From Flavivirga spongiicola (GTDB lineage: Bacteria > Bacteroidota > Bacteroidia > Flavobacteriales > Flavobacteriaceae), in assembly GCF_030540825.1 (NCBI RefSeq), contig NZ_JAUOEO010000001.1:2577001-2641000 (forward strand): 64,000 bases of DNA, given 5' to 3'. The translations under genes and the position numbers were made by a program. Each line of letters starts with the position of its first letter. Within the stretch, counting starts at the first letter, position 1. Under the pieces are notes generated by a model. It was given only the letters and a program-made list of their open reading frames with translations, had not been told where the DNA came from and did not search any database. This document shows, piece after piece, positions 1-64,000 of the stretch.

Positions 1-164
1 AATTGCGAAGAAATTTCCTGAGCAGAAGCATCTAATTCTGCTTTCTTTTTTCTTATCTGTTCTAAATTTCCAGAAGCTATAATATCTTCAACAGCCATTT
101 TTTTATCGGCTCCACAAGATGCTAAAACAAGTGTTACGAATGATAGGATTAATATATTTTTCAT
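1..164 (-). CDS. RND efflux membrane fusion protein (HlyD-type lipoprotein), N-terminal part only
   Basis: The reading frame starts with an ATG at 164 and runs off the left edge, so only about 54 residues are visible. They show a lipoprotein signal (hydrophobic stretch, then LVLASCG) followed by a charged, coiled-coil-like segment rich in Lys, Glu and Gln. Together with the TolC-type gene 13 bp upstream in the same direction and a TetR gene before that, this fits the periplasmic adaptor of a tripartite RND efflux pump. Family assignment rests mostly on context, because the lipoyl and barrel domains lie outside the window. Confidence 0.65.
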   Translation of the reverse strand, partial: MKNILILSFVTLVLASCGADKKMAVEDIIASGNLEQIRKKKAELDASAQEISSQ

Positions 165-177
165 TGTTTATGATTGA

Positions 178-1521
178 TTAATTGTTAATAGTGTTTAATA
201 CTGTTTCTAATTCAGCTTTTTTATTTATGACATCAAGCATGGCTTGTAAAAACTCTTGTTGAGAACTGTATAATTGTATTTGGGCTTGTCTTAATTCGAA
301 ACTTGAAGCAATCCCTTCGAAAAACTTCGTTTGGTTTTTCTGCTCTATACGTTCAGCCAGATTCAGATTTTGCTTTTTGTTATCGTAATCTTCAATAGCA
401 AATTGATAATCACTTTTTGCTGATGCTATTTGAAATTTTAATTTTTGCTGAGTCTCAGTTAAGTCTTCTTTTGCTTTTTCAAGATTTATTCTAGCGCGTT
501 GCGTTGATGCGCCTCTTCCACCAGAACTAAAAATTGGAATATTCATACTAACACCCACTAATGAGGAACCAAACCATGTTTGATCTTTTTTTAGAAAATC
601 AAAATTTTCGTTATTTCCGGAATAGCCACCATTAATAAACCCTTTTAATGTTGGTAATGCCTTACTTCTTTCAAGTTTTAAAAGAAGCTCTTTTGATACC
701 TTGTCATTTTCTGCAATTCTAAAATCAATATTATTTTCTATATTCTCTTCAGCATTAAGGAGATCTAAGGTAATGTTTTGTGCTGTTAAGCTTTCTAAAT
801 TATCAGTCAACATGGTTTTAGAATTTATTTCTGTCCCCAATGTTATATTTAACATTTGGTATGCTAATGTTTTTAAACGAGTCGTGTTATTTAAATTACT
901 TTCAACACCAGATAATGTAATTTGTAACTGTTCTACACTCTCTTCTTCTTCTAGACCGTTTTCATATATTTTAGTAGTTTCGTTAAGGTTTTTCTTTAAA
1001 ACTGCTATGTTGCGTTCTAAAATTTTTACGCTTTCTTCGGCTAGTAATACATTTCCGTAAGCGTTTATTACGGCTTTTCTAACTTCTAAATCGGTTTTTT
1101 CTTTAGCATTTTTAGAGATTTCTAAAAACACTTTTGCTGATTGCAAACCAACCAAATATGAACCGTCAAAAATTAATTGCTCTAACTTTACTGTGGCATT
1201 TAAAGTTTGTTTAGTACCAAATGCAACTTCAGAAAACTCTCCAGGATTTCCTCCAAAAAACTCCGCTGGGATCAAAGAAACTTGTTGCTTTAACCAATTA
1301 TTATAATCAATACTGGCACTTATTTGAGGTAATCCAATAGTTGTGGTTTCCCACTTTTGTTTTTCAGCTGCTTTAATATCTCGTGCTGCATTTTTTGCAG
1401 TTCTGTTGTTTTCTAATGCAAAATCTATCGCTTCCTGTAAGGAGAAACTTTTAGTGTTTTCCTGAGAAAACATGGCAATAGAGCATAATAAACTAAATAT
1501 TAATATTAGTTTGTTCTTCAT
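178..1521 (-). CDS. TolC-family outer membrane efflux protein
   Basis: The protein has 447 residues with a cleavable signal peptide (ends near residue 19, MFSQ) and the TolC layout. It starts with the usual LQEAIDFALENN opening helix, has long helical repeats, and carries the second-repeat motif VGVSMNIPIFSSGGRG near residue 325. It would form the outer membrane channel of a tripartite exporter with the adaptor immediately downstream. The next upstream gene, a TetR regulator, ends 1 bp before it, so the three probably form one operon. The exported substrate cannot be read from the sequence. Confidence 0.92.
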   Translation of the reverse strand: MKNKLILIFSLLCSIAMFSQENTKSFSLQEAIDFALENNRTAKNAARDIKAAEKQKWETTTIGLPQISASIDYNNWLKQQVSLIPAEFFGGNPGEFSEVAFGTKQTLNATVKLEQLIFDGSYLVGLQSAKVFLEISKNAKEKTDLEVRKAVINAYGNVLLAEESVKILERNIAVLKKNLNETTKIYENGLEEEESVEQLQITLSGVESNLNNTTRLKTLAYQMLNITLGTEINSKTMLTDNLESLTAQNITLDLLNAEENIENNIDFRIAENDKVSKELLLKLERSKALPTLKGFINGGYSGNNENFDFLKKDQTWFGSSLVGVSMNIPIFSSGGRGASTQRARINLEKAKEDLTETQQKLKFQIASAKSDYQFAIEDYDNKKQNLNLAERIEQKNQTKFFEGIASSFELRQAQIQLYSSQQEFLQAMLDVINKKAELETVLNTINN

Positions 1522-1522
1522 T

Positions 1523-2128
1523 TTATGATTGATTTGATGTTATAAATTTGTTTAATATATTAAAGCCTTTTTCGGTAACGATGGCTCTTAAATGATATTC
1601 TAAATAACTCTCCATTAAGTAATCCATAGTATACATTGTCAGTGGAAAAATGGAGCCATCTTTTATACCCGTCATACCATTAAAATACATTCTGGATATA
1701 AAATCTACATTAATATTTGATCTGAATAATTCGGTGTCAACACCTTTTTGAAGGCTATCTTTAACCGAATCGTGCATCTTTTCAAATTGCCTAAGTTTTA
1801 GCACATCATATATTTGTGGATAATATTTTTTTAACTGAAATTGAGGAGATGATTTTTCACTTTTTAAGTGATGCATCACAAACATTTTAATGTCATATAA
1901 TTCTTCAATAGGGTTGTTTGAAGCTTCACAAATTGTATCAATACCGTCGCAAATATTTTCAAATAGTTCAAACGTTACAGCTTCAACTAATTTAGTTTTA
2001 TTTGCAAAATGCACATAAATGGTTTTTTTAGATATCCCCATTTCCTGAGCAATATCGTCCATCGTGACACTTTTAAAGCCGTACGTAAGAAACAATTCGG
2101 CTGTTTTATGTATAATCTTTTCTCTCAT
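1523..2128 (-). CDS. TetR/AcrR-family transcriptional regulator
   Basis: The N-terminal helix-turn-helix reads as a classic TetR domain: AELFLTYGFKSVTMDDIAQEMGIS followed by KKTIYVHFANKTKL, in the first 55 residues. The C-terminal ligand domain is not diagnostic. The ATG at 2128 (201 aa, MREKIIHK) is preferred. The open frame reaches to 2200, but the additional 24 residues do not look like a TetR N-terminus. It heads the efflux operon and very likely represses it. It diverges from the prenyl synthase gene, sharing the 123-bp intergenic region. Confidence 0.9.
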   Translation of the reverse strand: MREKIIHKTAELFLTYGFKSVTMDDIAQEMGISKKTIYVHFANKTKLVEAVTFELFENICDGIDTICEASNNPIEELYDIKMFVMHHLKSEKSSPQFQLKKYYPQIYDVLKLRQFEKMHDSVKDSLQKGVDTELFRSNINVDFISRMYFNGMTGIKDGSIFPLTMYTMDYLMESYLEYHLRAIVTEKGFNILNKFITSNQS

Positions 2129-2239
2129 AATCGGCTGCAAATATATAACGGAAACTTTAAAAACCAAAAAAGTTTCCAAGGTTTTACAATTTTTTAACAT
2201 ATAATTTATGTAGGAACTTTTTAGTAATACTATTTACTT

Positions 2240-2247
2240 TATTTTTG
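2240..2247 (+). promoter_or_regulatory. -7 box (TATTTTTG) for the prenyl synthase gene
   Basis: This is an exact match to the Bacteroidota TAnnTTTG element, ending only 5 bp before the ATG. The transcript would therefore start at or next to the start codon and be nearly leaderless. No mapping data are available. Confidence 0.45.
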
Positions 2248-2251
2248 TTTC

Positions 2252-3226
2252 ATGCTTTCAATAGAAAAATATCAAGAAGAATTTGTTGCTTATTTAAAAA
2301 AATATTCAACATTAAAAGAACCTAAAAATCTTTATGAACCTATTCAATATATCCTGAGTTTAGGAGGCAAACGGTTGCGACCAGTTTTGACTTTAATGAC
2401 TGCTGAAATTTTTAATAGCGATTATAAGAAAGCCTTGGATGCAGCGTTAAGTATTGAGGTTTTTCATAATTTTTCGTTGGTTCATGATGATATTATGGAT
2501 GATGCCCCTTTACGTCGCGGACAAGAAACCGTACATGAAAAATGGGACATAAATACGGGGATTCTTTCTGGTGATGCTATGTTGATTATGGCCTATCAAT
2601 TGTTCGAAAATTATAATGCTGGTACCTTTCAGTCTTTGGCAAAACTGTTTAGCAAAACTGCTATAGAGGTTTGTGAAGGTCAGCAATATGATGTAGATTT
2701 TGAAACCAGAAACGATGTTACCGTTCCAGAATATTTAAAAATGATTGAATATAAAACAGCTGTTTTGGTAGGAGCTGCGATGAAGATGGGAGCTATTGTT
2801 GCTAATGCATCAAATGTTGACCAAAATAATATTTATGAATTTGGACGAAATTTGGGTATTGCCTTTCAATTACAGGATGATTTTTTAGATGCTTTTGGAG
2901 ATCCAGAAACATTTGGAAAGCAGGTTGGGGGTGATATTATAGAAAACAAAAAGACCTATCTATATTTAAAAGCCTTAGAGTTTTCCAATGAGGAAGATCA
3001 GCTTAAGTTAAAAGATTTATTTAATACGATCCCTAATGATAGTGATTCCAAAATTGGTATAGTAAAACAAATTTTTAATGCCTCTGGAGCATCAGCTATG
3101 ACTCAGGAAGAAATTAAAAATTATACGAATAAAGCCTTTTTGGTTTTAGAATCTTTAGATATATCTGAGGAGAAAAAAGCACTTTTACGTGATTTTGGTC
3201 ATGGTTTAATGAATAGAAACGTATAA
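2252..3226 (+). CDS. Polyprenyl (farnesyl/geranylgeranyl-type) diphosphate synthase
   Basis: The 324-aa protein has both aspartate-rich metal-binding motifs of trans-isoprenyl diphosphate synthases: DDIMDD around residues 79-84 and DDFLD near residue 209. It also has GGKRLRP for IPP binding near residue 36. It condenses isopentenyl diphosphate with allylic diphosphates in the cytoplasm to make precursors for quinones, carotenoids or undecaprenol. Chain length cannot be set from sequence alone. A small conserved-looking gene follows 43 bp downstream and may be cotranscribed. Confidence 0.93.
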   Translation: MLSIEKYQEEFVAYLKKYSTLKEPKNLYEPIQYILSLGGKRLRPVLTLMTAEIFNSDYKKALDAALSIEVFHNFSLVHDDIMDDAPLRRGQETVHEKWDINTGILSGDAMLIMAYQLFENYNAGTFQSLAKLFSKTAIEVCEGQQYDVDFETRNDVTVPEYLKMIEYKTAVLVGAAMKMGAIVANASNVDQNNIYEFGRNLGIAFQLQDDFLDAFGDPETFGKQVGGDIIENKKTYLYLKALEFSNEEDQLKLKDLFNTIPNDSDSKIGIVKQIFNASGASAMTQEEIKNYTNKAFLVLESLDISEEKKALLRDFGHGLMNRNV

Positions 3227-3269
3227 ATAATTAATTTTTCTATTTCCGCAGAGGTGGAAATCTTTAAAT

Positions 3270-3617
3270 ATGAAGTTACCTGTTACTTTTGAAGCTCTAA
3301 TTGAAGAAGCCAATCAATTGGATTTATATAAAAAATTAATCCTTCAGCTTAATAAGGATTTTCTTTTAGCCAATATCGATTTAGATTTTCACGAAGAAGT
3401 TCTACCTTCAAGTTTAAAACTCTTACTTCACGAAACCGTTTACAATTTAATTCAGGAAAAATTCACCGAATATTTAAATCTGCTTTATATCATTGATGTT
3501 CCAGAAAAACAGGTTAAAGCATTAAGTGGGGACGATGTTCTAAAATTATCTGAGGACGTTTCCTTTTTAATCCTTAAGCGTGAATGGCAAAAAGTATGGT
3601 TTAGAAATAACTATTAA
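3270..3617 (+). CDS. Hypothetical protein downstream of prenyl synthase
   Basis: A 115-residue, acidic, Leu-rich, apparently all-helical soluble protein without signal peptide or membrane segment. I do not recognise a domain. It follows the prenyl synthase by 43 bp on the same strand. No cysteine or metal-binding pattern is present. Function unknown. Confidence 0.75.
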   Translation: MKLPVTFEALIEEANQLDLYKKLILQLNKDFLLANIDLDFHEEVLPSSLKLLLHETVYNLIQEKFTEYLNLLYIIDVPEKQVKALSGDDVLKLSEDVSFLILKREWQKVWFRNNY

Positions 3618-3643
3618 TTGAATTTTTTTTGTTCAAAGAGCGA

Positions 3644-3964
3644 TGTCATTCAGAGCGCAGCGAAGAATCTCATAACCTTTACACCAAATGAAAATAAAAC
3701 GATTCTAGATTCTTCAGTCGTTCCTCCTTCAGAATAACATAGCGATTTCTTTTTTGTTCAAAGGTCAGTGTCATTCAGAGCACAACGAAAACCTCGAAAT
3801 ATAAACATCAATTATAAACAAAAGAAATACAAAACTATATGTATTAATCAATGGAACAAAAACGAATTTAGATTCTTCAGTCGTTCCTCCTTCTGAATGA
3901 CATGGCACTTTGTTTTTTATTTAAAGGTCAGTGTCATTCAGAGAGCAGCGAGGAATCTTATGAC
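3644..3964. repeat. Three tandem copies of a CATTCAGA palindromic repeat
   Basis: This 422-bp gene-free stretch is filled by a repeat whose outer ends are complementary: GTCATTCAGA at the left and TCTGAATGAC at the right. Copy 1 lies at 3644-3741, copy 2 at about 3769-3903, and a left half at about 3928-3964. Internal segments such as AGCGAAGAATCT and AGATTCTTCAGTCG pair weakly. Related copies occur at 5338-5440, inside the element at 18435-18579, and inside 47502-47673. Nothing coding is seen here. Confidence 0.8.
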
Positions 3965-3971
3965 TTCATGA

Positions 3972-4007
3972 TTTTTTAATTAGGATAAATTTATCCTAAT
4001 TAAAAAA
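3972..4007. promoter_or_regulatory. 36-bp perfect palindrome, probable Rrf2 operator of the first Rrf2 gene
   Basis: Every base of 3972-4007 pairs with its mirror, centred between 3989 and 3990. The core is TAGGAT-AAATTT-ATCCTA (3981-3998). A -7 box TATTTTTG follows at 4014-4021, so a bound protein would cover the -33 region. The same 6-6-6 pattern occurs before ric, near nirK and before the second Rrf2 gene. Autorepression is inferred. Confidence 0.75.
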
Positions 4008-4039
4008 ATAGCTTATTTTTGTAACAAATTATAATCTAT

Positions 4040-4474
4040 ATGTTTTCTAAAGCTTGCGAATATGGTATTAAAGCATCAATTTTTATTGCGCTGAGTTCTT
4101 ATAAAGGTGTTCGCGTTAGTCTTAAGGCTATTGCTAGAGAGGTTAATTCACCGGAGGCATTTACAGCTAAAATCCTTCAGGACTTGGTAAGACACGGTGT
4201 CATTAATTCCACAAAAGGAGCACATGGCGGTTTTGAAATTGAAAAAGGATTGATTTCTTCAATAAAATTATCGCATATAGTAAATGCTATTGACGGTGAT
4301 GCTATTTATAATGGTTGTGGGTTAGGGCTTCATACTTGTGATGAAAACCACCCATGTCCAGTTCATCATAAATTTAAATCTGTTAGAGAAGAATTAAAAT
4401 CTATGTTAGAAAACACAAATCTTGAAGAATTGGCGCTTAATATTAAGTCAGGCACATCATTTTTAAAAATGTAA
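4040..4474 (+). CDS. Rrf2-family transcriptional regulator, NsrR-like (cluster-binding)
   Basis: The 144-aa protein has the Rrf2 winged helix at its N-terminus (YGIKASIFIA through KAIAREVNSPEAFTAKILQDL) and the wing GAHGGFEIEKG. Three cysteines in CGLGLHTCDENHPCPVH at about residues 94-110 match the Fe-S cluster ligands of NsrR/IscR-type members. It lies directly before ric, with 51 bp between, and both have matching palindromes upstream. A role as an NO- or iron-sulfur-sensing repressor of ric and perhaps the denitrification genes is likely but not proven. It is a paralogue of the gene at 28117. Confidence 0.88.
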   Translation: MFSKACEYGIKASIFIALSSYKGVRVSLKAIAREVNSPEAFTAKILQDLVRHGVINSTKGAHGGFEIEKGLISSIKLSHIVNAIDGDAIYNGCGLGLHTCDENHPCPVHHKFKSVREELKSMLENTNLEELALNIKSGTSFLKM

Positions 4475-4492
4475 AAAAAATTTGAATAAAAA

Positions 4493-4510
4493 TAGGATAA
4501 AATTATCCGA
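4493..4510. promoter_or_regulatory. Rrf2-type operator before ric
   Basis: TAGGAT-AAAATT-ATCCGA repeats the 6-6-6 core of the palindrome at 3981-3998 with one arm mismatch. It sits 15 bp before the ric start codon, where binding would block transcription or initiation. Confidence 0.65.
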
Positions 4511-4525
4511 ATTAAAATAATTATT

Positions 4526-5257
4526 ATGGAAACAACACTTAAAGACTCACAAAAACAAATCGGACAATTTGTTGCCGAAGATTTTAGAACCGCTGCAGTT
4601 TTTAGTAACTACGGTATAGACTTTTGTTGTCGTGGAGACAGAACAGTGGAAGAGGTGTGTGATAAAAATGGTATAGATACATCCGAGCTATTGGGTAAAC
4701 TTAAAAATGTTTTAAGTTCGACCACTGGTCAGAATATAGATTATAAATCATGGGCATTAGATTTGTTGGTGGATTATATTGAAAAAAAACACCATCGTTA
4801 TATTGCAGAGAAAGTACCTGTATTACTTCAGTTTTTAGACAAGCTTTGTAAAGTTCATGGTGAAAGACATCCTGAATTATTAAAAATTAATGCCCATTTT
4901 ACAGCGTCTGCTGGGGAATTAGCTGCACATATGAAAAAGGAAGAATTAATCCTGTTTCCATTTGTTAAGAAAATGATTCATGCCGCAGTTGCTCAATCAG
5001 CTATAGAAGCACCTCATTTTGGAACCGTTGAAAATCCCATAGCGATGATGAAGGATGAACATGATAATGAAGGGGTACGTTTTAGAGAGATTGCAAAATT
5101 AACAAACAACTATACACCACCTGCAGATGCTTGTAATACCTATAGAGTGACTTATGCTATGCTAGAGGAATTTGAAAAAGATTTGCATTTACATATTCAT
5201 TTAGAAAATAACATTTTGTTCCCTGAGGCTATTAAATTAGAACAACAGTTTGATTAA
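4526..5257 (+). CDS. ric: Di-iron iron-sulfur cluster repair protein (Ric/YtfE/ScdA)
   Basis: The protein of 243 aa has the two-part layout of this family. An N-terminal DUF542 (ScdA-N) domain carries FCCRGDRTVEEVC near residues 33-45. A hemerythrin-like four-helix domain follows with His/Glu ligands (HHRYIAEKVP, HMKKEELILFPF, MKDEHDNEG, HIHLENNILFPEA). Such proteins restore Fe-S clusters damaged by nitric oxide. Its place after an NsrR-like Rrf2 regulator, next to the nor genes, fits defence against NO formed by NirK. A strong terminator follows. Confidence 0.93.
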   Translation: METTLKDSQKQIGQFVAEDFRTAAVFSNYGIDFCCRGDRTVEEVCDKNGIDTSELLGKLKNVLSSTTGQNIDYKSWALDLLVDYIEKKHHRYIAEKVPVLLQFLDKLCKVHGERHPELLKINAHFTASAGELAAHMKKEELILFPFVKKMIHAAVAQSAIEAPHFGTVENPIAMMKDEHDNEGVRFREIAKLTNNYTPPADACNTYRVTYAMLEEFEKDLHLHIHLENNILFPEAIKLEQQFD

Positions 5258-5280
5258 TAGCAAGTTCTGATTAATACTGA

Positions 5281-5320
5281 AAAATTCCAGAAAGGTATTC
5301 TTATTACTTTCTGGAATTTT
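5281..5320 (+). terminator. Rho-independent terminator after ric
   Basis: A 14-bp stem AAAATTCCAGAAAG / CTTTCTGGAATTTT with a 12-nt loop, 24 bp after the ric stop codon. Confidence 0.8.
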
Positions 5321-5337
5321 GAATTTAAGAAGCATTT

Positions 5338-5440
5338 ATGTCATTCAGAAGGAGGGACGACTGAAGAATCTTTTAAATAGTATCATTAAGATAGTGAGAT
5401 TCTTCGACTCCGACAACTGTCGGAATGCTCTGAATGACAT
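5338..5440. repeat. CATTCAGA-family palindromic repeat
   Basis: The ends ATGTCATTCAGA (5338-5349) and TCTGAATGACAT (5429-5440) are exact reverse complements. Inside, GAAGAATCTT and GAGATTCTTC also pair, as do CCGACA and TGTCGG. It separates the ric terminator from the next gene. Confidence 0.8.
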
Positions 5441-5519
5441 AGGAATTTGACAGATTAGGTTGTATCGATATAACATAAAACAAAAGAACTTATTATCTTT
5501 AATCGGAGAAATAAATTTT

Positions 5520-6734
5520 ATGCCAAAAAAACTTGTTATTACATGTTTGATTAATTTCCTAATAGCTGCTATAATGGGACTGGTGTTGCGATATACGCAT
5601 ATCAATCCTATGCGTTTTAACTATAGGTTTTTAACACATGCACATTCGCATATTGCCATGTTGGGTTGGGTTTATCTTATGTTGTTTACACTAATTGTAC
5701 ATTATTTTGTTCCTGAAAGAAAGGCTATATATAGCCGTTTATTTTGGGTAACAGAATTTACTGTTGTTGGTATGATGATTAGCTTTCCTTTGCAAGGCTA
5801 TGCCGCAGTTTCTATATCATTTTCAACTTTGCATATATTCTGTAGCTATTATTTTGTTTACCTTATCTGGAAACATCAAAAAACCGATTCGTTAGTAACT
5901 CGTTATTTATTAAAAGCGTCTCTTTTGTTTATGCTTTTATCTACTGTTGGTGTTTGGTGTTTGGGCCCAGCCGTTTCTATGCTTGGTCAGGCTTCAGCAT
6001 TTTACCAGATAGCGATACAATTTTTTTTACATTTTCAGTTTAACGGCTGGTTTTTACTAGCTGTTTTTGCGATACTTTTTCACGTATTAAAGATTCAGAA
6101 TTCTAAGGAATTTAAATATTTTTTCAGGTTATTAATAGGGTCAACAATCTTAACTTTAGCTTTACCAGTTCAATGGTTTGTAAATCATAATGCGCTATTA
6201 TACATTAATGGTGTTGGAGTATTTCTTCAAATAATGATGTTATTTTTCTTTTTAAAACTGATAATTCCAAAACTACGAGCTATTTTTATAAAGCAATCAA
6301 AACTTATAAATTTCACACTTGGTTTTGCGATGTTTTGCTTTGTGTTAAAAACGGTTTTAAGCTTATTGTCACTATTTCCAGAATTTTCGACTGTAGTTTA
6401 CCAGCATCGTAATTTTATAATTGGATTTATCCATTTAGTGATGTTGGGTGTTATTTCCGGATTTTTATTTACGTATATTTTACAAAGTCAATTAATCACT
6501 TTTAACAGCACTTTGAATGTTGGGATCATTACTTTTATTTTGGGCTTTATTTTCACTGAATTAATCTTAGGCATTCAAGGTGCTCTGTTTTATTTTGGGA
6601 AAGGATTGTTGCCAAACTATTACCCGTTATTGTTTTTGTCCAGTTTATTATTACCTATTGGACTCGTTTTTATTTTGATTAATATTATTAGAACGAAAAG
6701 AGATGTTGATTTGTCATTCCTGCGCAGGCAGTAA
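5520..6734 (+). CDS. Polytopic membrane protein, haem-copper oxidase subunit I / NnrS-like
   Basis: About 404 residues with roughly twelve hydrophobic segments and conserved-looking histidines in HAHSHIAMLGW, HFQFNGWF and YQHRNFIIGFIHLVML. These resemble haem ligands in the haem-copper oxidase/NorB superfamily and the histidine-rich helices of NnrS. The ATG at 5520 is chosen because GGAGA lies 9 nt before it; the open frame extends to 5460. It sits between ric and the norEF genes, suggesting a role in NO metabolism, but no exact family can be named. The last seven residues (LSFLRRQ) come from an inverted-repeat arm. Confidence 0.6.
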   Translation: MPKKLVITCLINFLIAAIMGLVLRYTHINPMRFNYRFLTHAHSHIAMLGWVYLMLFTLIVHYFVPERKAIYSRLFWVTEFTVVGMMISFPLQGYAAVSISFSTLHIFCSYYFVYLIWKHQKTDSLVTRYLLKASLLFMLLSTVGVWCLGPAVSMLGQASAFYQIAIQFFLHFQFNGWFLLAVFAILFHVLKIQNSKEFKYFFRLLIGSTILTLALPVQWFVNHNALLYINGVGVFLQIMMLFFFLKLIIPKLRAIFIKQSKLINFTLGFAMFCFVLKTVLSLLSLFPEFSTVVYQHRNFIIGFIHLVMLGVISGFLFTYILQSQLITFNSTLNVGIITFILGFIFTELILGIQGALFYFGKGLLPNYYPLLFLSSLLLPIGLVFILINIIRTKRDVDLSFLRRQ

Positions 6735-6857
6735 TCTACTAGTTAACGAAATGCTTCATGAATGAGTAATTTCTAATGGCATATATTTAGTAAGAGTATA
6801 TAATTATTTAATATTTCTAAGATTCAAGTAGATTCCTGCCTGCGCAGGAATGACAAA
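6710..6857. repeat. Inverted repeat pair with CATTCCTGCGCAGGCAG arms
   Basis: Two 31-bp arms, 6710-6740 and 6827-6857, are reverse complements with a single mismatch and enclose 86 bp of AT-rich DNA. Each arm also contains the small palindrome CCTGCGCAGG. The left arm supplies the end and stop codon of the membrane protein gene. The right arm ends 6 bp beyond the stop of norF. It may act as a bidirectional terminator between these convergent genes. Confidence 0.8.
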
Positions 6858-6862
6858 ATAAA

Positions 6863-7099
6863 CTAAACCATAATCAAAAGCGCTATAACAAAAAGTACTA
6901 AAAACCCAATAATTAATACCTTCCAAAAAACATGTGCCTTTTTCATTTCCATGAATTGAAAAACAATTCCTAGAAATTTTAGTGCCGCTAAGATTAAAAT
7001 GACGAGTATAACATATTTACTCTCTAGTTTAGAAAATAGTGCAGAAGCTAAAGTGAGCACTAATAAAACGATCCATGTTATTGCTGCTGTTTTGTGCAT
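6863..7099 (-). CDS. norF: Cytochrome c oxidase subunit IV-like small membrane protein (NorF-like)
   Basis: 78 residues with three membrane helices, the fold of the prokaryotic cytochrome c oxidase subunit IV family. It lies 1 bp after a subunit III-type gene and at the end of the nor run. That arrangement is the norE-norF pair of many denitrifiers, whose products support nitric oxide reductase activity. The symbol rests on family plus position; the sequence alone would only say subunit IV-like. Confidence 0.7.
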   Translation of the reverse strand: MHKTAAITWIVLLVLTLASALFSKLESKYVILVILILAALKFLGIVFQFMEMKKAHVFWKVLIIGFLVLFVIALLIMV

Positions 7100-7100
7100 A

Positions 7101-7682
7101 TTAAAAAAGTAAGTAAATGATAGGGAATAATATGATCCAGATTAAATCGCACATGTGCCAAAAGGCAGCACTGGCTTCAACATCTTCAATAACGGTATTT
7201 GAATTTTCTTTTTTCATTCCAAAATAAACTGAAGTCAAAATGACCAATCCAACAATAACATGGATAACATGAAACAGGGTAAGCATCCAATAAAAAGAGA
7301 AAAACGTATTGTATCCAATGCTAATGCCTTCATTTATTTTTTCGTAATATTCGAAGCCCTTCAAGCACAAAAAGAAACACCCAAAAAGCATAGCAAATAG
7401 TAATAGTTTTTTGAATGTCTCTTTGTTGCCTCTTTTTAATTCAGTTACAGAAATCGCCATGAAAAAACCACTGGTTAATAATAACATGGTGTTAACCATA
7501 CCATAGGTTGCGTTTAATTTCAAGCTTGAATCATGGAACAATTCCGATTCCTGATTACCATAATACACCATCACAACTAAAGTGGCACCGAAAGTAATCA
7601 ACTCTAAAAAAATAATGATCCAGATAAGAATACCTCCGGGCGGGTAGTAGATGTTTTTATGATCTATTTCTTGTGTATGCAT
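7101..7682 (-). CDS. norE: Cytochrome c oxidase subunit III-like protein (NorE-like)
   Basis: About 193 aa with five hydrophobic segments and the subunit III features GGILIWIIIFLELITF, FFSFYWMLTLFHVIHVIVGL and AAFWHMCDLIWIILFPIIYL. The ATG at 7682 is preferred. An upstream TTG at 7742 would give 20 more residues and overlap the preceding gene by 10 bp, but those residues are not hydrophobic or family-like. With the subunit IV-like gene it forms a norEF pair in the nitric oxide reductase cluster. It acts in the inner membrane. Confidence 0.8.
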   Translation of the reverse strand: MHTQEIDHKNIYYPPGGILIWIIIFLELITFGATLVVMVYYGNQESELFHDSSLKLNATYGMVNTMLLLTSGFFMAISVTELKRGNKETFKKLLLFAMLFGCFFLCLKGFEYYEKINEGISIGYNTFFSFYWMLTLFHVIHVIVGLVILTSVYFGMKKENSNTVIEDVEASAAFWHMCDLIWIILFPIIYLLF

Positions 7683-7732
7683 AATACCAAACGAATTTAA
7701 TCGGTTATTTTGAAGTTTATTTGGTATAACTT

Positions 7733-8710
7733 CTAATCCCAATCCAATAACCTTTTTTGACCTTCTAGTTTTTGAATATCTGTTATATCTTGGGACATTT
7801 CAATAACCCCCTTGTATTGCTTGTTGTTATCTCGAATAGCAAAGTATCTAATATGAATGACTCTCTCTTTAAAATTAAACCAGAATTCTGCAACATCTTT
7901 TGTTCCAGCTCTAAATTCCTCAACAATACGCAAGACCATATCGACACTTTTTGGAGGATGACAAAAGCGCACTTCACGACCAATAATACCTTTACTACGA
8001 GCAAAAACCCTGTCGTCTCCTCTATTGTAAAATATAACTTTATCATTTTCATCAACATATGTAATATCTACAGGTAAAAAACGTAGTAAAAGATTTACTT
8101 GTTCTGGGGTCATATGGCCTTCATCATAGTGAAATGTGTTTTCTAATGAAAAAGATAAATCACGTTTAGAATGGTCTTCACTTGGGTGGACGTAAGCTGT
8201 TTCTTCAATGTGGGGATAAGGTGCTGGTTTTTCAGATAACATCCAACCAATTTCTTCATCACCTATATGAAATTCTTTCCAATCATCTTCTGAAAGTAAA
8301 TCCATGGCATTTGGAAATAAACGCATATCTTCAATACTTAGTAAGCGTTTTATCCCTTCAAGTAAATAAGGTATGTTATCTGTAATTTTTACTGTGTTCT
8401 TTTCTGAGTTGTAAGTATTTAATAAACGAATTTGCTCTCGTAAATTATCGTGAAAAGACCACATGCCTTGAGAAGGACCATGCCAACCATGTTTTTCTAA
8501 GTATGGGAATAATTGATTTTCCTTTCTTTTAAATCGTTTTTCAATAGTAGACAATTGATTAAAAATGTTAAAGTATTTTTGAAAATCTTCTTCAGGGTCA
8601 CAATCGTACAAGTCTAATATAAGGTCTTGTATTAAGGCACTTTCCTGGTAATAAACTTTTACTGGATGTCCTACCGGTAGTTGCTCTGCAACTGTTAAAA
8701 ATGAATTCAT
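7733..8710 (-). CDS. Hemerythrin plus PAS domain protein (DUF438-like), probable NO/redox sensor
   Basis: The 325-aa protein has an N-terminal hemerythrin-like helical domain with His and Glu in KRKENQLFPYLEKHGWHGP and MWSFHDNLREQ. A linker follows, then a C-terminal PAS domain (PVDITYVDENDKVIFYNRGDDRVF, then GREVRFCHPPKSVDMV) reaching the end at ITDIQKLEGQK. This is the arrangement seen in DUF438/PAS proteins. There is no kinase, cyclase or DNA-binding domain, so an output is not visible. It lies between norD and norE on the same strand, which suggests sensing or handling of NO or its iron adducts. Confidence 0.8.
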   Translation of the reverse strand: MNSFLTVAEQLPVGHPVKVYYQESALIQDLILDLYDCDPEEDFQKYFNIFNQLSTIEKRFKRKENQLFPYLEKHGWHGPSQGMWSFHDNLREQIRLLNTYNSEKNTVKITDNIPYLLEGIKRLLSIEDMRLFPNAMDLLSEDDWKEFHIGDEEIGWMLSEKPAPYPHIEETAYVHPSEDHSKRDLSFSLENTFHYDEGHMTPEQVNLLLRFLPVDITYVDENDKVIFYNRGDDRVFARSKGIIGREVRFCHPPKSVDMVLRIVEEFRAGTKDVAEFWFNFKERVIHIRYFAIRDNNKQYKGVIEMSQDITDIQKLEGQKRLLDWD

Positions 8711-8738
8711 TATATTTTTTTAAATGTGATTTTAAATA

Positions 8739-10514
8739 TTAGGATTGATGCTTTATTCGTTCGTATAATTTCACCAATGATTGTAAAAGTTCAACTGGCG
8801 TTGTGAGAATTTGATAGTGATTTTGTCCAAACATTTGTGGTAAATAATATTTTGCTTGGGCTTCAATGGCCAATGCATACGAATTTATTTGTCGTTCGTT
8901 TAACTCACGCAAGGCTTGTTTGACATCATTAATACCATACTTACCTTCGTATTTGTCATAATCGTTTGGCTTCCCGTCTGATATTAAAATCACCCATTTA
9001 TTCTTAGTGTCACGTTTATCTAATAAAGCTCCAGAATGACGTAATGCGGCACCAATACGTGTGTAGCCACTAGGTTCTATGGCACCAACTCTATATTTGG
9101 CGGTATTCCAATGATCGTCAAAGCCTTTAAGACTTAAGTAGGTAGAATGATTTCTGGTTTTTGAATAAAAGCAGTCTATAGAAAAATCGATATTAAACTC
9201 ATCTAAAATTTCACCAAATAGAATGGATACTTGCTTTTCTACATCTATCACGCGATTGCCTGCTGCGTAACCATCACTTGATAAACTAATATCTAACAGT
9301 AATAAAATGGATAAATCTTTTTCTTTTTTTCGTTTAGATAAATAGATTTTCTCTGAAGGGGTATGCCCAGAATGTACATCTACAAACAAGTCGGTAATAG
9401 CATCAATATCAAATTCTTCTCCTTGTGTTTGTCTACGTTGCTGCTGATACTTATTATTTACCGTTGTAAGCATCTTGCGCAATCCAACTAAGGTTGAACG
9501 ATGGTTATTGAGTGTTTTTTTATAATAAGAAACATCCGATTCTAATTGTGTTTTTGGATATACTTTGCAGAAATTGTCTTTGTAAGTTCGTTTGGAATAA
9601 TCCCATTCATCATACTCTAAATAATACGCACTACTTTCACTCTCTGCGCTTTCAGAAACCGTTGTATTTTCAATAAAATCTGCTTGATATACCGAATGGG
9701 CTGTGTCATCCACACGAACCGTAAACTTCATGTTTACTTCATCCAATGCATTAGAATGGTCATCTAAATCATCATCACCATCAAAATCTCTAAAATTACC
9801 TCCAAATTCTTCAGCAGTTTCTACTTTTTCAAATTGATGTTGCAAGACGGCATCTTCCATCTGTTTTTGATCTATTTGAACTGAAATTATTTCCTCAACA
9901 GCTTTAGACTTAATGATGGTTTGAGGTTGTTCCTTATTGGCTTCTTTTACTTTGTCTGTAAAGTTTTTAAGTTGTTTCTCAGAATCATCATGAGGTGAAT
10001 TCCGCATCCATTTACCATAGATAAAGGAATAATCTTCAGGTTGTTTTGTGGTAGCCTTACTTTTATAATACGTTTTGAATTTTTGATGATAATTTTCGGT
10101 TATCGGAAATTGAGTAAACAGTGTTTGTAATACTTTATTTGAAGTGTCTAGAGCTTTTTGTTGAGATTCTAGAAGCACATGTTCCTGATCATCATTCCAG
10201 TTTAGATCCAAATTCTTTTGAATAGATAGATAGAGTACTCTAAACAGGTAAAATGATACATTTTCTTCTTCGGTTTTAAAATGAGAGAACTTTGTGGGTA
10301 AAAAGAAGTTATTATTTCTATAGCCACCTTCGCGCTCTGCCTCAAAAATTTCAATGGATTGTCCAGTAATAGCGCGGGCAAATATGGTAAGGCGTGATTT
10401 TACATCACTTAAATTTATAGCATGTTCAAGTTCTGCTTCCTTTTTCTTTTTTCGTTTTTTAAAAAAGAAGGCAAACTTCGTGAAAATATATTCATCTGGT
10501 TCGAATTCAAACAT
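8739..10514 (-). CDS. norD: Nitric oxide reductase activation protein NorD (VWA domain)
   Basis: 591 residues. The C-terminal third is a von Willebrand A domain with a MIDAS-like motif DISLSSDG at about residue 413, TRIGAALRHSGALL and ILISDGKPNDYDKYEGKYG. The N-terminal part is charged and lacks a known fold. NorD works with the AAA+ protein NorQ to mature NorCB, probably by inserting the non-haem iron. It lies 67 bp downstream of norQ and 28 bp before the PAS/hemerythrin gene, all on one strand. Confidence 0.9.
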   Translation of the reverse strand: MFEFEPDEYIFTKFAFFFKKRKKKKEAELEHAINLSDVKSRLTIFARAITGQSIEIFEAEREGGYRNNNFFLPTKFSHFKTEEENVSFYLFRVLYLSIQKNLDLNWNDDQEHVLLESQQKALDTSNKVLQTLFTQFPITENYHQKFKTYYKSKATTKQPEDYSFIYGKWMRNSPHDDSEKQLKNFTDKVKEANKEQPQTIIKSKAVEEIISVQIDQKQMEDAVLQHQFEKVETAEEFGGNFRDFDGDDDLDDHSNALDEVNMKFTVRVDDTAHSVYQADFIENTTVSESAESESSAYYLEYDEWDYSKRTYKDNFCKVYPKTQLESDVSYYKKTLNNHRSTLVGLRKMLTTVNNKYQQQRRQTQGEEFDIDAITDLFVDVHSGHTPSEKIYLSKRKKEKDLSILLLLDISLSSDGYAAGNRVIDVEKQVSILFGEILDEFNIDFSIDCFYSKTRNHSTYLSLKGFDDHWNTAKYRVGAIEPSGYTRIGAALRHSGALLDKRDTKNKWVILISDGKPNDYDKYEGKYGINDVKQALRELNERQINSYALAIEAQAKYYLPQMFGQNHYQILTTPVELLQSLVKLYERIKHQS

Positions 10515-10581
10515 TCTCTTTAGTTTTCAGTTTCAGTCTCAGTTTACAATCTAGCACTGCCAACTGCGACTGAATACTTTT

Positions 10582-11355
10582 TCATATCATTAAATCACCC
10601 AAATCTTTAAGTGCCTGTATCACTTCTAAATCATCTGTTAAAGGTTCTATGACTGCTACATGAACAGCGAGACGTTTTGGAAGTCCTGAATGAATTAATT
10701 TTGCGGCATCTACCAATAATCGAGTAGAAACAGTTTCGGTTAACCCTAGTTCTGTAAGATTTCTGATTTTTGTGGCTATGTTAACTAATTTTTTAGCAAT
10801 ATCTGGTTCAACTCCAGTTTCTGCAATTAAAATTTGTGCTTCGATTTTAGGTTCAGGGTAGGCAAAAGATGTCGCAACAAAACGTTGTCTTGTAGAGGGT
10901 TTTAATTCTTTAAATCCGCGTTGATATCCAGGGTTAAAAGAAGCTACAAGCATAAAATCTTTATGTGCTTTTATGGTTTGCCCTAATTTATCTATAAACA
11001 ATTCACGTCTATGATCTGTTAAGGAATGTATGGCTACAATAACATCTGGTCGTGCTTCAGCAATTTCATCTAAATATAAAATAGCACCTTCTTTTACAGC
11101 TGTGGTTAATGGCCCGTCCAGCCAAACGGTTTCGGCACCTTTAATAATAAACCGACCAATTAAATCTGTCGAAGAGGTTTCTTCATGACAAGAAATGGTG
11201 ATTAATTTTGTGTTTAGTTCATACGCCATATGCTCAATAAATCGTGACTTTCCTGTACCTGTTGGTCCTTTTAGTAAAATAGGTAGTTTACATTTGTAAG
11301 CCTGCTCGAAAACAGAGACTTCTTTTCCAATAGCGTGGTAATATGGTGTACTCAT
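10582..11355 (-). CDS. norQ: AAA+ ATPase NorQ (CbbQ/NirQ family)
   Basis: The 257-aa protein carries Walker A GPTGTGKS (residues 30-37), Walker B ILYLDEIAEA (near 92), the sensor region MLVASFNPGYQRGFKELKPS, and a C-terminal VWA-partner region typical of CbbQ/NirQ/NorQ. It is a MoxR-type ATPase that, with NorD, activates nitric oxide reductase. A hairpin separates it from norB, so its transcript level may differ from norCB. Confidence 0.92.
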   Translation of the reverse strand: MSTPYYHAIGKEVSVFEQAYKCKLPILLKGPTGTGKSRFIEHMAYELNTKLITISCHEETSSTDLIGRFIIKGAETVWLDGPLTTAVKEGAILYLDEIAEARPDVIVAIHSLTDHRRELFIDKLGQTIKAHKDFMLVASFNPGYQRGFKELKPSTRQRFVATSFAYPEPKIEAQILIAETGVEPDIAKKLVNIATKIRNLTELGLTETVSTRLLVDAAKLIHSGLPKRLAVHVAVIEPLTDDLEVIQALKDLGDLMI

Positions 11356-11432
11356 TTTAGTGTTTATTAATTAATACCATTTCTACATTAAAATCATTAT
11401 TTTACTTTGGTAATTTCCAAATAGAAATGGAT

Positions 11433-11479
11433 AAAAAAACCAGAGTTATCGTTGTATAAAATTCTAACCCTGGTTTTTT
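11433..11479. terminator. Strong hairpin between norB and norQ
   Basis: A 15-bp stem with one mismatch (arms 11434-11448 and 11465-11479), flanked by runs of A and T on the two sides, so it can terminate in either direction. It lies 18 bp after the norB stop codon, within an otherwise continuous minus-strand run. Confidence 0.75.
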
Positions 11480-11496
11480 GTGTGTAATATCTATAC

Positions 11497-12837
11497 TTAA
11501 TTTGTGGTTGCTACTAATGCTTCATCAGTAGGCTTACCGTGCTTTATAAAATCTATGATATATAGTGTAATACCTGTTAAAAATAACGTTGCACAAATAA
11601 TTAGTACTACAAAATGAATTTCAGTTTCTTTTTGAACTTCCATAAATTCCATTTTTAGTTTACGTTCTAAATATACCTGAACGACTCCAGCAACACCAAA
11701 GGCAACAGTCATACCAATCATTCCAATATTAGACATCCAATAAGCCATCCTGCCTCTAGTACTTTCATACAGTTTTCTTCCTGTCATATTTGGTAAACTA
11801 TAGCTAATAATTGCTAATACAATCATGGCATAAGCACCCCAAAAGGCAAGATGCCCGTGCATGGCGGTCACTAAGGTGCCATGTGTGTATAGGTTTGTTT
11901 GTGGTAATGTATGTGCAAACCCTAATAATCCAGCACCAATGAATGATACGATGGCAGCTCCAAGAGTCCAATATAAGGCTAGCTTGTTAGGGTGTTTTTT
12001 CTCTCCTTTTCGGTACATATTAACAGCGAATAATGCCATTGCTAAAAAAGCTAAAGGTTCTAAAGCTGAGAATATACCTCCAACGATTAACCAAATTTTA
12101 TTCACTCCAATATAGTAGTAGTGATGTCCTGTTCCTAATACGCCGGATAAAAATGTTAAGCCAACAATGACATATAACCATTTTTCAATAACTTCTCTGT
12201 CTACGCCAGTTAGTTTAATTAATAAGAATGATAAAATACCACCCATTATAAGTTCCCAAACGCCTTCAACCCAAAGGTGAACAACCCACCATCTAAAAAA
12301 TGAATCTTTTACTTGACTATCAAAAGGGAGCATGCCAGGTAAATATAATAAGGCAGCAAAAAGAAGTCCCATAGAAAGCACTAATGCCGTTGTAGTTCTA
12401 CGTTTTCCTTTAAATAAGGTTGTTAATATGAGTCCTAAAAATAGCAGTACATTTACAACTACTAGATAGTCTAAAGGTCTAGGGATTTCTAAAAACTTAC
12501 GTCCTTCCCAGTAATTAAAGTGATAACCAACAATAGCAATAACACCAACAACGGCAAGGCTAATTAATTGAACATAGGCTAATTTAACACTTACCAATTC
12601 TCGTTGTGCTTCTTCGGGAATAATATAATAGGCTGCTCCCATAAAACCAGATAATAACCAAACTACAAGTAAATTTGTATGTACAGCTCTTGCTGTATTA
12701 AAAGGAATAAATCCGTGTAATCCATCAAATCCTGCATGAGCAAAGCCCATTATAAAACCGTATATAATTTGAAGACTAAATAATAACATGGAAAGCGCAA
12801 AAAACCAATACGCTACTTTTTGTGATTTATATTTCAT
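11497..12837 (-). CDS. norB: Nitric oxide reductase large subunit NorB (cNor type)
   Basis: 446 residues with twelve predicted helices. The haem-copper superfamily histidines are visible: ARAVHTNLLVVW (low-spin haem), RWWVVHLWVEGVWELIMGG (Fe-B His plus conserved Glu), GTGHHYYYIGV (Fe-B His pair) and TAMHGHLAFWGAYAMI (haem ligands). The short length and neighbouring norC show the cytochrome c-dependent two-subunit enzyme, not the quinol type. It reduces 2 NO to N2O at the inner membrane. The gap to norC is 17 bp. Confidence 0.96.
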   Translation of the reverse strand: MKYKSQKVAYWFFALSMLLFSLQIIYGFIMGFAHAGFDGLHGFIPFNTARAVHTNLLVVWLLSGFMGAAYYIIPEEAQRELVSVKLAYVQLISLAVVGVIAIVGYHFNYWEGRKFLEIPRPLDYLVVVNVLLFLGLILTTLFKGKRRTTTALVLSMGLLFAALLYLPGMLPFDSQVKDSFFRWWVVHLWVEGVWELIMGGILSFLLIKLTGVDREVIEKWLYVIVGLTFLSGVLGTGHHYYYIGVNKIWLIVGGIFSALEPLAFLAMALFAVNMYRKGEKKHPNKLALYWTLGAAIVSFIGAGLLGFAHTLPQTNLYTHGTLVTAMHGHLAFWGAYAMIVLAIISYSLPNMTGRKLYESTRGRMAYWMSNIGMIGMTVAFGVAGVVQVYLERKLKMEFMEVQKETEIHFVVLIICATLFLTGITLYIIDFIKHGKPTDEALVATTN

Positions 12838-12854
12838 TTGTTTTATTTTTTAGT

Positions 12855-13289
12855 TTAGTTATCGTCTTTAGCTAGTGGTGAAACAACGGTATCAAACCCG
12901 TTTAAATCGATATCGTCTATCCAATCGAAAAAGGCGATTAAATCTGCAGCTTCTTCGGCAGTAAATCCATAAGCCACCATTTTTCTTCCATTTGGAGCCC
13001 AATCTACGGGTGTTGTTAATACGGCTTTAATATAGCCTTCCCCTCTTCTATCTATAACTTTAGTTAATTCTGGAGCATAATAAGCTCCCTCTCCCAAGAG
13101 AGTATGGCATCCCATACAGTTATTGTCTTCCCAAAGTTTTTTTCCTCTTACGACAGCTTCTGTAATATTTTCGTCATTAGACTGGTCTTGTGATTTACTA
13201 AAAGAGTAAATGGTTAAACCTATAAATATTAAAAAAGTCACTACAGTTCCGCCAAGGAAAAAGGCACGTGCTTGTTTTTTTGATAACAT
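12855..13289 (-). CDS. norC: Nitric oxide reductase cytochrome c subunit NorC
   Basis: 144 aa with one N-terminal membrane anchor (residues 11-30) and a single haem c site CMGCH at residues 58-62. This is followed by the NorC-type TLLGEGAYYAPELTKV segment and the Met ligand region GRKMVAYGF. It passes electrons from periplasmic donors to NorB. Gaps to both neighbours are under 20 bp, so it is part of the nirK-nor operon. Confidence 0.95.
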   Translation of the reverse strand: MLSKKQARAFFLGGTVVTFLIFIGLTIYSFSKSQDQSNDENITEAVVRGKKLWEDNNCMGCHTLLGEGAYYAPELTKVIDRRGEGYIKAVLTTPVDWAPNGRKMVAYGFTAEEAADLIAFFDWIDDIDLNGFDTVVSPLAKDDN

Positions 13290-13294
13290 ATTAT

Positions 13295-14014
13295 TTAGTT
13301 TTTATTAGTGAGTTCTATGATTGTTTTTATGGTTTCTTTATTATCTACACCTAGTCCTTCTTGTTGATGCACTAGTTCTCCTCCAGGATTAAAGACACTT
13401 ATAATGTTTGAATGTGAAAAATCTATAGGTGAAATTTGCTTATACTTTACAGCTAAAACATTTGCAAATTCTCGAACACTACTTTCTGTACCTTGTAAAA
13501 AAGTCCAGTGTAGCCCGTCCATATGATTTTCTTTGGCAAAGGATTTTAAACGCTTTGGAGTATCTGTTTCAGGATCAATGCTTACTAAAACAAACTGAAG
13601 GTCTTTTAATTGATTTTTTGGAATTTGCTTTTCAATATTACGCATATCGGCTACTAACCTTGGGCATGCTGCTTTACAGGTTGTGTAAATCATAACCAAT
13701 ACCAATGTTTTTCCTTTTAAATCTTCAAGTTTAATGGTCTCACCTTCTTCAGTATTCCAGATTGTGGTTAAATTGAAGATGGATTCATCAGAAATGGCAT
13801 TATCAGCAATTACTTTTGAAGGGTTTTCGATAGCTTTTAGATCCATTTTACAAACGAGGCAACTACCAGGGGTGTTGTATGTTCTTTTTCCTTCACATCC
13901 CATAACACATTTATAAACAGCTAGATCATTTAACTTGTTTGATGCCCCTTGCTTGCAAGAAGCAAAAGACAGTATGGAAATAAAGAGTAGTATTATTAAT
14001 TTAAAATATTTCAT
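13295..14014 (-). CDS. SCO1/SenC-family copper chaperone lipoprotein
   Basis: 239 aa with a lipoprotein signal ending SFASC. A short Cys-rich segment, CVMGCEGKRTYNTPGSCLVCKM, follows near residues 35-56 and resembles heavy-metal-binding domains of copper proteins. The thioredoxin-like Sco domain holds the copper motif CKAACP near residue 114 and the conserved His in DFSHSNII. It probably delivers copper to NirK or NosZ in the periplasm. Its start overlaps the end of the FGE-like gene by 4 bp, indicating translational coupling. Confidence 0.9.
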   Translation of the reverse strand: MKYFKLIILLFISILSFASCKQGASNKLNDLAVYKCVMGCEGKRTYNTPGSCLVCKMDLKAIENPSKVIADNAISDESIFNLTTIWNTEEGETIKLEDLKGKTLVLVMIYTTCKAACPRLVADMRNIEKQIPKNQLKDLQFVLVSIDPETDTPKRLKSFAKENHMDGLHWTFLQGTESSVREFANVLAVKYKQISPIDFSHSNIISVFNPGGELVHQQEGLGVDNKETIKTIIELTNKN

Positions 14015-14784
14015 TTATTTATATTCTTTACACATCTAAAGCCTAAATTTTTCATAGCATATTTTGCTTTAACGCTACCCCGGGTTGCGTAACGCATAAA
14101 TGCTGCATAATTCATTAAATCTGTAGCACCTACAGCAGCACTACCACAAAATAAATTGCTGTCGTTATCTACATCCTTTCTTGATTCTCCGGAGACTAAA
14201 ACAGAATTAAAATCGAAAGTCCATTCCCAAACCAGACCATGTAAATCGTACACATTCCAATAGTTTTTAAAGGTTGAACCTATATCATTATTAAATGTTT
14301 TTGGTGTTTCGTACCATTCTAAAATGTATGCGTTGTAACTCTTCAATGCTCTGGCATCTGGCAATTCTTTATTTGCCATAGCTACATATTCCCATTCATC
14401 TACAGTTGGCAATCGTTTGCCTTGGCATTCACAATAATCTTTCGCTGCAAACCATGATACATTTGTAATGGGAGCATTTAAAGATTGTTTTTCAGATAAT
14501 TCTGTATCAGATTTCCATCCCATTAAATAGTTTCCATCTGCGAATAACTTCTTTACTTTAGAACGTTTCCATTTAGGGTATTTCTTAACAAAGTCAAGAA
14601 ATTGACTATTTGTTACAGGATACACATCCATTTCAAAATCCGAAATGGTAACTTTTAATGAATCCCTTCCGTAAAGCGGGATATAAGTACCTCCTTTGAT
14701 TAATACCATATTAGACTGACCGTATGCCAAATTCACAATGAAAAAGGCCAGGAGTGTCATAGTCAGTCTAAAGATGGTATACAT
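14011..14784 (-). CDS. Formylglycine-generating-enzyme/SUMF1-like periplasmic protein
   Basis: 257 aa with a signal peptide (residues 1-22) and the FGE-sulfatase fold signatures: MVLIKGGTYIPLYG, DVYPVTNSQFLDFV, APITNVSWFAAKDYCECQGKRLPTVDEWEYVA, DLHGLVWEWTFDF and GFRCVKN at the end. There is no sulfatase nearby. It sits between nirK and a Sco gene, so it may be a non-catalytic family member supporting nitrite reductase, but that is inference. Catalytic cysteine pairing of true FGEs cannot be confirmed by eye. Confidence 0.85.
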   Translation of the reverse strand: MYTIFRLTMTLLAFFIVNLAYGQSNMVLIKGGTYIPLYGRDSLKVTISDFEMDVYPVTNSQFLDFVKKYPKWKRSKVKKLFADGNYLMGWKSDTELSEKQSLNAPITNVSWFAAKDYCECQGKRLPTVDEWEYVAMANKELPDARALKSYNAYILEWYETPKTFNNDIGSTFKNYWNVYDLHGLVWEWTFDFNSVLVSGESRKDVDNDSNLFCGSAAVGATDLMNYAAFMRYATRGSVKAKYAMKNLGFRCVKNINK

Positions 14785-14798
14785 GACTTCTTTATTTA

Positions 14799-16247
14799 TT
14801 AGTGACTGCTTTTAACTTGGTCTACTTGAGATTTTGTAACGTTTGTCTTGTTATTGCCCCAAGAGTTATACACATAGGTTAAAACATCTGCAACTTCATC
14901 ATTGCTTATAGCTTGTCTGGTCATCACACTATTATATTTCTGTCCGTTTACAGTAATTTCTCCTGTTTTTCCTTTAAGAACAATACTAATCGCACGATTT
15001 ACATCAGCATTTAAGTAATCCGATTTTGCCAAAGGAGGAAAAGCATTTGGAATTCCTTGTCCTTCAGCCTGATGACATGCAAAACAGGTTTTCATGTAAA
15101 TTTGTTTTCCTGATTCCATTTTTTCAGCTAATGTTTTTGATGCTACGGGTGTTGGCTTTTTATCATCTCCATTAGGCATTGCTTGAATTCCCCCACCTTC
15201 TGGATGGTAGATACCTTCTTGTATGACACCAGAGTATATTTTCTTATTTTCTTCTCCCTCAACTTTTAGCATTCCCAATGCCCCTTTGTTAAAGGCTCTA
15301 AAAATGGAGTGGTCAACTAAAATGAAAGTCCCAGGAACATCAACTCTAAATTCAACGATGGCTGCTCCACCTGCTGGGACTAACGTTGTTTGTACATGCT
15401 CGTTGATTGTAGACCCGCCTTCAACCATAACTTTATCGAAAATTTCACCAATAACATGGAATGATGATACTAAATTTGGACCACCATTACCAACATATAA
15501 ACGAACTGTTTCACCAACGTTAGCTGTGATGGCATTGTCTCCTGTAAGAGATCCTACTTTGCCATTAAATACCACATAATCGGCATCTTCATCCACTGCT
15601 TTTTGCATATCGAAAGCTTGTAAGCCGGGTTCACCGTTTTCACCTTTAGTATAAAAATCACCTTGCATAATGTAGTATTCTTTATCAACTGGAGGTAAAC
15701 CACCAGCTGGCTCTACTAAAATGAGTCCGTACATTCCATTTGCAATATGCATGCCCACTGGTGCTGTTGCACAGTGATATACATATAAGCCTGGGTTTAA
15801 GGTTTTAAAATTGAATTTTTTCTCATGACCGGGAGCTACGAAAGATGATGTTGCTCCACCACCTGGTCCTGTAACGGCATGTAAATCGATATTATGCGGT
15901 AATTTGTTATCAGGATGATTAGATAACGTAAACTCCACTTCATCACCAACTCGGGTTCTAATAAAACTCCCTGGTACAGATCCTCCAAAAGTCCAATAAT
16001 TATAGGTAGTACCATCGGTCATCGTGCCTTCTTTTTCAAGAATCTCCATATTAACAATTAATTTTTTTGCTTTACGTACACCTACAGGTGTAGGCACATT
16101 AGGCGGTGGTGTTAATTCTGCAATCATCTCTCTACTTACAGGGATGTCTGCGGCATTATCATATGCTTTTTTTTGATTGTTAATGCATGATGTTACCAGA
16201 AACACTATGGCTACCAGTAAAATAAATGGGGAATTCGATGGTTTCAT
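14799..16247 (-). CDS. nirK: Copper nitrite reductase NirK fused to a C-terminal cytochrome c domain
   Basis: About 482 aa starting at the ATG at 16247, which gives a clean lipoprotein signal (VFLVTSC). An in-frame ATG at 16283 would add 12 residues before it. Two cupredoxin domains carry type 1 and type 2 copper ligands in [29 protein letters not shown] and the late His of [15 protein letters not shown]. The last 90 residues form a haem c domain ([11 protein letters not shown]), as in three-domain NirK enzymes. It reduces nitrite to NO in the periplasm and is the first gene of the nirK-nor run. Confidence 0.95.
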
Positions 16248-16286
16248 ACTTATTGGTTTTAGTATTATTATTTGGTTATTCATATA

Positions 16287-16304
16287 AAAGACAAAAATGT
16301 CCTT
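16287..16304. promoter_or_regulatory. Rrf2-type operator in the nirK leader
   Basis: Read on the plus strand this is AAAGAC-AAAAAT-GTCCTT. On the coding strand it is AAGGAC-N6-GTCTTT, the same 6-6-6 layout as the operators before the two Rrf2 genes and ric. Flanking bases extend the symmetry (ATA/TAT). It lies just downstream of the predicted -7 box, around the transcription start. Confidence 0.55.
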
Positions 16305-16315
16305 TTATATTCAAT

Positions 16316-16358
16316 CAAAAATACTTTTTAACCTTTTGATAAAACATGACATTTGTCA
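16316..16358 (-). promoter_or_regulatory. nirK promoter: CRP/FNR-type site plus -7 box
   Basis: On the coding strand a TGACAAATGTCA palindrome (16347-16358) is followed after exactly 23 nt by TATTTTTG (16323-16316), a perfect TAnnTTTG box. This places the palindrome centre near -41.5, where class II CRP/FNR activators bind. The same spacing occurs at 28018-28060 and 20263-20305. Confidence 0.7.
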
Positions 16359-16402
16359 GTTATGCAGATTGAATTTCAAAATGGTGTATAAGTGATTTAT
16401 GT

Positions 16403-18403
16403 TTAAAATATGATATAAGAAGCGTTTAGATAAAAGTTCCTTCCTTGCCTAGGAATGTTATTCCAATCTGCATAAGTTGAATAATTAGCATCTAAAATAT
16501 TTTCAACCCCATATTTAAAAACTAATTTGTTGTTTTTCAAATAAAGTATGTTCCCTAGATTAAGATTTAAAACGGCATAAGCAGATGTTTCGTCTTCACC
16601 ATAAAAACTACTGTATTTACTTTGATTACCATTGCCTTCTAGTTGTAATGCGGCATTGAATTTTTGAGTATTGTAATTTATTTCGGCTAGATATGAAAGA
16701 GGTCGAATTAAAGGTAAGTTTTGCTTGTTGCTTCCTACACCATAATTGTATCCAACAGAGCTATTAAATGAAATTTGCTTTGAGAAACTATAGCTTGAAT
16801 TAAGATAAACATCAAAAATGGAGGCATGCTTTAAAGCATCATACAACCTTACACCATTGGCGCCAATGGTCATGGGATTTGCAGCTTCGTCAATGTCTCC
16901 TATAATATAATTTGATATATGAAAGAAAGACGATGAGATTCCCAGTTTTAAGGCATTGAGTTTAAAGTTGACTTTGGTATTTAATTCAAAAGCTTTTTCA
17001 TTTTTTAAATTAGGGTTACCGATATAATCATAATTATCGAAACTGTTAAATAAGAAAAAACCATAACCTTCGCTCACAGAAGGTGCTCTTTCTCCGTAAC
17101 CAAGACCTAGTACTGCATCAAACATATTTTTTTTAATGGTATATTCTCCGGAAAGGCTTAAAAGAAAACGGTTTTTAGAATCACTTATATTTGGATGAAA
17201 AATTTGCAAACTTTCGACACCTACTTTTTTTGCTATTTTATTTTGATGGAAACCAAGCCTTAATGTCGTAGAAACAGATTCTCTGGGGTTTAAAGTGATA
17301 TGATCATTAATATATAAACCTGTGTAAAGCGTTCTAATATCTGGCCATGTATACATAAACATATCTGGTTGGTTTGGATCGTTTGGATACATGGTCATTT
17401 CTGCTAACGACTTATTGTAAAATCCGTTGAGGTTGATAAGTAAGCTATGTTTTTTTTCTTTTAAGGTCGCTTTACTATAAAATCCATAGGTGTCACTCCA
17501 TCCGGGCATATCCATTCTAATGGGTACGTTGGGACGATTACTATCATCCATAATATGGGTGATAGTGTTAAAATATAGTTTAGATTCTAATGATTTTATT
17601 CGAGTAGAATCGTTTTTATACCTGTGAGTTACAGATGTAATTAAAGCTTCGGCTAAAGAAACATCCATTGGTAAAGCAGGGTAGCCAACATCTGTAGCTT
17701 TATCGTATATAATATTAGCTTCTAATATATTATGGTTGGATAGACTATAGCCACCTTGAAGTGAGAAATTGTATTTCTGAAACTGAGAATACATGACTTC
17801 TTTTTTATTGCCGGCATCATAATTATCTGATTTACGAAATATGGCATCTGCATTTAAGTAAAATTTATTTCCAGAATATTCTACATCTAAACCTGCCGTT
17901 TTATAATTGCCGTTGGTTTCGTAACCTAAATCGATACTGGTTTTTAGACCAGAATTATAGAATTTGGATGGTGCAATTTGTAAATCAATACCGCCACCAA
18001 CACAATGCCCATTTTCAGTGCCTTCTTGTCCGGAATTGATGCTTACTTGTTCCAGATTAGATACATCTACATACGATGTAATAGGATCCATTTTATCGGT
18101 ACATGCTCCAAAAACCTGCATCCCATCTATGGTGACATTTAATCGGTCGCTTACCATATTATTTAAAGAGGGTTCCCAAGCGTAGTTACCTCGCTTTATC
18201 ATGGTCACTTTATTGGCTTTTTCTAAATAGGCATCGATACTCGATAAGGTTTTTTCTTGACGGTAATTACTTAATTTACGTTGAGCAATAACAAATGTTT
18301 CTTGTAGTATGGTTGTGTCTTTTTTTATTTCTAAACGATTTTCCTGAGAAAAAAGAACATGGCTACTAAAGAAACAAATACCTATTATAAAGATTTTTTT
18401 CAT
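16403..18403 (-). CDS. TonB-dependent copper receptor (OprC/NosA-like)
   Basis: 666 aa with signal peptide, plug domain and 22-strand-type barrel ending in the aromatic NASYIIF. The plug has GACTDKMDP, giving Cys101-x3-Met105, and a barrel loop has THIMDD, giving His283-x-Met285. This matches the CxxxM/HxM copper site described for Pseudomonas OprC, with nearly the same residue spacing between the two halves. It would import copper across the outer membrane for NirK and NosZ, between which it lies. Its own promoter was not identified; an inverted-repeat element lies 31 bp upstream. Confidence 0.85.
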   Translation of the reverse strand: MKKIFIIGICFFSSHVLFSQENRLEIKKDTTILQETFVIAQRKLSNYRQEKTLSSIDAYLEKANKVTMIKRGNYAWEPSLNNMVSDRLNVTIDGMQVFGACTDKMDPITSYVDVSNLEQVSINSGQEGTENGHCVGGGIDLQIAPSKFYNSGLKTSIDLGYETNGNYKTAGLDVEYSGNKFYLNADAIFRKSDNYDAGNKKEVMYSQFQKYNFSLQGGYSLSNHNILEANIIYDKATDVGYPALPMDVSLAEALITSVTHRYKNDSTRIKSLESKLYFNTITHIMDDSNRPNVPIRMDMPGWSDTYGFYSKATLKEKKHSLLINLNGFYNKSLAEMTMYPNDPNQPDMFMYTWPDIRTLYTGLYINDHITLNPRESVSTTLRLGFHQNKIAKKVGVESLQIFHPNISDSKNRFLLSLSGEYTIKKNMFDAVLGLGYGERAPSVSEGYGFFLFNSFDNYDYIGNPNLKNEKAFELNTKVNFKLNALKLGISSSFFHISNYIIGDIDEAANPMTIGANGVRLYDALKHASIFDVYLNSSYSFSKQISFNSSVGYNYGVGSNKQNLPLIRPLSYLAEINYNTQKFNAALQLEGNGNQSKYSSFYGEDETSAYAVLNLNLGNILYLKNNKLVFKYGVENILDANYSTYADWNNIPRQGRNFYLNASYIIF

Positions 18404-18434
18404 GATAGACGTATTATCAAGTTGAAGGTGTTTT

Positions 18435-18579
18435 AATGAAGAGACTGTATAAAGAGTGCCATTCAGAACGTAGTGAAGAATCTCTTAAAAATTAAATATT
18501 TGTTTATCAGAATATTGAGATTTTTCGACTTCGCTCAAAATGACAAAACAGATATTTTTTAGACAGTCTCTTCATTTTT
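18435..18579. repeat. Inverted-repeat element with TGTCTAAAAA-type ends (MITE-like)
   Basis: The left arm AATGAAGAGACTGTATAAA and the right arm TTTTTTAGACAGTCTCTTCATT are near-perfect reverse complements enclosing about 105 bp. The interior carries a CATTCAGA-AGTGAAGAATCT segment of the other repeat family. A second copy is at 47502-47673. No transposase is nearby. Confidence 0.75.
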
Positions 18580-18597
18580 TACAAAAACATTTATTTA

Positions 18598-18645
18598 GAT
18601 TCCCGCTTTTACTGAAACAAGTTCAGCACGTGTGCGGGAATGACA
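18598..18645. repeat. GATTCCCGC / GCGGGAATGAC hairpin repeat
   Basis: The arms GATTCCCGC and GCGGGAATGAC surround a second pairing, CTGAAA-CAAG-TTCAG. It belongs to the same general class as the 6710-6857 arms (CATTCCTGC). Together with 18435-18579 it fills the 288 bp between the TonB receptor and the lipoprotein gene. Confidence 0.65.
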
Positions 18646-18691
18646 ATTTCATCAGAAACCTCAAGGGTGACCCTTGAAGAATTCTTTTCGA

Positions 18692-19537
18692 TTAAAATTC
18701 TAATTCTAAGTATAGAGAACTTTGTGTATTTTGATCCGTGACATCTTCGCCTTTTAAAACAGTATTTTCACTATTCTTTAATTTTAAGTTAAGTACCCAG
18801 TAACCGGTCATTGTTAAAGATAAGTCGCCATGATACATACTATCTGTTGCATTGTAACTTAAATCGGTATTATTAGGAGAACTGTGATTTCCCATGCCTG
18901 GCATTCTTGGATCTAATAGAATCTTGTAATCTTGCACTATTGGGAAAGACATCATGCTTTCCATTTTATATAATCCAACCATAAGATCATTAATTCCAAT
19001 GATAGGTTCTTTTGGTTTAATAAGTGCTACGATGTATTTTTTACCATCACTTCCCATAAAAGCCGCTACATTTTGCTTTTCAGATTGTGTAACCGAAATA
19101 GTGTTTGTAGCAGTGTATTCTGTATTATCTATAGTGTATTCAAATGTTAATGACCATCCAGAACCATCTGAATTTGTCATTTGGTATATTACAAAACCTT
19201 CATAGAGTGTTTTCTTATTGGAGGCTTTTACAATTGCAGATTTTGGACAAGAATGCTGCATGGATGGCATTTGCATCATGGGCATCCAGGAGATGTTTGC
19301 ATTTTCGAAATAAGAATCGTTAGTGTTGTCCTTAACTCTTATAGTTACATGGTTATAACCTGTATTGAATTTTCCTGTTTTGTTATATAATTCAATAGTA
19401 TGATCGTTGTTTTTAATCTCTTGAATTTTAACAAGACCTTCAATTTCATCTATTATCGGGGTATCGTTATCATCGGTAGAGCACGCTATTGTAAATAGGC
19501 TTATAAATAAGATGGGTAATATATACTGTAGTTTCAT
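18692..19537 (-). CDS. Met-rich lipoprotein, probable periplasmic copper-binding protein
   Basis: 281 aa from the ATG at 19537, which places a lipobox (FTIACS, Cys19) correctly; the frame is open to 19621. A Met/His cluster WMPMMQMPSMQHSCP lies near residues 81-95 and a second one, KMESMMSFP with PRMPGMGNHSS, near 205-225. The C-terminal half looks like a beta-sandwich of the YtkA/FixH kind. Methionine clusters of this sort bind Cu(I), and the gene lies next to a copper-type TonB receptor, so a copper-handoff role is likely though not shown. Confidence 0.7.
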   Translation of the reverse strand: MKLQYILPILFISLFTIACSTDDNDTPIIDEIEGLVKIQEIKNNDHTIELYNKTGKFNTGYNHVTIRVKDNTNDSYFENANISWMPMMQMPSMQHSCPKSAIVKASNKKTLYEGFVIYQMTNSDGSGWSLTFEYTIDNTEYTATNTISVTQSEKQNVAAFMGSDGKKYIVALIKPKEPIIGINDLMVGLYKMESMMSFPIVQDYKILLDPRMPGMGNHSSPNNTDLSYNATDSMYHGDLSLTMTGYWVLNLKLKNSENTVLKGEDVTDQNTQSSLYLELEF

Positions 19538-19621
19538 TTTTATGTTTTTAATGTTTTCGAAAAATATGTAGTAAATGCTGTCCCGCTCATTAAAATGAGC
19601 TAGAAGAACAGATAAAACCAT

Positions 19622-19862
19622 CAGGTTTTTTATACCATTTATAATTTGAATTTACAGCAATAAAACACCCTTTTTTCCTTTCTACCCACCTGCCGAACGG
19701 GCGTTTTATTATAAAATAAAACTCTCCGCCTTCGCGAGGACAGACTACAAAAGGTTATGCTGCATACCCAGTCAAGCTGAGCACTGGTTTTTTAATTCAT
19801 ATAAAAAAATCATTATTTTCTTTTATATTAAATTCAAACTATAACCGGTATAACAAAAAAAA
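19622..19862. other. Intergenic region with imperfect hairpin
   Basis: This 241-bp gap holds AATAAAACACCC and GGGCGTTTTATT, which pair over a 25-nt loop near 19660-19712. A following segment contains CTCCGCCTTCGCGAGG. No open frame of note is seen. It separates the Met-rich lipoprotein from the Cys-rich small protein. Confidence 0.4.
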
Positions 19863-20258
19863 TTAACTAAGCATTGGAGGAGGTGTTTCAACCTCTAAAG
19901 ACATTTTTAAGCTTTTTGGTGAGTCATGAAATAAGTTCACTCGAGGCAATATAAATTTGTTTAAGTGAATATCTAAGATACCTGAAGTAAGAAGGCAATA
20001 AATGTCTAATGCTACTCTTTTGTTTTCTTGAGAAGGAAATTTATTACCAGAATCAGGGTTGCTTTCTGCTAGTTGTTTTGTTAAATGACATTTACCATGA
20101 CAACCTTGTTGATTCTCTTTTTGAATACATAATGTTTTAGCAATAAAGTCTTGATTAATGATAAAATCACCTATAATCGTCAGGGTATTAATGTTATGCG
20201 CAAATAACATGATTACCAAAAACGATGCTATAATTTTATGTGCTAAAGCCTTAATCAT
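19863..20258 (-). CDS. Small membrane-anchored protein with CxGKCHL motif
   Basis: 131 aa with an N-terminal hydrophobic segment (residues 9-30) and the motif CIQKENQQGCHGKCHLTKQL near residues 44-63, which has three Cys and two His and could bind metal. I know no function for this type. It has its own predicted promoter (20263-20305) with the same activator site as nirK, and sits between nosY and the copper receptor, so a copper-related role in denitrification is plausible. Confidence 0.65.
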   Translation of the reverse strand: MIKALAHKIIASFLVIMLFAHNINTLTIIGDFIINQDFIAKTLCIQKENQQGCHGKCHLTKQLAESNPDSGNKFPSQENKRVALDIYCLLTSGILDIHLNKFILPRVNLFHDSPKSLKMSLEVETPPPMLS

Positions 20259-20262
20259 GTGG

Positions 20263-20305
20263 CAAATTTAGAATACTATTAGTTATAAAAATATGATGCA
20301 TGTCA
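20263..20305 (-). promoter_or_regulatory. CRP/FNR-type site plus -7 box before the CxGKCHL gene
   Basis: On the coding strand TGACATGCATCA (20305-20294) precedes TAAATTTG (20270-20263) by exactly 23 nt. The palindrome touches the stop codon of the upstream gene. The layout copies the nirK and cytochrome c/nosZ promoters. Confidence 0.65.
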
Positions 20306-20725
20306 TTCGTTTTTAAAATACTCAAAATACTTTTCTATATAAATTTGTAACCTTAGTAATGCTGCCTTTTTTATAGTAATATCATCGATTTCTCTTAGGA
20401 TAGAAATTTCTTCTAGCATAGGAACCAAAACAACATGTAGTTGGTCGTGAGCTGTTCCTGTCATAGAACAATTTTTAATTATAAAGCTGGTTTGTTTTGA
20501 TAGGGATTCTCCCAAGTGTTTGTAGTTTTCGTCTTTTAACGTATCGAAGTTTGTAATTAAAGAGTCCATTTTAGTAATACCTACATGAGTCTCATGGTTT
20601 ACAAGCCATGCTTTCCCTTGATTCAATATTAATGTTTCAAGATTAGCATCTGTTTCAATTTCGGCCTTACTATTTTTACAACTATAGACAAAAATGATTA
20701 GAAATATAAATGATAAGTATCTCAT
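20303..20725 (-). CDS. Small lipoprotein at the end of the nos operon
   Basis: 140 aa with a lipoprotein signal (FVYSCKN). The rest is helical and charged, with one further Cys in IKNCSMTGTAHDQLHVVLVP near residue 85, which has Cys, Met and His close together. I recognise no named domain. It follows nosY by 18 bp on the same strand and is probably cotranscribed with the nos genes. A copper- or electron-transfer accessory role would be a guess. Confidence 0.65.
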   Translation of the reverse strand: MRYLSFIFLIIFVYSCKNSKAEIETDANLETLILNQGKAWLVNHETHVGITKMDSLITNFDTLKDENYKHLGESLSKQTSFIIKNCSMTGTAHDQLHVVLVPMLEEISILREIDDITIKKAALLRLQIYIEKYFEYFKNE

Positions 20726-20743
20726 ATCTTAATAGGTTCAATA

Positions 20744-21526
20744 TTAAAAATCTTTCTTCTTCGATTTAAATACAATTCGTAATACAGGAAAAATGACCCA
20801 AATAGTTAGCATTATAAAAGATATGATGAGCCCAAAATTAGTTCCAAAGAATTTTTTAAAGACGGCGCCTGTATATCCTAATAAAGCCGAAATATCTAGT
20901 TTTAACAAAATGAGTGTTCGTGATAAATCTATAGGATTTAACATGGTGCCAATTAGCGATAGTTTGTCTAATGGATAATCTTCAAAAAGTACTAAAGACA
21001 TTAAAAATAGACCATCATAAATAATAGCTAGAAAGAGCCAAAGTAATATGGCATACCCAAAACCTTTAATCTTATTTTCGTTAGTTAGTGCAATATTAAA
21101 AGCTAATGCTGTAAAAATTAGTGTTAGAAATGTTCCTGTAATAAGCAGTAATGAGAAGTCCCAAATGGCATTTGATTTGAATAATCCATAAGCAATAAAA
21201 GGAATTCCTAAACCTAAAATTAAACTCATAGATAATGAGATGGCGACACCTAAATATTGTCCGAGAAATATCGATGAGCGTTTTAAGGGTTGGGCTAATA
21301 AGAGTTCTGTAAATTCTTTAGAATTATAATAATACATGACACCAAAAATGGTGCCTATTAAAGGGACTAGCACGATAATAACATTCATTAATGTAATAAC
21401 TGCCTTTGATAAATCATTATTAAGGAAGAGTAAAACAATTCCTAATAATAAGTAAAAAGCGAAATATACATAACTCCAACGGCTACGCATTAAATCGAAA
21501 AAACTATATTTTAATATTTTAAGCAT
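20744..21526 (-). CDS. nosY: ABC transporter permease NosY
   Basis: 260 aa with six hydrophobic segments and the ABC-2 type layout of NosY, including NSKEFTELLLAQPLKRSSIFLGQYLG near residues 70-95, the coupling-helix region. Its start overlaps the end of nosF by 8 bp. With NosF and NosD it forms the NosDFY complex needed to assemble the copper centre of nitrous oxide reductase. It lies in the inner membrane. Confidence 0.92.
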   Translation of the reverse strand: MLKILKYSFFDLMRSRWSYVYFAFYLLLGIVLLFLNNDLSKAVITLMNVIIVLVPLIGTIFGVMYYYNSKEFTELLLAQPLKRSSIFLGQYLGVAISLSMSLILGLGIPFIAYGLFKSNAIWDFSLLLITGTFLTLIFTALAFNIALTNENKIKGFGYAILLWLFLAIIYDGLFLMSLVLFEDYPLDKLSLIGTMLNPIDLSRTLILLKLDISALLGYTGAVFKKFFGTNFGLIISFIMLTIWVIFPVLRIVFKSKKKDF

Positions 21527-22226
21527 GATTATCAGTTAAAATGGATGCAATGGCATGTTCAAAATCTGGCTGACCAGTTTTGTTTTTTAATTCTGAAATA
21601 GAACCTTTAAAGTAAATTTGCCCTTCTAAAAGAAATACAATTTCATCTGAAACTTCTTCAACAAAACTCATAATATGAGAAGTGATTAAGATAGTTTTTC
21701 CTTTAGCTTTTTCTGTCTGAATTAAATTTTTTAATCGGATAAGCGAAATAGGATCTAAGCCTGTGGTTGGTTCATCTAAAATAATGAGAGGACTATCAAA
21801 CATAAAGGTTAAAACCAGATTTACTTTTTGCTTGGTGCCTCCAGAAAGATTGCCTAATTTTTTATCTAAAAAGGGTTGTAATGTAAAGAGTTCTATTAAG
21901 TGCTGATCTTCATTAGTATGACCACGTAAATCTTTGATCATTTTAATAAGCTCTTTAACTTTTAAGTTGCTAGGAAAATTAGCAATCTGCGGTAAATAGT
22001 CAATTTTATGTCTATAACTGGAGTTGTTTTTAATATTTTCACCAAGGACATTAATAGTACCTTTGTTTGGAATAACCATACCTAAAATAGATTTAATAAG
22101 TGTGGTTTTTCCTGACCCATTTGGTCCAAGAATAGCAAAAATACCACCTTCAGAAATGCTTAAATCAACACCACTTAATACAATATTTTTATTGAATTTT
22201 TTATGTAGATTTTCAATACTTACCAT
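21519..22226 (-). CDS. nosF: ABC transporter ATPase NosF
   Basis: 235 aa with Walker A GPNGSGKT (residues 34-41), Q-loop region YLPQIA, signature LSGGTKQKVNL, Walker B LIILDEPTTGLDP and the switch His in LITSH. This is a complete ATPase of the Nos maturation transporter. It overlaps nosD by 7 bp and nosY by 8 bp, so the three are translationally coupled. Confidence 0.94.
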   Translation of the reverse strand: MVSIENLHKKFNKNIVLSGVDLSISEGGIFAILGPNGSGKTTLIKSILGMVIPNKGTINVLGENIKNNSSYRHKIDYLPQIANFPSNLKVKELIKMIKDLRGHTNEDQHLIELFTLQPFLDKKLGNLSGGTKQKVNLVLTFMFDSPLIILDEPTTGLDPISLIRLKNLIQTEKAKGKTILITSHIMSFVEEVSDEIVFLLEGQIYFKGSISELKNKTGQPDFEHAIASILTDNHA

Positions 22227-23458
22227 GTTATTCTCTTTATTAATGGATTGTTGTCTAATAAATTATCGGGTGTGAAAACAGGTGAGACTTTTTCAGAAAA
22301 ATCAATAATATCGATAAATAAACTGCGTAATAGAATGATCGTTTCTGGTGTTCTGTTTACAATATATGAAAATAGTTTTACGGGCCTATAGGGTACATCA
22401 CCAATCCCATCTTTGTTTAAATCGTAACCTGTATAGTTCGTCCAGTAATTTTTATTAAAAATATTATCATTCACCTTGCTGTTATATGAAATATCGAAAG
22501 AATTATATAGAAAGTTATTTTCTAAAAAATGATTAGTATAACAAGCACCACGAACTTTAATAGCCCATCCATTATTAATAAAGTTGTTGTTTTTATAAAC
22601 AATACGGTTGGAGCCTTCTATGTTAATACCAATAGTGTTTTCTTCAAAAGTGTTCCCTATAATTTCAGCATCATTTATTTCTTTTAAAAGCATACCATAG
22701 GATGCCGTTCCCCAGTTTTCTTTAAACGTATTGTTTAACATCTTTATTTTTTTTGAAAACATAACGGCCACTCCAGCACCGTTTTTTTCAAAAGTATTAT
22801 CCTGATATATATCGTTATTGGAAAACATAAAATGTAAACCGTAGCGGAGGTTCTCTGCACTAACATTATTTTTAATTAAACAATCATCAGAGAATTCTAA
22901 ATAAATCCCATCACGTACATGCTCTACAAAATTGTGTTCAATGACAATATTTTTGCTGTACCATAATTGAATCCCGTTTCCGGAATTATATTCTTGAATG
23001 GCTTCTCCTATGATCTTATTATGAAACACTTTTCCATCTCGTGATTTTTCCAAATAAATTCCAAAAAAAAGCTTTTCTAAAACTAAGTTTTGAATGACGA
23101 AGTTTTTGCTTTTTCTTACTCGAATAGCTGCATAATCTTCCGTGTAACTAGTGCCAACATTTATAATAAATAGACCATCAACAGTCACATGATCAGAAAC
23201 AATAGTTATGATTTCACCCTTTAGTTCTCCATCAATTACAGGATAGTTTTTACCAATAATTGTTAGTGGTTTATCAATTAGAATATTATGCTCTTTATAA
23301 GTGCCTTTTTTAACTAAGATGGTATCAAAATCTTTTGCAACTGAAATAGCTTTTTTTAAAGTCGAAATAGTACATGTACTGCAAACTTCAATATTTTGAG
23401 CATATATAGAGTGAGCCATAAAAATGGCTGCGAAAAAAAGCAATAAGTTTTTCATCAT
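22220..23458 (-). CDS. nosD: Periplasmic copper-centre maturation protein NosD
   Basis: 412 aa with a signal peptide (residues 1-20) and a right-handed beta-helix made of repeated short N-rich turns such as NTFEKNGAGVAV and NTFEENTIGINIEGS. This is the pectate-lyase-like NosD/CASH architecture. A CSTCTI pair lies close to the mature N-terminus. NosD works with NosF and NosY to supply copper or sulfur to the CuZ site of NosZ. It follows nosL by 1 bp. Confidence 0.93.
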   Translation of the reverse strand: MMKNLLLFFAAIFMAHSIYAQNIEVCSTCTISTLKKAISVAKDFDTILVKKGTYKEHNILIDKPLTIIGKNYPVIDGELKGEIITIVSDHVTVDGLFIINVGTSYTEDYAAIRVRKSKNFVIQNLVLEKLFFGIYLEKSRDGKVFHNKIIGEAIQEYNSGNGIQLWYSKNIVIEHNFVEHVRDGIYLEFSDDCLIKNNVSAENLRYGLHFMFSNNDIYQDNTFEKNGAGVAVMFSKKIKMLNNTFKENWGTASYGMLLKEINDAEIIGNTFEENTIGINIEGSNRIVYKNNNFINNGWAIKVRGACYTNHFLENNFLYNSFDISYNSKVNDNIFNKNYWTNYTGYDLNKDGIGDVPYRPVKLFSYIVNRTPETIILLRSLFIDIIDFSEKVSPVFTPDNLLDNNPLIKRITW

Positions 23459-23459
23459 A

Positions 23460-23900
23460 TTAGCCTTTTAAGTGCGCTAATAACGTTTTCCAGGTATAAA
23501 GTGTTCCTCCTTTTTCTTTTTGAACTTTTTTAGCGTCTTCTTCAGATTTAAAAGCGGATAGAAATGCCCCCATAGGACTAGGAACATTTTTGCTTATTAG
23601 GAACGTTGATTGCGTAGCGTCTATCAAAGCTTCTGGCTCGTTATAATTGTTCGATAAATAAAGTTGAATTTCGGAGGCGTCAAATTCTCCTATGAAATTG
23701 ATCATACATTCTGTAGCATCAAACTTATACGTCTTACCTTTTTTTGTAACAATTTCGGCAGCATGAACTTTGTCTACAATAGTCATTTTGCAAAAATGAC
23801 AACCGTCATTTCCATAATCAATGGCTTGTGGTTTAACATTACAGCCAAAGCATAATAGCAGCAATAATGTTATTGTTGAATAGTGTTTTAGTGTTTTCAT
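23460..23900 (-). CDS. nosL: Copper chaperone lipoprotein NosL
   Basis: 146 aa with a lipobox (LCFGC, Cys20) and the NosL signature DGCHFCKMTIVDKVHAAEI near residues 32-50, whose Cys, Met and His bind Cu(I). The later DATECMINF is also typical. The start codon sits inside an octanucleotide repeat array, and the first codons themselves are part of it. It is the copper donor for NosZ maturation. Confidence 0.93.
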   Translation of the reverse strand: MKTLKHYSTITLLLLLCFGCNVKPQAIDYGNDGCHFCKMTIVDKVHAAEIVTKKGKTYKFDATECMINFIGEFDASEIQLYLSNNYNEPEALIDATQSTFLISKNVPSPMGAFLSAFKSEEDAKKVQKEKGGTLYTWKTLLAHLKG

Positions 23901-23936
23901 GTTTTAGTGTTTTAGTGTTTTAGTGTTTTAGTGTTT
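23881..23936. repeat. Octanucleotide tandem repeat spanning the nosL start
   Basis: GTTTTAGT (ACACTAAA on the coding strand) is repeated four and a half times at 23901-23936, directly before the nosL ATG. Another one and a half or more copies lie at 23881-23897, inside the first codons. Copy-number change would alter the spacing upstream of the start codon or the reading frame of the first codons. Confidence 0.85.
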
Positions 23937-23945
23937 GTGTATTTC

Positions 23946-24545
23946 TTACATGGTCACTGATTTTTTATTGTTTTTCTTCCCAATTAAATAAGCTATAAAT
24001 GAGGCTGCAATTCCAACTCCTAAGAAAAGGGCCCCTAGTCTTGGGTAAGAATGAGCTTTAAAGTTTAAAATGTCTTTACTTCCAAATAAGGGTGGTTGAA
24101 AACCCATAACACTCCCATCGGGATTTGTAAACTTCATAATAGCCTTAGGATCTAAATCATGGCCATAGTCATGTTCCCAAAGATAGAAATCATAAAGTCC
24201 GGCACTGCTTAAAACAATCATTAAAACAAACCAAAATAAAAACCATTTGTAGTTCCCTTTAAAGGCTATAATTAAACCTATAACGGTTGTAATAATAATT
24301 CCTATGGGAAAAATTTTGAATTCCGGAATGGCCTCAGGAATGTATTTCATTCCTACATAATGATTCATTAAATTAATGTTTTTAATATCATGTGGATGTA
24401 CATCAGAAAAATCATTAATATGAATATACATACCTAGCGGGGTGGGGTATTGCGGTGCTTCCAGTGTTATTTTCCAAAGGGGAAATAAGAATAATCCCAG
24501 TGGTAATAATGCTGCAATAAACATGATGATATTAGATCTTTTCAT
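23946..24545 (-). CDS. Nos-cluster membrane protein between nosZ and nosL
   Basis: 199 aa with an N-terminal hydrophobic segment, two central ones near residues 78-120 and one at the C-terminus. It also has a large periplasmic part with several His (DFSDVHPHDIKNINLMNHYVGMKY). Proteins of this kind are found in clade II nos clusters of Bacteroidota; no function is established to my knowledge. His and Met residues in the first loop could contact copper. It ends 45 bp before nosL. Confidence 0.7.
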   Translation of the reverse strand: MKRSNIIMFIAALLPLGLFLFPLWKITLEAPQYPTPLGMYIHINDFSDVHPHDIKNINLMNHYVGMKYIPEAIPEFKIFPIGIIITTVIGLIIAFKGNYKWFLFWFVLMIVLSSAGLYDFYLWEHDYGHDLDPKAIMKFTNPDGSVMGFQPPLFGSKDILNFKAHSYPRLGALFLGVGIAASFIAYLIGKKNNKKSVTM

Positions 24546-24552
24546 CTTTATA

Positions 24553-24690
24553 GTTCCCGTGAAAACGGGAATCTCATTTTTTAGTTATACTATAGACACT
24601 TTAAGGTGTTTCCCTTATTCAAGAGCATTAAACATTCAGGTGCTAACTAATTAGTAGAATGTTCATAAGATTCCTGCTTTCGCAGGAATT
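24553..24690. repeat. Two short hairpin repeats of the GATTCCTGC / GTTCCCG class
   Basis: GTTCCCGT-gaa-ACGGGAA at 24553-24571 and GATTCCTGC-tttc-GCAGGAATT at 24669-24690 are compact palindromes of the same class as the arms at 6710-6857. Between them is AT-rich DNA without an open frame. They lie in the 283-bp gap between nosZ and the membrane protein gene. Confidence 0.65.
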
Positions 24691-24706
24691 TAGTGTTTTA
24701 AAAAGA

Positions 24707-24738
24707 AAGGCGAGAGCGAAATGAATGACTCTCGCCTT
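24707..24738 (-). terminator. Terminator hairpin downstream of nosZ
   Basis: A 10-bp stem AAGGCGAGAG / CTCTCGCCTT with a 12-nt loop, followed on the minus strand by TTCTTTTT. Confidence 0.75.
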
Positions 24739-24778
24739 AATAGGGAAATAAACACTAAAACAAAATTCCCCTAATCTT

Positions 24779-24822
24779 ATACTCTTTTTCACTTCACAGT
24801 AATTTGAAATGAAAAAGAGTAT
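24779..24822 (-). terminator. Hairpin just after the nosZ stop codon
   Basis: A 13-bp perfect stem ATACTCTTTTTCA / TGAAAAAGAGTAT with an 18-nt loop, 6 bp after nosZ. With the second hairpin at 24707 it could make nosZ mRNA far more abundant than the nosLDFY part. Confidence 0.7.
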
Positions 24823-24828
24823 AAATTA

Positions 24829-26793
24829 TTATTCAATATCTTCACCAAGCGACCATTTTAATGGGGTGTTAGAATTTGCTGGAGATACACGAACATATCC
24901 TTGCATTTCCTGGTGTAACGCCGAACAGAAATCTGTACAATAAAAAGGCCATACACCTATTTGTTTAGGTTCCCATAGGAAGGTCTCTGTTTGTCCTGGC
25001 ATAATTAGTAATTCTGAAGTATTAGCTCCAATCATACTGACACCGTGAGGAACATCGTAATCTTGTTCTAAATTTGTTACATGGAAATAAACTTTGTCTC
25101 CTACTTTAACACCTTCAATATTATCTGGAGCGAAGTGACTACGTATGGTCGTCATGTAGATATGAACCGTTTTGCCATCTCTAACAACTTTAGTGTCTGC
25201 TTCGTTTAAAGTAGCATATGGATGTTTATTATCTTCTAGTTTAAAGAGCTTTTTAGAACGAGGTTTTATTAAATCTGCTGGACAACCAGCAGCATAGTGA
25301 GGTTCCCCAATTGTTGGGAAATCTAATAATAATTCCATTTTCTCTCCGGAAATATCATAAAGCTGAGCCGATTGTGTTACTTCTGGACCTGTTGGTAAAT
25401 AGCGGTCTTTGGTAATCTTATTCATCGCTACTACGTATTTACCAAACGGTTTTTGTGAGTTTCCTCCAGGAATCATTAAGTGACCAACGGAATAGTAACA
25501 AGGTTGTCTGTCTACAACTTCCCAAGTTCCTAATTTCCATTTTACAACTTCAGAAGAAATAAAGAAGGTCGTATAGGCATTTCCTTTGCCATCAAATTCT
25601 GTATGCAAAGGCCCTAAACCAGGTTGTTCAACAACACCAGCTAATACATCTTCGAAATTCAAGATAGGGATTCCGTAAGCGTCACCAGCCACTTTATTGT
25701 TTTCAATAGCAGCTAACATTTTAGTAAAAGAATGCACCGTTAAATTAGCAGATAATTTTCCATTACCAACAATATATTCACCGGAAGGGTCCACATCACA
25801 ACCATGTGGAGATTTTGGAGTTGGTAAGAAATATACAGCCCCAGGGACTTCTAGTGGATTAACTACACGTACTTCTTTTTTCATAGTTGAAGTAGCAGAA
25901 TGCGTTGCTTCATCATAAACGTTATGAGCGTATTTTGCTGGCATCATAGTACCACCACCATTATTTACATATTCTTCGATTTTCTTCCAATTAACTGCTG
26001 CAATAAAATCTTTATCGTTTTGAGATGCATTAACCTCCATAAGGGTGCTTGCTTCTTCAGTATTATATGTCGTAAAGAAGAACCAACCATGAGATTTTCC
26101 ACGACCAGGATGTGATAGGTCATAATCAAAACCAGGCATTATTAATTGGAATTTAATATCCATATGACCATGTTCCGGATCTATAGAGATAAAAGATAAA
26201 GCCCCTTTAAAATTACCTTTATAATCTTTTATAGGCATATCTTTTTGAGGAATCGGTACAGAAAAACGCGTTCCAGCAACAACATACTCTGAATTTTCAG
26301 TTACAAAAGAAGAACTATGGTTACCGGCACTATTTGGAACTTCAATGATTTCCGTAGTTTCAAAAGTCGTTAAATCTATTTTTGCAATACGTGGTGTGTT
26401 GTTACCATTAATAAATACCCAACGCCCATCTACGACACCTTTTGTTTGAGAAATATCTGGATGGTGTGCATCATCCCAAGGCACAAAACCATGAGATGTG
26501 TTTAGCATAGGTTTTGTTTCTTCATTATACCCATAAGCTTTTTCAGCATCTTGGGAGAATACAGGAATTACTTTGAATAAACGTCCAGATGGTAATCCGT
26601 AAACAGAAAGTTGTCCACTAAACCCACCAGATATAAAGGCGTAAAATTCGTCATGTTCTCCAGGAGCTACATAAACTTTTTCTGCTGCACTACTAGAAAG
26701 TGCTCCAGAATTAGATTTAGATGCATTATCACAGCTTGTAAATGCTACAAGAACACTTAATAATGCAAGAGTTGATTTTAAAATATTCTTCAT
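24829..26793 (-). CDS. nosZ: Nitrous oxide reductase NosZ, clade II (Sec-exported)
   Basis: 654 aa. The N-terminus is a lipoprotein-like Sec signal (VLVAFTSC) without twin arginines, which marks the atypical clade II enzyme. A seven-bladed propeller with scattered His ligands for CuZ (DAHHPD, SAGNHSSSF, SPHGCDVDPSGEY, HTEFDGKG) is followed by a cupredoxin domain. There the CuA ligands appear in FYCTDFCSALHQEMQGYV near residue 622. It reduces N2O to N2 in the periplasm. It lies 29 bp downstream of a fasciclin gene. Confidence 0.96.
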   Translation of the reverse strand: MKNILKSTLALLSVLVAFTSCDNASKSNSGALSSSAAEKVYVAPGEHDEFYAFISGGFSGQLSVYGLPSGRLFKVIPVFSQDAEKAYGYNEETKPMLNTSHGFVPWDDAHHPDISQTKGVVDGRWVFINGNNTPRIAKIDLTTFETTEIIEVPNSAGNHSSSFVTENSEYVVAGTRFSVPIPQKDMPIKDYKGNFKGALSFISIDPEHGHMDIKFQLIMPGFDYDLSHPGRGKSHGWFFFTTYNTEEASTLMEVNASQNDKDFIAAVNWKKIEEYVNNGGGTMMPAKYAHNVYDEATHSATSTMKKEVRVVNPLEVPGAVYFLPTPKSPHGCDVDPSGEYIVGNGKLSANLTVHSFTKMLAAIENNKVAGDAYGIPILNFEDVLAGVVEQPGLGPLHTEFDGKGNAYTTFFISSEVVKWKLGTWEVVDRQPCYYSVGHLMIPGGNSQKPFGKYVVAMNKITKDRYLPTGPEVTQSAQLYDISGEKMELLLDFPTIGEPHYAAGCPADLIKPRSKKLFKLEDNKHPYATLNEADTKVVRDGKTVHIYMTTIRSHFAPDNIEGVKVGDKVYFHVTNLEQDYDVPHGVSMIGANTSELLIMPGQTETFLWEPKQIGVWPFYCTDFCSALHQEMQGYVRVSPANSNTPLKWSLGEDIE

Positions 26794-26822
26794 TGTCTTT
26801 TAAATTTAATTAGTGTTTTTAA

Positions 26823-27395
26823 CTATTCCGTAGGAGGTAACAATACTTTGTCAATAACATGTACAATGCCATTACCTGCTGGTACACTTGCAATAATTTT
26901 TGCACCACCAATTAGTGGTTCACCATCTACAACTTCTACCTTAACATAACCGTTATTAGCTTGTCCCAGTTTTTTAAACCTTTTGAGAAAATCTTTTGAA
27001 TAATTTCCAGGGGTTACATGATATTTTAGAATATTAGCTAAAGCGTCTTTATTTTCCGGCTTCAATAAATTTTCTACAGTACCTTCTGGTAAAGCTGCAA
27101 ATGCCTCGTTTGTGGGAGCAAATACCATTAAAGGCCCTGCATTTACTAAAGCATTCTCTAATTCTGCAGCTTGAACAGCAGCCACTAAAGTCGTGTGATC
27201 TTTAGATCCAATAGCAATGTGTAAAACAGTTGGTTTACCTTCGTCATCTTTAATAAAAGCTTGTCCAGATTTTTTTTCTGAAGTGGTTACTTCTTCAGAT
27301 TTTGAACTTGTTGAGGTCTCTTTGTTTTCGTTTTTACAAGCTGTGAATGTTATAATACACAGCAGCATAAGAACCGTTTGCTTTAATGTTTTCAT
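26823..27395 (-). CDS. Fasciclin-domain lipoprotein
   Basis: 190 aa with a lipoprotein signal (IITFTACKN), a Lys/Glu/Ser-rich linker and one fasciclin (FAS1) domain. Its motifs TLVAAVQAAELENAL, PLMVFAPTNEAFAALP, LKYHVTPGNY and GNGIVHVIDKVLLPP are all present. It is an extracytoplasmic, membrane-anchored protein. It lies between a cytochrome c and nosZ on the same strand, so it probably belongs to the nos operon; its role there is not known. Confidence 0.88.
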   Translation of the reverse strand: MKTLKQTVLMLLCIITFTACKNENKETSTSSKSEEVTTSEKKSGQAFIKDDEGKPTVLHIAIGSKDHTTLVAAVQAAELENALVNAGPLMVFAPTNEAFAALPEGTVENLLKPENKDALANILKYHVTPGNYSKDFLKRFKKLGQANNGYVKVEVVDGEPLIGGAKIIASVPAGNGIVHVIDKVLLPPTE

Positions 27396-27494
27396 CCGTT
27401 TATATTTATAAGTTAGTTAATAGTCAAATGTCATTCACATAGCAAATATTTAGGATTGGATCAAAATATTTTATTATGCTCATTTCATGGATTG

Positions 27495-27995
27495 TTATTT
27501 TAATGTTCTAAAATATTCTAATACAGCTCTGGCATCTTCTTCAGACAAGTTTTGATTTGCCATAGGAGATCCATTAAATTCAATAAGTAATGCTTTTGCT
27601 AATGGGTCTTTTTGAACCATTTCATCCGGGTTTAATATCATATTCATAACCCATTCCGGAGAACGTCTGCTTAAAATGTTTTTTGGAGCAGGTCCAATAA
27701 ATTTTTTATCTGGTCTGTGGCAAGCAGTACACATTTTCTTGAATACATCTGCACCATGAGTTGCCATAGTTTGATCGATTTCTGAAGGAAGGGCCATAGA
27801 TGAGATAGGACCAACCCCTTTGTTAGCCAAATCTATTTTTTTTGAAGCAGGTACAGTGGCCTCTTTTTTTGCTTTTTGTTCTGTAGGTGCTTTTTTATCA
27901 TAAGAAAATCCTGTTTTCTTTTTTTCTTCTTTACCACCACAACTCATTAGTAGTGAGATAAATAATACCATGGCGATGTTTAGTGCTTTTTTCAT
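27495..27995 (-). CDS. Mono-haem cytochrome c lipoprotein, first gene of the nos operon
   Basis: 166 aa with a lipobox (LLMSCGG), a Lys/Ala-rich linker and a class I cytochrome c domain with CTACHRPDKKFIGP near residue 91 and a possible Met ligand in MANQNLSEEDARAVLEYF. It likely carries electrons to NosZ, as small cytochromes in clade II nos clusters are thought to do. Its promoter region, shared with a divergent Rrf2 gene, has the activator site described at 28018-28060. Confidence 0.88.
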   Translation of the reverse strand: MKKALNIAMVLFISLLMSCGGKEEKKKTGFSYDKKAPTEQKAKKEATVPASKKIDLANKGVGPISSMALPSEIDQTMATHGADVFKKMCTACHRPDKKFIGPAPKNILSRRSPEWVMNMILNPDEMVQKDPLAKALLIEFNGSPMANQNLSEEDARAVLEYFRTLK

Positions 27996-28017
27996 AATTG
28001 ATTTTGGTTTAATGGTG

Positions 28018-28060
28018 CAAATTTAAAGCCCAATACTTCAATAAAATATGATAAAAATCA
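28018..28060 (-). promoter_or_regulatory. Cytochrome c/nosZ operon promoter with CRP/FNR-type site
   Basis: On the coding strand TGATTTTTATCA (28060-28049) is followed after exactly 23 nt by TAAATTTG (28025-28018). Flanking bases extend the palindrome to ATATGAT/ATCATAT. The arrangement is identical to the nirK promoter. Confidence 0.7.
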
Positions 28061-28064
28061 TATT

Positions 28065-28092
28065 AAGGATAAAAACATCCTTTTTATATTTG
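28065..28092 (+). promoter_or_regulatory. Rrf2-type operator and -7 box of the second Rrf2 gene
   Basis: AAGGAT-AAAAAC-ATCCTT (28065-28082) is a 6-6-6 palindrome and is followed by TATATTTG (28085-28092), a TAnnTTTG match 24 bp before the ATG. Binding would cover the core promoter, so autorepression is likely. Confidence 0.65.
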
Positions 28093-28116
28093 CATCAGAG
28101 TTATTATATTTAAAAA

Positions 28117-28548
28117 ATGTTATCGAACTCATCAAAATATGCTATTAAGGCGGTGTTGTTTTTAGCTTTAAATGCTAGCGAAAAAAATAAGGTTATGGCT
28201 AAGGATATTTCTCAACCTATAAATGTTCCACAAGCTTATATTGCCAAGTTGTTGCAAGCATTGGTTAAAGAAAAAATAGTGTCGTCTGTTAGAGGGCCAA
28301 AAGGTGGGTTTTACTTAGATGAAACAAATCTGAATCGTCCTGTAATAAGTATTGTTAATGTTATTGATGGTGAAAAAAGACTAAATTCATGTCTGATGAG
28401 TTTAAAAAAATGTAATGAAGAAAAACCTTGTCCGCTACATAACATATTAAGCCCTTCAAGAAGCTATATATTAAACAGTTTAAAATCTAAAACTATCAAA
28501 GATTTGATTGTGGAAGTTAAATCAGGAGATGCTTTTTTACCTCTTTAA
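28117..28548 (+). CDS. Second Rrf2-family regulator with cluster-binding cysteines
   Basis: 143 aa, similar in layout to the Rrf2 protein at 4040. It has a winged helix (YAIKAVLFLALNA, NVPQAYIAKLLQALVKEKIV), wing RGPKGGFYL, and three Cys in CLMSLKKCNEEKPCPLH near residues 93-109 that could hold an Fe-S cluster. It diverges from the cytochrome c/nosZ operon and so may control it. The pair of Rrf2 genes brackets the denitrification island. Confidence 0.88.
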   Translation: MLSNSSKYAIKAVLFLALNASEKNKVMAKDISQPINVPQAYIAKLLQALVKEKIVSSVRGPKGGFYLDETNLNRPVISIVNVIDGEKRLNSCLMSLKKCNEEKPCPLHNILSPSRSYILNSLKSKTIKDLIVEVKSGDAFLPL

Positions 28549-28555
28549 TCTAGGT

Positions 28556-29086
28556 TTAAAAATAAAACCTTACAAAAGGCGCCCAAGGGTCTATATAAAT
28601 ACTTTTGTTTTTATCATATAAAACATCATATCTTATCCCAAAAGTAACATTGCCGTTTCTATAACCGGCACCAAGAAATAACGCAGGCGACCAATAATTA
28701 TCCTCAGGAATATTTAAATCACTGTATCGTCGGTTCACGTGAAGTTGTTCAAATTCAGCTGAAAGTTGTAATTCATTGATAATATTAAATAGTCCGATTA
28801 AACTACCTCCTAAAATGGTTGATTTATAAACATTTTTTTGATTATCAAATGTTCCATTGGCTCCTAAACCCAATGCAAAAGTATTATCAAATTCATAAAT
28901 AGCACTAGGAGCGAGGGTGCCACTAAAAAAACGATCACCAAAATTTAACCCAATACCGCCCCCAAAACGAACATGACTCCAAAAATAGTTAGTTTTCTGT
29001 TGTGCCATTAAATCGTTTAGATTAAACGAAACAACAAGTATAATTAAAATTATTTTTTTATTAATGATAGGGAATGTCTTCATCAA
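28556..29086 (-). CDS. Small outer membrane beta-barrel protein
   Basis: 176 aa with a signal peptide ending near MAQQ and alternating-residue beta strands with Gly/aromatic turns (RFGGGIGLNFGDRF, GAGYRNGNVTFGIRYDVLY), ending in an aromatic, VRFYF, as barrel proteins do. It lies divergent to sucA. Homologues in flavobacteria are sometimes labelled alpha-ketoglutarate decarboxylase because of this neighbour, but nothing here is enzymatic. Function unknown. Confidence 0.75.
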   Translation of the reverse strand: MMKTFPIINKKIILIILVVSFNLNDLMAQQKTNYFWSHVRFGGGIGLNFGDRFFSGTLAPSAIYEFDNTFALGLGANGTFDNQKNVYKSTILGGSLIGLFNIINELQLSAEFEQLHVNRRYSDLNIPEDNYWSPALFLGAGYRNGNVTFGIRYDVLYDKNKSIYIDPWAPFVRFYF

Positions 29087-29193
29087 AATTAGAAATCATT
29101 AGAAAATTAACAGGTAATACTAGTATATTCATTAAAAGCATATTGTACGCCTATAAATATAGTCAAAGAAACATCTAATTTTAGTAAAAGTTG

Positions 29194-29201
29194 TATTTTT
29201 G
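29194..29201 (+). promoter_or_regulatory. -7 box (TATTTTTG) of sucA
   Basis: A perfect TAnnTTTG element 40 bp before the sucA start codon, leaving a leader of about 35 nt. Confidence 0.5.
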
Positions 29202-29241
29202 AAAAATATTTTGACTAACCTACACGGGATTAAAAATAACA

Positions 29242-31983
29242 ATGGATAAATTTTCATTTTTAAACGCAGCGCATACAGCATATTTTGCTGATTTATACGA
29301 TCAATATTTACAAAATCCAGATTCGGTAGAACCTAGTTGGAGAGCTTTTTTCCAAGGTTACGATTTTGGTAGTGAGAACTATGGATTAAGCGGAGAGCTT
29401 GTAGAAGGTGTTTCTACTCAAATTCCAGAGCAAGTTCAAAAAGAATTCAATGTCGTTAGGCTTATTGATGGCTATAGAATGCGTGGTCATTTGTTTACAA
29501 AAACAAACCCCGTAAGAGAACGTAGAAGCTATACACCTACTTTAGATATAGAGAATTTCGATCTTTCCAAAAACGATTTAGATACCGTTTTTAATGCTGG
29601 CGATATTTTGGGTATAGGCGCTCAAAAATTGAGTAAAATAATTACTCATTTAGAAAAAATTTATTGTGATTCCATTGGTGTCGAATATATGTATTTGCGG
29701 AATCCAGAGATTATTAAATGGTGGCAAGAACAGCTTAATAAAAATGATAATCATCCTGAATTTTCGACAGAAACTAAGAAATATATTCTTTCTAAATTAA
29801 ATCAGGCCGTTACGTTTGAAAACTTTTTGCAAACCAAATATGTGGGACAAAAGCGTTTCTCTTTAGAAGGAGGTGAGTCTTTAATACCAGCAATTAGTAA
29901 TGTGCTTTTTTATTCGGTGAAAAAATATGGCGTAAAAGAATGTGTTTTAGGAATGGCACATCGTGGCCGTTTGAGTACGTTGGTTAATATTTTTAGAAAA
30001 CCGCTAAATGAACTTTTTAGCGAGTTTGATGGTAAAGATTTTGAAGATGCAAATATTGATGGCGATGTAAAATACCATTTAGGTTTAACGTTAGATAAAA
30101 CCTATCAAAATGGCAAAAGTATAAAGATGAATTTGGTTCCAAATCCATCACACTTAGAAACTGTTGCTCCAGTTGCTGAGGGGATTACACGGGCAAAAAT
30201 TGATAGCGATTACGATGGCGATAATTCAAAAATAGTACCCATTATAGTACATGGGGATGCTGCTATTGCAGGACAGGGAGTTGCGTATGAAGTAGGGCAG
30301 ATGAGTCAATTAAATGGCTATAAAACAGGAGGAACTATTCACATAGTTGTTAATAATCAAATTGGTTTTACGACTAATTATTTAGATGCACGATCTAGTA
30401 CGTATTGTACAGATGTTGCTAAAGTAACTTTATCACCAGTTTTACATGTTAATGCAGATGCTGCTGAAGCCGTGGTACATGCTGTTGAAATGGCTTTAGA
30501 ATATAGAATGCGCTATAAAAAAGACGTATATATAGATTTACTAGGATATCGTAAATATGGACATAATGAAGGTGATGAGCCTCGTTTTACACAACCTAAA
30601 CTATATAAAAATATAGCCAAACAATCTAATCCGTTTAAAATATATTCAGACAAGTTAATTGCAGAAGGCACTATAGATAAAGCATACGTAGATAAAATTG
30701 TTGGAGATTTTAAGGAAACCTTAGAAAGTGAATATGCAAAATCTAAGGCAGCAGAATCTTCAAAAGTTAGAGAGTTTATGCAAGAGCGATGGAAAGCGTT
30801 TGAGCGTAAAGGTATAGATGGTATGCTTGAGACCGTAGATACTACTTATTCAAAGACTAAATTGGAAGGTATTTCGAGAATAATTTCAACAGTCCCAGAA
30901 GGTGTTAAGTTTTTACGTAAAGCGGAAAGAATTCTTGATGGACGTAAAAAAATGGTTTTCGAAACCGATAAGCTTGATTGGGGAATGGCTGAGACTTTAG
31001 CCTATGGTAGTTTGATGGAAGAAGGTTTTAATGTACGCATCTCAGGTCAAGATGTAGAACGTGGCACATTTAGTCATCGTCATGCCATTTTAAGAGATGA
31101 AATATCAGAAGAACGTATTAATTTATTAAATACAAACTCTGAGAATAAAGGTAAAATGGATATTTATAATTCCTTTTTATCTGAATATGGGGTCCTTGGT
31201 TTTGATTACGGTTATGCCATGGCGAATCCAAATACATTAACTGTTTGGGAAGCACAGTTTGGTGATTTTAGTAATGGTGCACAGATTATTTTTGACCAAT
31301 ATCTATCGGCAGCTGAAGATAAATGGAAATCTCAAAACGGTATTGTTGTTTTATTACCTCATGGATACGAAGGACAGGGGTCTGAGCATTCATCAGCTAG
31401 AATAGAACGTTATTTACAATTGTGTGGTGAAGATAATATGATTGTTGCAGATTGTACGACACCAACAAACTTTTTTCACCTATTGCGTCGTCAGATGAAA
31501 CGCGATTTTAGAAAACCATTAGTCGTATTTACACCCAAAAGTTTATTGCGTCATCCAAAAGCAGTGTCGTCAATAAATGAGTTGGCAGGTGGTAAATTTG
31601 AAGAAATCATAGATGATACGATTGCTCCCAAACATGTGAAAAAATTAGTTTTTTGCACGGGTAAATTCTATTACGATTTATTGGCAGAAAGAGACTTGTT
31701 AGAAAGAGAAGATGTCGCTTTAGTGAGAATTGAGCAATTGTTCCCATTACATTTAGAAAGTATACAAGATGTTATAAATAAGTATCCCAATGTAGAAAAA
31801 TATGTTTGGGCACAAGAAGAGCCTAAAAATATGGGAGCTTGGAGTTTTATGGCGCAACGTATGGATTTGGTTAAGTTAGAAGTAGCTTCAAGGTCATATA
31901 GTTCGGTGCCAGCACCAGGATCCAGTACACGAGATAAAAGAAGACAACGCGCTGTAATTGATGCTGTTTTCAATATCGACTAA
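29242..31983 (+). CDS. sucA: 2-oxoglutarate dehydrogenase E1 component
   Basis: 913 aa, typical length for the family. Visible signatures are FLNAAHTAYFADLYDQYL at the N-terminus, GMAHRGRLSTLVNIFRKP, the thiamine diphosphate region with HGDAAIAGQGVAYEVGQ, YRKYGHNEGDEPRFTQP, and the C-terminal EEPKNMGAWSFM. It decarboxylates 2-oxoglutarate and transfers the succinyl group to the E2 lipoyl domain in the TCA cycle. sucB follows 46 bp downstream. Confidence 0.97.
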   Translation: MDKFSFLNAAHTAYFADLYDQYLQNPDSVEPSWRAFFQGYDFGSENYGLSGELVEGVSTQIPEQVQKEFNVVRLIDGYRMRGHLFTKTNPVRERRSYTPTLDIENFDLSKNDLDTVFNAGDILGIGAQKLSKIITHLEKIYCDSIGVEYMYLRNPEIIKWWQEQLNKNDNHPEFSTETKKYILSKLNQAVTFENFLQTKYVGQKRFSLEGGESLIPAISNVLFYSVKKYGVKECVLGMAHRGRLSTLVNIFRKPLNELFSEFDGKDFEDANIDGDVKYHLGLTLDKTYQNGKSIKMNLVPNPSHLETVAPVAEGITRAKIDSDYDGDNSKIVPIIVHGDAAIAGQGVAYEVGQMSQLNGYKTGGTIHIVVNNQIGFTTNYLDARSSTYCTDVAKVTLSPVLHVNADAAEAVVHAVEMALEYRMRYKKDVYIDLLGYRKYGHNEGDEPRFTQPKLYKNIAKQSNPFKIYSDKLIAEGTIDKAYVDKIVGDFKETLESEYAKSKAAESSKVREFMQERWKAFERKGIDGMLETVDTTYSKTKLEGISRIISTVPEGVKFLRKAERILDGRKKMVFETDKLDWGMAETLAYGSLMEEGFNVRISGQDVERGTFSHRHAILRDEISEERINLLNTNSENKGKMDIYNSFLSEYGVLGFDYGYAMANPNTLTVWEAQFGDFSNGAQIIFDQYLSAAEDKWKSQNGIVVLLPHGYEGQGSEHSSARIERYLQLCGEDNMIVADCTTPTNFFHLLRRQMKRDFRKPLVVFTPKSLLRHPKAVSSINELAGGKFEEIIDDTIAPKHVKKLVFCTGKFYYDLLAERDLLEREDVALVRIEQLFPLHLESIQDVINKYPNVEKYVWAQEEPKNMGAWSFMAQRMDLVKLEVASRSYSSVPAPGSSTRDKRRQRAVIDAVFNID

Positions 31984-32029
31984 TTTAATATTAAAAGAAA
32001 TAATTCATATACAATTAAAATTATAAAGA

Positions 32030-33238
32030 ATGATTTTAGAAATGAAAGTGCCTTCGCCGGGGGAATCCATTACAGAAGTGGAAATAGCAACATGGTTAGT
32101 GGAAGATGGAGATTATGTTGAGAAAGACCAAGCTATAGCTGAGGTAGATAGTGATAAAGCAACTTTAGAATTGCCAGCAGAAGCTAGTGGAATCATTACG
32201 CTTAAAGCAGAAGAAGGTGATGCTGTTGCTGTTGGAGCTATTGTCTGTTTAATAGACACAAGTGCTACAAAACCTGAAGGGGATGCATCTAAAGCAGAGA
32301 AAAAAGAAGAAGCACCAAAAATGGAAACACCAAAACCGGCTATTCCAGAAGCAAAAACATATGCAACTGGTTCTGCAAGTCCTGCAGCTAAAAAGATTTT
32401 AGCAGAAAAAGGGATGGATGCCACTTCTATTTCTGGAACAGGAAAAGATGGGAGAGTTACTAAAGAAGATGCTGTAAAGGCTATACCTTCTATGGGAACA
32501 CCAACAGGAGGAAGTAGAGGAACGTCGCGAAGTAAAATGTCCATGTTGCGTCGTAAGGTGGCAGAGCGTTTAGTTGAAGCTAAAAATACGACAGCTATGT
32601 TAACAACTTTTAATGAGGTTGACATGTCTCCAATTTTTGCATTACGTTCTGAATACAAAGAAACATTCAAAACGAAACATGGTGTTGGTTTAGGGTTTAT
32701 GAGTTTCTTTACATTGGCAGTTGTTAGAGCATTAAAAATGTATCCAGCAGTTAACTCAATGATTGACGGAAAAGAAATGCTAAGCTATGATTTTTGTGAT
32801 ATTAGTATAGCTGTTTCTGGACCAAAAGGCTTGATGGTTCCTGTCATGAGAAATGTAGAGAATTTAAGTTTTAGGGGTGTGGAAGCAGAAGTAAAGCGTT
32901 TAGCTATTCGTGCTCGTGATGGACAAATTACGGTTGATGAGATGACAGGTGGAACGTTTACCATATCTAATGGAGGGGTTTTTGGTAGTATGTTGTCTAC
33001 ACCTATTATTAATCCGCCACAAAGTGGTATTTTAGGAATGCACAATATCGTAGAACGTCCGGTAGCCATTGATGGAAAAGTAGAAATACGTCCAATTATG
33101 TATGTTGCACTTTCTTATGATCATAGAATTATTGATGGTAAAGAAAGTGTAGGTTTTTTAGTTGCTGTAAAAGAAGCTTTAGAGAATCCAGTAGAAATAT
33201 TAATGAATAATGATATTAAGAAAGCTTTAGAGCTTTAG
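32030..33238 (+). CDS. sucB: 2-oxoglutarate dehydrogenase E2 (dihydrolipoamide succinyltransferase)
   Basis: 402 aa with a lipoyl domain (lipoyl Lys43 in [13 protein letters not shown]), an Ala/Pro/Lys linker, a peripheral-subunit-binding domain near 115-150 ([21 protein letters not shown]) and the catalytic acyltransferase domain ending with [16 protein letters not shown]. It forms the core of the complex with SucA and an E3 encoded elsewhere. A strong terminator follows. Confidence 0.97.
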
Positions 33239-33257
33239 TAATAAATATCTAAAATGT

Positions 33258-33300
33258 TAAAAAAAGGAGCTACCAATTATTATTGGTAGCTCCTTTTTAA
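33258..33300. terminator. Terminator after sucB
   Basis: A long perfect stem, AAAAAGGAGCTACCAAT paired with ATTGGTAGCTCCTTTTT, only a few bases of loop, 20 bp after the sucB stop. Flanking A and T runs make it bidirectional. Confidence 0.9.
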
Positions 33301-33319
33301 TTAACTAAGTATAAAAAAA

Positions 33320-33421
33320 CTAACTAAAACACATTATAAGGTTTATAGAAATAACAATAATGACCAAAACACCTAGTCCTATCATACAGTACTTGTCAAT
33401 AACATCATTTCCTTTTTGCAT
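33320..33421 (-). CDS. 33-residue single-helix membrane microprotein
   Basis: ATG at 33421, TAG at 33320. The peptide begins MQKGNDVIDKYCMIG and continues with a hydrophobic helix rich in Val, Ile and Leu, then ends CFS. It lies downstream of the first promoter-terminator module (33464-33584) on the same strand. A second 33-residue single-helix peptide is at 39657-39758, at the other end of the CHAT operon. The short length makes the call tentative. Confidence 0.4.
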   Translation of the reverse strand: MQKGNDVIDKYCMIGLGVLVIIVISINLIMCFS

Positions 33422-33463
33422 TGTTGTTACTTTAAACTTGTTATTTCCTTAAATGTTTAGATT

Positions 33464-33584
33464 AAAAACTCTGAACCTATGTAGAACAGAGTTTTTATGA
33501 AAAATTCCCTCTCAAAGAATTAATTAATAGCCCTGTAAAGGTATGTTGCATAGACGAAAAAAAAAATACGCAGTTCTACGTATT
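33464..33584 (-). ncRNA. Promoter-terminator module 1, candidate small RNA (about 65 nt)
   Basis: On the minus strand the order is a near-palindrome with arms AATACG (33565-33584), a -7-like TACCTTTA (33543-33536), about 40 nt without any ATG, then a terminator stem AAAAACTCTG / CAGAGTTTTT (33496-33464). A 27-bp core (33521-33547) is identical in module 2, and core and palindrome are 17 bp apart in both. Nothing between promoter and terminator can code, so a small RNA or an attenuated leader is the simplest reading. Confidence 0.5.
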
Positions 33585-33764
33585 TTTAATTAAAGAAGAT
33601 GATCGTATGTCAATTAAATCTCACAAAAACACTTGTGATTCGTTTATATCACTGGTTTTGTTTTTAAAATAGAGTTTATGAATTTCTGGTTTATTGTTCA
33701 TTTAGACGTCTTCAAAAAATAAGTTAAATGATTTGTGCGTCATTTTAAAAACTTAATTGATTTA

Positions 33765-33886
33765 AAAAAGCGAAGGCCCTAAATCTAACAATTTAGAACC
33801 TTCTTTAATTCTCCCTAAGAACTAATTAATAGCCCTGTAAAGGTATGTTCTAGATATGAAAAAAAAAATAAGCACTTCTACGTATT
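33765..33886 (-). ncRNA. Promoter-terminator module 2, candidate small RNA (about 65 nt)
   Basis: This has the same order as module 1: palindrome-like AATACGTAGAAGTGCTTATT (33886-33867), the identical 27-bp core with TACCTTTA (33823-33849), then a different terminator. That stem is GAAGG / CCTTC with inner CTAAAT / ATTTAG and a T run, 33803-33765. The module begins 2 bp after the stop codon of the response regulator gene. The DNA between the two modules shows no gene, only 13- and 26-codon frames. Confidence 0.5.
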
Positions 33887-33888
33887 TT

Positions 33889-34521
33889 TTAAAAATGAGC
33901 TTTATTTAAATTGGCCCAAATTGAAAGCGATGTAGGTTTGTTATCTAAGCCTAATTTGGCAACGATATTACTTCTATGCTTATCTACAGTACGAACAGAA
34001 ATTGATAAGTCTTCTGCAATATCATGACTGGTTTTGTTTTCGGAAATAAGTCTTACTATTTTTAGTTCGGACTTCGTTAACAAATTTAATACATCAGGCT
34101 TTTGTTCTAAATTGCTTGAGTTTAAATAAGATGCAATTTCTTCGCTAAAGTATGGAGTGCCATTTATAACATGCTTGATACAAGTTTCAATTTCTTCAAT
34201 GGCAAACTCTTTTAAAATATACCCAAAAACGTTAAACTCTTTAGCTTTATCATATAGGTCTTCTTCTTTATCAAAAGTGATAAGGATAATTTTGGTGTTT
34301 AAATGGTTTTTTTTACAGGCTTCGGCTATTTCCAGCCCTGTTTTATGTGGCATTCTTATATCTAGAATGGCTATTTCTGGTTTTAATTTTATTATAAGAG
34401 TATAGGCCGCATTTCCATCCTGGGCACTTCCTATTATATTATAACCTTTAGAAGTTAAAAAATCAGTTAGACCTCTTAACATCAACGGATGATCGTCAGC
34501 AATCACTATTGAGGTGTTCAT
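33889..34521 (-). CDS. LuxR/NarL-family response regulator
   Basis: 210 aa. The receiver domain has the acidic pair D9-D10, phospho-acceptor Asp54 (AILDIRMPHKTG) and the late Lys in GYILKEF. The C-terminal LuxR helix-turn-helix reads LTKSELKIVRLISENKTSHDIAEDLSISVRTVDKHRSNIVAKL. No histidine kinase is encoded next to it. It follows the retropepsin gene by 58 bp and is likely the last gene of the PKD-CHAT-protease operon. The palindromic modules directly after it are candidate targets. Confidence 0.9.
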   Translation of the reverse strand: MNTSIVIADDHPLMLRGLTDFLTSKGYNIIGSAQDGNAAYTLIIKLKPEIAILDIRMPHKTGLEIAEACKKNHLNTKIILITFDKEEDLYDKAKEFNVFGYILKEFAIEEIETCIKHVINGTPYFSEEIASYLNSSNLEQKPDVLNLLTKSELKIVRLISENKTSHDIAEDLSISVRTVDKHRSNIVAKLGLDNKPTSLSIWANLNKAHF

Positions 34522-34579
34522 TACTTGAGGAGAATTAAAATGCTATTAATTAAATATGTTGTTTGCGCTTACATATGTT

Positions 34580-35029
34580 TTATAGTTTTAAATATAGATA
34601 TTTCTTTTCATAATCTATAATAGCTTTAGCTTTTTTTAAAATATCAGCTCCAATAATTCCGTCGACAGGTTTAGAATTATGATTTATTAGAGCGGTATTT
34701 ACATGAGTGAGATTAAATAAAACTAGAACAACTTTACTGCGTTTCCATTTTCCAATCTTCAATTTGTTTTTTTTAGACATTTTGGTGTCCATATCTATAG
34801 CGCCTGCCCCAGCTGCTTTAATAATAGAATCTTCAGTTTTTAGTTTAAAAGTGTCAGCAGCTTCAAAACCTACACAAGAACTTGATGCTCCTGTATCTAA
34901 AATAAATAATCCTTTGTGACCATTAATCGTCGCTTTTATTTCAAAATGATTTGTTTTAGTTAGATGTAGCTTTACTTTAATATACCCTTTTTTATGAAGG
35001 AACTCCTGTAGTGTCTTTTCCTTTTCCAT
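34580..35029 (-). CDS. Retropepsin-like aspartic protease
   Basis: 149 aa with no signal peptide. It has the retroviral-type protease signature LFILDTGASSSCVG, catalytic Asp45, and the second conserved part VDGIIGADILKKAKAIIDY. Such single-domain proteases act as homodimers. Its start lies 38 bp inside the end of the CHAT gene, so the two are translationally coupled. The substrate is unknown; a partner of the CHAT protease is suggested by the coupling. Confidence 0.85.
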   Translation of the reverse strand: MEKEKTLQEFLHKKGYIKVKLHLTKTNHFEIKATINGHKGLFILDTGASSSCVGFEAADTFKLKTEDSIIKAAGAGAIDMDTKMSKKNKLKIGKWKRSKVVLVLFNLTHVNTALINHNSKPVDGIIGADILKKAKAIIDYEKKYLYLKL

Positions 35030-37589
35030 TAATTTTTTTAACTCTCAACAGTAAAAGTAATATAATCAGGAAGATAAATAGACCAATGAAGGCATAAATT
35101 AATTTACTAGCACTAGTTGGCTTTGTTAATTCACCATAATAAACAAAAGCACTCCAGTAATAAGGTGATTTTTTTATATTGCTAATGGAGTCATCTTTCA
35201 AATAATCTAATTTTGATTGATGGTTTGAAGTATTAGCGGATTTATTGTCACTATAATTTTTATAAAAGGACTGCATAATTTGAGACGTAGATAGATCGTT
35301 TATTTGCCATAAAGAAAACAAGACGTTTTGTGCTCCGGCGTATTGAAATCCCCTAGCGATACTCATGGCCCCTTCTCCTTTGTATAATGCCCCAACACCT
35401 GTTTCACAGGCACTTAAAACGACAAGGTTTGTGTTTAGATTGAGGCTGTATAGCTCGTTTAAAAACATCGTGTTTTTATAAAATTCAATATTTGCTGAGG
35501 TTGAAAAATCACCACTGCTAGCATGCGTAGATAAATGAATAATACTATAGTCCGGACTATTTTTAATGAAGGCTTCTTTAGTTGCCTGATCCTTTAAAAA
35601 AAGAGTGGACTGCATTTCTTCTTTTATAGCATTTGCCTCGTCGATAGAATGGATTAAACTATTTTTTGTTTTTTCAAATACGGGAAAGATACCAAGAAGG
35701 TTATTGGTGTTATTTTTTTCTTCTTTTTTTAGATAAAATGCTGTGCTTGTATTGTAAATGATGTTTTGCTTTTGTACAACAAATGGCATTTTTGAAAAAT
35801 TTGTTGTATTCGTTTTAGAAGTCAGTAAAGCTTCAAATGGTATAAAATTTAATAATCCATCCGGGATAATGATAGCATTTTTAAAGGTTGTCATTTTTGC
35901 AAGATTCAGGATGTTATAAAGTGTGAAAGCAGCCGTTGTAAATTTGCTTATATCATTATTTATTACGGATGCAGTATCAAATAAATGAATAAAATCTGAG
36001 ATCTGTTTTTTGGTAGCATCATTCAAATTAATTTTACTAAGATTAATACCATCATTTGAAATTATAAATTGATAGATGTTTTTTTTGCCATAAAAATATT
36101 CAACCAAAACGGCTTCATCTTTTAATAGCTTATTTTGTAGGTCATCAATCAAAAAATTAGGAACTCCTAACTCAGGGTATTTTTTATTTATAGCTTCTTT
36201 TAGTATTTTTAATTTAATGCTTATTTCATTCAAATCTGAGCTTAAGGCTGTAATTACCGAAGCTTGAGATTTACCTAATTGTTCATTTATTAGGAGGTTA
36301 GTTGTTTTTTCTTGTTTTTTTAATAAATGAGCTTCTTTAAGTAGTAAATTATCGTTAGGATATTTACTTAAAAGCATTTTTTTTAAAGACTGTTCTTTTA
36401 ATATTCCCGATTTATTCAATTCTGCATATTGAAAGGCTGTGAATAAAAGTGTGTCATTTGGCGTGTTTTGGTATTCATTAAAGATAATATCTATGCATTT
36501 TTCACTACGAATTCTGTTGCCTGCTTGATTCGATCTTTTGTTTTCTTGAGAGGTCCAGTTATTTTCTAATAATCGTGACACATAAAAACTTAAATCATAG
36601 TAGCTAAGTGCCGATTTATAGTTTTTTTGAAGCGTAGCGTATAAATCAAAAATAGCTATAAAGGTATTTTCAGCATATAAGTTGCTTTTATTAATAGATC
36701 CAATGGACTTTATATTTGGCAATAACGTTTGGAGTGCTAAATTCAAACCGTTTTTAGCTTCGTTTAAATTGTTTAATAGTTTGCTAAGCTGCGCTTCTTC
36801 GAAATAAAGTTTTGCGAGTTTTCTTCTAGACAAGCTGTCCTTATAAATATGTGTTTTTGCCACATTGAAGGCTTTTAATGCCTCTATATAATTGCCATTT
36901 TGTAACTGGATTAGATAATTGTTTCTATGCTGATTATAGGGAGTATTATTGATTGTTTTAGGAATGTCCGAAACATTATTTATGGCATTTAATGCTATTT
37001 GGCTCTCAATATTTAACTGAGTGATTTTTTGTTTTTGTTGTTTATTCAGGTTTTGTTTATTAAGATAACTGGAAGTTAGATTTAATACGGTTTCATACTT
37101 TCCAGTAGTTTTATATAAAATGGCTAGATTAATGGTGCCACTTGTTTGATGTTTTATATGATTGTTTTTTTCTGCTAAAAAGATATATTGCTTTATTATA
37201 TTTTCGGCATTTGTATAATCACCCGTTTTAGTATATAGATTGCCCAGAGGGATCAAGCAGCTTTCAATAATATCGAAATCAGAAAGTTTTGAAAGCTCAT
37301 TTGTTTTAAAACGGTTTAAAGCGTCTTCAAAAATTGAGATCGCCTCTTTTAGCAACGAGTTTTGATCTAAATAATATCCTTTATGACATTGTAAAAAAAC
37401 AAGTGCTAATTGCTCACTTTTGCTTTTTGCTTGTTTTTTGAATGTAGATTCTTGTTCACTTAAAAGTTTCAGCGAAGCATGATTCTGATTACTGATAAAT
37501 GTTTCGGTCGCTACATAGATGTTTTCTTCTAAATTTTGAGAAAACGCCATGCCATAAATTAAAAAGAAAATTAGACCTAGTTTTTTCAT
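34992..37589 (-). CDS. TPR-CHAT caspase-like protease with C-terminal membrane anchor
   Basis: 865 aa with a signal peptide (residues 1-18), many tetratricopeptide-like helical repeats up to about residue 430, and a CHAT domain (about 490-825). The catalytic dyad is visible: His689 in HLSTHASSG and Cys728 in LSACETGVG. A membrane helix at 830-849 ends with a short basic tail. The protease would therefore lie in the periplasm, tethered to the inner membrane. It is 40 bp downstream of the PKD protein gene and overlaps the retropepsin gene. Confidence 0.88.
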   Translation of the reverse strand: MKKLGLIFFLIYGMAFSQNLEENIYVATETFISNQNHASLKLLSEQESTFKKQAKSKSEQLALVFLQCHKGYYLDQNSLLKEAISIFEDALNRFKTNELSKLSDFDIIESCLIPLGNLYTKTGDYTNAENIIKQYIFLAEKNNHIKHQTSGTINLAILYKTTGKYETVLNLTSSYLNKQNLNKQQKQKITQLNIESQIALNAINNVSDIPKTINNTPYNQHRNNYLIQLQNGNYIEALKAFNVAKTHIYKDSLSRRKLAKLYFEEAQLSKLLNNLNEAKNGLNLALQTLLPNIKSIGSINKSNLYAENTFIAIFDLYATLQKNYKSALSYYDLSFYVSRLLENNWTSQENKRSNQAGNRIRSEKCIDIIFNEYQNTPNDTLLFTAFQYAELNKSGILKEQSLKKMLLSKYPNDNLLLKEAHLLKKQEKTTNLLINEQLGKSQASVITALSSDLNEISIKLKILKEAINKKYPELGVPNFLIDDLQNKLLKDEAVLVEYFYGKKNIYQFIISNDGINLSKINLNDATKKQISDFIHLFDTASVINNDISKFTTAAFTLYNILNLAKMTTFKNAIIIPDGLLNFIPFEALLTSKTNTTNFSKMPFVVQKQNIIYNTSTAFYLKKEEKNNTNNLLGIFPVFEKTKNSLIHSIDEANAIKEEMQSTLFLKDQATKEAFIKNSPDYSIIHLSTHASSGDFSTSANIEFYKNTMFLNELYSLNLNTNLVVLSACETGVGALYKGEGAMSIARGFQYAGAQNVLFSLWQINDLSTSQIMQSFYKNYSDNKSANTSNHQSKLDYLKDDSISNIKKSPYYWSAFVYYGELTKPTSASKLIYAFIGLFIFLIILLLLLRVKKINGKGKDTTGVPS

Positions 37590-37629
37590 AAGAATGAGTT
37601 GCCAAAATGAAGTTTATTTGATATTAGCT

Positions 37630-39585
37630 TCAGAATTTCCAAATAGCATAGAATTGCCAATAGTTAAAATTATCTTCAAAATTCATGATATAACGGGCAC
37701 CCATACTTGGACCAATTCTAGCAAAACCAGCTGTGGCTTCAAACAATAAACCTGTTCTTAAATTGGTAAAAGAATTAGTTTCATTAATATTATTCGTCAT
37801 AGTGTTAAAAACAGGTACACCCGGTTCCACACCTTCAAATTGTTCTATAAAAATAGTTTGGTTTTGTTTTTCACTAAGAGAAATGGTGTTTTGCAAACCA
37901 GCACCTAGACCTATGTAGTTATTCACGTTATATCTAATTAAAACTGGAATATCCCAGTCAATATTTTCATAAGAAACATCGGTAGTGGTGCGTTGTAAAA
38001 ACCGAAAGCCTTGTGCTTCCTGTATAAACTCTTCTCTAACATTGGTGTTTGCTTCATAATTATGAAAATTATTCATTAACTCCACTTGCCAATACCACCT
38101 ATAAGATTTAAAAGGAGATAATGTCGCACCAAAAAAGTAACTCTCAGAATTTTTTAAGTCGTTAAACGAATTATAGCCCATTTTAGCACCAATGGATATT
38201 CCTGGTAAAAACCGAGTCGTTGAATAGTTCGTAATAATCGGGTCATTTTTATCAAAAATAATGGCCGTTCTACTTTTTGTTTTTTTCTTATGAAAATCTT
38301 TAGCAAACTTAATGCTGTATTTTACGAAACCTTTTGTCGAATCGTATTCTTTTACATTTTTTTGTTCGCTTCCGGGAAGATAAATATTCTTAAAAGTAAA
38401 GATAGCCTGAGTACTTGTAAACGTGGTGTCTAAACAACTATACAGAACATCTCGTTTTGGGCATATATCACATTTGGGATACATGTCCATAACCTTTAAA
38501 GTCGATTTGTCCAGCATTTCAGGAATATCAGTTTCCAACCGTATGGTTCTTGCAGGACCTTCACCATTATTTTGAAACTTAATTTTATATTTTAAGGTTT
38601 TAAAACGGACTAATCTATAATTCATAAAAGTACCATTTGATGACATTTTGTTAGGATCATGCGAGGTAACAATTTCCATTTCCATGTCTTTTACTTTATG
38701 ATTATCATAGTTGTTATCCGGAATATAAATACCGCGAACCGATATAATAGCACTGGTATCTTTAACCATTTCCGGGGTCGTTTTAAAACTAAAAAAGATA
38801 TGGCGTTCTTCATTAGGTTGCATGTTATTGAATTCCAAAAGGCTCCAGTCTTTATAATATGCTTGAGATTCTGCGATGGTTAAAGGCAGATTTGTTTTTT
38901 CCGTTGAATCCTGTAATACGATACTTGAATTAATAAGATCATTATTTAAAGAAGCTAAGTACGTGCCTTCATTATCAATGTTATTTGTATATGCAAACTC
39001 GTCTGTTGAAATGTTTTTTTCTTTATGATGCGTCCTGGCTTCCAACAATTCAAAATTATTGGTTTTATATTTAAGCTCATTATAGAACAGGTATATTTTG
39101 CCATTGGTTACATAATTCTTAATATTTTTATAACTCATTATGGTTACTATTTCTTCTTCGGGAACAGGTTCACGGTTGCGTTTTAACGTAAAGTCTTTGT
39201 CCATGATCGCTAAATCTTCATAATCGGTTGTTATGGAATTAATAGCAATTTTTTTAGGTCTTGTTGTTGGTGGTTTGCCCGTATCGTAATTATTGGTAGC
39301 CCATAACTTTACTTCATATTCGCCTATACTTTTGTACACATGCTTTGGTTTTTCTTCGGTGCTATAATGCCCGTCACCAAATTCCCAGTAATGGGTGTAA
39401 AATGCTTTCGGTGCACCAGCTATTTGATTTAAAGTAGGTGTTTCCGGAGTGAAAATTATTTCATTTCCCTTAGTTGTGTTATTAATAGTTGCTGTTCTTG
39501 TAAGGGTGTCGTTTACAAGTAGCTGTTGGGAGTAACTATAGGCATACATAAATGAGAAGCAAATAAAAAGGAAAAGTTTGTTCAT
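37630..39585 (-). CDS. PKD-domain protein with C-terminal outer-membrane-barrel-like domain
   Basis: 651 aa with a signal peptide (ends near YSYSQ), one PKD domain at about residues 45-110 (HYWEFGDGHYSTEEKPKHVYKSIGEYEVKLWATN) and a middle beta-rich region with a paired-Cys loop CDICPKRDVLYSC. A C-terminal barrel-type domain begins GISIGAKMGYNSF and ends FYAIWKF. It is probably cell-surface or outer membrane located. It is the first long gene of the operon that continues with the CHAT and aspartic proteases. Confidence 0.75.
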   Translation of the reverse strand: MNKLFLFICFSFMYAYSYSQQLLVNDTLTRTATINNTTKGNEIIFTPETPTLNQIAGAPKAFYTHYWEFGDGHYSTEEKPKHVYKSIGEYEVKLWATNNYDTGKPPTTRPKKIAINSITTDYEDLAIMDKDFTLKRNREPVPEEEIVTIMSYKNIKNYVTNGKIYLFYNELKYKTNNFELLEARTHHKEKNISTDEFAYTNNIDNEGTYLASLNNDLINSSIVLQDSTEKTNLPLTIAESQAYYKDWSLLEFNNMQPNEERHIFFSFKTTPEMVKDTSAIISVRGIYIPDNNYDNHKVKDMEMEIVTSHDPNKMSSNGTFMNYRLVRFKTLKYKIKFQNNGEGPARTIRLETDIPEMLDKSTLKVMDMYPKCDICPKRDVLYSCLDTTFTSTQAIFTFKNIYLPGSEQKNVKEYDSTKGFVKYSIKFAKDFHKKKTKSRTAIIFDKNDPIITNYSTTRFLPGISIGAKMGYNSFNDLKNSESYFFGATLSPFKSYRWYWQVELMNNFHNYEANTNVREEFIQEAQGFRFLQRTTTDVSYENIDWDIPVLIRYNVNNYIGLGAGLQNTISLSEKQNQTIFIEQFEGVEPGVPVFNTMTNNINETNSFTNLRTGLLFEATAGFARIGPSMGARYIMNFEDNFNYWQFYAIWKF

Positions 39586-39656
39586 GAAAATTATGGTTAA
39601 ATAGGTTTAAATATACAAAAAGTGCCATCTTTAAAATAGTTTTGCATGATTCTGTC

Positions 39657-39758
39657 TTAGCATGAGATATTAAAATTAGACGCTATAACCATTATATTAG
39701 CAACTAGTACTAATAGTATGATTATTATCGCAATCAATATAAACATGGCTTTTTTCAT
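39657..39758 (-). CDS. 33-residue single-helix membrane microprotein upstream of the PKD-CHAT operon
   Basis: ATG at 39758, TAA at 39657. The peptide starts MKKAMFILIAIIIILLVLV and ends with ASNFNISC, so it is one membrane helix with a Lys-Lys start and a terminal Cys. It lies 71 bp before the PKD gene on the same strand. A near-palindrome TTTTGTAT-ttat-ATACAAAA (39766-39785) lies just upstream. Small size keeps confidence low. Confidence 0.45.
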   Translation of the reverse strand: MKKAMFILIAIIIILLVLVANIMVIASNFNISC

Positions 39759-39848
39759 TATGTTGTTTTGTATTTATATACAAAACATGGGGATTTTGTT
39801 ACCTATTTTTAAATAAAAATTAGAAGTGCAATTATAACAAAACAAAAT

Positions 39849-39920
39849 AAAAGAGAGAGGGTTATCAATGTTGTTGAAGTCTTAGCTTCACCGTGTATAC
39901 TAACCTTATTTCTCTCTTTT
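39849..39920. other. Imperfect inverted repeat in a gene-free stretch
   Basis: AAAAGAGAGA (39849-39858) and TCTCTCTTTT (39911-39920) pair, with GGTTA/TAACC pairing inside and GAAG/CTTC further in. This fills part of the 437 bp between the microprotein gene and the accessory island; the remaining sequence to 40167 shows no frame or motif I can name. It may be a terminator or a recombination scar. Confidence 0.4.
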
Positions 39921-40195
39921 GTTCTTTCTGATTTATACCCCTAAATTTAATAGATTTGTAAACTTAAGAAATGTATAGTTCATTGCTGCGTCAGGCTAAC
40001 AGTTTGATAGTTTTATGTTTGCAAAACCACTATTAAAGCAGTTTAGTTATGTTTTTTTATATTTCAGGTTTTGAAAACCCGTTTTTATAAAGTTTAAACA
40101 GCTTAAATAGCTCATTACTTATTCCGATAATTTAATTGTATTTTCACGCAACGAACCATAGAAACACGTTACCACATATAAAAACTGAACGCAAA

Positions 40196-40954
40196 TTGAA
40201 ATCTATAATTACAATATTTATTTTTATCACTTTTCATTCATTTAGTCAAAACCTGAAAGAATTTGAAACAAAAATTGAAATGAACTTCGATTTTGGAATT
40301 CAAGTACAGAATGACTGGAAAGAAAGAAACCAATTGTTTAAAGATTTAGAATCTGAAAAGAAAAGTTGGGACAATCTGACTGAAAAAGAGTTGAAACTGT
40401 TTGAAAAATATGACGAGACTTATAACACAATGTGGGATATTGAAGGTGGTGGTTGCAGCTGGTATTGTGGTGCTGGAGATTATACAGTTAACTCTTCATC
40501 ATTTTTAAAAAATCAGAATAAAAATTCTTATGAGATAAATAACATCAATGATTTTAGTTATCAAACAGCTTGGGTTGAAGGAATAAAAGGTTACGGAATT
40601 GGAGAATTTATTGAGTTCACATTTGTTCCAAAACATCCGAGAGTAACAGTTATTAAAATTGCTAATGGTTATATAAAAAGTAAGGAAGCTTGGAAAAATA
40701 ATTCGCGAGTAAAGAAACTTAAAATGTATGTTAACGATACAGTTTATGGAATAATTAATCTAAAAGATGTTTATTCTTTACAATCAATTAAATTAGAAAA
40801 ACCAATTGGACATTCTGAAAGAAAAGATTATGAAAAACTACAAAAGATGCCAAAATGGAAAATAAGATTTGAGATTATGGAAGTTTATAAAGGAGATAAG
40901 TACGATGACACAGCAATATCCGAAATATTTTTTGACGGAATAGATGTGCATTAA
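40196..40954 (+). CDS. Secreted protein with NADase-type glycan-binding (discoidin-like) domain
   Basis: The TTG at 40196 is preferred; it gives a clean signal peptide (IITIFIFITFHSFSQ) and lies 19 bp after the unit boundary. An ATG frame opens at 40136 but crosses that boundary. The mature protein has a Cys pair in GGGCSWYCGAGD. Its C-terminal half (TAWVEGIKGYGIGEFIEFTF, IKIANGYIKSKEAWKNNSRVKKLKM) matches the discoidin-like domain known from NAD glycohydrolase-type proteins. No catalytic domain is apparent. Confidence 0.7.
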   Translation: MKSIITIFIFITFHSFSQNLKEFETKIEMNFDFGIQVQNDWKERNQLFKDLESEKKSWDNLTEKELKLFEKYDETYNTMWDIEGGGCSWYCGAGDYTVNSSSFLKNQNKNSYEINNINDFSYQTAWVEGIKGYGIGEFIEFTFVPKHPRVTVIKIANGYIKSKEAWKNNSRVKKLKMYVNDTVYGIINLKDVYSLQSIKLEKPIGHSERKDYEKLQKMPKWKIRFEIMEVYKGDKYDDTAISEIFFDGIDVH

Positions 40955-40962
40955 AAATTACG

Positions 40963-41097
40963 TGTGGTAACACCGTATAAAATTTATTGCTAGTTCTAGC
41001 CTACTTACGAAAATCCTCACGGATTTTCTATTCGGTTTTTATTTGCTAAATTAAGTGCTTAAACACGCAACAAATCATATACAAATACTTTAGCCAC
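40963..41097. other. Spacer 1 of the cassette-like array
   Basis: It begins TGTGGTAACACCGTATAAAA and ends with TTAGCCAC, the start tag of the next unit. The interior has a hairpin GAAAATCCTCACGGATTTTC and the segment GCCTACTTACG, both shared with the spacers at 45971 and 45291. Confidence 0.6.
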
Positions 41098-41113
41098 AAT
41101 CAGAAATACGAAA

Positions 41114-41815
41114 ATGGAAGAAAAAGAGAAGCCAAGACTTTCGAGATTAACAGCTATTCTTACCCAACTGCAATCCAAAAGAATTATTACAGCAAAACAA
41201 CTGGCCGAAAAGCATGATGTAAGTGTAAGAACTATTTATAGAGATATTCGCACACTCGAAAAATCAGGAATACCTATTGTGACCGAAGAAGGAAAAGGCT
41301 ATTCTATCATGGAAGGCTATCATCTTCCACCTGTTCTTTTCACAGAAGACGAAGCCAATGCATTAATCACTATTGAACAATTAGCTATTAAAAACAAAGA
41401 CCTCTCATTTGTTAAAAACGTAACTAGTGCCATAGAAAAAATAAAAGCCATTTTACGATACTCTCAAAAGGGGAACGCAGATTTGTTGGCGGACCGAATT
41501 TATTTTAGCGGGAACAACAATGAAGAAAAAACGAGCAGCAACCTAATGCAGATACAATCGGCTATTACCCAATATAAAGTTATAGCAATTGACTATACTT
41601 CTTCTGAAAATAAACGAACCACTCGAGAAATTGAGCCTTTTGCTATCTACAGCATCCATGGAGATTTCCTACTAGTCGCCTTTTGTCGATTACGCAATGA
41701 TTTTAGACACTTCAGAATAGATTTTATTGAAAAGCTTGTGACTGAAAGCCAAACATTTAGTCCACACAATATGACCATAAAGGAGTATTTCGAAAAATAT
41801 GTAAAAAATCAATAA
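41114..41815 (+). CDS. WYL-domain transcriptional regulator (YafY/DeoR-type HTH)
   Basis: 233 aa with an N-terminal HTH_11 domain (RITAILTQLQSKRIITAKQLAEKHDVSVRTIYRDIRTLEKSGIPIV as split along residues 10-55) and a WYL ligand-sensing region (YKVIAIDYTSSENKRTTREIEPFAIYSIHGDFLLVAF). It is followed 68 bp later by a DUF4345 gene in the same unit, which it probably controls. TTGACA-type sequence after its stop is seen but not needed to explain expression. Confidence 0.88.
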   Translation: MEEKEKPRLSRLTAILTQLQSKRIITAKQLAEKHDVSVRTIYRDIRTLEKSGIPIVTEEGKGYSIMEGYHLPPVLFTEDEANALITIEQLAIKNKDLSFVKNVTSAIEKIKAILRYSQKGNADLLADRIYFSGNNNEEKTSSNLMQIQSAITQYKVIAIDYTSSENKRTTREIEPFAIYSIHGDFLLVAFCRLRNDFRHFRIDFIEKLVTESQTFSPHNMTIKEYFEKYVKNQ

Positions 41816-41883
41816 TACCCTTGACACACCTCTGTCACAGCCACAATTTACATTTGCAGAAATATTAATTAAAAAATCTAAAA

Positions 41884-42276
41884 ATGGAAATCATCAGAAT
41901 CGTAATCTTAACATTATCAGCTTTAATGCTTGTCTTTGTAGGTATAATGAGGTTAAGCAACCCAATAAAAACATATTTAAAAAGCTCAGGAATCAGACTA
42001 GAAAATGATACCAGTTTATTAAATGAAATGAGAGGAGTTGCTGCAGTAATGCTTTGTGCAGGAATCATTATTTTACTTGGAACATTTATCGAAAAGTTAA
42101 CTTTTAATTCGCATTTAGTCGCTTCATTAATTTTTCTAGGCTTTGCAATTGGCAGGTTAATAAGCCTAAAAGCTGATGGAAAGCCGAGTAAGCAAATTAC
42201 TCAAGGAATTTTATTTGAAATTATATTAGGTGTTGCAAATGCTTTTTGCCTGATTAATGTTTTAGGTCAAGTATAA
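41884..42276 (+). CDS. DUF4345-like four-helix membrane protein
   Basis: 130 aa with four hydrophobic helices and the pattern RLSNPIKTYLKSSGIRLENDTSLLNEMRG between helices 1 and 2, typical of small DUF4345 proteins. Function unknown. Paired with the WYL regulator upstream in one unit of the array. Confidence 0.75.
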   Translation: MEIIRIVILTLSALMLVFVGIMRLSNPIKTYLKSSGIRLENDTSLLNEMRGVAAVMLCAGIIILLGTFIEKLTFNSHLVASLIFLGFAIGRLISLKADGKPSKQITQGILFEIILGVANAFCLINVLGQV

Positions 42277-42286
42277 AATAATGCCA

Positions 42287-42423
42287 GTGGCTAACACGGT
42301 GTATAAGCAATAGCGGTTTGAGTTAGCACCCAAACCGCTATTTCATTTTATTAAAGTATATTGTCAACTGAAAGGTAGTTGCGTAAAATCCGCTACTACT
42401 CATGCACGAACACGTTGTGCTTA
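42287..42423. other. Spacer 2 of the cassette-like array with terminator hairpin
   Basis: It begins GTGGCTAACACGGTGTATAA and ends GTTGTGCTTA. Inside, AATAGCGGTTTG (42309-42320) pairs with CAAACCGCTATT (42331-42342) to form a 12-bp stem. The same hairpin with one base pair changed is at 53367-53399. Confidence 0.65.
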
Positions 42424-42463
42424 ATTATGCCATATACAGAATATCGAGAGGATAAAAAGAAAA

Positions 42464-42964
42464 ATGGATAAATCTATTTTGAGAAGAAACATTATCAACC
42501 TATATCAGTTCATTAAAGAATATTACTATTTCATCTTATCTCCTTTTATTATAGTTGTTTTTTTTCTAGTTTATTTTAACAATCAAATTGAAAAAGATGA
42601 TATAAAAGAAAATCTGACTATGACTTATGGAAAAATATATGGTTCATCAAATATTTATAAAAAATACAGTAAGCGAAACTTTAGATATAAATTTACATTT
42701 GACGGAAAAATATATACTGGAACTTCAACTGGATATATAACTGATGGGGTAAAAGAAGGAAAGATTTATAAAGTTGAATTCTCTAAAGAAAACCCTAGAC
42801 ATAACCGAATGATTTTTGATATCGAATATGAACAAAGGCTAATTTTAGACCAAAAGGGACAAGTAGCAGATACAAGCTATGTTCAAGTAGGGCAAAAATT
42901 TAGAAATAAAATGAAAGAGATAGTTGAAGAATATAAATTCAAAACTGATAGTATAAAAAACTAA
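42464..42964 (+). CDS. Hypothetical protein with one N-terminal membrane helix
   Basis: 166 aa with a membrane segment at about residues 22-41 and a soluble tail that contains FRYKFTFDGKIYTGTSTGYITDGVKEGKIYKVEFSKENP, a small beta-rich segment. I recognise no family. Its stop codon TAA forms the first three bases of the unit's end tag TAAGCACAAC, so gene and boundary are fused. Confidence 0.7.
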   Translation: MDKSILRRNIINLYQFIKEYYYFILSPFIIVVFFLVYFNNQIEKDDIKENLTMTYGKIYGSSNIYKKYSKRNFRYKFTFDGKIYTGTSTGYITDGVKEGKIYKVEFSKENPRHNRMIFDIEYEQRLILDQKGQVADTSYVQVGQKFRNKMKEIVEEYKFKTDSIKN

Positions 42965-43100
42965 GCACAACATTGTATATAAAAAATTGCTACTTTTAGC
43001 TTAACCAATGTGAGTTGCTTTGTTTGCTTGCATCTGATTTTCCTCCGGAAAATCCTTGCACACAAAGACTGAGCTTTCCATATAGATAAACGTTGCCATT
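42962..43100. other. Spacer 3 of the cassette-like array
   Basis: It begins TAAGCACAACATTGTATATAAAAAATTGC and ends AACGTTGCCATT. The outer ends TTGTATATAAA and CATATAGATAAACGTT are loosely complementary, so the whole spacer could fold on itself. The inner palindrome GATTTTCCTCCGGAAAATC gives an 8-bp hairpin. Confidence 0.6.
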
Positions 43101-43101
43101 A

Positions 43102-43848
43102 ATGAACTATAAAGAATACTCACCAACAGTTTTATTAGAACAATACATTGATACTTATTGGGTGTCAGGAAGCTCTGATTATGCAACGGAATCTAGAATC
43201 CTTCCAGATGGATATGTTGACCTTATTTTTGATATAGACAAAGACTCATACACTTTTTGGGATAATAGTATTAGGGTTTCAGGGATGATGACAACATATA
43301 GAAATGTTGTTTCTAAAGAAAATTCAGAGACTTTTGGAATTCGTTTTAAAACTGGACAGTTCAACGCTATTTCAAATATTCCACTCTCAGAAATTAAAAA
43401 TAAAACAATAAATGCTTCCGATATAATCCCAAAGTGTGACAATTTTATATACGAAGAACTAATTAGTAAAAAAAACCATCGTGATAAACTACAATTTATC
43501 GAGGAGTTTTTAATGAAACTAATCAATTGTTCAAATTCAAATAAAAATAGTTTAGTACTTTCAGTTTGTTCTTCTATTAGTTCTAATTTTCAATCGATAG
43601 ACTTGGTTAAAATAGCTCAAAATCATTTTATAAGTTTAAGGCAATTAGAGAGACGTTTTAAAGCAACTGTAGGGGTTACTATGAAAGAATACCATTCAAT
43701 AGTTCGATTTAGCAAAACGGTTGAAAGTATTTCTAATAACCCAACTAAAAGTTTATTAAATACGGCTTTTGATAATGGTTATTTTGACCATTCACACCTT
43801 ACAAAAGAGATTAATCGAATGGCAGGAATAAATCCTTCGGAGTTTTAA
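43102..43848 (+). CDS. AraC-family transcriptional regulator
   Basis: 248 aa from the ATG at 43102 (a TTG at 43093 lies inside the unit boundary and is less likely). The N-terminal half resembles the DUF6597 sensing region (EYSPTVLLEQYIDTYWVSGSS, RILPDGYVDLIF). The C-terminal AraC double helix-turn-helix contains AQNHFISLRQLERRFKATVGVTMKEYHSIVRF and ends HLTKEINRMAGINPSEF. It heads a three-gene unit with a VOC protein and a methyltransferase. Confidence 0.88.
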   Translation: MNYKEYSPTVLLEQYIDTYWVSGSSDYATESRILPDGYVDLIFDIDKDSYTFWDNSIRVSGMMTTYRNVVSKENSETFGIRFKTGQFNAISNIPLSEIKNKTINASDIIPKCDNFIYEELISKKNHRDKLQFIEEFLMKLINCSNSNKNSLVLSVCSSISSNFQSIDLVKIAQNHFISLRQLERRFKATVGVTMKEYHSIVRFSKTVESISNNPTKSLLNTAFDNGYFDHSHLTKEINRMAGINPSEF

Positions 43849-43913
43849 TTTTGTCGTTTTTTTACAAGGTATAACTCTTTTCTACCTTGTACTTTTGCCT
43901 CAAAAAATAGCGG

Positions 43914-44381
43914 ATGAGAAAATATATGCTAATATTAACCTTAGCTAGTTTTTATTTTAATTCTTATTCTCAAGCAAAAGAAAATACTATGATGAAATTA
44001 GAATCACTCACACCAAATATAATGGTGAAAAACGTAAATGCCACTTTAGATTATTACACTAAGAGGTTAGGTTTTAAATTAGTTGATACCAATCCAGAAT
44101 CTGGTCAATACGAATGGGGCTACGTGATGTTCGACAATGTTGGATTGATGTTTCAAGAAGAAAAATCATTAAAAGATGAATATAAAGAACTAGAACCACA
44201 GAATGTTGGAGGTGCTTTAACATTTTACATTCGAATTGAAAACATAAATGATCTTTATAAAAAGATAGTAGATGGGGTTAAAATAATAAAGCCTATGAAT
44301 AAAACCTTTTACGGTACCAATGAGTTTGCCATAATGGATTTAAACGGATTTATCTTAACTTTTTCTGAAACACCAAAATAG
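43914..44381 (+). CDS. Exported VOC/glyoxalase-fold protein
   Basis: 155 aa. A signal-peptide-like start (residues 1-19, ending SYSQ) precedes a vicinal oxygen chelate fold: TPNIMVKNVNATLDYYTKRLGFKLVDTNP, GYVMFDNVGLMFQ, FYIRIENINDLYKKI and FAIMDLNGFILTFSE. If the Met at residue 26 or 27 (TMMKLE) were used instead, the protein would be cytoplasmic. Substrate unknown; it lies between an AraC regulator and a methyltransferase. Confidence 0.82.
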   Translation: MRKYMLILTLASFYFNSYSQAKENTMMKLESLTPNIMVKNVNATLDYYTKRLGFKLVDTNPESGQYEWGYVMFDNVGLMFQEEKSLKDEYKELEPQNVGGALTFYIRIENINDLYKKIVDGVKIIKPMNKTFYGTNEFAIMDLNGFILTFSETPK

Positions 44382-44388
44382 ATTGTAA

Positions 44389-45042
44389 ATGGATTTTGAA
44401 AAGATAGCAAAACAATTAGCACATCCTTCAGGAGCGTTTGGAATTGAGGTGGCATTAGGAATGAATAAAATGAACAAGTTTATTAGCAAAACAACTTATG
44501 AATTATTACAAGTAAGTAACGCTGATAGAGTATTAGAAATTGGACCAGGTAACGGTAAGTTTATAAAAGATATTCTTAATTCTGGAAATAATATTTATTA
44601 CACAGGCATAGATATTTCTGAGACAATGATCGCTGAAGCTAAGAAAATTAATGACAATCTCATTAAGGCTGGATATGTAGATCTAATTCTTACAGATGTA
44701 GAAAAAATGCCATTTTTGGAAGAGGCATTTAACAAAATATGTACAGCTAATACTATTTATTTTTGGCAAAACCCGTCTGCGGTATTAAAAGAAGTTTATA
44801 GAACATTAACTAAGGACGGGCTGTTTGTTATTTCTTTTAGACCTTATATCAAGGGACAATCACTTGACTTCTCCGAGTATGGATTTACAGAATATAAATC
44901 CGAAGACGTTGAGGCTATAATACACCAAACCGAATTCAAGATAATCGAAAAAAGAGAACAAATTGAGTCTCCAATTGAGTTTAATGGACAAATCCATAAT
45001 TTGACATCTCAATATTATCTACTGCAAAAAAACTACTGCTAA
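44389..45042 (+). CDS. Class I SAM-dependent methyltransferase
   Basis: 217 aa with motif I VLEIGPGNGKFI near residue 47, the acidic post-I GIDISETMIAEAK, LTDVEKMPF and CTANTIYFWQNPSAVLKEVYRTL. This is the methyltransf_11 fold that acts on small molecules. It starts 7 bp after the VOC gene. Substrate not predictable. Confidence 0.88.
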   Translation: MDFEKIAKQLAHPSGAFGIEVALGMNKMNKFISKTTYELLQVSNADRVLEIGPGNGKFIKDILNSGNNIYYTGIDISETMIAEAKKINDNLIKAGYVDLILTDVEKMPFLEEAFNKICTANTIYFWQNPSAVLKEVYRTLTKDGLFVISFRPYIKGQSLDFSEYGFTEYKSEDVEAIIHQTEFKIIEKREQIESPIEFNGQIHNLTSQYYLLQKNYC

Positions 45043-45043
45043 C

Positions 45044-45379
45044 AATGGTAATTGTTGCATAAGGTTTTCAAAAGCTTCTTTTTATAGAGCTTTTGTTTTT
45101 AATTTAAGTATTGTTCTTTCAAAATTCAAACAGTTCAAACGGTTTTATTTTAGATGTAAATAGCCCTTTTAAGGCGAAGCTTTTCCAAATGAGCGTTCAG
45201 TTCTTCCTATGGAACCTTAAGCTTCAAACTGTCCATCGAGGCAATGATTTTGATCGATGCTGAATATATCGCTTGAGTATGACCTGAAAATCCTCACGGA
45301 TTTTCTATTCGGTTTATATTTGATAAATTAGTTAAGTTATTTAACGCAACTAATTTATCAAATATAAACGTTGTCAAAC
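45044..45379. other. Long spacer 4 of the cassette-like array
   Basis: This 335-bp stretch has no gene. It begins AATGGTAATTGTTGCATAAG and ends AACGTTGTCAAAC. An 11-bp hairpin CAAAAGCTTC-tttttatagAGCTTTTG sits near 45070. From 45288 it holds the conserved interior GAAAATCCTCACGGATTTTC shared with spacer 1. The last part pairs with itself: TTGATAAATTAGTT and AACTAATTTATCAA. Confidence 0.55.
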
Positions 45380-45400
45380 ATTTGAAAAACTTACTCTGAT

Positions 45401-45958
45401 TTGAAAAAACTACACATAATAATATTTTGTTCAATTTTAATTTCTTGTGGAATTAAAAACAATAAATCTGAATTTGACAAAATAATTATTGACAATGAAT
45501 TAAATAGCAACTTATTTAATTCAACGGAATTTATGCTCAATCCTCTGACTTTAAAAACGGAATCTGGATATGATAATGTTCCTGACTCAACTCAATATAT
45601 CGTGAAATCCAATGCGATTGTAAATAAAGACAGTTTAAGATTAATGAGGTTTGCGGAATTGAAACGAATTGGCTCAGACACACTTGAATTGAATATATTT
45701 GAGACCAATCCAGCATATAGTCAAAGTTTGATCATAAAAATAATCGATAACCGATTCAAAACAGAATTTAATTATTGGATGTCTGGCCCACCAATTGAAC
45801 CGAAAATCAAAAGACTTAAACAAGAATTAACTGTTAAATCGATTCCTAAACAAAAAGGAGAAATGATTTTTGGAAAATTCTACTTTAAAGGGATTTGCGA
45901 ATCGGATTGTAGTGGGGAAATTGAAATAGAAGGCGATTTTAAAGCAGAATTGGAATAA
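45401..45958 (+). CDS. Hypothetical lipoprotein with TTG start
   Basis: 185 aa starting at a TTG that gives a good lipoprotein signal (KKLHIIIFCSILISCG, Cys16). The remainder is beta-rich with a Cys pair in FKGICESDCSGEIEIEGDF near the C-terminus. No domain is recognised. It lies 22 bp after the boundary tag. The flanking tags of this unit do not match as well as in the earlier units, so an endpoint may have been exchanged. Confidence 0.65.
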   Translation: MKKLHIIIFCSILISCGIKNNKSEFDKIIIDNELNSNLFNSTEFMLNPLTLKTESGYDNVPDSTQYIVKSNAIVNKDSLRLMRFAELKRIGSDTLELNIFETNPAYSQSLIIKIIDNRFKTEFNYWMSGPPIEPKIKRLKQELTVKSIPKQKGEMIFGKFYFKGICESDCSGEIEIEGDFKAELE

Positions 45959-45970
45959 AAAACGAACACA

Positions 45971-46130
45971 TAACAAACCGTATAAAATTAATTGCTGGTG
46001 CAAGCCTACTTACGAAAATCGTCGCGAATTTTCTATTCGGTTTGTATTTATTAATTTAGGTGCTTGACTACGTAACTAATCTTTAACTTGTGTAAGCTAC
46101 GTGACTTAACAAACATTGAAAAAAACCTAG
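45971..46130. other. Spacer 5 of the cassette-like array
   Basis: It begins TAACAAACCGTATAAAATTAATTGC and shares its interior (CAAGCCTACTTACGAAAATC, then ATTTTCTATTCGG) with spacer 1 at high identity. It ends in less conserved sequence before an AraC gene. Confidence 0.6.
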
Positions 46131-46970
46131 ATGTCAATAGAAAACATACCGGAAATCTACATTAAGGACAAAAAAGAAAGCCCTGATGTATTCGTTTATG
46201 ATTTTAAAATGACTAATGATGTTGTTAAAAGTAAGGTTAATTTAGGCATGAATATGTTTAGCTTTTTACAAGTTGGAAAAAAGCAAGTACACTTCGCGGG
46301 AACATCAGTTGCAGTAAATAAAGACCAATCCTTACTTCTAAAAAAAGGAAATTGGCTTTGGACAGAATTATTAGATACTGATGCTATTTATTATTGTAAG
46401 CTTTTGTTTTTTTCTGAGAAAAAACTCAAAGAGTTTTTAGAAAAAAACTCTAAAAACAAACAAATAGTAAAAGATGAAATACCATATTTTGTCATTAGAA
46501 ATGATGCGTATATCATTTCATATTTAAATTCATTATCAACGATTAGTGAAGCACCAACGGTTTTTATGGAGAATTTACTTTCTATAAAATTTGAAGAATT
46601 GATGCTTTATCTTCTACAGAAATATGGAAAAAAATTTGAGTTATATCTACATTCTTTAGTAATTAAAGACACTTCTCCATTTAAAAAAATTGTTGAAAAC
46701 AAAATGCATTCTAACCTAAAATTAGAGGAAATCGCGTTTTTATGCAATATGAGTTTATCTACTTTTAAACGCCGTTTTGTTAGCGAATACAAAATGTCGC
46801 CAGGAAAATGGCTTCAGGACAAACGTCTTCAAAAGGCAAAAGAAACATTAGAACAAGGGATTTTAAAACCATCAGACATCTATTTAGATTTTGGCTATAA
46901 CAACCTTTCAAACTTCAGTATAGCATTTAAAAACAAATTCGGTTTTAACCCAAAGGAAACCTCTAATTAA
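46131..46970 (+). CDS. AraC-family transcriptional regulator
   Basis: 279 aa. The N-terminal half is a cupin-like sensing region without clear metal ligands. The C-terminal helix-turn-helix domain includes NLKLEEIAFLCNMSLSTFKRRFVSEYKMSPGKWLQ and the second helix pair ILKPSDIYLDFGYNNLSNFSIAFKNKFGFNPKE. It is followed by a DUF336 (GlcG/HbpS-like) gene in the same direction, 119 bp downstream. Confidence 0.9.
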   Translation: MSIENIPEIYIKDKKESPDVFVYDFKMTNDVVKSKVNLGMNMFSFLQVGKKQVHFAGTSVAVNKDQSLLLKKGNWLWTELLDTDAIYYCKLLFFSEKKLKEFLEKNSKNKQIVKDEIPYFVIRNDAYIISYLNSLSTISEAPTVFMENLLSIKFEELMLYLLQKYGKKFELYLHSLVIKDTSPFKKIVENKMHSNLKLEEIAFLCNMSLSTFKRRFVSEYKMSPGKWLQDKRLQKAKETLEQGILKPSDIYLDFGYNNLSNFSIAFKNKFGFNPKETSN

Positions 46971-47089
46971 GAATAACCTTTTCAAAATTGACCTTTTTTC
47001 ATAAGTTGTTGAACTGTTTTAGTAACTTGATAAGATGATTCTCGTAGTACATTTGCATCAAATTAATAACAATACTAAAACAGAAAATT

Positions 47090-47488
47090 ATGAATATTTC
47101 ATTATCACAAGCTGAAAAAATTATTTCAGCTGCAAAAGAAAAATCTAGATCTATAGACACAAAAATGAACATCGCCATTGTAGATGCAGGAGCAAATTTA
47201 GTAGCTTTTAGTCGTATGGATGGTGCTTGGTTAGGTTCACTTGACATCTCTATTAAAAAAGCGAAAACAGCTCGTTATTTTGATATGAATACTGGAATAA
47301 TAGGGGAATTATCTCAGCCAGGAGGTGCTCTATACAATATCGAGCATTCAAATAATGGACTTATTACTTTTCCAGGTGGTGTACCAATTAAAAATGCATC
47401 AGGCGAAATCATTGGAGCTATTGGAGTAAGTGGAAGTTCAGTTGAAAATGACCACGCTGTTGCAGAAGCAGGAGCATCAGCAATCTAA
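47090..47488 (+). CDS. GlcG/HbpS-family (DUF336) protein
   Basis: 132 aa covering the full DUF336 fold: [51 protein letters not shown] as two neighbouring strands and helix, [22 protein letters not shown] and [12 protein letters not shown] at the end. Members bind haem or act as small accessory proteins; no enzyme activity can be read here. Probably controlled by the AraC regulator upstream. Confidence 0.85.
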
Positions 47489-47501
47489 TAACATACAAAT
47501 T

Positions 47502-47673
47502 AAAGTAAAGAGGCTGTCTAAAAAGTAATACATTTTGTCATTCAGAGCATAGCGAAGAATCTTATATTTTTTGAATCAACACATTACAGCTTCGCTACCA
47601 CCTTCGAAGCAAAATACATTTTGTTTCTCGGTAATGTACATAATGGCATTTTTTAGACAGCTTCTTTACTTTT
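47502..47673. repeat. 172-bp inverted-repeat element, MITE-like, second copy
   Basis: The left arm AAAGTAAAGAGGCTGTCTAAAA and the right arm TTTTAGACAGCTTCTTTACTTT pair with one mismatch. The interior contains CATTCAGAGCATAGCGAAGAATCT and a TAATACATTTTG / CAAAATACATTTTG motif. The element separates the DUF336 and aquaporin genes and resembles 18435-18579. A fragment beginning GGCTGT lies at 62226. Confidence 0.8.
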
Positions 47674-47682
47674 AAGAATAAT

Positions 47683-48324
47683 ATGAAAAAATATATTGCT
47701 GAATTTATTGGCACGTTTGCTTTAGTTTTTTGTGGTACAGGAGCAATAATAGTAAACCAACAAACCAGTGGGGATTTAGGTTTAATAGGAATTGCTTTAG
47801 CTTTTGGAATAATAATTAGCGCTATGATTTATATTTTCGGAAATATTTCTGGCACACACATAAACCCATCCATTACTATAGCTTTAGCAATAGGAAAGCT
47901 AACGACAAAAAAGGATGCGGCATTTTATATTTCTGCTCAAATTCTCGGAGCTATTTTAGCAAGTGGGTTGCTTAAATTTATGTTTCCTCAAAATTTAACA
48001 TTAGGATCTACAATTCCATCTGGCGAATTATTACAATCCTTCATTTTAGAATTTATATTGACATTCTTTTTAATGCTCACCATTTTAGGAGTGACAGCTA
48101 AAAAAGAATTTTCTAATATGGCAGGGTTTATAATAGGATTGGTAGTTACTGGAATCATCCTATTTGCAGGTCCAATTTCTGGTGGTTCATTTAATCCAGC
48201 GAGAAGTTTTGCACCAGCAATTGTATCTGGAAACATTACAGCACTTTGGATTTATATTACTGCGCCAACATTAGGTGCCATAGTAGCAGTATTAGTTTGG
48301 AAAGTATTTAATAAAACAGAATGA
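47683..48324 (+). CDS. MIP-family aquaporin/glycerol facilitator
   Basis: 213 aa with six helices and the two half-helix motifs: THINPSITIA (NPS in place of the usual NPA) near residue 62 and GGSFNPARSFAPA near residue 170. The Ser variant in the first box occurs in some bacterial channels. The pore selectivity cannot be set by eye. It begins 9 bp after the inverted-repeat element. Confidence 0.92.
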   Translation: MKKYIAEFIGTFALVFCGTGAIIVNQQTSGDLGLIGIALAFGIIISAMIYIFGNISGTHINPSITIALAIGKLTTKKDAAFYISAQILGAILASGLLKFMFPQNLTLGSTIPSGELLQSFILEFILTFFLMLTILGVTAKKEFSNMAGFIIGLVVTGIILFAGPISGGSFNPARSFAPAIVSGNITALWIYITAPTLGAIVAVLVWKVFNKTE

Positions 48325-48329
48325 ATAAA

Positions 48330-48386
48330 GCCAGCAGGTAACAACGTATCCTAAAAATGCATTAAATTGCACTTTATACCTAGCTA
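48330..48386. other. Short spacer 6 of the cassette-like array
   Basis: GCCAGCAGGTAACAACGTATCCTAAAAATGC matches the conserved left-end pattern (split: GCCAGCAGGTAAC, then AACGTATCC, then TAAAAATGC). The right end TTTATACCTAGC is weak. It lies between the aquaporin and PhzF genes. Confidence 0.45.
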
Positions 48387-48392
48387 ATAAAA

Positions 48393-49181
48393 ATGAAATT
48401 AGACCTTTATCAAATAGATGCATTTACTGATAAGGTTTTTGGTGGAAATCCAGCTTGCATTGTTCCTCTAGATGAATGGCTGTCAGACGAGTTACTTTTA
48501 AAAATAACTAAGGAAAATGCAGTAGCAGAAACTGCATTTTATGTTGACAAAGGAGACAAAATACATTTACGGTGGTTTACTCCAGAAATTGAAATGGATT
48601 TATGTGGACACGCTACTCTTGCAACGGCACATTGTTTGAATTCAATTTTAAATTACGATAAAGACAAAATAATCTTTGAAACGTTGAGTGGAGATTTAAC
48701 AGTTTTTATAGAAAACGATTTTTATTCTTTGGATTTTCCATCAAGAATACCTCTGGTTTCGGAATTACCAGAAACAATAGAAAATTCATTAAATATAAAG
48801 CCTAAGGAAGTTTATAAGTCAAGAGATTATATGTTAATTTACGACTCTGAAGAAGAGATAAAAAACATCAAAATTAATAGGCAAATATTTGACCAAATAA
48901 ACCTTGACCCGGGAGGCGTTATTGTGACATCTAAAGGCAATAATTGTGATTTTGTTTCAAGATTTTTCACACCACAGTCCTCCATCTTAGAGGATCCGGT
49001 AACAGGTTCAGCACATTGTTCTCTAATCCCATTTTGGTCAAACAGACTTAACAAAAAGGAGCTTTCCGCTATGCAAATTTCCGAAAGAGTTGGAAAATTA
49101 AAATGTCGAGATAAAAACGATAGAGTCATAATAAGCGGTCAAGCAAAAACGTATTCAATAGGTTCTTTATGGATTGACTAA
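48393..49181 (+). CDS. PhzF-family isomerase/epimerase-like protein
   Basis: 262 aa with the PhzF signatures QIDAFTDKVFGGNPACIVPL at the start, the catalytic-Glu region NAVAETAFYV, LRWFTPEIEMDLCGHATLA and, in the second half, EDPVTGSAHCSLIPFW. The fold is a diaminopimelate-epimerase-like double barrel. Its substrate is unknown; no phenazine genes are nearby. Confidence 0.93.
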   Translation: MKLDLYQIDAFTDKVFGGNPACIVPLDEWLSDELLLKITKENAVAETAFYVDKGDKIHLRWFTPEIEMDLCGHATLATAHCLNSILNYDKDKIIFETLSGDLTVFIENDFYSLDFPSRIPLVSELPETIENSLNIKPKEVYKSRDYMLIYDSEEEIKNIKINRQIFDQINLDPGGVIVTSKGNNCDFVSRFFTPQSSILEDPVTGSAHCSLIPFWSNRLNKKELSAMQISERVGKLKCRDKNDRVIISGQAKTYSIGSLWID

Positions 49182-49188
49182 AAACTGT

Positions 49189-49320
49189 AGCAAACAGCAA
49201 GTGCAATCCACCGTATCTGATTTCCCTTTCGGAAGACACTTACTTCTAAGCAAAAGGTTTGTATTTATTCCTTATCTTAGTGATAAAGGAGCAAGCCATA
49301 CACAAAACGTTGTACTTCAC
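49189..49320. other. Spacer 7 of the cassette-like array
   Basis: It begins GTAGCAAACAGC and contains CACCGTATCTGATTTCC, a diverged left end. It ends with ACACAAAACGTTGTACTTCAC. The interior has the small hairpin TCCTTATC-ttag-TGATAAAGGA. GTACAA recurs right after the following gene at 49811. Confidence 0.5.
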
Positions 49321-49353
49321 TCAGAAAACAACTAACTATAAAGTGGACACCTT

Positions 49354-49794
49354 ATGAAAAATATAGAAGAACCTATTATTGTAGAACAAACTTTTAACGC
49401 TTCTTTAGAAAATGTCTGGGATGCGATAACCGTACTTGATAAAATGATAAAATGGTTTTTTCCTAACATTTCATCTTTTGAACCCGTAGTTGGATTTGAA
49501 ACAGGATTTGTCATTCAGGTTGAAGATAGAATCTTTCCCCACTTATGGAAGTTGACGGAAGTAATTCCTATGAAGAAAATAGCTTACGAATGGAAATTTG
49601 AGGGTTACCCTGGCAGTGCAATTTCGCTTTTTGAACTAATGGAGGAGCATTACCAGACAAAATTAAAGTTGACCTTCACCGTCGTTGAAAATTTCCCTGA
49701 CAATATCCCTGAATTCAAAAGAGAAAGTGGTGTTGCAGGCTGGAATTATTTTATTAAAGAAAGCTTAAAAGAATATTTGGAAAAGAAAATATGA
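49354..49794 (+). CDS. SRPBCC/AHSA1-type lipid-binding-fold protein
   Basis: 146 aa with the AHSA1/START-like pattern: VEQTFNASLENVWDAITVLDKMIKWFFP, VGFETGFVIQVEDRIFPHLWKLTEVIPMKKIAYEWKFEG as successive strands, and a C-terminal helix WNYFIKESLKEYLE. Such proteins bind small hydrophobic ligands; the ligand is unknown. Confidence 0.87.
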   Translation: MKNIEEPIIVEQTFNASLENVWDAITVLDKMIKWFFPNISSFEPVVGFETGFVIQVEDRIFPHLWKLTEVIPMKKIAYEWKFEGYPGSAISLFELMEEHYQTKLKLTFTVVENFPDNIPEFKRESGVAGWNYFIKESLKEYLEKKI

Positions 49795-49871
49795 AATAAA
49801 GCATGAAAGTGTACAAGGGCACCTTGTACGCAAACAAAGCAAAATAACGAACTGTTGTATAACGGTTGTAA

Positions 49872-50258
49872 ATGAATATAATGACAAAAAAAGAAATTGC
49901 TAATAAATACATAAATTACCTTGAAAAAGGAGACATTGAAAATGTAATTAAGCTGTTTAATCAAAAAGGAATTGTTGACTCTCCTCTTTATGGAATTAAA
50001 AAAGCAAATGAGTTTTATCACGAATTGAGTAGTGACACAGCAAATTCCAAACTTCACCTATTAGGAATTTTTGAAGAAAATGACTCAAATAGTTTAGCTT
50101 TATATTTTACATATAAATGGACTTTAAAGAATAATGAAAAAGTAGAATTTGATGTTGTTGATATTATAGAGTTTGACTTACATAATAAAATCAGCAAGCT
50201 AAAGATTATATACGACACAGTTATTGCCCGAAAATTAGTTGGACAATTAGGAAGTTAA
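49872..50258 (+). CDS. SnoaL/NTF2-like fold protein
   Basis: 128 aa with KEIANKYINYLEKGDIENVIKLFNQKGIVDSPLYG, then FYHELSSDT, YFTYKWTLKNNEKVEFDVVDIIEFD and NKISKLKIIYDT, an NTF2-like small cone fold. It may be a ketosteroid-isomerase-like enzyme or a binding protein. The boundary tag before it is ACGGTTGTAAATG, which includes its ATG. Confidence 0.75.
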   Translation: MNIMTKKEIANKYINYLEKGDIENVIKLFNQKGIVDSPLYGIKKANEFYHELSSDTANSKLHLLGIFEENDSNSLALYFTYKWTLKNNEKVEFDVVDIIEFDLHNKISKLKIIYDTVIARKLVGQLGS

Positions 50259-50364
50259 AGTAGACGTATAATACTGTGTCCTGTGAAAAATACTAGTCTG
50301 GTTCTTCAAAGTTAATACTCACTTTTCATATACCAGACAGTTATGGGTAATTAAAACGAACACT

Positions 50365-50877
50365 ATGCAACAAATAAAATGGTTTGAACGAAAATTTGAA
50401 TTTTCCTTCCAGCAAAATATTTTTCCATCAATTATTGAAAGACTTGATGGTACCTTTATACGATTAAAAACAAAAATTGAGCAAATACCATCTGAATTGT
50501 TAGAAGTCAAACTGGATGGAAAATGGTCTATAAAAGAAAATATCGGACATCTAATTGATTTAGAACCATTATGGCAAGGACGACTTGACGATATCTTGGA
50601 AAATAAGGAATATTTAAGAACGGCTGATTTGGAAAACAAAAAAACAGACCTAGCTCTGCATAACAAAACGGACATTAATAATTTGCTGTCACAATTTCAG
50701 AATTTACGAAAAGTAACATTGAATAAACTAGATGAATTGACAGAACAGGATGTGTATAAAACGGCCCTGCACCCCAGACTAAAAAAACCAATGAGAACCA
50801 TGGATTTGTTTTTGTTTGTAGCTGAACACGATGACCATCATTTAGCAAGAATGACAGAAATAAAAAGGACTACCTAA
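50365..50877 (+). CDS. DinB-family protein
   Basis: 170 aa four-helix bundle with the metal-ligand histidines expected of DinB/YfiT-type proteins: NIGHLIDLEPLW near residue 54 and FVAEHDDHHLARM near residue 153. Members bind divalent metals and some act as thiol transferases. It precedes an ECF sigma factor gene by 50 bp. Confidence 0.87.
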   Translation: MQQIKWFERKFEFSFQQNIFPSIIERLDGTFIRLKTKIEQIPSELLEVKLDGKWSIKENIGHLIDLEPLWQGRLDDILENKEYLRTADLENKKTDLALHNKTDINNLLSQFQNLRKVTLNKLDELTEQDVYKTALHPRLKKPMRTMDLFLFVAEHDDHHLARMTEIKRTT

Positions 50878-50927
50878 AACAAGATGTAAAATGCACTTTA
50901 TACAAATCATTGTAGCCAATATATAAA

Positions 50928-52208
50928 ATGCCCAGAGATGAAAAGAATATATCGGACAAAATTGACCACTTATTCAGATATGAATACGGTAAACTTGTTT
51001 CTGTATTGACTAAAACTTTCGGGACTTCAAATATTGAACTTGCCGAGGATGTTGTACAGGAAGCGATGCTTGAAGCACTAAATAAATGGACTTATAGCGG
51101 CGTACCTGAAAACCCGGTTGGATGGATTTACAGAGTTGCAAAATTCAAAGCAGTAAATATCCTGAATAAGGAAAAGTACAAAAGGCAATATGCTTCTAAT
51201 GTTGTGCATCACTTGCAATCGGAATGGACTTTAGAACCTGCTTTAGAACATATTTTTACTGACAAAGAAATAGCAGACGATCAATTACGAATGATTTTTA
51301 CATGTTGTCATCCATCTATTTCATCAGATTCGCAAATCGCCTTAACGCTTAAAACACTTTGCGGGTTTAGTATTCCCGAAATTGCAAAAGCATTTTTAAC
51401 TAACGAAGAAAACATCAACAAACGATTAGTAAGAGCAAGAAAAACCATAAAAGATGCAGATATTCCTTTTTTAGTACCTGTTGGAAAGGAACTTGAAGAA
51501 CGGTTATCAAATGTTCTTGAAACCATTTATTTATTGTTCAATGAAGGCTACAATTCAACATCGGGAGATAGTATGATTCGTTTTGAGTTATGTGAAGAAG
51601 CTATTCGACTTGCTGAAATTATTGCATCCAATCCAACTATAAAATCTTCCAATACATATGCCTTATTAGCATTGATGACCTTTAATACATCTCGATTCAA
51701 TTCGAGAATTGACGAATTTGATAATCTATTGGATTTAGAGCATCAGGAAAGAAACAAATGGGATAACGAATTGATAAAAAAAGGACTCTATTATTTAGAG
51801 TTTGCCGCGACACAAGATGAGGTTTCTATTTATCATATACTAGCCACTATTTCTGCGCATCATTGTACGGCATTGACTTATGAATCTACAGACTGGATAG
51901 GCATTTTATCTTTGTATGACATGCTTATTGAAATAGATAAATCGCCAATTATCTTACTCAATCGTGCGGTTGTTCTTTCTAAAACTGGTAGTCCAAAGAA
52001 AGCACTTAAGCAACTCACTAAAATAAAAGATAACCCAGCATTCCGTTCTTATATACCATATTATACAACAAAGGCAGAACTTCATTTTCAAAATAACGCT
52101 CCGAAAATGGCCATTAAAACCTTAAATGAGCTATTAAAATTACCTTTCGATGAAAAATTTAAACCACTTATAAACAATAAATTAAGGAAGTATTCTGAAA
52201 GAAATTAA
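50928..52208 (+). CDS. ECF sigma factor with C-terminal TPR-like extension (ECF42-like)
   Basis: 426 aa, more than twice the length of a normal ECF factor. Region 2 includes EYGKLVSVLTKTFGTSNIELAEDVVQEAMLEALNKW and region 4 LCGFSIPEIAKAFLTNEENINKRLVRARKTIK. The long helical C-terminal extension (about residues 180-426; ETIYLLFNEGYNSTSG is a landmark) is typical of this group, which usually sits next to YCII/DGPF genes, as here. No anti-sigma factor is encoded nearby. Confidence 0.9.
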   Translation: MPRDEKNISDKIDHLFRYEYGKLVSVLTKTFGTSNIELAEDVVQEAMLEALNKWTYSGVPENPVGWIYRVAKFKAVNILNKEKYKRQYASNVVHHLQSEWTLEPALEHIFTDKEIADDQLRMIFTCCHPSISSDSQIALTLKTLCGFSIPEIAKAFLTNEENINKRLVRARKTIKDADIPFLVPVGKELEERLSNVLETIYLLFNEGYNSTSGDSMIRFELCEEAIRLAEIIASNPTIKSSNTYALLALMTFNTSRFNSRIDEFDNLLDLEHQERNKWDNELIKKGLYYLEFAATQDEVSIYHILATISAHHCTALTYESTDWIGILSLYDMLIEIDKSPIILLNRAVVLSKTGSPKKALKQLTKIKDNPAFRSYIPYYTTKAELHFQNNAPKMAIKTLNELLKLPFDEKFKPLINNKLRKYSERN

Positions 52209-52295
52209 TTTTTTTTTGATTTCAATGTCCTTTTTGATGTCTTTCATTTGACTTTAGGTCATAACAATATTATTAATCATTCAAGAAATTAAATT

Positions 52296-52652
52296 ATGCA
52301 AGAGTTTATGATTTTTATCAAAACAAAAGGAGACCATTTAGCAGAACTTTCTCCAGAAGAACAACAAGCCCACGTCCAAAAAATTGGAAAATATATCGGA
52401 GGGCTTATGGAATCCGGAAAATTGAAAGGCGCACAACCTTTGGAAATGGACGGAGCAATTATTCATGGAAATAAAGGCGTTTTTAAAGATGGCCCATTTA
52501 ACGAATCGAAAGAAGTAATCGTTGGATACTTCCACATTGTGGCCGAAAACCTAGAAGAAGCCATTGAAATTGCAAAAGCAAACCCCATGTTTGATGATGC
52601 AGAAGCGACCATTGAGGTTAGACCTATTAAGCAAATGGACGGTATCAACTAA
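52296..52652 (+). CDS. YCII-related (DGPF-type) protein
   Basis: 118 aa with EFMIFIKTKGDHLAELSPEEQQAHVQKIGKYIGGLMESGKL, the motif KDGPFNESKEVIVGYFHIVAENLEEAIEIAKANP and IEVRPI at the end. These are DGPF/YCII proteins found beside ECF42 sigma factors. Catalytic role unknown. Confidence 0.9.
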   Translation: MQEFMIFIKTKGDHLAELSPEEQQAHVQKIGKYIGGLMESGKLKGAQPLEMDGAIIHGNKGVFKDGPFNESKEVIVGYFHIVAENLEEAIEIAKANPMFDDAEATIEVRPIKQMDGIN

Positions 52653-52664
52653 AAATCGAATATT

Positions 52665-52868
52665 ATGAATAATCAAAATAATACTATAGCCTACGATGGA
52701 CATTGTGCCTTTGCCGTAAGTACAGGAAAAATAGATATAAAAGGTGGTAAACACCGTTTGACAATTGATGGTAAAACCTATCTTTTCTCAAACTCGATTG
52801 CCAAGTTCTTATTTAAATTGTTGCCCAACCGAATTGAAAAAGCAGAAGTAAACTGGCAAAACAAATAA
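52665..52868 (+). CDS. Short YHS-domain protein
   Basis: 67 aa. The stretch YDGHCAFAVSTG, IDGKTYLFSNSIAKFL and IEKAEVNWQ aligns with the C-terminal part of the longer YHS protein encoded 1 bp downstream, so the two are tandem paralogues. It has one Cys and lacks a signal peptide. YHS domains are linked to copper or redox proteins. Confidence 0.75.
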   Translation: MNNQNNTIAYDGHCAFAVSTGKIDIKGGKHRLTIDGKTYLFSNSIAKFLFKLLPNRIEKAEVNWQNK

Positions 52869-52869
52869 A

Positions 52870-53346
52870 ATGAAAAAGAGAACAAAAATAATACTCGTAT
52901 TGTTCGTAGTAATAATTACATTGGTTTTTACAGTTGCAAAGGTAAAACGCATATCTCCACTATCTTGGGGAGATAAAGGAGTTAATAAACCTATGTTTTC
53001 AAATCAAGCCATAAATGGCTATGATGCCGTGACCTATTTTATAGAGAACAAAGCTGTACTTGGCAATGAAACGTATTCATATAACTGGAAAAATGCTGAT
53101 TGGAATTTTTCATCAGAAGAAAACAAGAATTTGTTTATTGGAAACCCTGGGAAATATGCCCCACAGTATGGAGGTTATTGTGCCTTTGCAGTAAGTAAAG
53201 GGTTTACTGCGAATACTAATCCTAACTCTTTTGAGGTTATAGACGGTAAACTATATCTTTTTGATGGTGAAGGCGTAAAAGCAGATTGGAAAGAAAATCT
53301 AAAAGAAAATTTACAGAAATGTGAAACGAACTGGAAGAAATACTAA
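52870..53346 (+). CDS. Membrane-anchored YHS-domain protein
   Basis: 158 aa with an N-terminal membrane helix (residues 7-23) and an extracytoplasmic YHS domain: AINGYDAVTYFIENKAVLG, YSYNWKNADWNFSSEENKNLF, YAPQYGGYCAFAVSKG and KLYLFDGEGVKADWKENL. It begins 1 bp after the shorter YHS gene. The conserved single Cys near residue 108 suggests metal or haem contact. Confidence 0.87.
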   Translation: MKKRTKIILVLFVVIITLVFTVAKVKRISPLSWGDKGVNKPMFSNQAINGYDAVTYFIENKAVLGNETYSYNWKNADWNFSSEENKNLFIGNPGKYAPQYGGYCAFAVSKGFTANTNPNSFEVIDGKLYLFDGEGVKADWKENLKENLQKCETNWKKY

Positions 53347-53701
53347 CTACAAAAAGATATAAAAGTAATAGCGATTTGAGTGCTACCCAAATCGCTATTT
53401 TGTTTTAATTATGTAAATTGTAAACAGAAAGTAGCACTTTTTAAACGAAAAGAATGCCACGACGCTCTGCGTCGTGGTTTCCATTGAAATTGCCATTCTC
53501 ATGAAAATAGGAATCTAAAATATAGATTTTTTTTTGACCCAAAAGTCAAAACTTTGTACTCAACTTGATTGGGTATGAAATGAGCGAAATACCTCTATGG
53601 CTCTGCCTCGAGGATAGTTCGTTTCAAAAATCCTTTATTTTACCACTATCCTTTAATGCAAGACCGCCGTTAAGGTGCTTTGAAAATAAACCAAACAATA
53701 G
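53347..53701. other. Intergenic region with terminator and other hairpins
   Basis: AATAGCGATTTG / CAAATCGCTATT (53367-53399) forms a 12-bp stem almost identical to the one at 42309-42342. CCACGACGC-tct-GCGTCGTGG (53457-53477) is a perfect 9-bp hairpin of much higher GC content than its surroundings. The remainder holds nothing I can identify. Confidence 0.55.
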
Positions 53702-54214
53702 ATGATTGAGGTAAAGAAATATTCTGAATTATTAGAACAAACTAAAGACAAGTTAAATGCATTTATCAAAGGTGAGTTTGGACATATTCCCATTGTAAAT
53801 GAAATGGAATGGGCAATTCCGGATTGGACAATTATCTTTTATGAAAATGACCAAATTGCGACTTTCTACAATATTATCGAAACCCATATTAGGATTGATA
53901 ATAAGATATTCAAAGTTGCTGGTATAAATAATGTCATAACACCGAAGAAATTTCGAAAAAAGGGATACGCATCTAAAACGTTAGAGGCTACAGAAGATCT
54001 AATTTTTGATGATTTGAACTGTGAAATGGGAGTCTTGCTTTGTGCTGACAATTTGATTCCCTTTTATGAAAAATTAAATTGGTACAAAGTAGATTGTCCA
54101 GTTTATTTTGAACAATCAACAGGAGAAAAATTATGGAAGGCAAATACGATGTTATTATCGAAAAAGGAAAAAATGAATCCTCAAAGGATTAAATTAAAAG
54201 GGTTGCCTTGGTAA
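53702..54214 (+). CDS. GNAT-family N-acetyltransferase
   Basis: 170 aa. The acetyl-CoA-binding region appears as NNVITPKKFRKKGYASKTLEATEDLIFDDLN with the Q/RxxGxA-type loop RKKGYA near residue 86, followed by GVLLCADNLIPFYEKLNWYKV. Substrate unknown. Confidence 0.82.
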   Translation: MIEVKKYSELLEQTKDKLNAFIKGEFGHIPIVNEMEWAIPDWTIIFYENDQIATFYNIIETHIRIDNKIFKVAGINNVITPKKFRKKGYASKTLEATEDLIFDDLNCEMGVLLCADNLIPFYEKLNWYKVDCPVYFEQSTGEKLWKANTMLLSKKEKMNPQRIKLKGLPW

Positions 54215-54470
54215 ATAACACCACAACAAAAACGTACTCTAAATAATGGCTGAAACAGTAAATTTTTAAACGGTTTTATCTCACTTCGAAATTCTAGTTG
54301 TTAGACCAGCAATTTGTCATATTATTTCTATAACTATAACAATATATTCACTCACCTTTATTATTTTTAAGTCTCCTAAAAGACATATACTTATGTATAT
54401 AACCTATTAGGAAGTTAAGAAATGGTGTTTGTGAGCAAACCCATGTTGTAGGTCATTAGCATTAAGGAAT
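54215..54470. other. Intergenic region, no gene seen
   Basis: This has TAACACCACAACAAAAACG right after the GNAT gene, which is a diverged spacer start, and ACCCATGTTGTAGGTCATTAGC before the next gene. No open frame or strong hairpin lies between. Confidence 0.35.
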
Positions 54471-54968
54471 ATGAAAAACATAAAACCACTTGTCTTTTTC
54501 GGGCTGATTCTATTATTCAATATAACGTCTGGATGTCAGCGTCAAAAAAAAGACAGGGTGGAAAAACCTGTAAATACTTCGATTTCTGACCTTGAAGCCA
54601 CTATAGAAAAAGAAATAGACAGTTTTTATACGGTGTACAAACGGTTCGATTATGATTGGATTGATTTTTTTGAAGATGAATTCACCAATGTCTTTCCAGA
54701 CACACCAATTCGTAAAATTTCAAAAGATTCGACAAAAGCTATTTGGAAAAGAATTTATGACAAATATGATGTCCAACTTCTTTCTCACGGGAAACCATCT
54801 TTCATTACTTCGGAAGAGATGGTCATTTCCCATAATAGTTTTAATGAAATTTTTATTAATAAGCAAAGTCAAGACACCATTAAAAATGTTGGAACCTATA
54901 TTATTGCCTGGAAAAGACAACCGGACAACTCGTGGAAAATTGTATTTGAAACGGTTCAGAATAATTAA
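54471..54968 (+). CDS. Lipoprotein with SnoaL/DUF4440-like domain
   Basis: 165 aa with a lipobox (NITSGC, Cys22). The fold fits the NTF2-like DUF4440 group: KEIDSFYTVYKRFDYDWIDFFEDEFTNVFPDTP, RIYDKYDVQLLSHGKPSFITSEEMVIS and AWKRQPDNSWKIVFETVQ. It would be anchored on the periplasmic face of a membrane. Function unknown. Confidence 0.75.
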   Translation: MKNIKPLVFFGLILLFNITSGCQRQKKDRVEKPVNTSISDLEATIEKEIDSFYTVYKRFDYDWIDFFEDEFTNVFPDTPIRKISKDSTKAIWKRIYDKYDVQLLSHGKPSFITSEEMVISHNSFNEIFINKQSQDTIKNVGTYIIAWKRQPDNSWKIVFETVQNN

Positions 54969-55154
54969 TAATACAATCTAAGATTAGAAAATCAGGTAGG
55001 TTAACATCAAGAAAATCAGGAGGTGTTTGGAAAGCCTGCTACTTATTTTGAAATGAGAAATAACCATCGATAGCATTACATAAAATTTATTGAAACACAT
55101 TTAGGAATCGTTGTAAGCAATACCTTAGAAGCTGAAATTAAATTTAAAAATGAT

Positions 55155-55457
55155 ATGTACTCAATAGTTTGGAAGTATAAAGTGAATGAAGAAAATCAAA
55201 CAGAATTTGAATCAGAATATGGAAAATTCGGAACTTGGTCAAGACTATTTATGAGTTCTGATAATTATAAAGGTTCTTTTTTACATAAAAGCCCAGATAT
55301 GAATGATACTTATCTTCTTATTGATACTTGGACTGACGAACAATCCTATAAAGATTTTAAAAATATAAATGAAAGTACTTACGAAGATTTAAGCTCTGGA
55401 TTCGAAAAACTATATGAAACAGAGGAAAAGATAGGAGCATTTAACGCGGTTAATTGA
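55155..55457 (+). CDS. Antibiotic biosynthesis monooxygenase-like (ABM) small protein
   Basis: 100 aa with the dimeric alpha-beta barrel pattern: YSIVWKYKVNEENQTEFESEYG, FLHKSPDMNDTYLLIDTWTDEQSYKDF and a C-terminal helix. The frame stays open upstream to 55074 without a good start codon, which may be a remnant of another gene. Activity unknown. Confidence 0.7.
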   Translation: MYSIVWKYKVNEENQTEFESEYGKFGTWSRLFMSSDNYKGSFLHKSPDMNDTYLLIDTWTDEQSYKDFKNINESTYEDLSSGFEKLYETEEKIGAFNAVN

Positions 55458-55524
55458 ACTAATTGCTAGAAAAAATATGGCTAATATTATTTTAGGATTG
55501 ACAAATGACTAAAAAACCTTTTTA

Positions 55525-56142
55525 ATGAAAAAACAAGATTCTGCAGGATCATTGCATGCATTTACGAAAATAAAAAGTTATCTGTTGGTGATCATTTTGT
55601 CAATTGTTCCTTTTGTATTTCGGGCTTTAAATTTTCCGATTCTTTTAAAATCAATAGGATTGACGGAGTTTGAATTTAATCTCCCTGAAATTCTACAAGG
55701 AAGTGATTTTCTTGTTGCTAATCATTCAAAAGGAATGTTGTGGTTATTAATTATTGGAGAACTCTATGTGCTTTATGTATTTATTCGTTTGATAATAGAA
55801 TTATTAAAAGATGCCACAACTAGTAGAAAAGTTAATAAATATCTAATAATAATAACTGTAGTAGGGATTGTTTCTGGATCGTGGGCTTATGGTTTTAATT
55901 TATGGATTGTGGCACCTCCTATTTTTGCTTTAATTTTACACGCGTTTGGTATTAAACCACTTCTATATTTTATAGGAACCGGTATGTTTGCCGGGGTAGC
56001 TGTTTTCGAATTTAATTTTTGGTATATTATCATTTGTCTTTCAATTTTAGCCCTGTTCTTTTCTATTTATGGCATACTAAAAATTTACTATCGATACGAT
56101 TCAAAAAAAACATCTAAAAAAAAGGGAGACTATACCGCTTGA
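55525..56142 (+). CDS. Hypothetical five-helix membrane protein
   Basis: 205 aa with hydrophobic segments near residues 20-40, 70-90, 105-125, 128-150 and 160-185, and a Lys-rich tail. The loop between helices 1 and 2 contains LQGSDFLVANHSKGMLW. I know no family. It is not clearly linked to its neighbours. Confidence 0.65.
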   Translation: MKKQDSAGSLHAFTKIKSYLLVIILSIVPFVFRALNFPILLKSIGLTEFEFNLPEILQGSDFLVANHSKGMLWLLIIGELYVLYVFIRLIIELLKDATTSRKVNKYLIIITVVGIVSGSWAYGFNLWIVAPPIFALILHAFGIKPLLYFIGTGMFAGVAVFEFNFWYIIICLSILALFFSIYGILKIYYRYDSKKTSKKKGDYTA

Positions 56143-56338
56143 TTCAGATAAAAGCAATGAGAAAAGAAACATTATAGTAAATCAATTAGTTATTATACAG
56201 ATCATGATTTCTTCTCTGTCGATTCGTTTTCGTTATTAAAAATAATCAAGCTGTATTTGAACTCTATTTTATATCTTAGTAATAACTAGCTTCAATAAAA
56301 CTAAGCAGTATTGCTTCAGCTGAAACGTTAATGTACAT

Positions 56339-56920
56339 ATGAGAAAAACACTTCTAATAGTATTATTTTTCAACCTCAATTTTTGTTTTTCACAAACAAA
56401 AATTGAGCAATTTAAATTATCTGATTGCGCTCTTGAATTGACAAAACAAAAAGTTATTTATGACCCAAGTTACTTTTCAATTGATTATCCAAATGGCGAC
56501 GTACCAAGTGATAAAGGAGTTTGCACAGACGTTGTAATTCGTGCTTATCGAAAAATGGGAATTGATTTACAGAAAAATGTTCATGAAGATATGAAAGCTA
56601 ACTTCAGTGCTTATCCAAAAAATTGGGGACTTAAAACAACAGATAAAAATATTGACCATCGAAGAGTACCTAATTTAATGACCTTTTTTAAGCGAAAAGG
56701 TGCTGAAAAAACAATCTCTGATAAGGCGAAAAATTATGTGCCTGGAGACATCGTTTGTTGGAATTTAGGTGGAGCAGTAACTCATATTGGAATTGTTGTC
56801 CACAAAAAATCAGCAGACGGAAAACGGCATTTAATTGTTCATAATATTGGTGATGGACAGGTTTTAGCGGACTGTCTTTTTGATTATAAAATTATTGGAC
56901 ATTACAGGTATGAAGAATAA
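56339..56920 (+). CDS. DUF1287-family secreted cysteine-hydrolase-like protein
   Basis: 193 aa with a signal peptide (residues 1-19, CFSQ) and the DUF1287 pattern: NGDVPSDKGVCTDVVIRAYRKMGIDLQK with a probable catalytic Cys near residue 62, PGDIVCWNL, THIGIVVHKKS and HLIVHNIGDGQVLADCLF. The family belongs to the NlpC/P60-like peptidase group. Likely acts on cell-wall peptides, though that is inference. Confidence 0.85.
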   Translation: MRKTLLIVLFFNLNFCFSQTKIEQFKLSDCALELTKQKVIYDPSYFSIDYPNGDVPSDKGVCTDVVIRAYRKMGIDLQKNVHEDMKANFSAYPKNWGLKTTDKNIDHRRVPNLMTFFKRKGAEKTISDKAKNYVPGDIVCWNLGGAVTHIGIVVHKKSADGKRHLIVHNIGDGQVLADCLFDYKIIGHYRYEE

Positions 56921-56924
56921 AACA

Positions 56925-57064
56925 TTTGTGCTAACAAAGTGTTCTATAAAAATTGCCAATTTAGACCAAATTAAAGGTAGGTACTTGCTTTGTTAGGTCT
57001 GATTTAATTGCAAAAGATTATCGTATAAAAACTGTACTATTCTTATATATGACCGTTGTGCTTA
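56925..57064. other. Last clear spacer of the cassette-like array
   Basis: It begins TTGTGCTAAC, then AAAGTGTTCTATAAAAATTGCC, the conserved left-end pattern, and ends CCGTTGTGCTTAAT. The end tag GTTGTGCTTAAT is identical over 12 bp to the tag at 42414, 14.6 kb away. Confidence 0.6.
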
Positions 57065-57074
57065 ATACTTAAAA

Positions 57075-57602
57075 ATGGAATTTGAAATAAAAAAGGCTGA
57101 AATAAAAAATAAATCCGAACTACTAGAAATCTACAGAAAAGTAGCGAAAATTTCTGATGGAATAATTCGGAATAGAGATGAAATAAATGAAAAGTACGTA
57201 TCTGACTTTCTAACAAATTCTATTACCAACGGACTAATCTTGATTGGAGTAATAGATGGAAAAATAGTTGGAGAGATTCACGCATACACTCCAAATATTT
57301 TTGCTTTTCAGCATGTCTTAACTGATTTGACAATCATTGTTGATCCAAATAGTCAAGGAAAAGGAATTGGAAGGAAATTATTTGAAAGTTTTTTAAAAAA
57401 TGTGATGTCTGAATTGACTCATATTAAAAGGATCGAATTATATACAAGGGAGCATAACGAACGGAATGTGAAATTTTATGAAAGTCTTGGGTTTATAAAT
57501 GAAGGACGTCAAAAAGACAAGATATTTATATCAAAATGGGAATTTGAAACACCTTTGCATATGGTTTGGTTTAACCCTAATTATGGAGTAAAAAAAGATT
57601 GA
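57075..57602 (+). CDS. GNAT-family N-acetyltransferase
   Basis: 175 aa with the GNAT core: LILIGVIDGKIVGEIHAYTPN, LTDLTIIVDPNSQGKGIGRKLFESFLK with the acetyl-CoA loop QGKGIG near residue 94, and RIELYTREHNERNVKFYESLGFINEGRQKD. It has no regulator next to it. It is the last gene of the cassette-like island. Confidence 0.9.
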   Translation: MEFEIKKAEIKNKSELLEIYRKVAKISDGIIRNRDEINEKYVSDFLTNSITNGLILIGVIDGKIVGEIHAYTPNIFAFQHVLTDLTIIVDPNSQGKGIGRKLFESFLKNVMSELTHIKRIELYTREHNERNVKFYESLGFINEGRQKDKIFISKWEFETPLHMVWFNPNYGVKKD

Positions 57603-57970
57603 GTACAGCGATGATGATTGTTCCTCAAGGCAATAAAATTGCTGCTTGACTTTCATGTAACTAGATACAAATTTTTTGCACCTTTAGTTAATAGCAATCT
57701 CGGTTATAAATTGATTAGCTTTTATAATTAATACGTTTATCAATTTTTGTCTCTTTTCGAATACATTTATATGCTGTTTCTTTATTTTTGAGAGGTATAT
57801 TTTAAAGCAATTTATTATTTGTCATTAAGTTTGCGCATCACTTTATAATATAACAATATCTAAACTGTATTTAAACTTTATTTAACCAAAACATGGTCGT
57901 TAATTAAAAATAGAAATAATGGCATTGATTTTGAGTAGAGTGTTTTTAAGTTATTAATTAATAAAAAAGA
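57603..57970. other. Intergenic region, junction of island and core
   Basis: A weak spacer-like segment GGCAATAAAATTGCTGC lies near 57630. After that the DNA is AT-rich without an open frame or hairpin that stands out. No -7 box of the TAnnTTTG type is obvious before the next gene. Confidence 0.35.
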
Positions 57971-59065
57971 ATGAAAAGAACAGCGATTACCATATTTACA
58001 TTAATATTAGTTTTATTAATACATGATCAAACATCAGCCCAGAATAATAATGCAAGCTCAGACAAGGTATATAAGAAATTTATGACTTCTATTCAGTCAA
58101 GTGCCAATAGAGAAGTTCGTTATGATCATGCCAGGCAATATTTTTCAAGTGAATGGTGTACGACCTTACAGTTACTAGATATATGTTACTATATGCCCAA
58201 TGATAAAATTAAATATCAGCTTTGTCTAACGGCGTACCCTAAAATCATCGATAAGAATAATTTTTTTAATATTTATGATACTTTCTCTACACTTTCTTAT
58301 GCGATCAGACTGTATCATAATACCCAAGCTATAGACGGGAGTTTAGGACCTGATAACAACCCTAATACTAACAACAGAGACTATTCCTCTATTGATTTTC
58401 CAAACTCAGATGGTTATGTAGGTCCGACGGGAGTTAATTGTAGCTTGCCTATGGCACAAAATGACTTTAATTATTTTTTAAATGGTTTGTTGTTCGATAA
58501 AAATGATAATCAACAGTTGGAATTTTTAAAACAACAAGTGACCACACATTGCTTTTCGACCGCACAAATAATGAAATTAGGTTTGGAGTTACAATTGGAA
58601 AAAAACCGATTGGCTTTTCTGAAATTTGCACTTAATAAATGTTTTGATATGGGGAACTTCATAAAAAGCTTGCAACTCATAAGTCATACCTATTATAAAG
58701 ATGATCTTAAAATGTATATTGAAGATCATTTAGCATTTGAAGATCCTGATACTATTCCTTATCCTGATAATGACTGTTATATCGATAGCGAAGAATTTGC
58801 ACAAGTCCTTATATCAATTAAAGATCAAAGGTTTTCTGATAGACAAAAGGAAATGGCAAAAAAAAATATAGAAAAAAAATGCTTATCAATGGAGCAATTA
58901 AAAGAAATCGTATCTATATTTAACTTTGATAAAGATAGATTGGAAGTTATCAAATATCTATATGATTATGCGCCTTCTCCTGATAAGATGTATACATTTA
59001 GAGGTATGTTGAAATTCCTAAGTTCAAAACAAGAATTTGATAAGTTTCTTATAAACAAACAATAA
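57971..59065 (+). CDS. DUF4476-domain protein with repeated helical modules
   Basis: 364 aa with a signal peptide (residues 1-23, TSAQN). Three related modules of about 90 residues follow, each with a landmark of the type S/C-F/L-S-xxQ-xxxL or CFSTAQIMKLG, LEFLKQQ/MAKKNIEKKC and LEVIKYLYDYA / LAFLKFALNKC. This is the DUF4476 helical repeat seen in Bacteroidota surface proteins. Role unknown. A terminator lies 67 bp after the stop. Confidence 0.78.
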   Translation: MKRTAITIFTLILVLLIHDQTSAQNNNASSDKVYKKFMTSIQSSANREVRYDHARQYFSSEWCTTLQLLDICYYMPNDKIKYQLCLTAYPKIIDKNNFFNIYDTFSTLSYAIRLYHNTQAIDGSLGPDNNPNTNNRDYSSIDFPNSDGYVGPTGVNCSLPMAQNDFNYFLNGLLFDKNDNQQLEFLKQQVTTHCFSTAQIMKLGLELQLEKNRLAFLKFALNKCFDMGNFIKSLQLISHTYYKDDLKMYIEDHLAFEDPDTIPYPDNDCYIDSEEFAQVLISIKDQRFSDRQKEMAKKNIEKKCLSMEQLKEIVSIFNFDKDRLEVIKYLYDYAPSPDKMYTFRGMLKFLSSKQEFDKFLINKQ

Positions 59066-59131
59066 TGTTTATAAATTAAATAATCTAAACGATTAAAAAA
59101 GACTACATACAAAAAAGTTATTTTTCAAAAA

Positions 59132-59160
59132 AAAACCAGAAACTTTATGTTTCTGGTTTT
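59132..59160. terminator. Terminator between convergent genes
   Basis: The stem AAAACCAGAAAC / GTTTCTGGTTTT (12 bp, 5-nt loop) with A and T runs outside serves the DUF4476 gene and the lipoprotein gene coming from the other side. Confidence 0.85.
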
Positions 59161-59220
59161 ATACCTTGGTTAACAATTCAAGTTAACCACATAAGTAGAT
59201 ATTCAAAATGAGTAGATGTT

Positions 59221-60195
59221 TTATGGTAAACCATTAATTATGGTTGTTAATTGTGCTTCTGTAGCTACGGATGTTTCGCCATCGGTAAATGTTATAACAC
59301 CATTTTCTGTAATAGTTACAGCTTTAATAGCATATTTCCAGTTATCTCCATCTTCGGTAGCAAAGATAATATGGCATTCTAACCCAATAGGGATTTGCCC
59401 GTAATGCTCACTAAATAAACCAGTTTCAGCATCGTAGGTATCTAAATTTGCTAAGCCGGTGTCTTCTCCATCATAAGAGATAAAAACAGAACTATTCGTA
59501 TTATTATACCCTTCAGGTACACCGACTAGAATAGTTGTTTTTGGGCGTGGATCATTATAAAAACGATCTACGTTAGACCATCCAAACGATTGAAAAAAGC
59601 CATAGTATTGGTTTCCTTCTCCAAACACACCACCTTGTCCTCCTGCAGCATCTTCTCTAACTTCATCCCAAGCAAGGTTTCCGTTTTCGTCAATTTCACC
59701 TTCCCAAAGTATCATATCATTATCTACACCTCCTGTTAAATCTGCTGGAATTTGCATTTGAAAACCACAATTGGTTTCTAAGGCGACACCATCTTGAGTC
59801 GCATTTACAAAGAATTCTCCTCCGGAAATAAGCAATGCTTTATCGCCATTTGGTAAAGTTCCCATGGTTGGCTTGTTCGTTGTAAGCATACTGCCTTTGT
59901 CAAAAAGTTCAACGAATTCTACATCTACTGTTCCGGTCACAGCATTTCCGTTTAAAGTTAAACAAGTACTACTAATGTAAATTTGCACTCCTTTTTCAGA
60001 TGTTAACGTTACATTTCCATCGTCAGCATTAAACTGAAATGTTTGTGTTAAATTTTCTAAAGCAGCTTCTTTTAAATTATTAAAATCTTCGGCAGTTGGA
60101 CGAATTAAAATATCGCCATCGTCATTTTTTGAACAGCTAGTTAGTAATAAAGCTGACATTAAAAAAGTTGCTAAAATGTGTTTAAAATTTCTCAT
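59221..60195 (-). CDS. Large hypothetical lipoprotein
   Basis: 324 aa with a lipobox (LLLTSCSK, Cys21) followed by an Asp-rich start (KNDDGD). The body is beta-rich with GVQIYISSTCLTLNGNAVTGTVDVEFVE, which resembles the start of carbohydrate-linked lipoprotein repeats of flavobacteria, and GYNNTNSSVFISYDGEDTGLANLDTY. I recognise no enzyme motif. It follows an unrelated small protein gene by 81 bp, with a hairpin in between. Confidence 0.7.
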   Translation of the reverse strand: MRNFKHILATFLMSALLLTSCSKNDDGDILIRPTAEDFNNLKEAALENLTQTFQFNADDGNVTLTSEKGVQIYISSTCLTLNGNAVTGTVDVEFVELFDKGSMLTTNKPTMGTLPNGDKALLISGGEFFVNATQDGVALETNCGFQMQIPADLTGGVDNDMILWEGEIDENGNLAWDEVREDAAGGQGGVFGEGNQYYGFFQSFGWSNVDRFYNDPRPKTTILVGVPEGYNNTNSSVFISYDGEDTGLANLDTYDAETGLFSEHYGQIPIGLECHIIFATEDGDNWKYAIKAVTITENGVITFTDGETSVATEAQLTTIINGLP

Positions 60196-60235
60196 GATTA
60201 ATTGGGTTTAAAATTTATTATTCAAGTTTATATAA

Positions 60236-60261
60236 ACAGGGTAACTATTTTGTTACCCTGC
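60236..60261. terminator. Hairpin between two minus-strand genes
   Basis: CAGGGTAAC-tattttG-TTACCCTG gives an 8- to 9-bp stem in the 81-bp gap. It may end the upstream transcript or attenuate the lipoprotein gene. Confidence 0.6.
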
Positions 60262-60276
60262 TTTGGTAATTATTTT

Positions 60277-60771
60277 TTATTGTTGAGGTTGACTGATTAT
60301 TTTTTTAGATACAATAGCATCACCAGAGGCTACTAATTGCATCATTTTATGTGCGTATGCTTCAGTTGAAGAATAGCCTTTTGCATATCCTGTTACAGTT
60401 TCGACTTCCCAGAAATAATTTCTTTTAGAGTCCTTTTTTGCTTCAGTTTTCAAAACAAAATAACTTTCAATTTTAGATGCTCTTACAATTTCTCCAGAGC
60501 TTGTTAAAAAGATCATTCGTTTTGCGTCTTTTATAGAAAGCGATGTTCCGGAATAAAGTCCTTTGTCAGTTTCCACTTTCCAGTCATAAACCTTAAGGAT
60601 GTTTTCATTTGTAATATTTACACTAATAGTTGTTGTGTTAAGTTTCGTTGTTAAGGTTGTAGCATGAGAGTTTAATATTGATAATACTACAGTACCGATA
60701 ATTAAAATTGTTTTTTTACTCACGTCATTAATATTGTTTAAGTATTCGTGAAATTTCTTTGTGATTTTCAT
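60277..60771 (-). CDS. Exported protein with two internal repeats
   Basis: 164 aa with an N-terminal hydrophobic segment (residues 21-38, ending SHA). Two copies of about 40 residues follow: YDWKVETDKGLYSGTSLSIKDAKRMIFLTSSGEIV and YFWEVETVTGYAKGYSSTEAYAHKMMQLVASGDAIV. They share W-VET-G-G-S-A-M-L-SG positions. No known domain matches. It is divergent from the ECF sigma factor gene and could be a target of it. Confidence 0.65.
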   Translation of the reverse strand: MKITKKFHEYLNNINDVSKKTILIIGTVVLSILNSHATTLTTKLNTTTISVNITNENILKVYDWKVETDKGLYSGTSLSIKDAKRMIFLTSSGEIVRASKIESYFVLKTEAKKDSKRNYFWEVETVTGYAKGYSSTEAYAHKMMQLVASGDAIVSKKIISQPQQ

Positions 60772-60903
60772 GATTTCTAAATTTTAATGGATTAATTAAC
60801 TGTTCCAGTATTTTTACTGTGACACCCTTATATCAGAACCATTTAAAAATTGTTACCTTTTTATTTCAAAGTTTTTTTATTTTAGTAGCAAATACAAGGG
60901 TTG

Positions 60904-61485
60904 ATGAATGAAAAAAAAATACACGAGGATCAGAAATATATAGACGGGTTGCTTAAAAACAACTCGTTTATTATACAAACTATATATGATAAGTTTGCTC
61001 CTAAAGTGATTAACTATATAAAACAAAACAGTGGAGATGGTGATAAGGCCCAAGATGTCATCCAGGATACTTTAATAACAATTTATAATCAGGCGAGTGA
61101 AAATAAATTAAAACTTACTTGTCCGTTTGATGCGTATTTCTTTCTACTATGCAAACGGAAATGGTTGAACGAATTAAAAAAATTTTCTAAGAAAGAGGTA
61201 ACAATTAATGAAGACCTTTTATCTAAAGGTGACGAGGCTCAAGAACTAGCTTTTGAAACATCTGTATTTGGTGAAAAACAAGCTTTATTTACAGAAATGT
61301 TTCAAAAACTTGGAACCGCTTGTAAAGATTTATTAACAGCTACCTTTAAAATAAAATCTATGGAAGAAGTAGCAAAAAGTTTAGGCATAACATATGCTTA
61401 TGCTAGAAAAAAGAAATCTTTATGCATTGGTAAATTGACAGAGCTGGTTCGAGAATCACCAAATTTTAACCAACTTAATAACTAA
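60904..61485 (+). CDS. ECF-type RNA polymerase sigma factor
   Basis: 193 aa from the ATG at 60904 (a TTG lies 3 bp earlier). Region 2 has IYDKFAPKVINYIKQNSGDGDKAQDVIQDTLITIYNQ; region 4 has ACKDLLTATFKIKSMEEVAKSLGITYAYARKKKSLCIGKL. It is followed 5 bp later by a membrane-anchored TPR protein that probably acts as the anti-sigma partner. Confidence 0.9.
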   Translation: MNEKKIHEDQKYIDGLLKNNSFIIQTIYDKFAPKVINYIKQNSGDGDKAQDVIQDTLITIYNQASENKLKLTCPFDAYFFLLCKRKWLNELKKFSKKEVTINEDLLSKGDEAQELAFETSVFGEKQALFTEMFQKLGTACKDLLTATFKIKSMEEVAKSLGITYAYARKKKSLCIGKLTELVRESPNFNQLNN

Positions 61486-61490
61486 TTGTC

Positions 61491-62225
61491 ATGGAAGATC
61501 AAAATTATATATTATTCGAATCCTACTTATCTAAAGAATTATCTCAAGATGAAATAGACACTTTTGAATCACGATTAAAAAATGAATTAGATTTTAATCA
61601 AGCATTTAATACGTATAAAGAATTATCTTCTTTCTTAGAGCATAAATTTGAAAATGAAGCGACTTCAATTGCATTTCAGGATAATTTAAGAACTATTTCT
61701 AACACGTATTTTGAAAAACAAGAAACTGCTAAAAAAGTGGTTCGCTTTAAACCTTGGCAATATGCTATGGCAGCAAGTGTTGTACTATTAATAGGTATCT
61801 TTACATTTAACAATTTTTCTAATCCGACTTTTAACGATTACAATAATTATGATACTATTAGTTTAACAGTTAGGGGCGGGCAAGATGAACTTTTAAAAAC
61901 AGCTGAAAATGCTTTTAATAATAAAGATTTTGTTAAAGCTGAAGCGGTTTTTGGACAGTTATTAGCGAATGATGATTCAAATAAAGAATGGCAATTATAT
62001 AGAGGAATAGCGCTATTAGAATTAGATGAATTTGATGAAGCCGACAGTTTGTTTAGTAGACTTTCTAGTGAGTCGTCAGTTTATAAAAACAAAGCAACAT
62101 GGTATTTGGCTTTAAGTAAATTAAAACATAAAGATCATGATGCCTGTTTAAAAATATTAAGAACCCTACCAGAAGATGCAGATGATTATAAACAAGCGCA
62201 AAAATTAATTAAGAAATTAGAATAG
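61491..62225 (+). CDS. Single-pass TPR membrane protein, likely anti-sigma partner
   Basis: 244 aa. The first 85 residues are charged and cytoplasmic (ELSQDEIDTFESRLKNELDFNQAFNTYKELSSFLEHKF), one membrane helix lies at 89-106 and tetratricopeptide repeats follow outside (AENAFNNKDFVKAEAVFGQLLAND, LYRGIALLELDEFDEADSLFSRL). The N-terminal zinc motif of classical anti-sigma factors is missing. The gene is directly coupled to the ECF gene. Confidence 0.82.
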   Translation: MEDQNYILFESYLSKELSQDEIDTFESRLKNELDFNQAFNTYKELSSFLEHKFENEATSIAFQDNLRTISNTYFEKQETAKKVVRFKPWQYAMAASVVLLIGIFTFNNFSNPTFNDYNNYDTISLTVRGGQDELLKTAENAFNNKDFVKAEAVFGQLLANDDSNKEWQLYRGIALLELDEFDEADSLFSRLSSESSVYKNKATWYLALSKLKHKDHDACLKILRTLPEDADDYKQAQKLIKKLE

Positions 62226-62333
62226 AGGCTGTACATTAGAGTTATTCCATTAAACGTAGACGAGATGCGATACCTATTTTGAAAATAATACCAATTTTAC
62301 ACTCAAATAGGTATAACCTAAATAAGCTCGAAG

Positions 62334-62362
62334 AAAGTCATCAATTTAATGATGACTTTTTT
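62334..62362. terminator. Terminator after the ECF/TPR pair
   Basis: AAAGTCATCA / TGATGACTTT with a 6-nt loop and a T run, 109 bp after the stop and 12 bp before tatD. Confidence 0.75.
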
Positions 62363-62373
62363 ATTTTTACCAA

Positions 62374-63141
62374 ATGATTATTACAGATACGCACACACAT
62401 TTATATAGTGAAGCTTTTGATGAAGATAGAAATGAAATGATTGATCTTGCAATAGATCAAGGCATCTCCCGGTTTTTTATTCCAGCTATAGATTCTGAGT
62501 ATACAGAAGCGATGCTTCAACTTGAAAAAGATTACCCCAATAATGTGTTTTTAATGATGGGTTTGCATCCTACACATGTAAAAGACAATTATAAGGAAGA
62601 GTTAAAGCATGTAGAAGATATGCTTGCAAAACGGCATTTTTATGCCATAGGTGAAATTGGGATTGATTTATATTGGGATAAATCAACATTAGAAATTCAA
62701 CAAGAAGCGTTTAAGCATCAAATTAGAATTGCAAAGCAATATAAATTACCAATAGTTATACATTGCAGAGAAGCGTTTGATGAAATATTTGAAGTTTTAG
62801 AAGCAGAAAAAGGTGATGATTTATTTGGTATTTTTCACTGTTTTACAGGAACATTAGAACATGCGCATCGAGCTATCTCTTACAACATGAAATTAGGTAT
62901 AGGAGGCGTTGTTACTTTCAAGAACGGAAAGATTGATACGTTTTTAAATCAAATTGATATAAAGCATATTGTTTTAGAAACAGATTCTCCTTATTTGGCC
63001 CCTGTACCATATAGAGGAAAACGAAATGAAAGTGCATATGTCATAAAAGTATTAGAAAAATTAGTAGATATATATGGTGTATCCTTAGAAGATATAGCAG
63101 CTATTACCACTCAAAATTCCAAAGATGTTTTTAAAGTTTAA
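62374..63141 (+). CDS. tatD: TatD-family metal-dependent deoxyribonuclease
   Basis: 255 aa with all TatD landmarks: DTHTHLY (metal His pair) at the start, MMGLHPTHVKD, AIGEIGIDLYWD, PIVIHCREAFDE, FHCFTGT and VLETDSPYLAPVPYRGKRNE. These bind the metals for phosphodiester cleavage. It starts close behind a terminator and is followed 3 bp later by the asparaginase gene, so the two are likely cotranscribed. Confidence 0.95.
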   Translation: MIITDTHTHLYSEAFDEDRNEMIDLAIDQGISRFFIPAIDSEYTEAMLQLEKDYPNNVFLMMGLHPTHVKDNYKEELKHVEDMLAKRHFYAIGEIGIDLYWDKSTLEIQQEAFKHQIRIAKQYKLPIVIHCREAFDEIFEVLEAEKGDDLFGIFHCFTGTLEHAHRAISYNMKLGIGGVVTFKNGKIDTFLNQIDIKHIVLETDSPYLAPVPYRGKRNESAYVIKVLEKLVDIYGVSLEDIAAITTQNSKDVFKV

Positions 63142-63144
63142 AAT

Positions 63145-64000
63145 ATGAGCGATATAAAACCAAAGATATTACTAATATATACTGGAGGAACCATAGGCAT
63201 GGTTAAAGATTTCAAAACAGGATCACTTCGCGCATTTGATTTTAAAACGCTTTTAGAAAAAATCCCAGAACTCCAACTTTTAGATTGTAATATTGATACA
63301 GTATCCTTTAAGGAACCTATAGACTCAAGTAATATGAATCCAAAATATTGGGTTCAAATAGCTGAAATAATAGAAACTAGTTATGATGCGTTTGATGGTT
63401 TTGTGGTTTTACATGGCAGCGATACCATGAGCTATACAGCTTCAGCATTGAGTTTTATGTTGGAAAATTTAGCAAAACCAGTCATATTTACTGGGGCTCA
63501 ATTACCAATAGGAGATTTAAGAACAGATGCAAAAGAAAATTTAATTACGTCTATACAGGTAGCTTCATTACAAAGTAAAGGTAAGCCATTAATTAAAGAG
63601 GTTTGTTTGTATTTTGAATATAAACTATATAGAGCTAATAGAACGACAAAAATAAATGCGGAACATTTTGAAGCCTTTGCATCTTTGAACTATTCTGATT
63701 TAGCAGAATCTGGGGTTCATTTAAAAGTTAATGAAGAATATTTATTTAAACCCGATTTAAAGAAAGCTCTAAAGATCCATAAAAAATTAGATGATAATAT
63801 TGCGTTAATAAAACTTTTTCCAGGAATTACAGAAAATGTATTGCAAAGTATTTTTAGTACTTCAAATTTGAAAGCTGTTATAATGGAGACCTATGGCTCT
63901 GGAAATTGTACTACCGAAAAATGGTTTATTAATATGCTAAAAGAGAATATTTTAAAAGGAATACATATCATAAATATTACTCAATGTTCTGGAGGAAGTG
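63145..64000 (+). CDS. ansA: Type I L-asparaginase, 3' end outside the window
   Basis: About 285 residues are visible from the ATG at 63145. The first catalytic box IYTGGTIGMVKD lies near residue 9. The second, FVVLHGSDTMSYTASALSFML near residues 85-104, and PVIFTGAQLP follow. These are the two Thr/Asp/Lys active-site regions of bacterial asparaginases; the cytoplasmic type I form is suggested by the lack of a signal peptide. The frame is still open at the right edge. Confidence 0.92.
   Translation, partial: MSDIKPKILLIYTGGTIGMVKDFKTGSLRAFDFKTLLEKIPELQLLDCNIDTVSFKEPIDSSNMNPKYWVQIAEIIETSYDAFDGFVVLHGSDTMSYTASALSFMLENLAKPVIFTGAQLPIGDLRTDAKENLITSIQVASLQSKGKPLIKEVCLYFEYKLYRANRTTKINAEHFEAFASLNYSDLAESGVHLKVNEEYLFKPDLKKALKIHKKLDDNIALIKLFPGITENVLQSIFSTSNLKAVIMETYGSGNCTTEKWFINMLKENILKGIHIINITQCSGGS

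Follow-up and report, generated by a model that had tools for sequence, protein, structure and literature searches.

A probable orphaned array of integron-like cassettes in Flavivirga spongiicola, and the tyrosine recombinase that heads such arrays in its relatives

Introduction

How do genes bounded by private pairs of complementary tags come to stand in a row where no integrase accompanies them? This question is raised by a 64,000-nt stretch of the Flavivirga spongiicola genome (the whole of it is called the window here). A preliminary description had reported four such units and proposed that they could belong to a cassette system of the attC kind, whose recombinase would be unknown or distant and encoded elsewhere. 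The R boxes of integron attC sites are described as heptanucleotides, and the L'' arm as carrying two or three extrahelical bases (PMC2727003). We analysed the tags, the spacers between the units and the recombinase genes of related genomes.

Results

Sites and units in the window

All four complementary tag pairs were found where they had been reported (Table 1). The repeated spacers between the units were recognised as attC-like sites by a model (R1) trained on 18 sites from this genome alone; S0, before unit 1, was missed by the model and seen by eye only. The bases before unit 2 are CTTT, not CGTT. A Pfam search found no domain in the gene of unit 3. The array had been described as running from 40168 to 57064; this span is too generous on the right, since past S5 only the weak site S6 was recognised. 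The PhzF-like gene is probably a decayed cassette. A tblastn search for the integrase gave no match within the window.

Table 1. Features of the variable stretch of the window (positions in the 64,000-nt window)
Feature	Position	Strand	Start tag / end tag	Details
Entire variable stretch	39820..59120	.		missing in G683, where both flanks adjoin
Site S0	39960..40176	+		attC-like, about 215 bp, divergent; by eye; left half GTATAGTTCATTGC, right half CACGCAACGAACCATAGAAACACGTT
Unit 1 (GTT ... AAC)	40168..40971	+	GTTACCACA 40168 / TGTGGTAAC 40963	one gene, ORF to 40954, PF25302 domain (Pfam)
Site S1	40959..41101	+		attC-like; R1 145.5 bits, E 4.4e-25 in own genome
Unit 2	41090..42294	+	(T)TTAGCCAC 41090 / GTGGCTAA 42287	HTH/WYL regulator 41114-41815; DUF4345 protein 41884-42276
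Site S2	42283..42426	+		attC-like, different variable part; R1 41.2 bits
Unit 3	42414..42971	+	GTTGTGCTTA 42414 / TAAGCACAAC 42962	one gene, 42464-42964
Site S3	42959..43104	+		attC-like; R1 98.4 bits
Unit 4	43093..45051	+	TTGCCATT 43093 / AATGGTAA 45044 (one mismatch)	three genes: DUF6597/AraC-type, glyoxalase-like, methyltransferase
Site S4	45044..45382	+		long; 3' part 45246-45382 recognised, R1 48.8 bits
Unit 5	45360..45971	+	mismatched (by eye)	gene 45401-45958
Site S5	45965..46099	+		attC-like, decayed right end; R1 88.7 bits
PhzF-like gene	48393..49181	+		78% copy in G683 between well-formed sites
Site S6	56926..57067	+		weak attC-like; R1 28.6 bits, E 0.017; GNAT gene 57075-57602 next

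Complementary tags

The tags are unconvincing alone. An unanchored search for GTT+6 ... 6+AAC, 300-2500 bp apart, gave 55 pairs in the window (mean 28 and maximum 39 in 30 Markov-1 sequences), and the originally described span, with 15 pairs, is no richer than two other 17-kb stretches with 17 and 10. The tags become convincing because each lies at an end of a site that can be recognised, where the rule holds: in 293/337 consecutive site pairs anchored on modelled sites the private 6-base tag matches perfectly, compared to 1.7% of 20,000 random pairs and 4.6% of 4,804 within-locus shuffles. A second collection gave 87 matching pairs out of 103 (random 1.2%), or 77/92 (random 1.1%) after removal of one locus that is also in the first set. 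The complementarity on which the cassette model had been staked lies far above the controls in both collections.

Anatomy and distribution of the sites

The sites are about 125 bases long with a hairpin-forming arm of about 120 bases, and they show the layout of attC: within one cassette R'' and R' are complementary, L''/L' arms are present, and the terminal part varies. GTTRRRY is the R box consensus of IntI-type integrons. It fits the R box in just 42/386 sites, and the L arms pair ungapped at their start, with no bulged bases, in 345/353; the cores had been called non-canonical, and they are. At L-arm positions 13-16, pairing is in the same register in 60 to 79%. Tag pairing continues as far as base 11, usually interrupted by a mismatch at 8. 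A.C mismatches on the top strand are T.G wobbles on the bottom strand, and by computed energies the bottom strand folds better in 288/291 circular-form sites (perfect-tag sites only). A perfect internal hairpin, often terminator-like, occurs in 329/379 sites (an uncontrolled count). An Rfam search gave just a chance match to mir-190 (E 0.86).

R1 found 61 sites at E<=1 in its own genome, of which 50 reach E<1e-3. Many of these 50 are single and scattered, and the integrase is absent from the genome. Among 299 Flavobacteriaceae genomes, attC-like hairpin sites are present in 250; one array (L155-L157) comprises 76 sites within 60 kb, and the median cassette length is 752 bp. The repeated spacers are probably the sites at which an integron-like gene-shuffling system recombines.

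The recombinase at the array heads

In array-bearing relatives, where the preliminary description had suggested looking for a tyrosine recombinase, such a gene (about 300-440 aa) heads the arrays. In 20 loci picked by score and contig room from the 35 best-scoring recombinases, 104/104 sites are on the recombinase strand and on its 3' side; the nhmmer model behind this count was regrown on the same loci that it counts, and co-location had been seen in several genomes before the score-based choice. R1 gave 112 sites in 18 of the 20 loci, all on the same strand and 3' (read from the table). For 80 named loci, 146/153 sites are on the same strand and 3' in 333 kb, and the other 7 lie 5' of the recombinase, in 702 kb; without one locus common to the first set, the count is 133/140. 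Of the 41 named loci that have 3 kb of downstream sequence, 10 show no site.

The catalytic residues R, K, H, R, H, Y are present in 29/29 aligned recombinase rows. The IntI insert of about 40 residues, which lies between the catalytic K and H, is missing in all 29 and present in 18 IntI rows (17 distinct, as L268 and L281 are one gene). K and H lie 64-65 residues apart in 29/29 rows, 106 in 18/18 IntI rows and 70-72 in Xer-like proteins of the F. spongiicola genome, in which XerC- and XerD-like genes were identified by eye. Four recombinase proteins score highest with NF040815 (XerA), at 214-241 bits; with TIGR02249 (IntI) they reach 206-225 bits against a cut-off of 265. The best structure matches of the catalytic part include 4a8e and 5hxy, and the long-form recombinase has an additional N-terminal domain. 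NCBI labels such proteins 'site-specific tyrosine recombinase/integron integrase'. It was concluded that the array-heading recombinase is a relative of XerA and IntI that lacks the insert.

No TIGR02249 match above the curated cut-off was found in the 299 Flavobacteriaceae genomes; elsewhere in the phylum, 105/395 genomes have a canonical IntI over it. Around seven canonical IntI genes of the phylum there is 1 site in 133 kb versus 110 in 367 kb, a control from other classes, so that distance could also explain the missing sites. At L280, a canonical-IntI locus, a site of this type lies at a distance of 1 kb, and the partnership of the sites with the insert-less recombinase may thus not be exclusive.

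An attI-like head

Shortly after the recombinase stop codon there is an attI-like dyad, followed by the GTT and tag of the first cassette. This GTT+tag finds its partner in 37/54 loci (shuffled tags, 65/1,080, about 6%) and fails to do so in 17. A dyad of at least 80% symmetry precedes such a GTT in 40/80 loci versus 8/800 shuffled sequences. An attI beside the integrase with the first cassette joined at GTT is the arrangement of IntI-type integrons.

History of the locus and shared units

In the sister genome G685 the integrase is found at the orthologous locus, 0.7 kb after the shared left flank of the variable stretch; in G683 the locus is empty. Within the genus (n=12), six genomes have a long or short-form integrase gene, three have fragments and three, including this one, have none of the type. 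The integrase has probably been lost from this locus in F. spongiicola.

Unit 2 has an 82% copy in G682 (C143), where start tag and end tag do not match, and its gene pair occurs in G683 (L176) with no sites beside it. Unit 3 has an 86% copy elsewhere in G682 (C71) with neighbours different from those in the window, and relatives of unit 4, at 70-75%, occur in five further species of this genus. Cassette pairs between genomes are few (12), and some fall short of the unit ends. The best pair (G157/G113) shows 97.9% identity over 973 bp, running from -1 to +3 of its two GTTs. Three of seven pairs examined span a whole unit, three run from near GTT to near AAC and one is internal. That units move as discrete blocks, another prediction of the cassette model, gains comparative support from the G157/G113 pair, from the other neighbours of unit 3 and from the whole-unit pairs; some pairs span less than a unit.

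Discussion

The tags, the shared blocks and the array-heading recombinase support the proposed attC-like system with a recombinase encoded elsewhere. The window very probably holds an orphaned, CALIN-like array of an integron-like cassette system that extends across the Flavobacteriaceae and is also present in other Bacteroidota. Its cluster of attC-like (not canonical attC) sites with no integrase nearby resembles CALIN elements (PMC8618304, PMC9668308); these are defined by integron attC, whereas the integrase of the relatives is not IntI.

A complete locus runs in one direction from the tyrosine recombinase gene through the attI-like dyad and GTT to the cassettes, each of which is closed by an attC-like site of its own. 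A cassette consists of GTT and a private tag, then, after the gene or genes, the tag complement, AAC, the hairpin-forming arm and GTT. In the circle form, the two tags would pair and, with the L arms, fold into a site that resembles the single-stranded attC of integrons. We infer recombination by this system, with the recombinase cutting at GTT, the bottom strand as substrate and circles as intermediates. Because the IntI insert and the bulged bases are both missing, strand choice may rest on A.C (top) versus T.G (bottom) together with the unequal 3- and 6-base spacers.

It is improbable that the window is a plain CALIN of an ordinary integron, on whose canonical attC sites a canonical IntI acts in trans. 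The two share their overall logic, with R and L arms, a variable terminal part and private R boxes; many other genomes of the phylum have a canonical IntI, and one site of this type lies next to such a gene (L280). However, 250 of the 299 Flavobacteriaceae genomes have sites and none has IntI over the curated cut-off, GTTRRRY is rare, the L arms are bulge-free, and a single site was found near the seven canonical IntI genes (of other classes). We consider it less probable again that modules are carried via dif-like sites by XerC/XerD, or by the insert-less enzyme in the role of a Xer. The XerA model scores best for the four proteins and XerC- and XerD-like genes are at hand in the genome, but the sites are hairpins with private tags, unlike the 28-bp dif-like sites of pdif modules, and a dedicated recombinase stands at the array heads. 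Known Xer enzymes resolve chromosome dimers; the recombinases described here differ in heading cassette arrays. The reading of the spacers as transcription terminators or other RNA elements, with tags as chance or terminator stems, has a negligible chance of being correct: the terminator-like hairpins and the unremarkable unanchored tag search agree with it, but the tag rule contradicts it in both sets of loci. The tags pair across the gene and not inside the spacer, and the one-sided link of sites to the recombinase and the Rfam result also speak against it.

Like IntI integrons (class 1, Vibrio superintegrons), the cassette system has a tyrosine integrase, an attI-like head, a one-way array and hairpin sites with R''/R' and L''/L' arms, a variable terminal part and a preferred bottom-strand fold. 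It differs in the missing insert and the N-terminal domain of the long form, in the L arms and R box, in the reach of tag pairing and in orientation: the integrase is typically divergent from the cassettes in IntI integrons and in line with them here. In Treponema integrons the integrase is likewise transcribed toward attI in the direction of the cassettes, but they have intI, and the R' box quoted for them, GTTAGGT, fits GTTRRRY (PMC3607928).

We give an even chance to the combined view of a second integron lineage, either parallel or ancestral, with wobble-coded strand choice and an N-terminal domain that reads distorted DNA. Here the insert-less recombinase would act on single-stranded hairpin sites, a wobble code would take the place of the extrahelical bases that the IntI insert recognises, and the N-terminal domain of the long form, whose fold is possibly XPB-DRD/HARP-like, would read the distorted DNA. 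The insert has been described as the specific domain for this pathway (PMC4792948), and as essential to integron function yet incompletely conserved in its subgroup (PMC8138268). The second-lineage view, if true, would mean that folded-site cassette capture is possible without a domain regarded as essential, and with a working system that lacks the insert the derivation of integrons from Xer-like enzymes could be tested directly. For Bacteroidetes proper, the IntegronFinder 2.0 report mentions formerly only In0 elements and then one complete integron, in Salinibacter, with other complete integrons in Chlorobi and Ignavibacteriae (PMC9024848). If recombination takes place as proposed above, most sampled Flavobacteriaceae would carry traces of an unrecognised gene-capture platform.

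Tag pairs and the repeated site

The preliminary description proposed an integron-like cassette array without an integrase, based on four complementary tag pairs, and all four were located where it had placed them. The tag rule (GTT plus a private tag, the gene or genes, then the complementary tag plus AAC) is obeyed by four of the five window units, one of them with one mismatch; the tags of unit 5 do not match. By themselves the four pairs are little proof, because an unanchored search of the window for GTT+6/6+AAC pairs gave 55 versus an average of 28 in Markov-1 sequence, and the pair density in the proposed array span was no higher than in the rest of the window.

Spacer S1, an attC-like site, matched 27 places in the F. 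spongiicola genome as a BLAST query. Alignment A2 of 18 sites from this genome was the basis of covariance model R1, which detected 61 sites there at E ≤ 1 (50 of these at E < 1e-3). The top strand of the site reads tag' (the complement of the tag)-AAC-3 bases-GTATA... (L'')-variable part-...TATAC (L')-6 bases-GTT-tag, with a hairpin in most variable parts. In A2, 87.6% of cells are paired (26-40% in slid controls); the R-box pairs partly fail because the two tags at one array site come from different cassettes. With up to 10 candidates scored per genome, R1 sites were found in at least 250 of 299 Flavobacteriaceae genomes; R1 also matched in 51 of 395 genomes from other families of the phylum. 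One genome (G113, L155-L157) carries an array with 76 sites over 60 kb, as well as 39 related cassettes of one family with a median length of 326 bp.

Tag rule outside the window

With nhmmer models grown out of A2, a search of the window, 20 array loci and 20 recombinase-centred loci (41 sources in all) yielded 411 matches, of which 393 reach both ends; the model had been regrown on the same loci whose sites it counts. Among consecutive sites less than 4 kb apart with exact GTT and AAC, overlaps removed (n = 337), 293 pairs have a perfect 6-base tag compared to 1.67% of 20,000 random pairs, so the proposed complementarity is far better than chance. Within-locus shuffled pairs, a set that includes repeated cassettes, match in 4.56% of 4,804. 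Complementarity extends to base 11, base 8 excepted. In 80 named loci (below) the rule holds for 87/103 pairs (shuffled 1.2%), and for 77/92 (shuffled 1.1%) after removal of L188, the only one sharing sequence with the first set.

Recombinase heading the arrays

The F. spongiicola genome has no recombinase of the right kind, and no protein in the 299 Flavobacteriaceae genomes scores over the TIGR02249 cut-off, i.e., there is no canonical integron integrase (IntI). Sub-threshold proteins, many of 370-400 aa, were found, and these co-locate with R1 sites when the two lists are compared; the preliminary description had suggested searching array-bearing genomes for a tyrosine recombinase. The first set comprised 20 of the 35 best-scoring proteins (20 kb each, those near contig ends skipped), several from genomes already known to show co-location before selection. 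All 104 nhmmer sites in these loci lie on the recombinase's strand and 3' of it, as do all 112 sites detected in 18 loci by R1, trained on F. spongiicola only. Three of the 20 loci have no nhmmer sites; in two, the contig stops 1.0 and 1.7 kb further.

The second set, the best 80 of a longer list with organism names, includes Flaviramulus, Maribacter, Arenibacter, Aquimarina, Winogradskyella, Gillisia, Psychroflexus, Xanthomarina, Flavivirga and others. Here 146 of 153 sites are on the same strand and 3' (133/140 minus L188), and of the 41 loci whose sequence continues for 3 kb downstream, 31 have a site. As a control, one site was found in 133 kb around seven canonical IntI genes (same phylum, other classes) versus 110 in 367 kb. 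A Persicobacter plasmid (L301, CP012862.1, 395 kb) encodes an integrase with 44% identity; its first-cassette tag was looked for and not found.

Coordinates of the window features and of individual recombinase loci
Feature	Source	Position	Remarks
Units 1-5	Window	40168-45971	
Unit 1 protein	Window	40196-40954	PF25302 domain (its name refers to NAD glycohydrolase translocation); no second Pfam match
MITE-like inverted-repeat element	Window	47502-47672	~170 bp; 23-nt arms 96% complementary
~200-bp stretch	Window	53440-53640	Many 73-93% matches in own and sister genomes
Canonical integron integrase	L280 (G361)	10243-11250	Cassette exchange between canonical and Flavobacterial systems possible
One Flavobacterial-type site	L280 (G361)	9145-9266	Divergent side
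Tyrosine recombinase, 356 aa	L005 (F. spongiicola)	C2:332065	Identical to L006, different contig; perhaps a mobile element
Tyrosine recombinase, 356 aa	L006 (F. spongiicola)	C3:18250	Identical to L005

The GTT and tag of the first cassette lie 15-72 bases past the recombinase stop codon. In 37 of 54 loci the partner of this tag, joined to AAC, follows further downstream, compared to 65 of 1,080 for shuffled tags. After the stop codon a dyad of 22-30 bases precedes a GTT; its sequence varies by locus and its symmetry is kept (≥80% symmetry in 40/80 loci; shuffled, 8/800). The base before GTT is part of the upstream site; it is C in 374 of 379 attC-like sites and, by eye, mostly T or C in the attI-like ones.

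Departures from canonical integrons

The catalytic R, K, H, R, H and Y are all present in the 29 aligned rows of the enzyme. Every one of these 29 rows has a K-to-H stretch of 64-65 residues, compared to 106 in 18/18 canonical IntI rows, and alignment to VchIntIA skips VchIntIA residues 179-242. An AlphaFold model (pLDDT 82, pTM 0.58) predicts, besides the usual recombinase domains, an additional one of ~70 residues at the N-terminus with a weak likeness to XPB/HARP folds. In 345 of 353 sites the L arms begin with ungapped pairing. Enzyme and site therefore jointly lack the matching features, the IntI insert and the extrahelical bases. In canonical sites the strand is chiefly decided by extrahelical bases (PMC2727003), and these are bound by IntI. 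Over 18 positions the top strand has 790 A.C and 97 G.T mismatches (A.C at R stem base 8 in 78% of 293), and a top-strand A.C becomes a T.G wobble on the bottom strand. In folding of the circular forms the bottom strand was better in 288 of 291 and the top in two. We infer that T.G wobbles take the place of extrahelical bases in strand choice.

Shared cassettes and history of the locus

The 293 cassettes with perfect tags come from 22 genomes and include 12 homologous pairs between genomes. Comparison supports the proposal that units move as discrete blocks, though not every one of seven pairs examined covers its unit: three span the whole unit, three are partial and one is internal. Of the three full-length pairs, the closest (G157/G113, 97.9% identity) begins 1 base ahead of the first GTT and ends just beyond the last, and the other two fit within 13 bases. 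The partial pairs begin within 25 bases of GTT and end ~100-120 bases short of the unit end, near AAC. Across 46 pairs including within-genome ones, matches start most often at -1 (7 pairs) and stop most often at +3 (9). In the genus relative G682, unit 3 has other neighbours, and its match begins 33 bases ahead of GTT and ends one base beyond AAC; unit 2 is also present there, but its tags are mismatched. Unit 4 has relatives in five species among the 12 genus genomes compared, and the window PhzF gene has a 78% copy in G683 that is a well-framed cassette.

In G683 the two window flanks are adjacent and the locus is empty. In G685 the shared left flank is followed 0.73 kb later by an integrase, together with an attI-like dyad and a first-cassette tag. 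The genus integrase is patchy in the 12 genomes: long in four, a short form in two, fragments in three and none of this type in three, including F. spongiicola. Independent loss and gain at the locus may also give such a distribution. From these comparisons of genome sequences, the empty locus, the integrase-bearing locus and the patchy integrase point to the window as, most likely, the integron locus of the genus after loss of its integrase.
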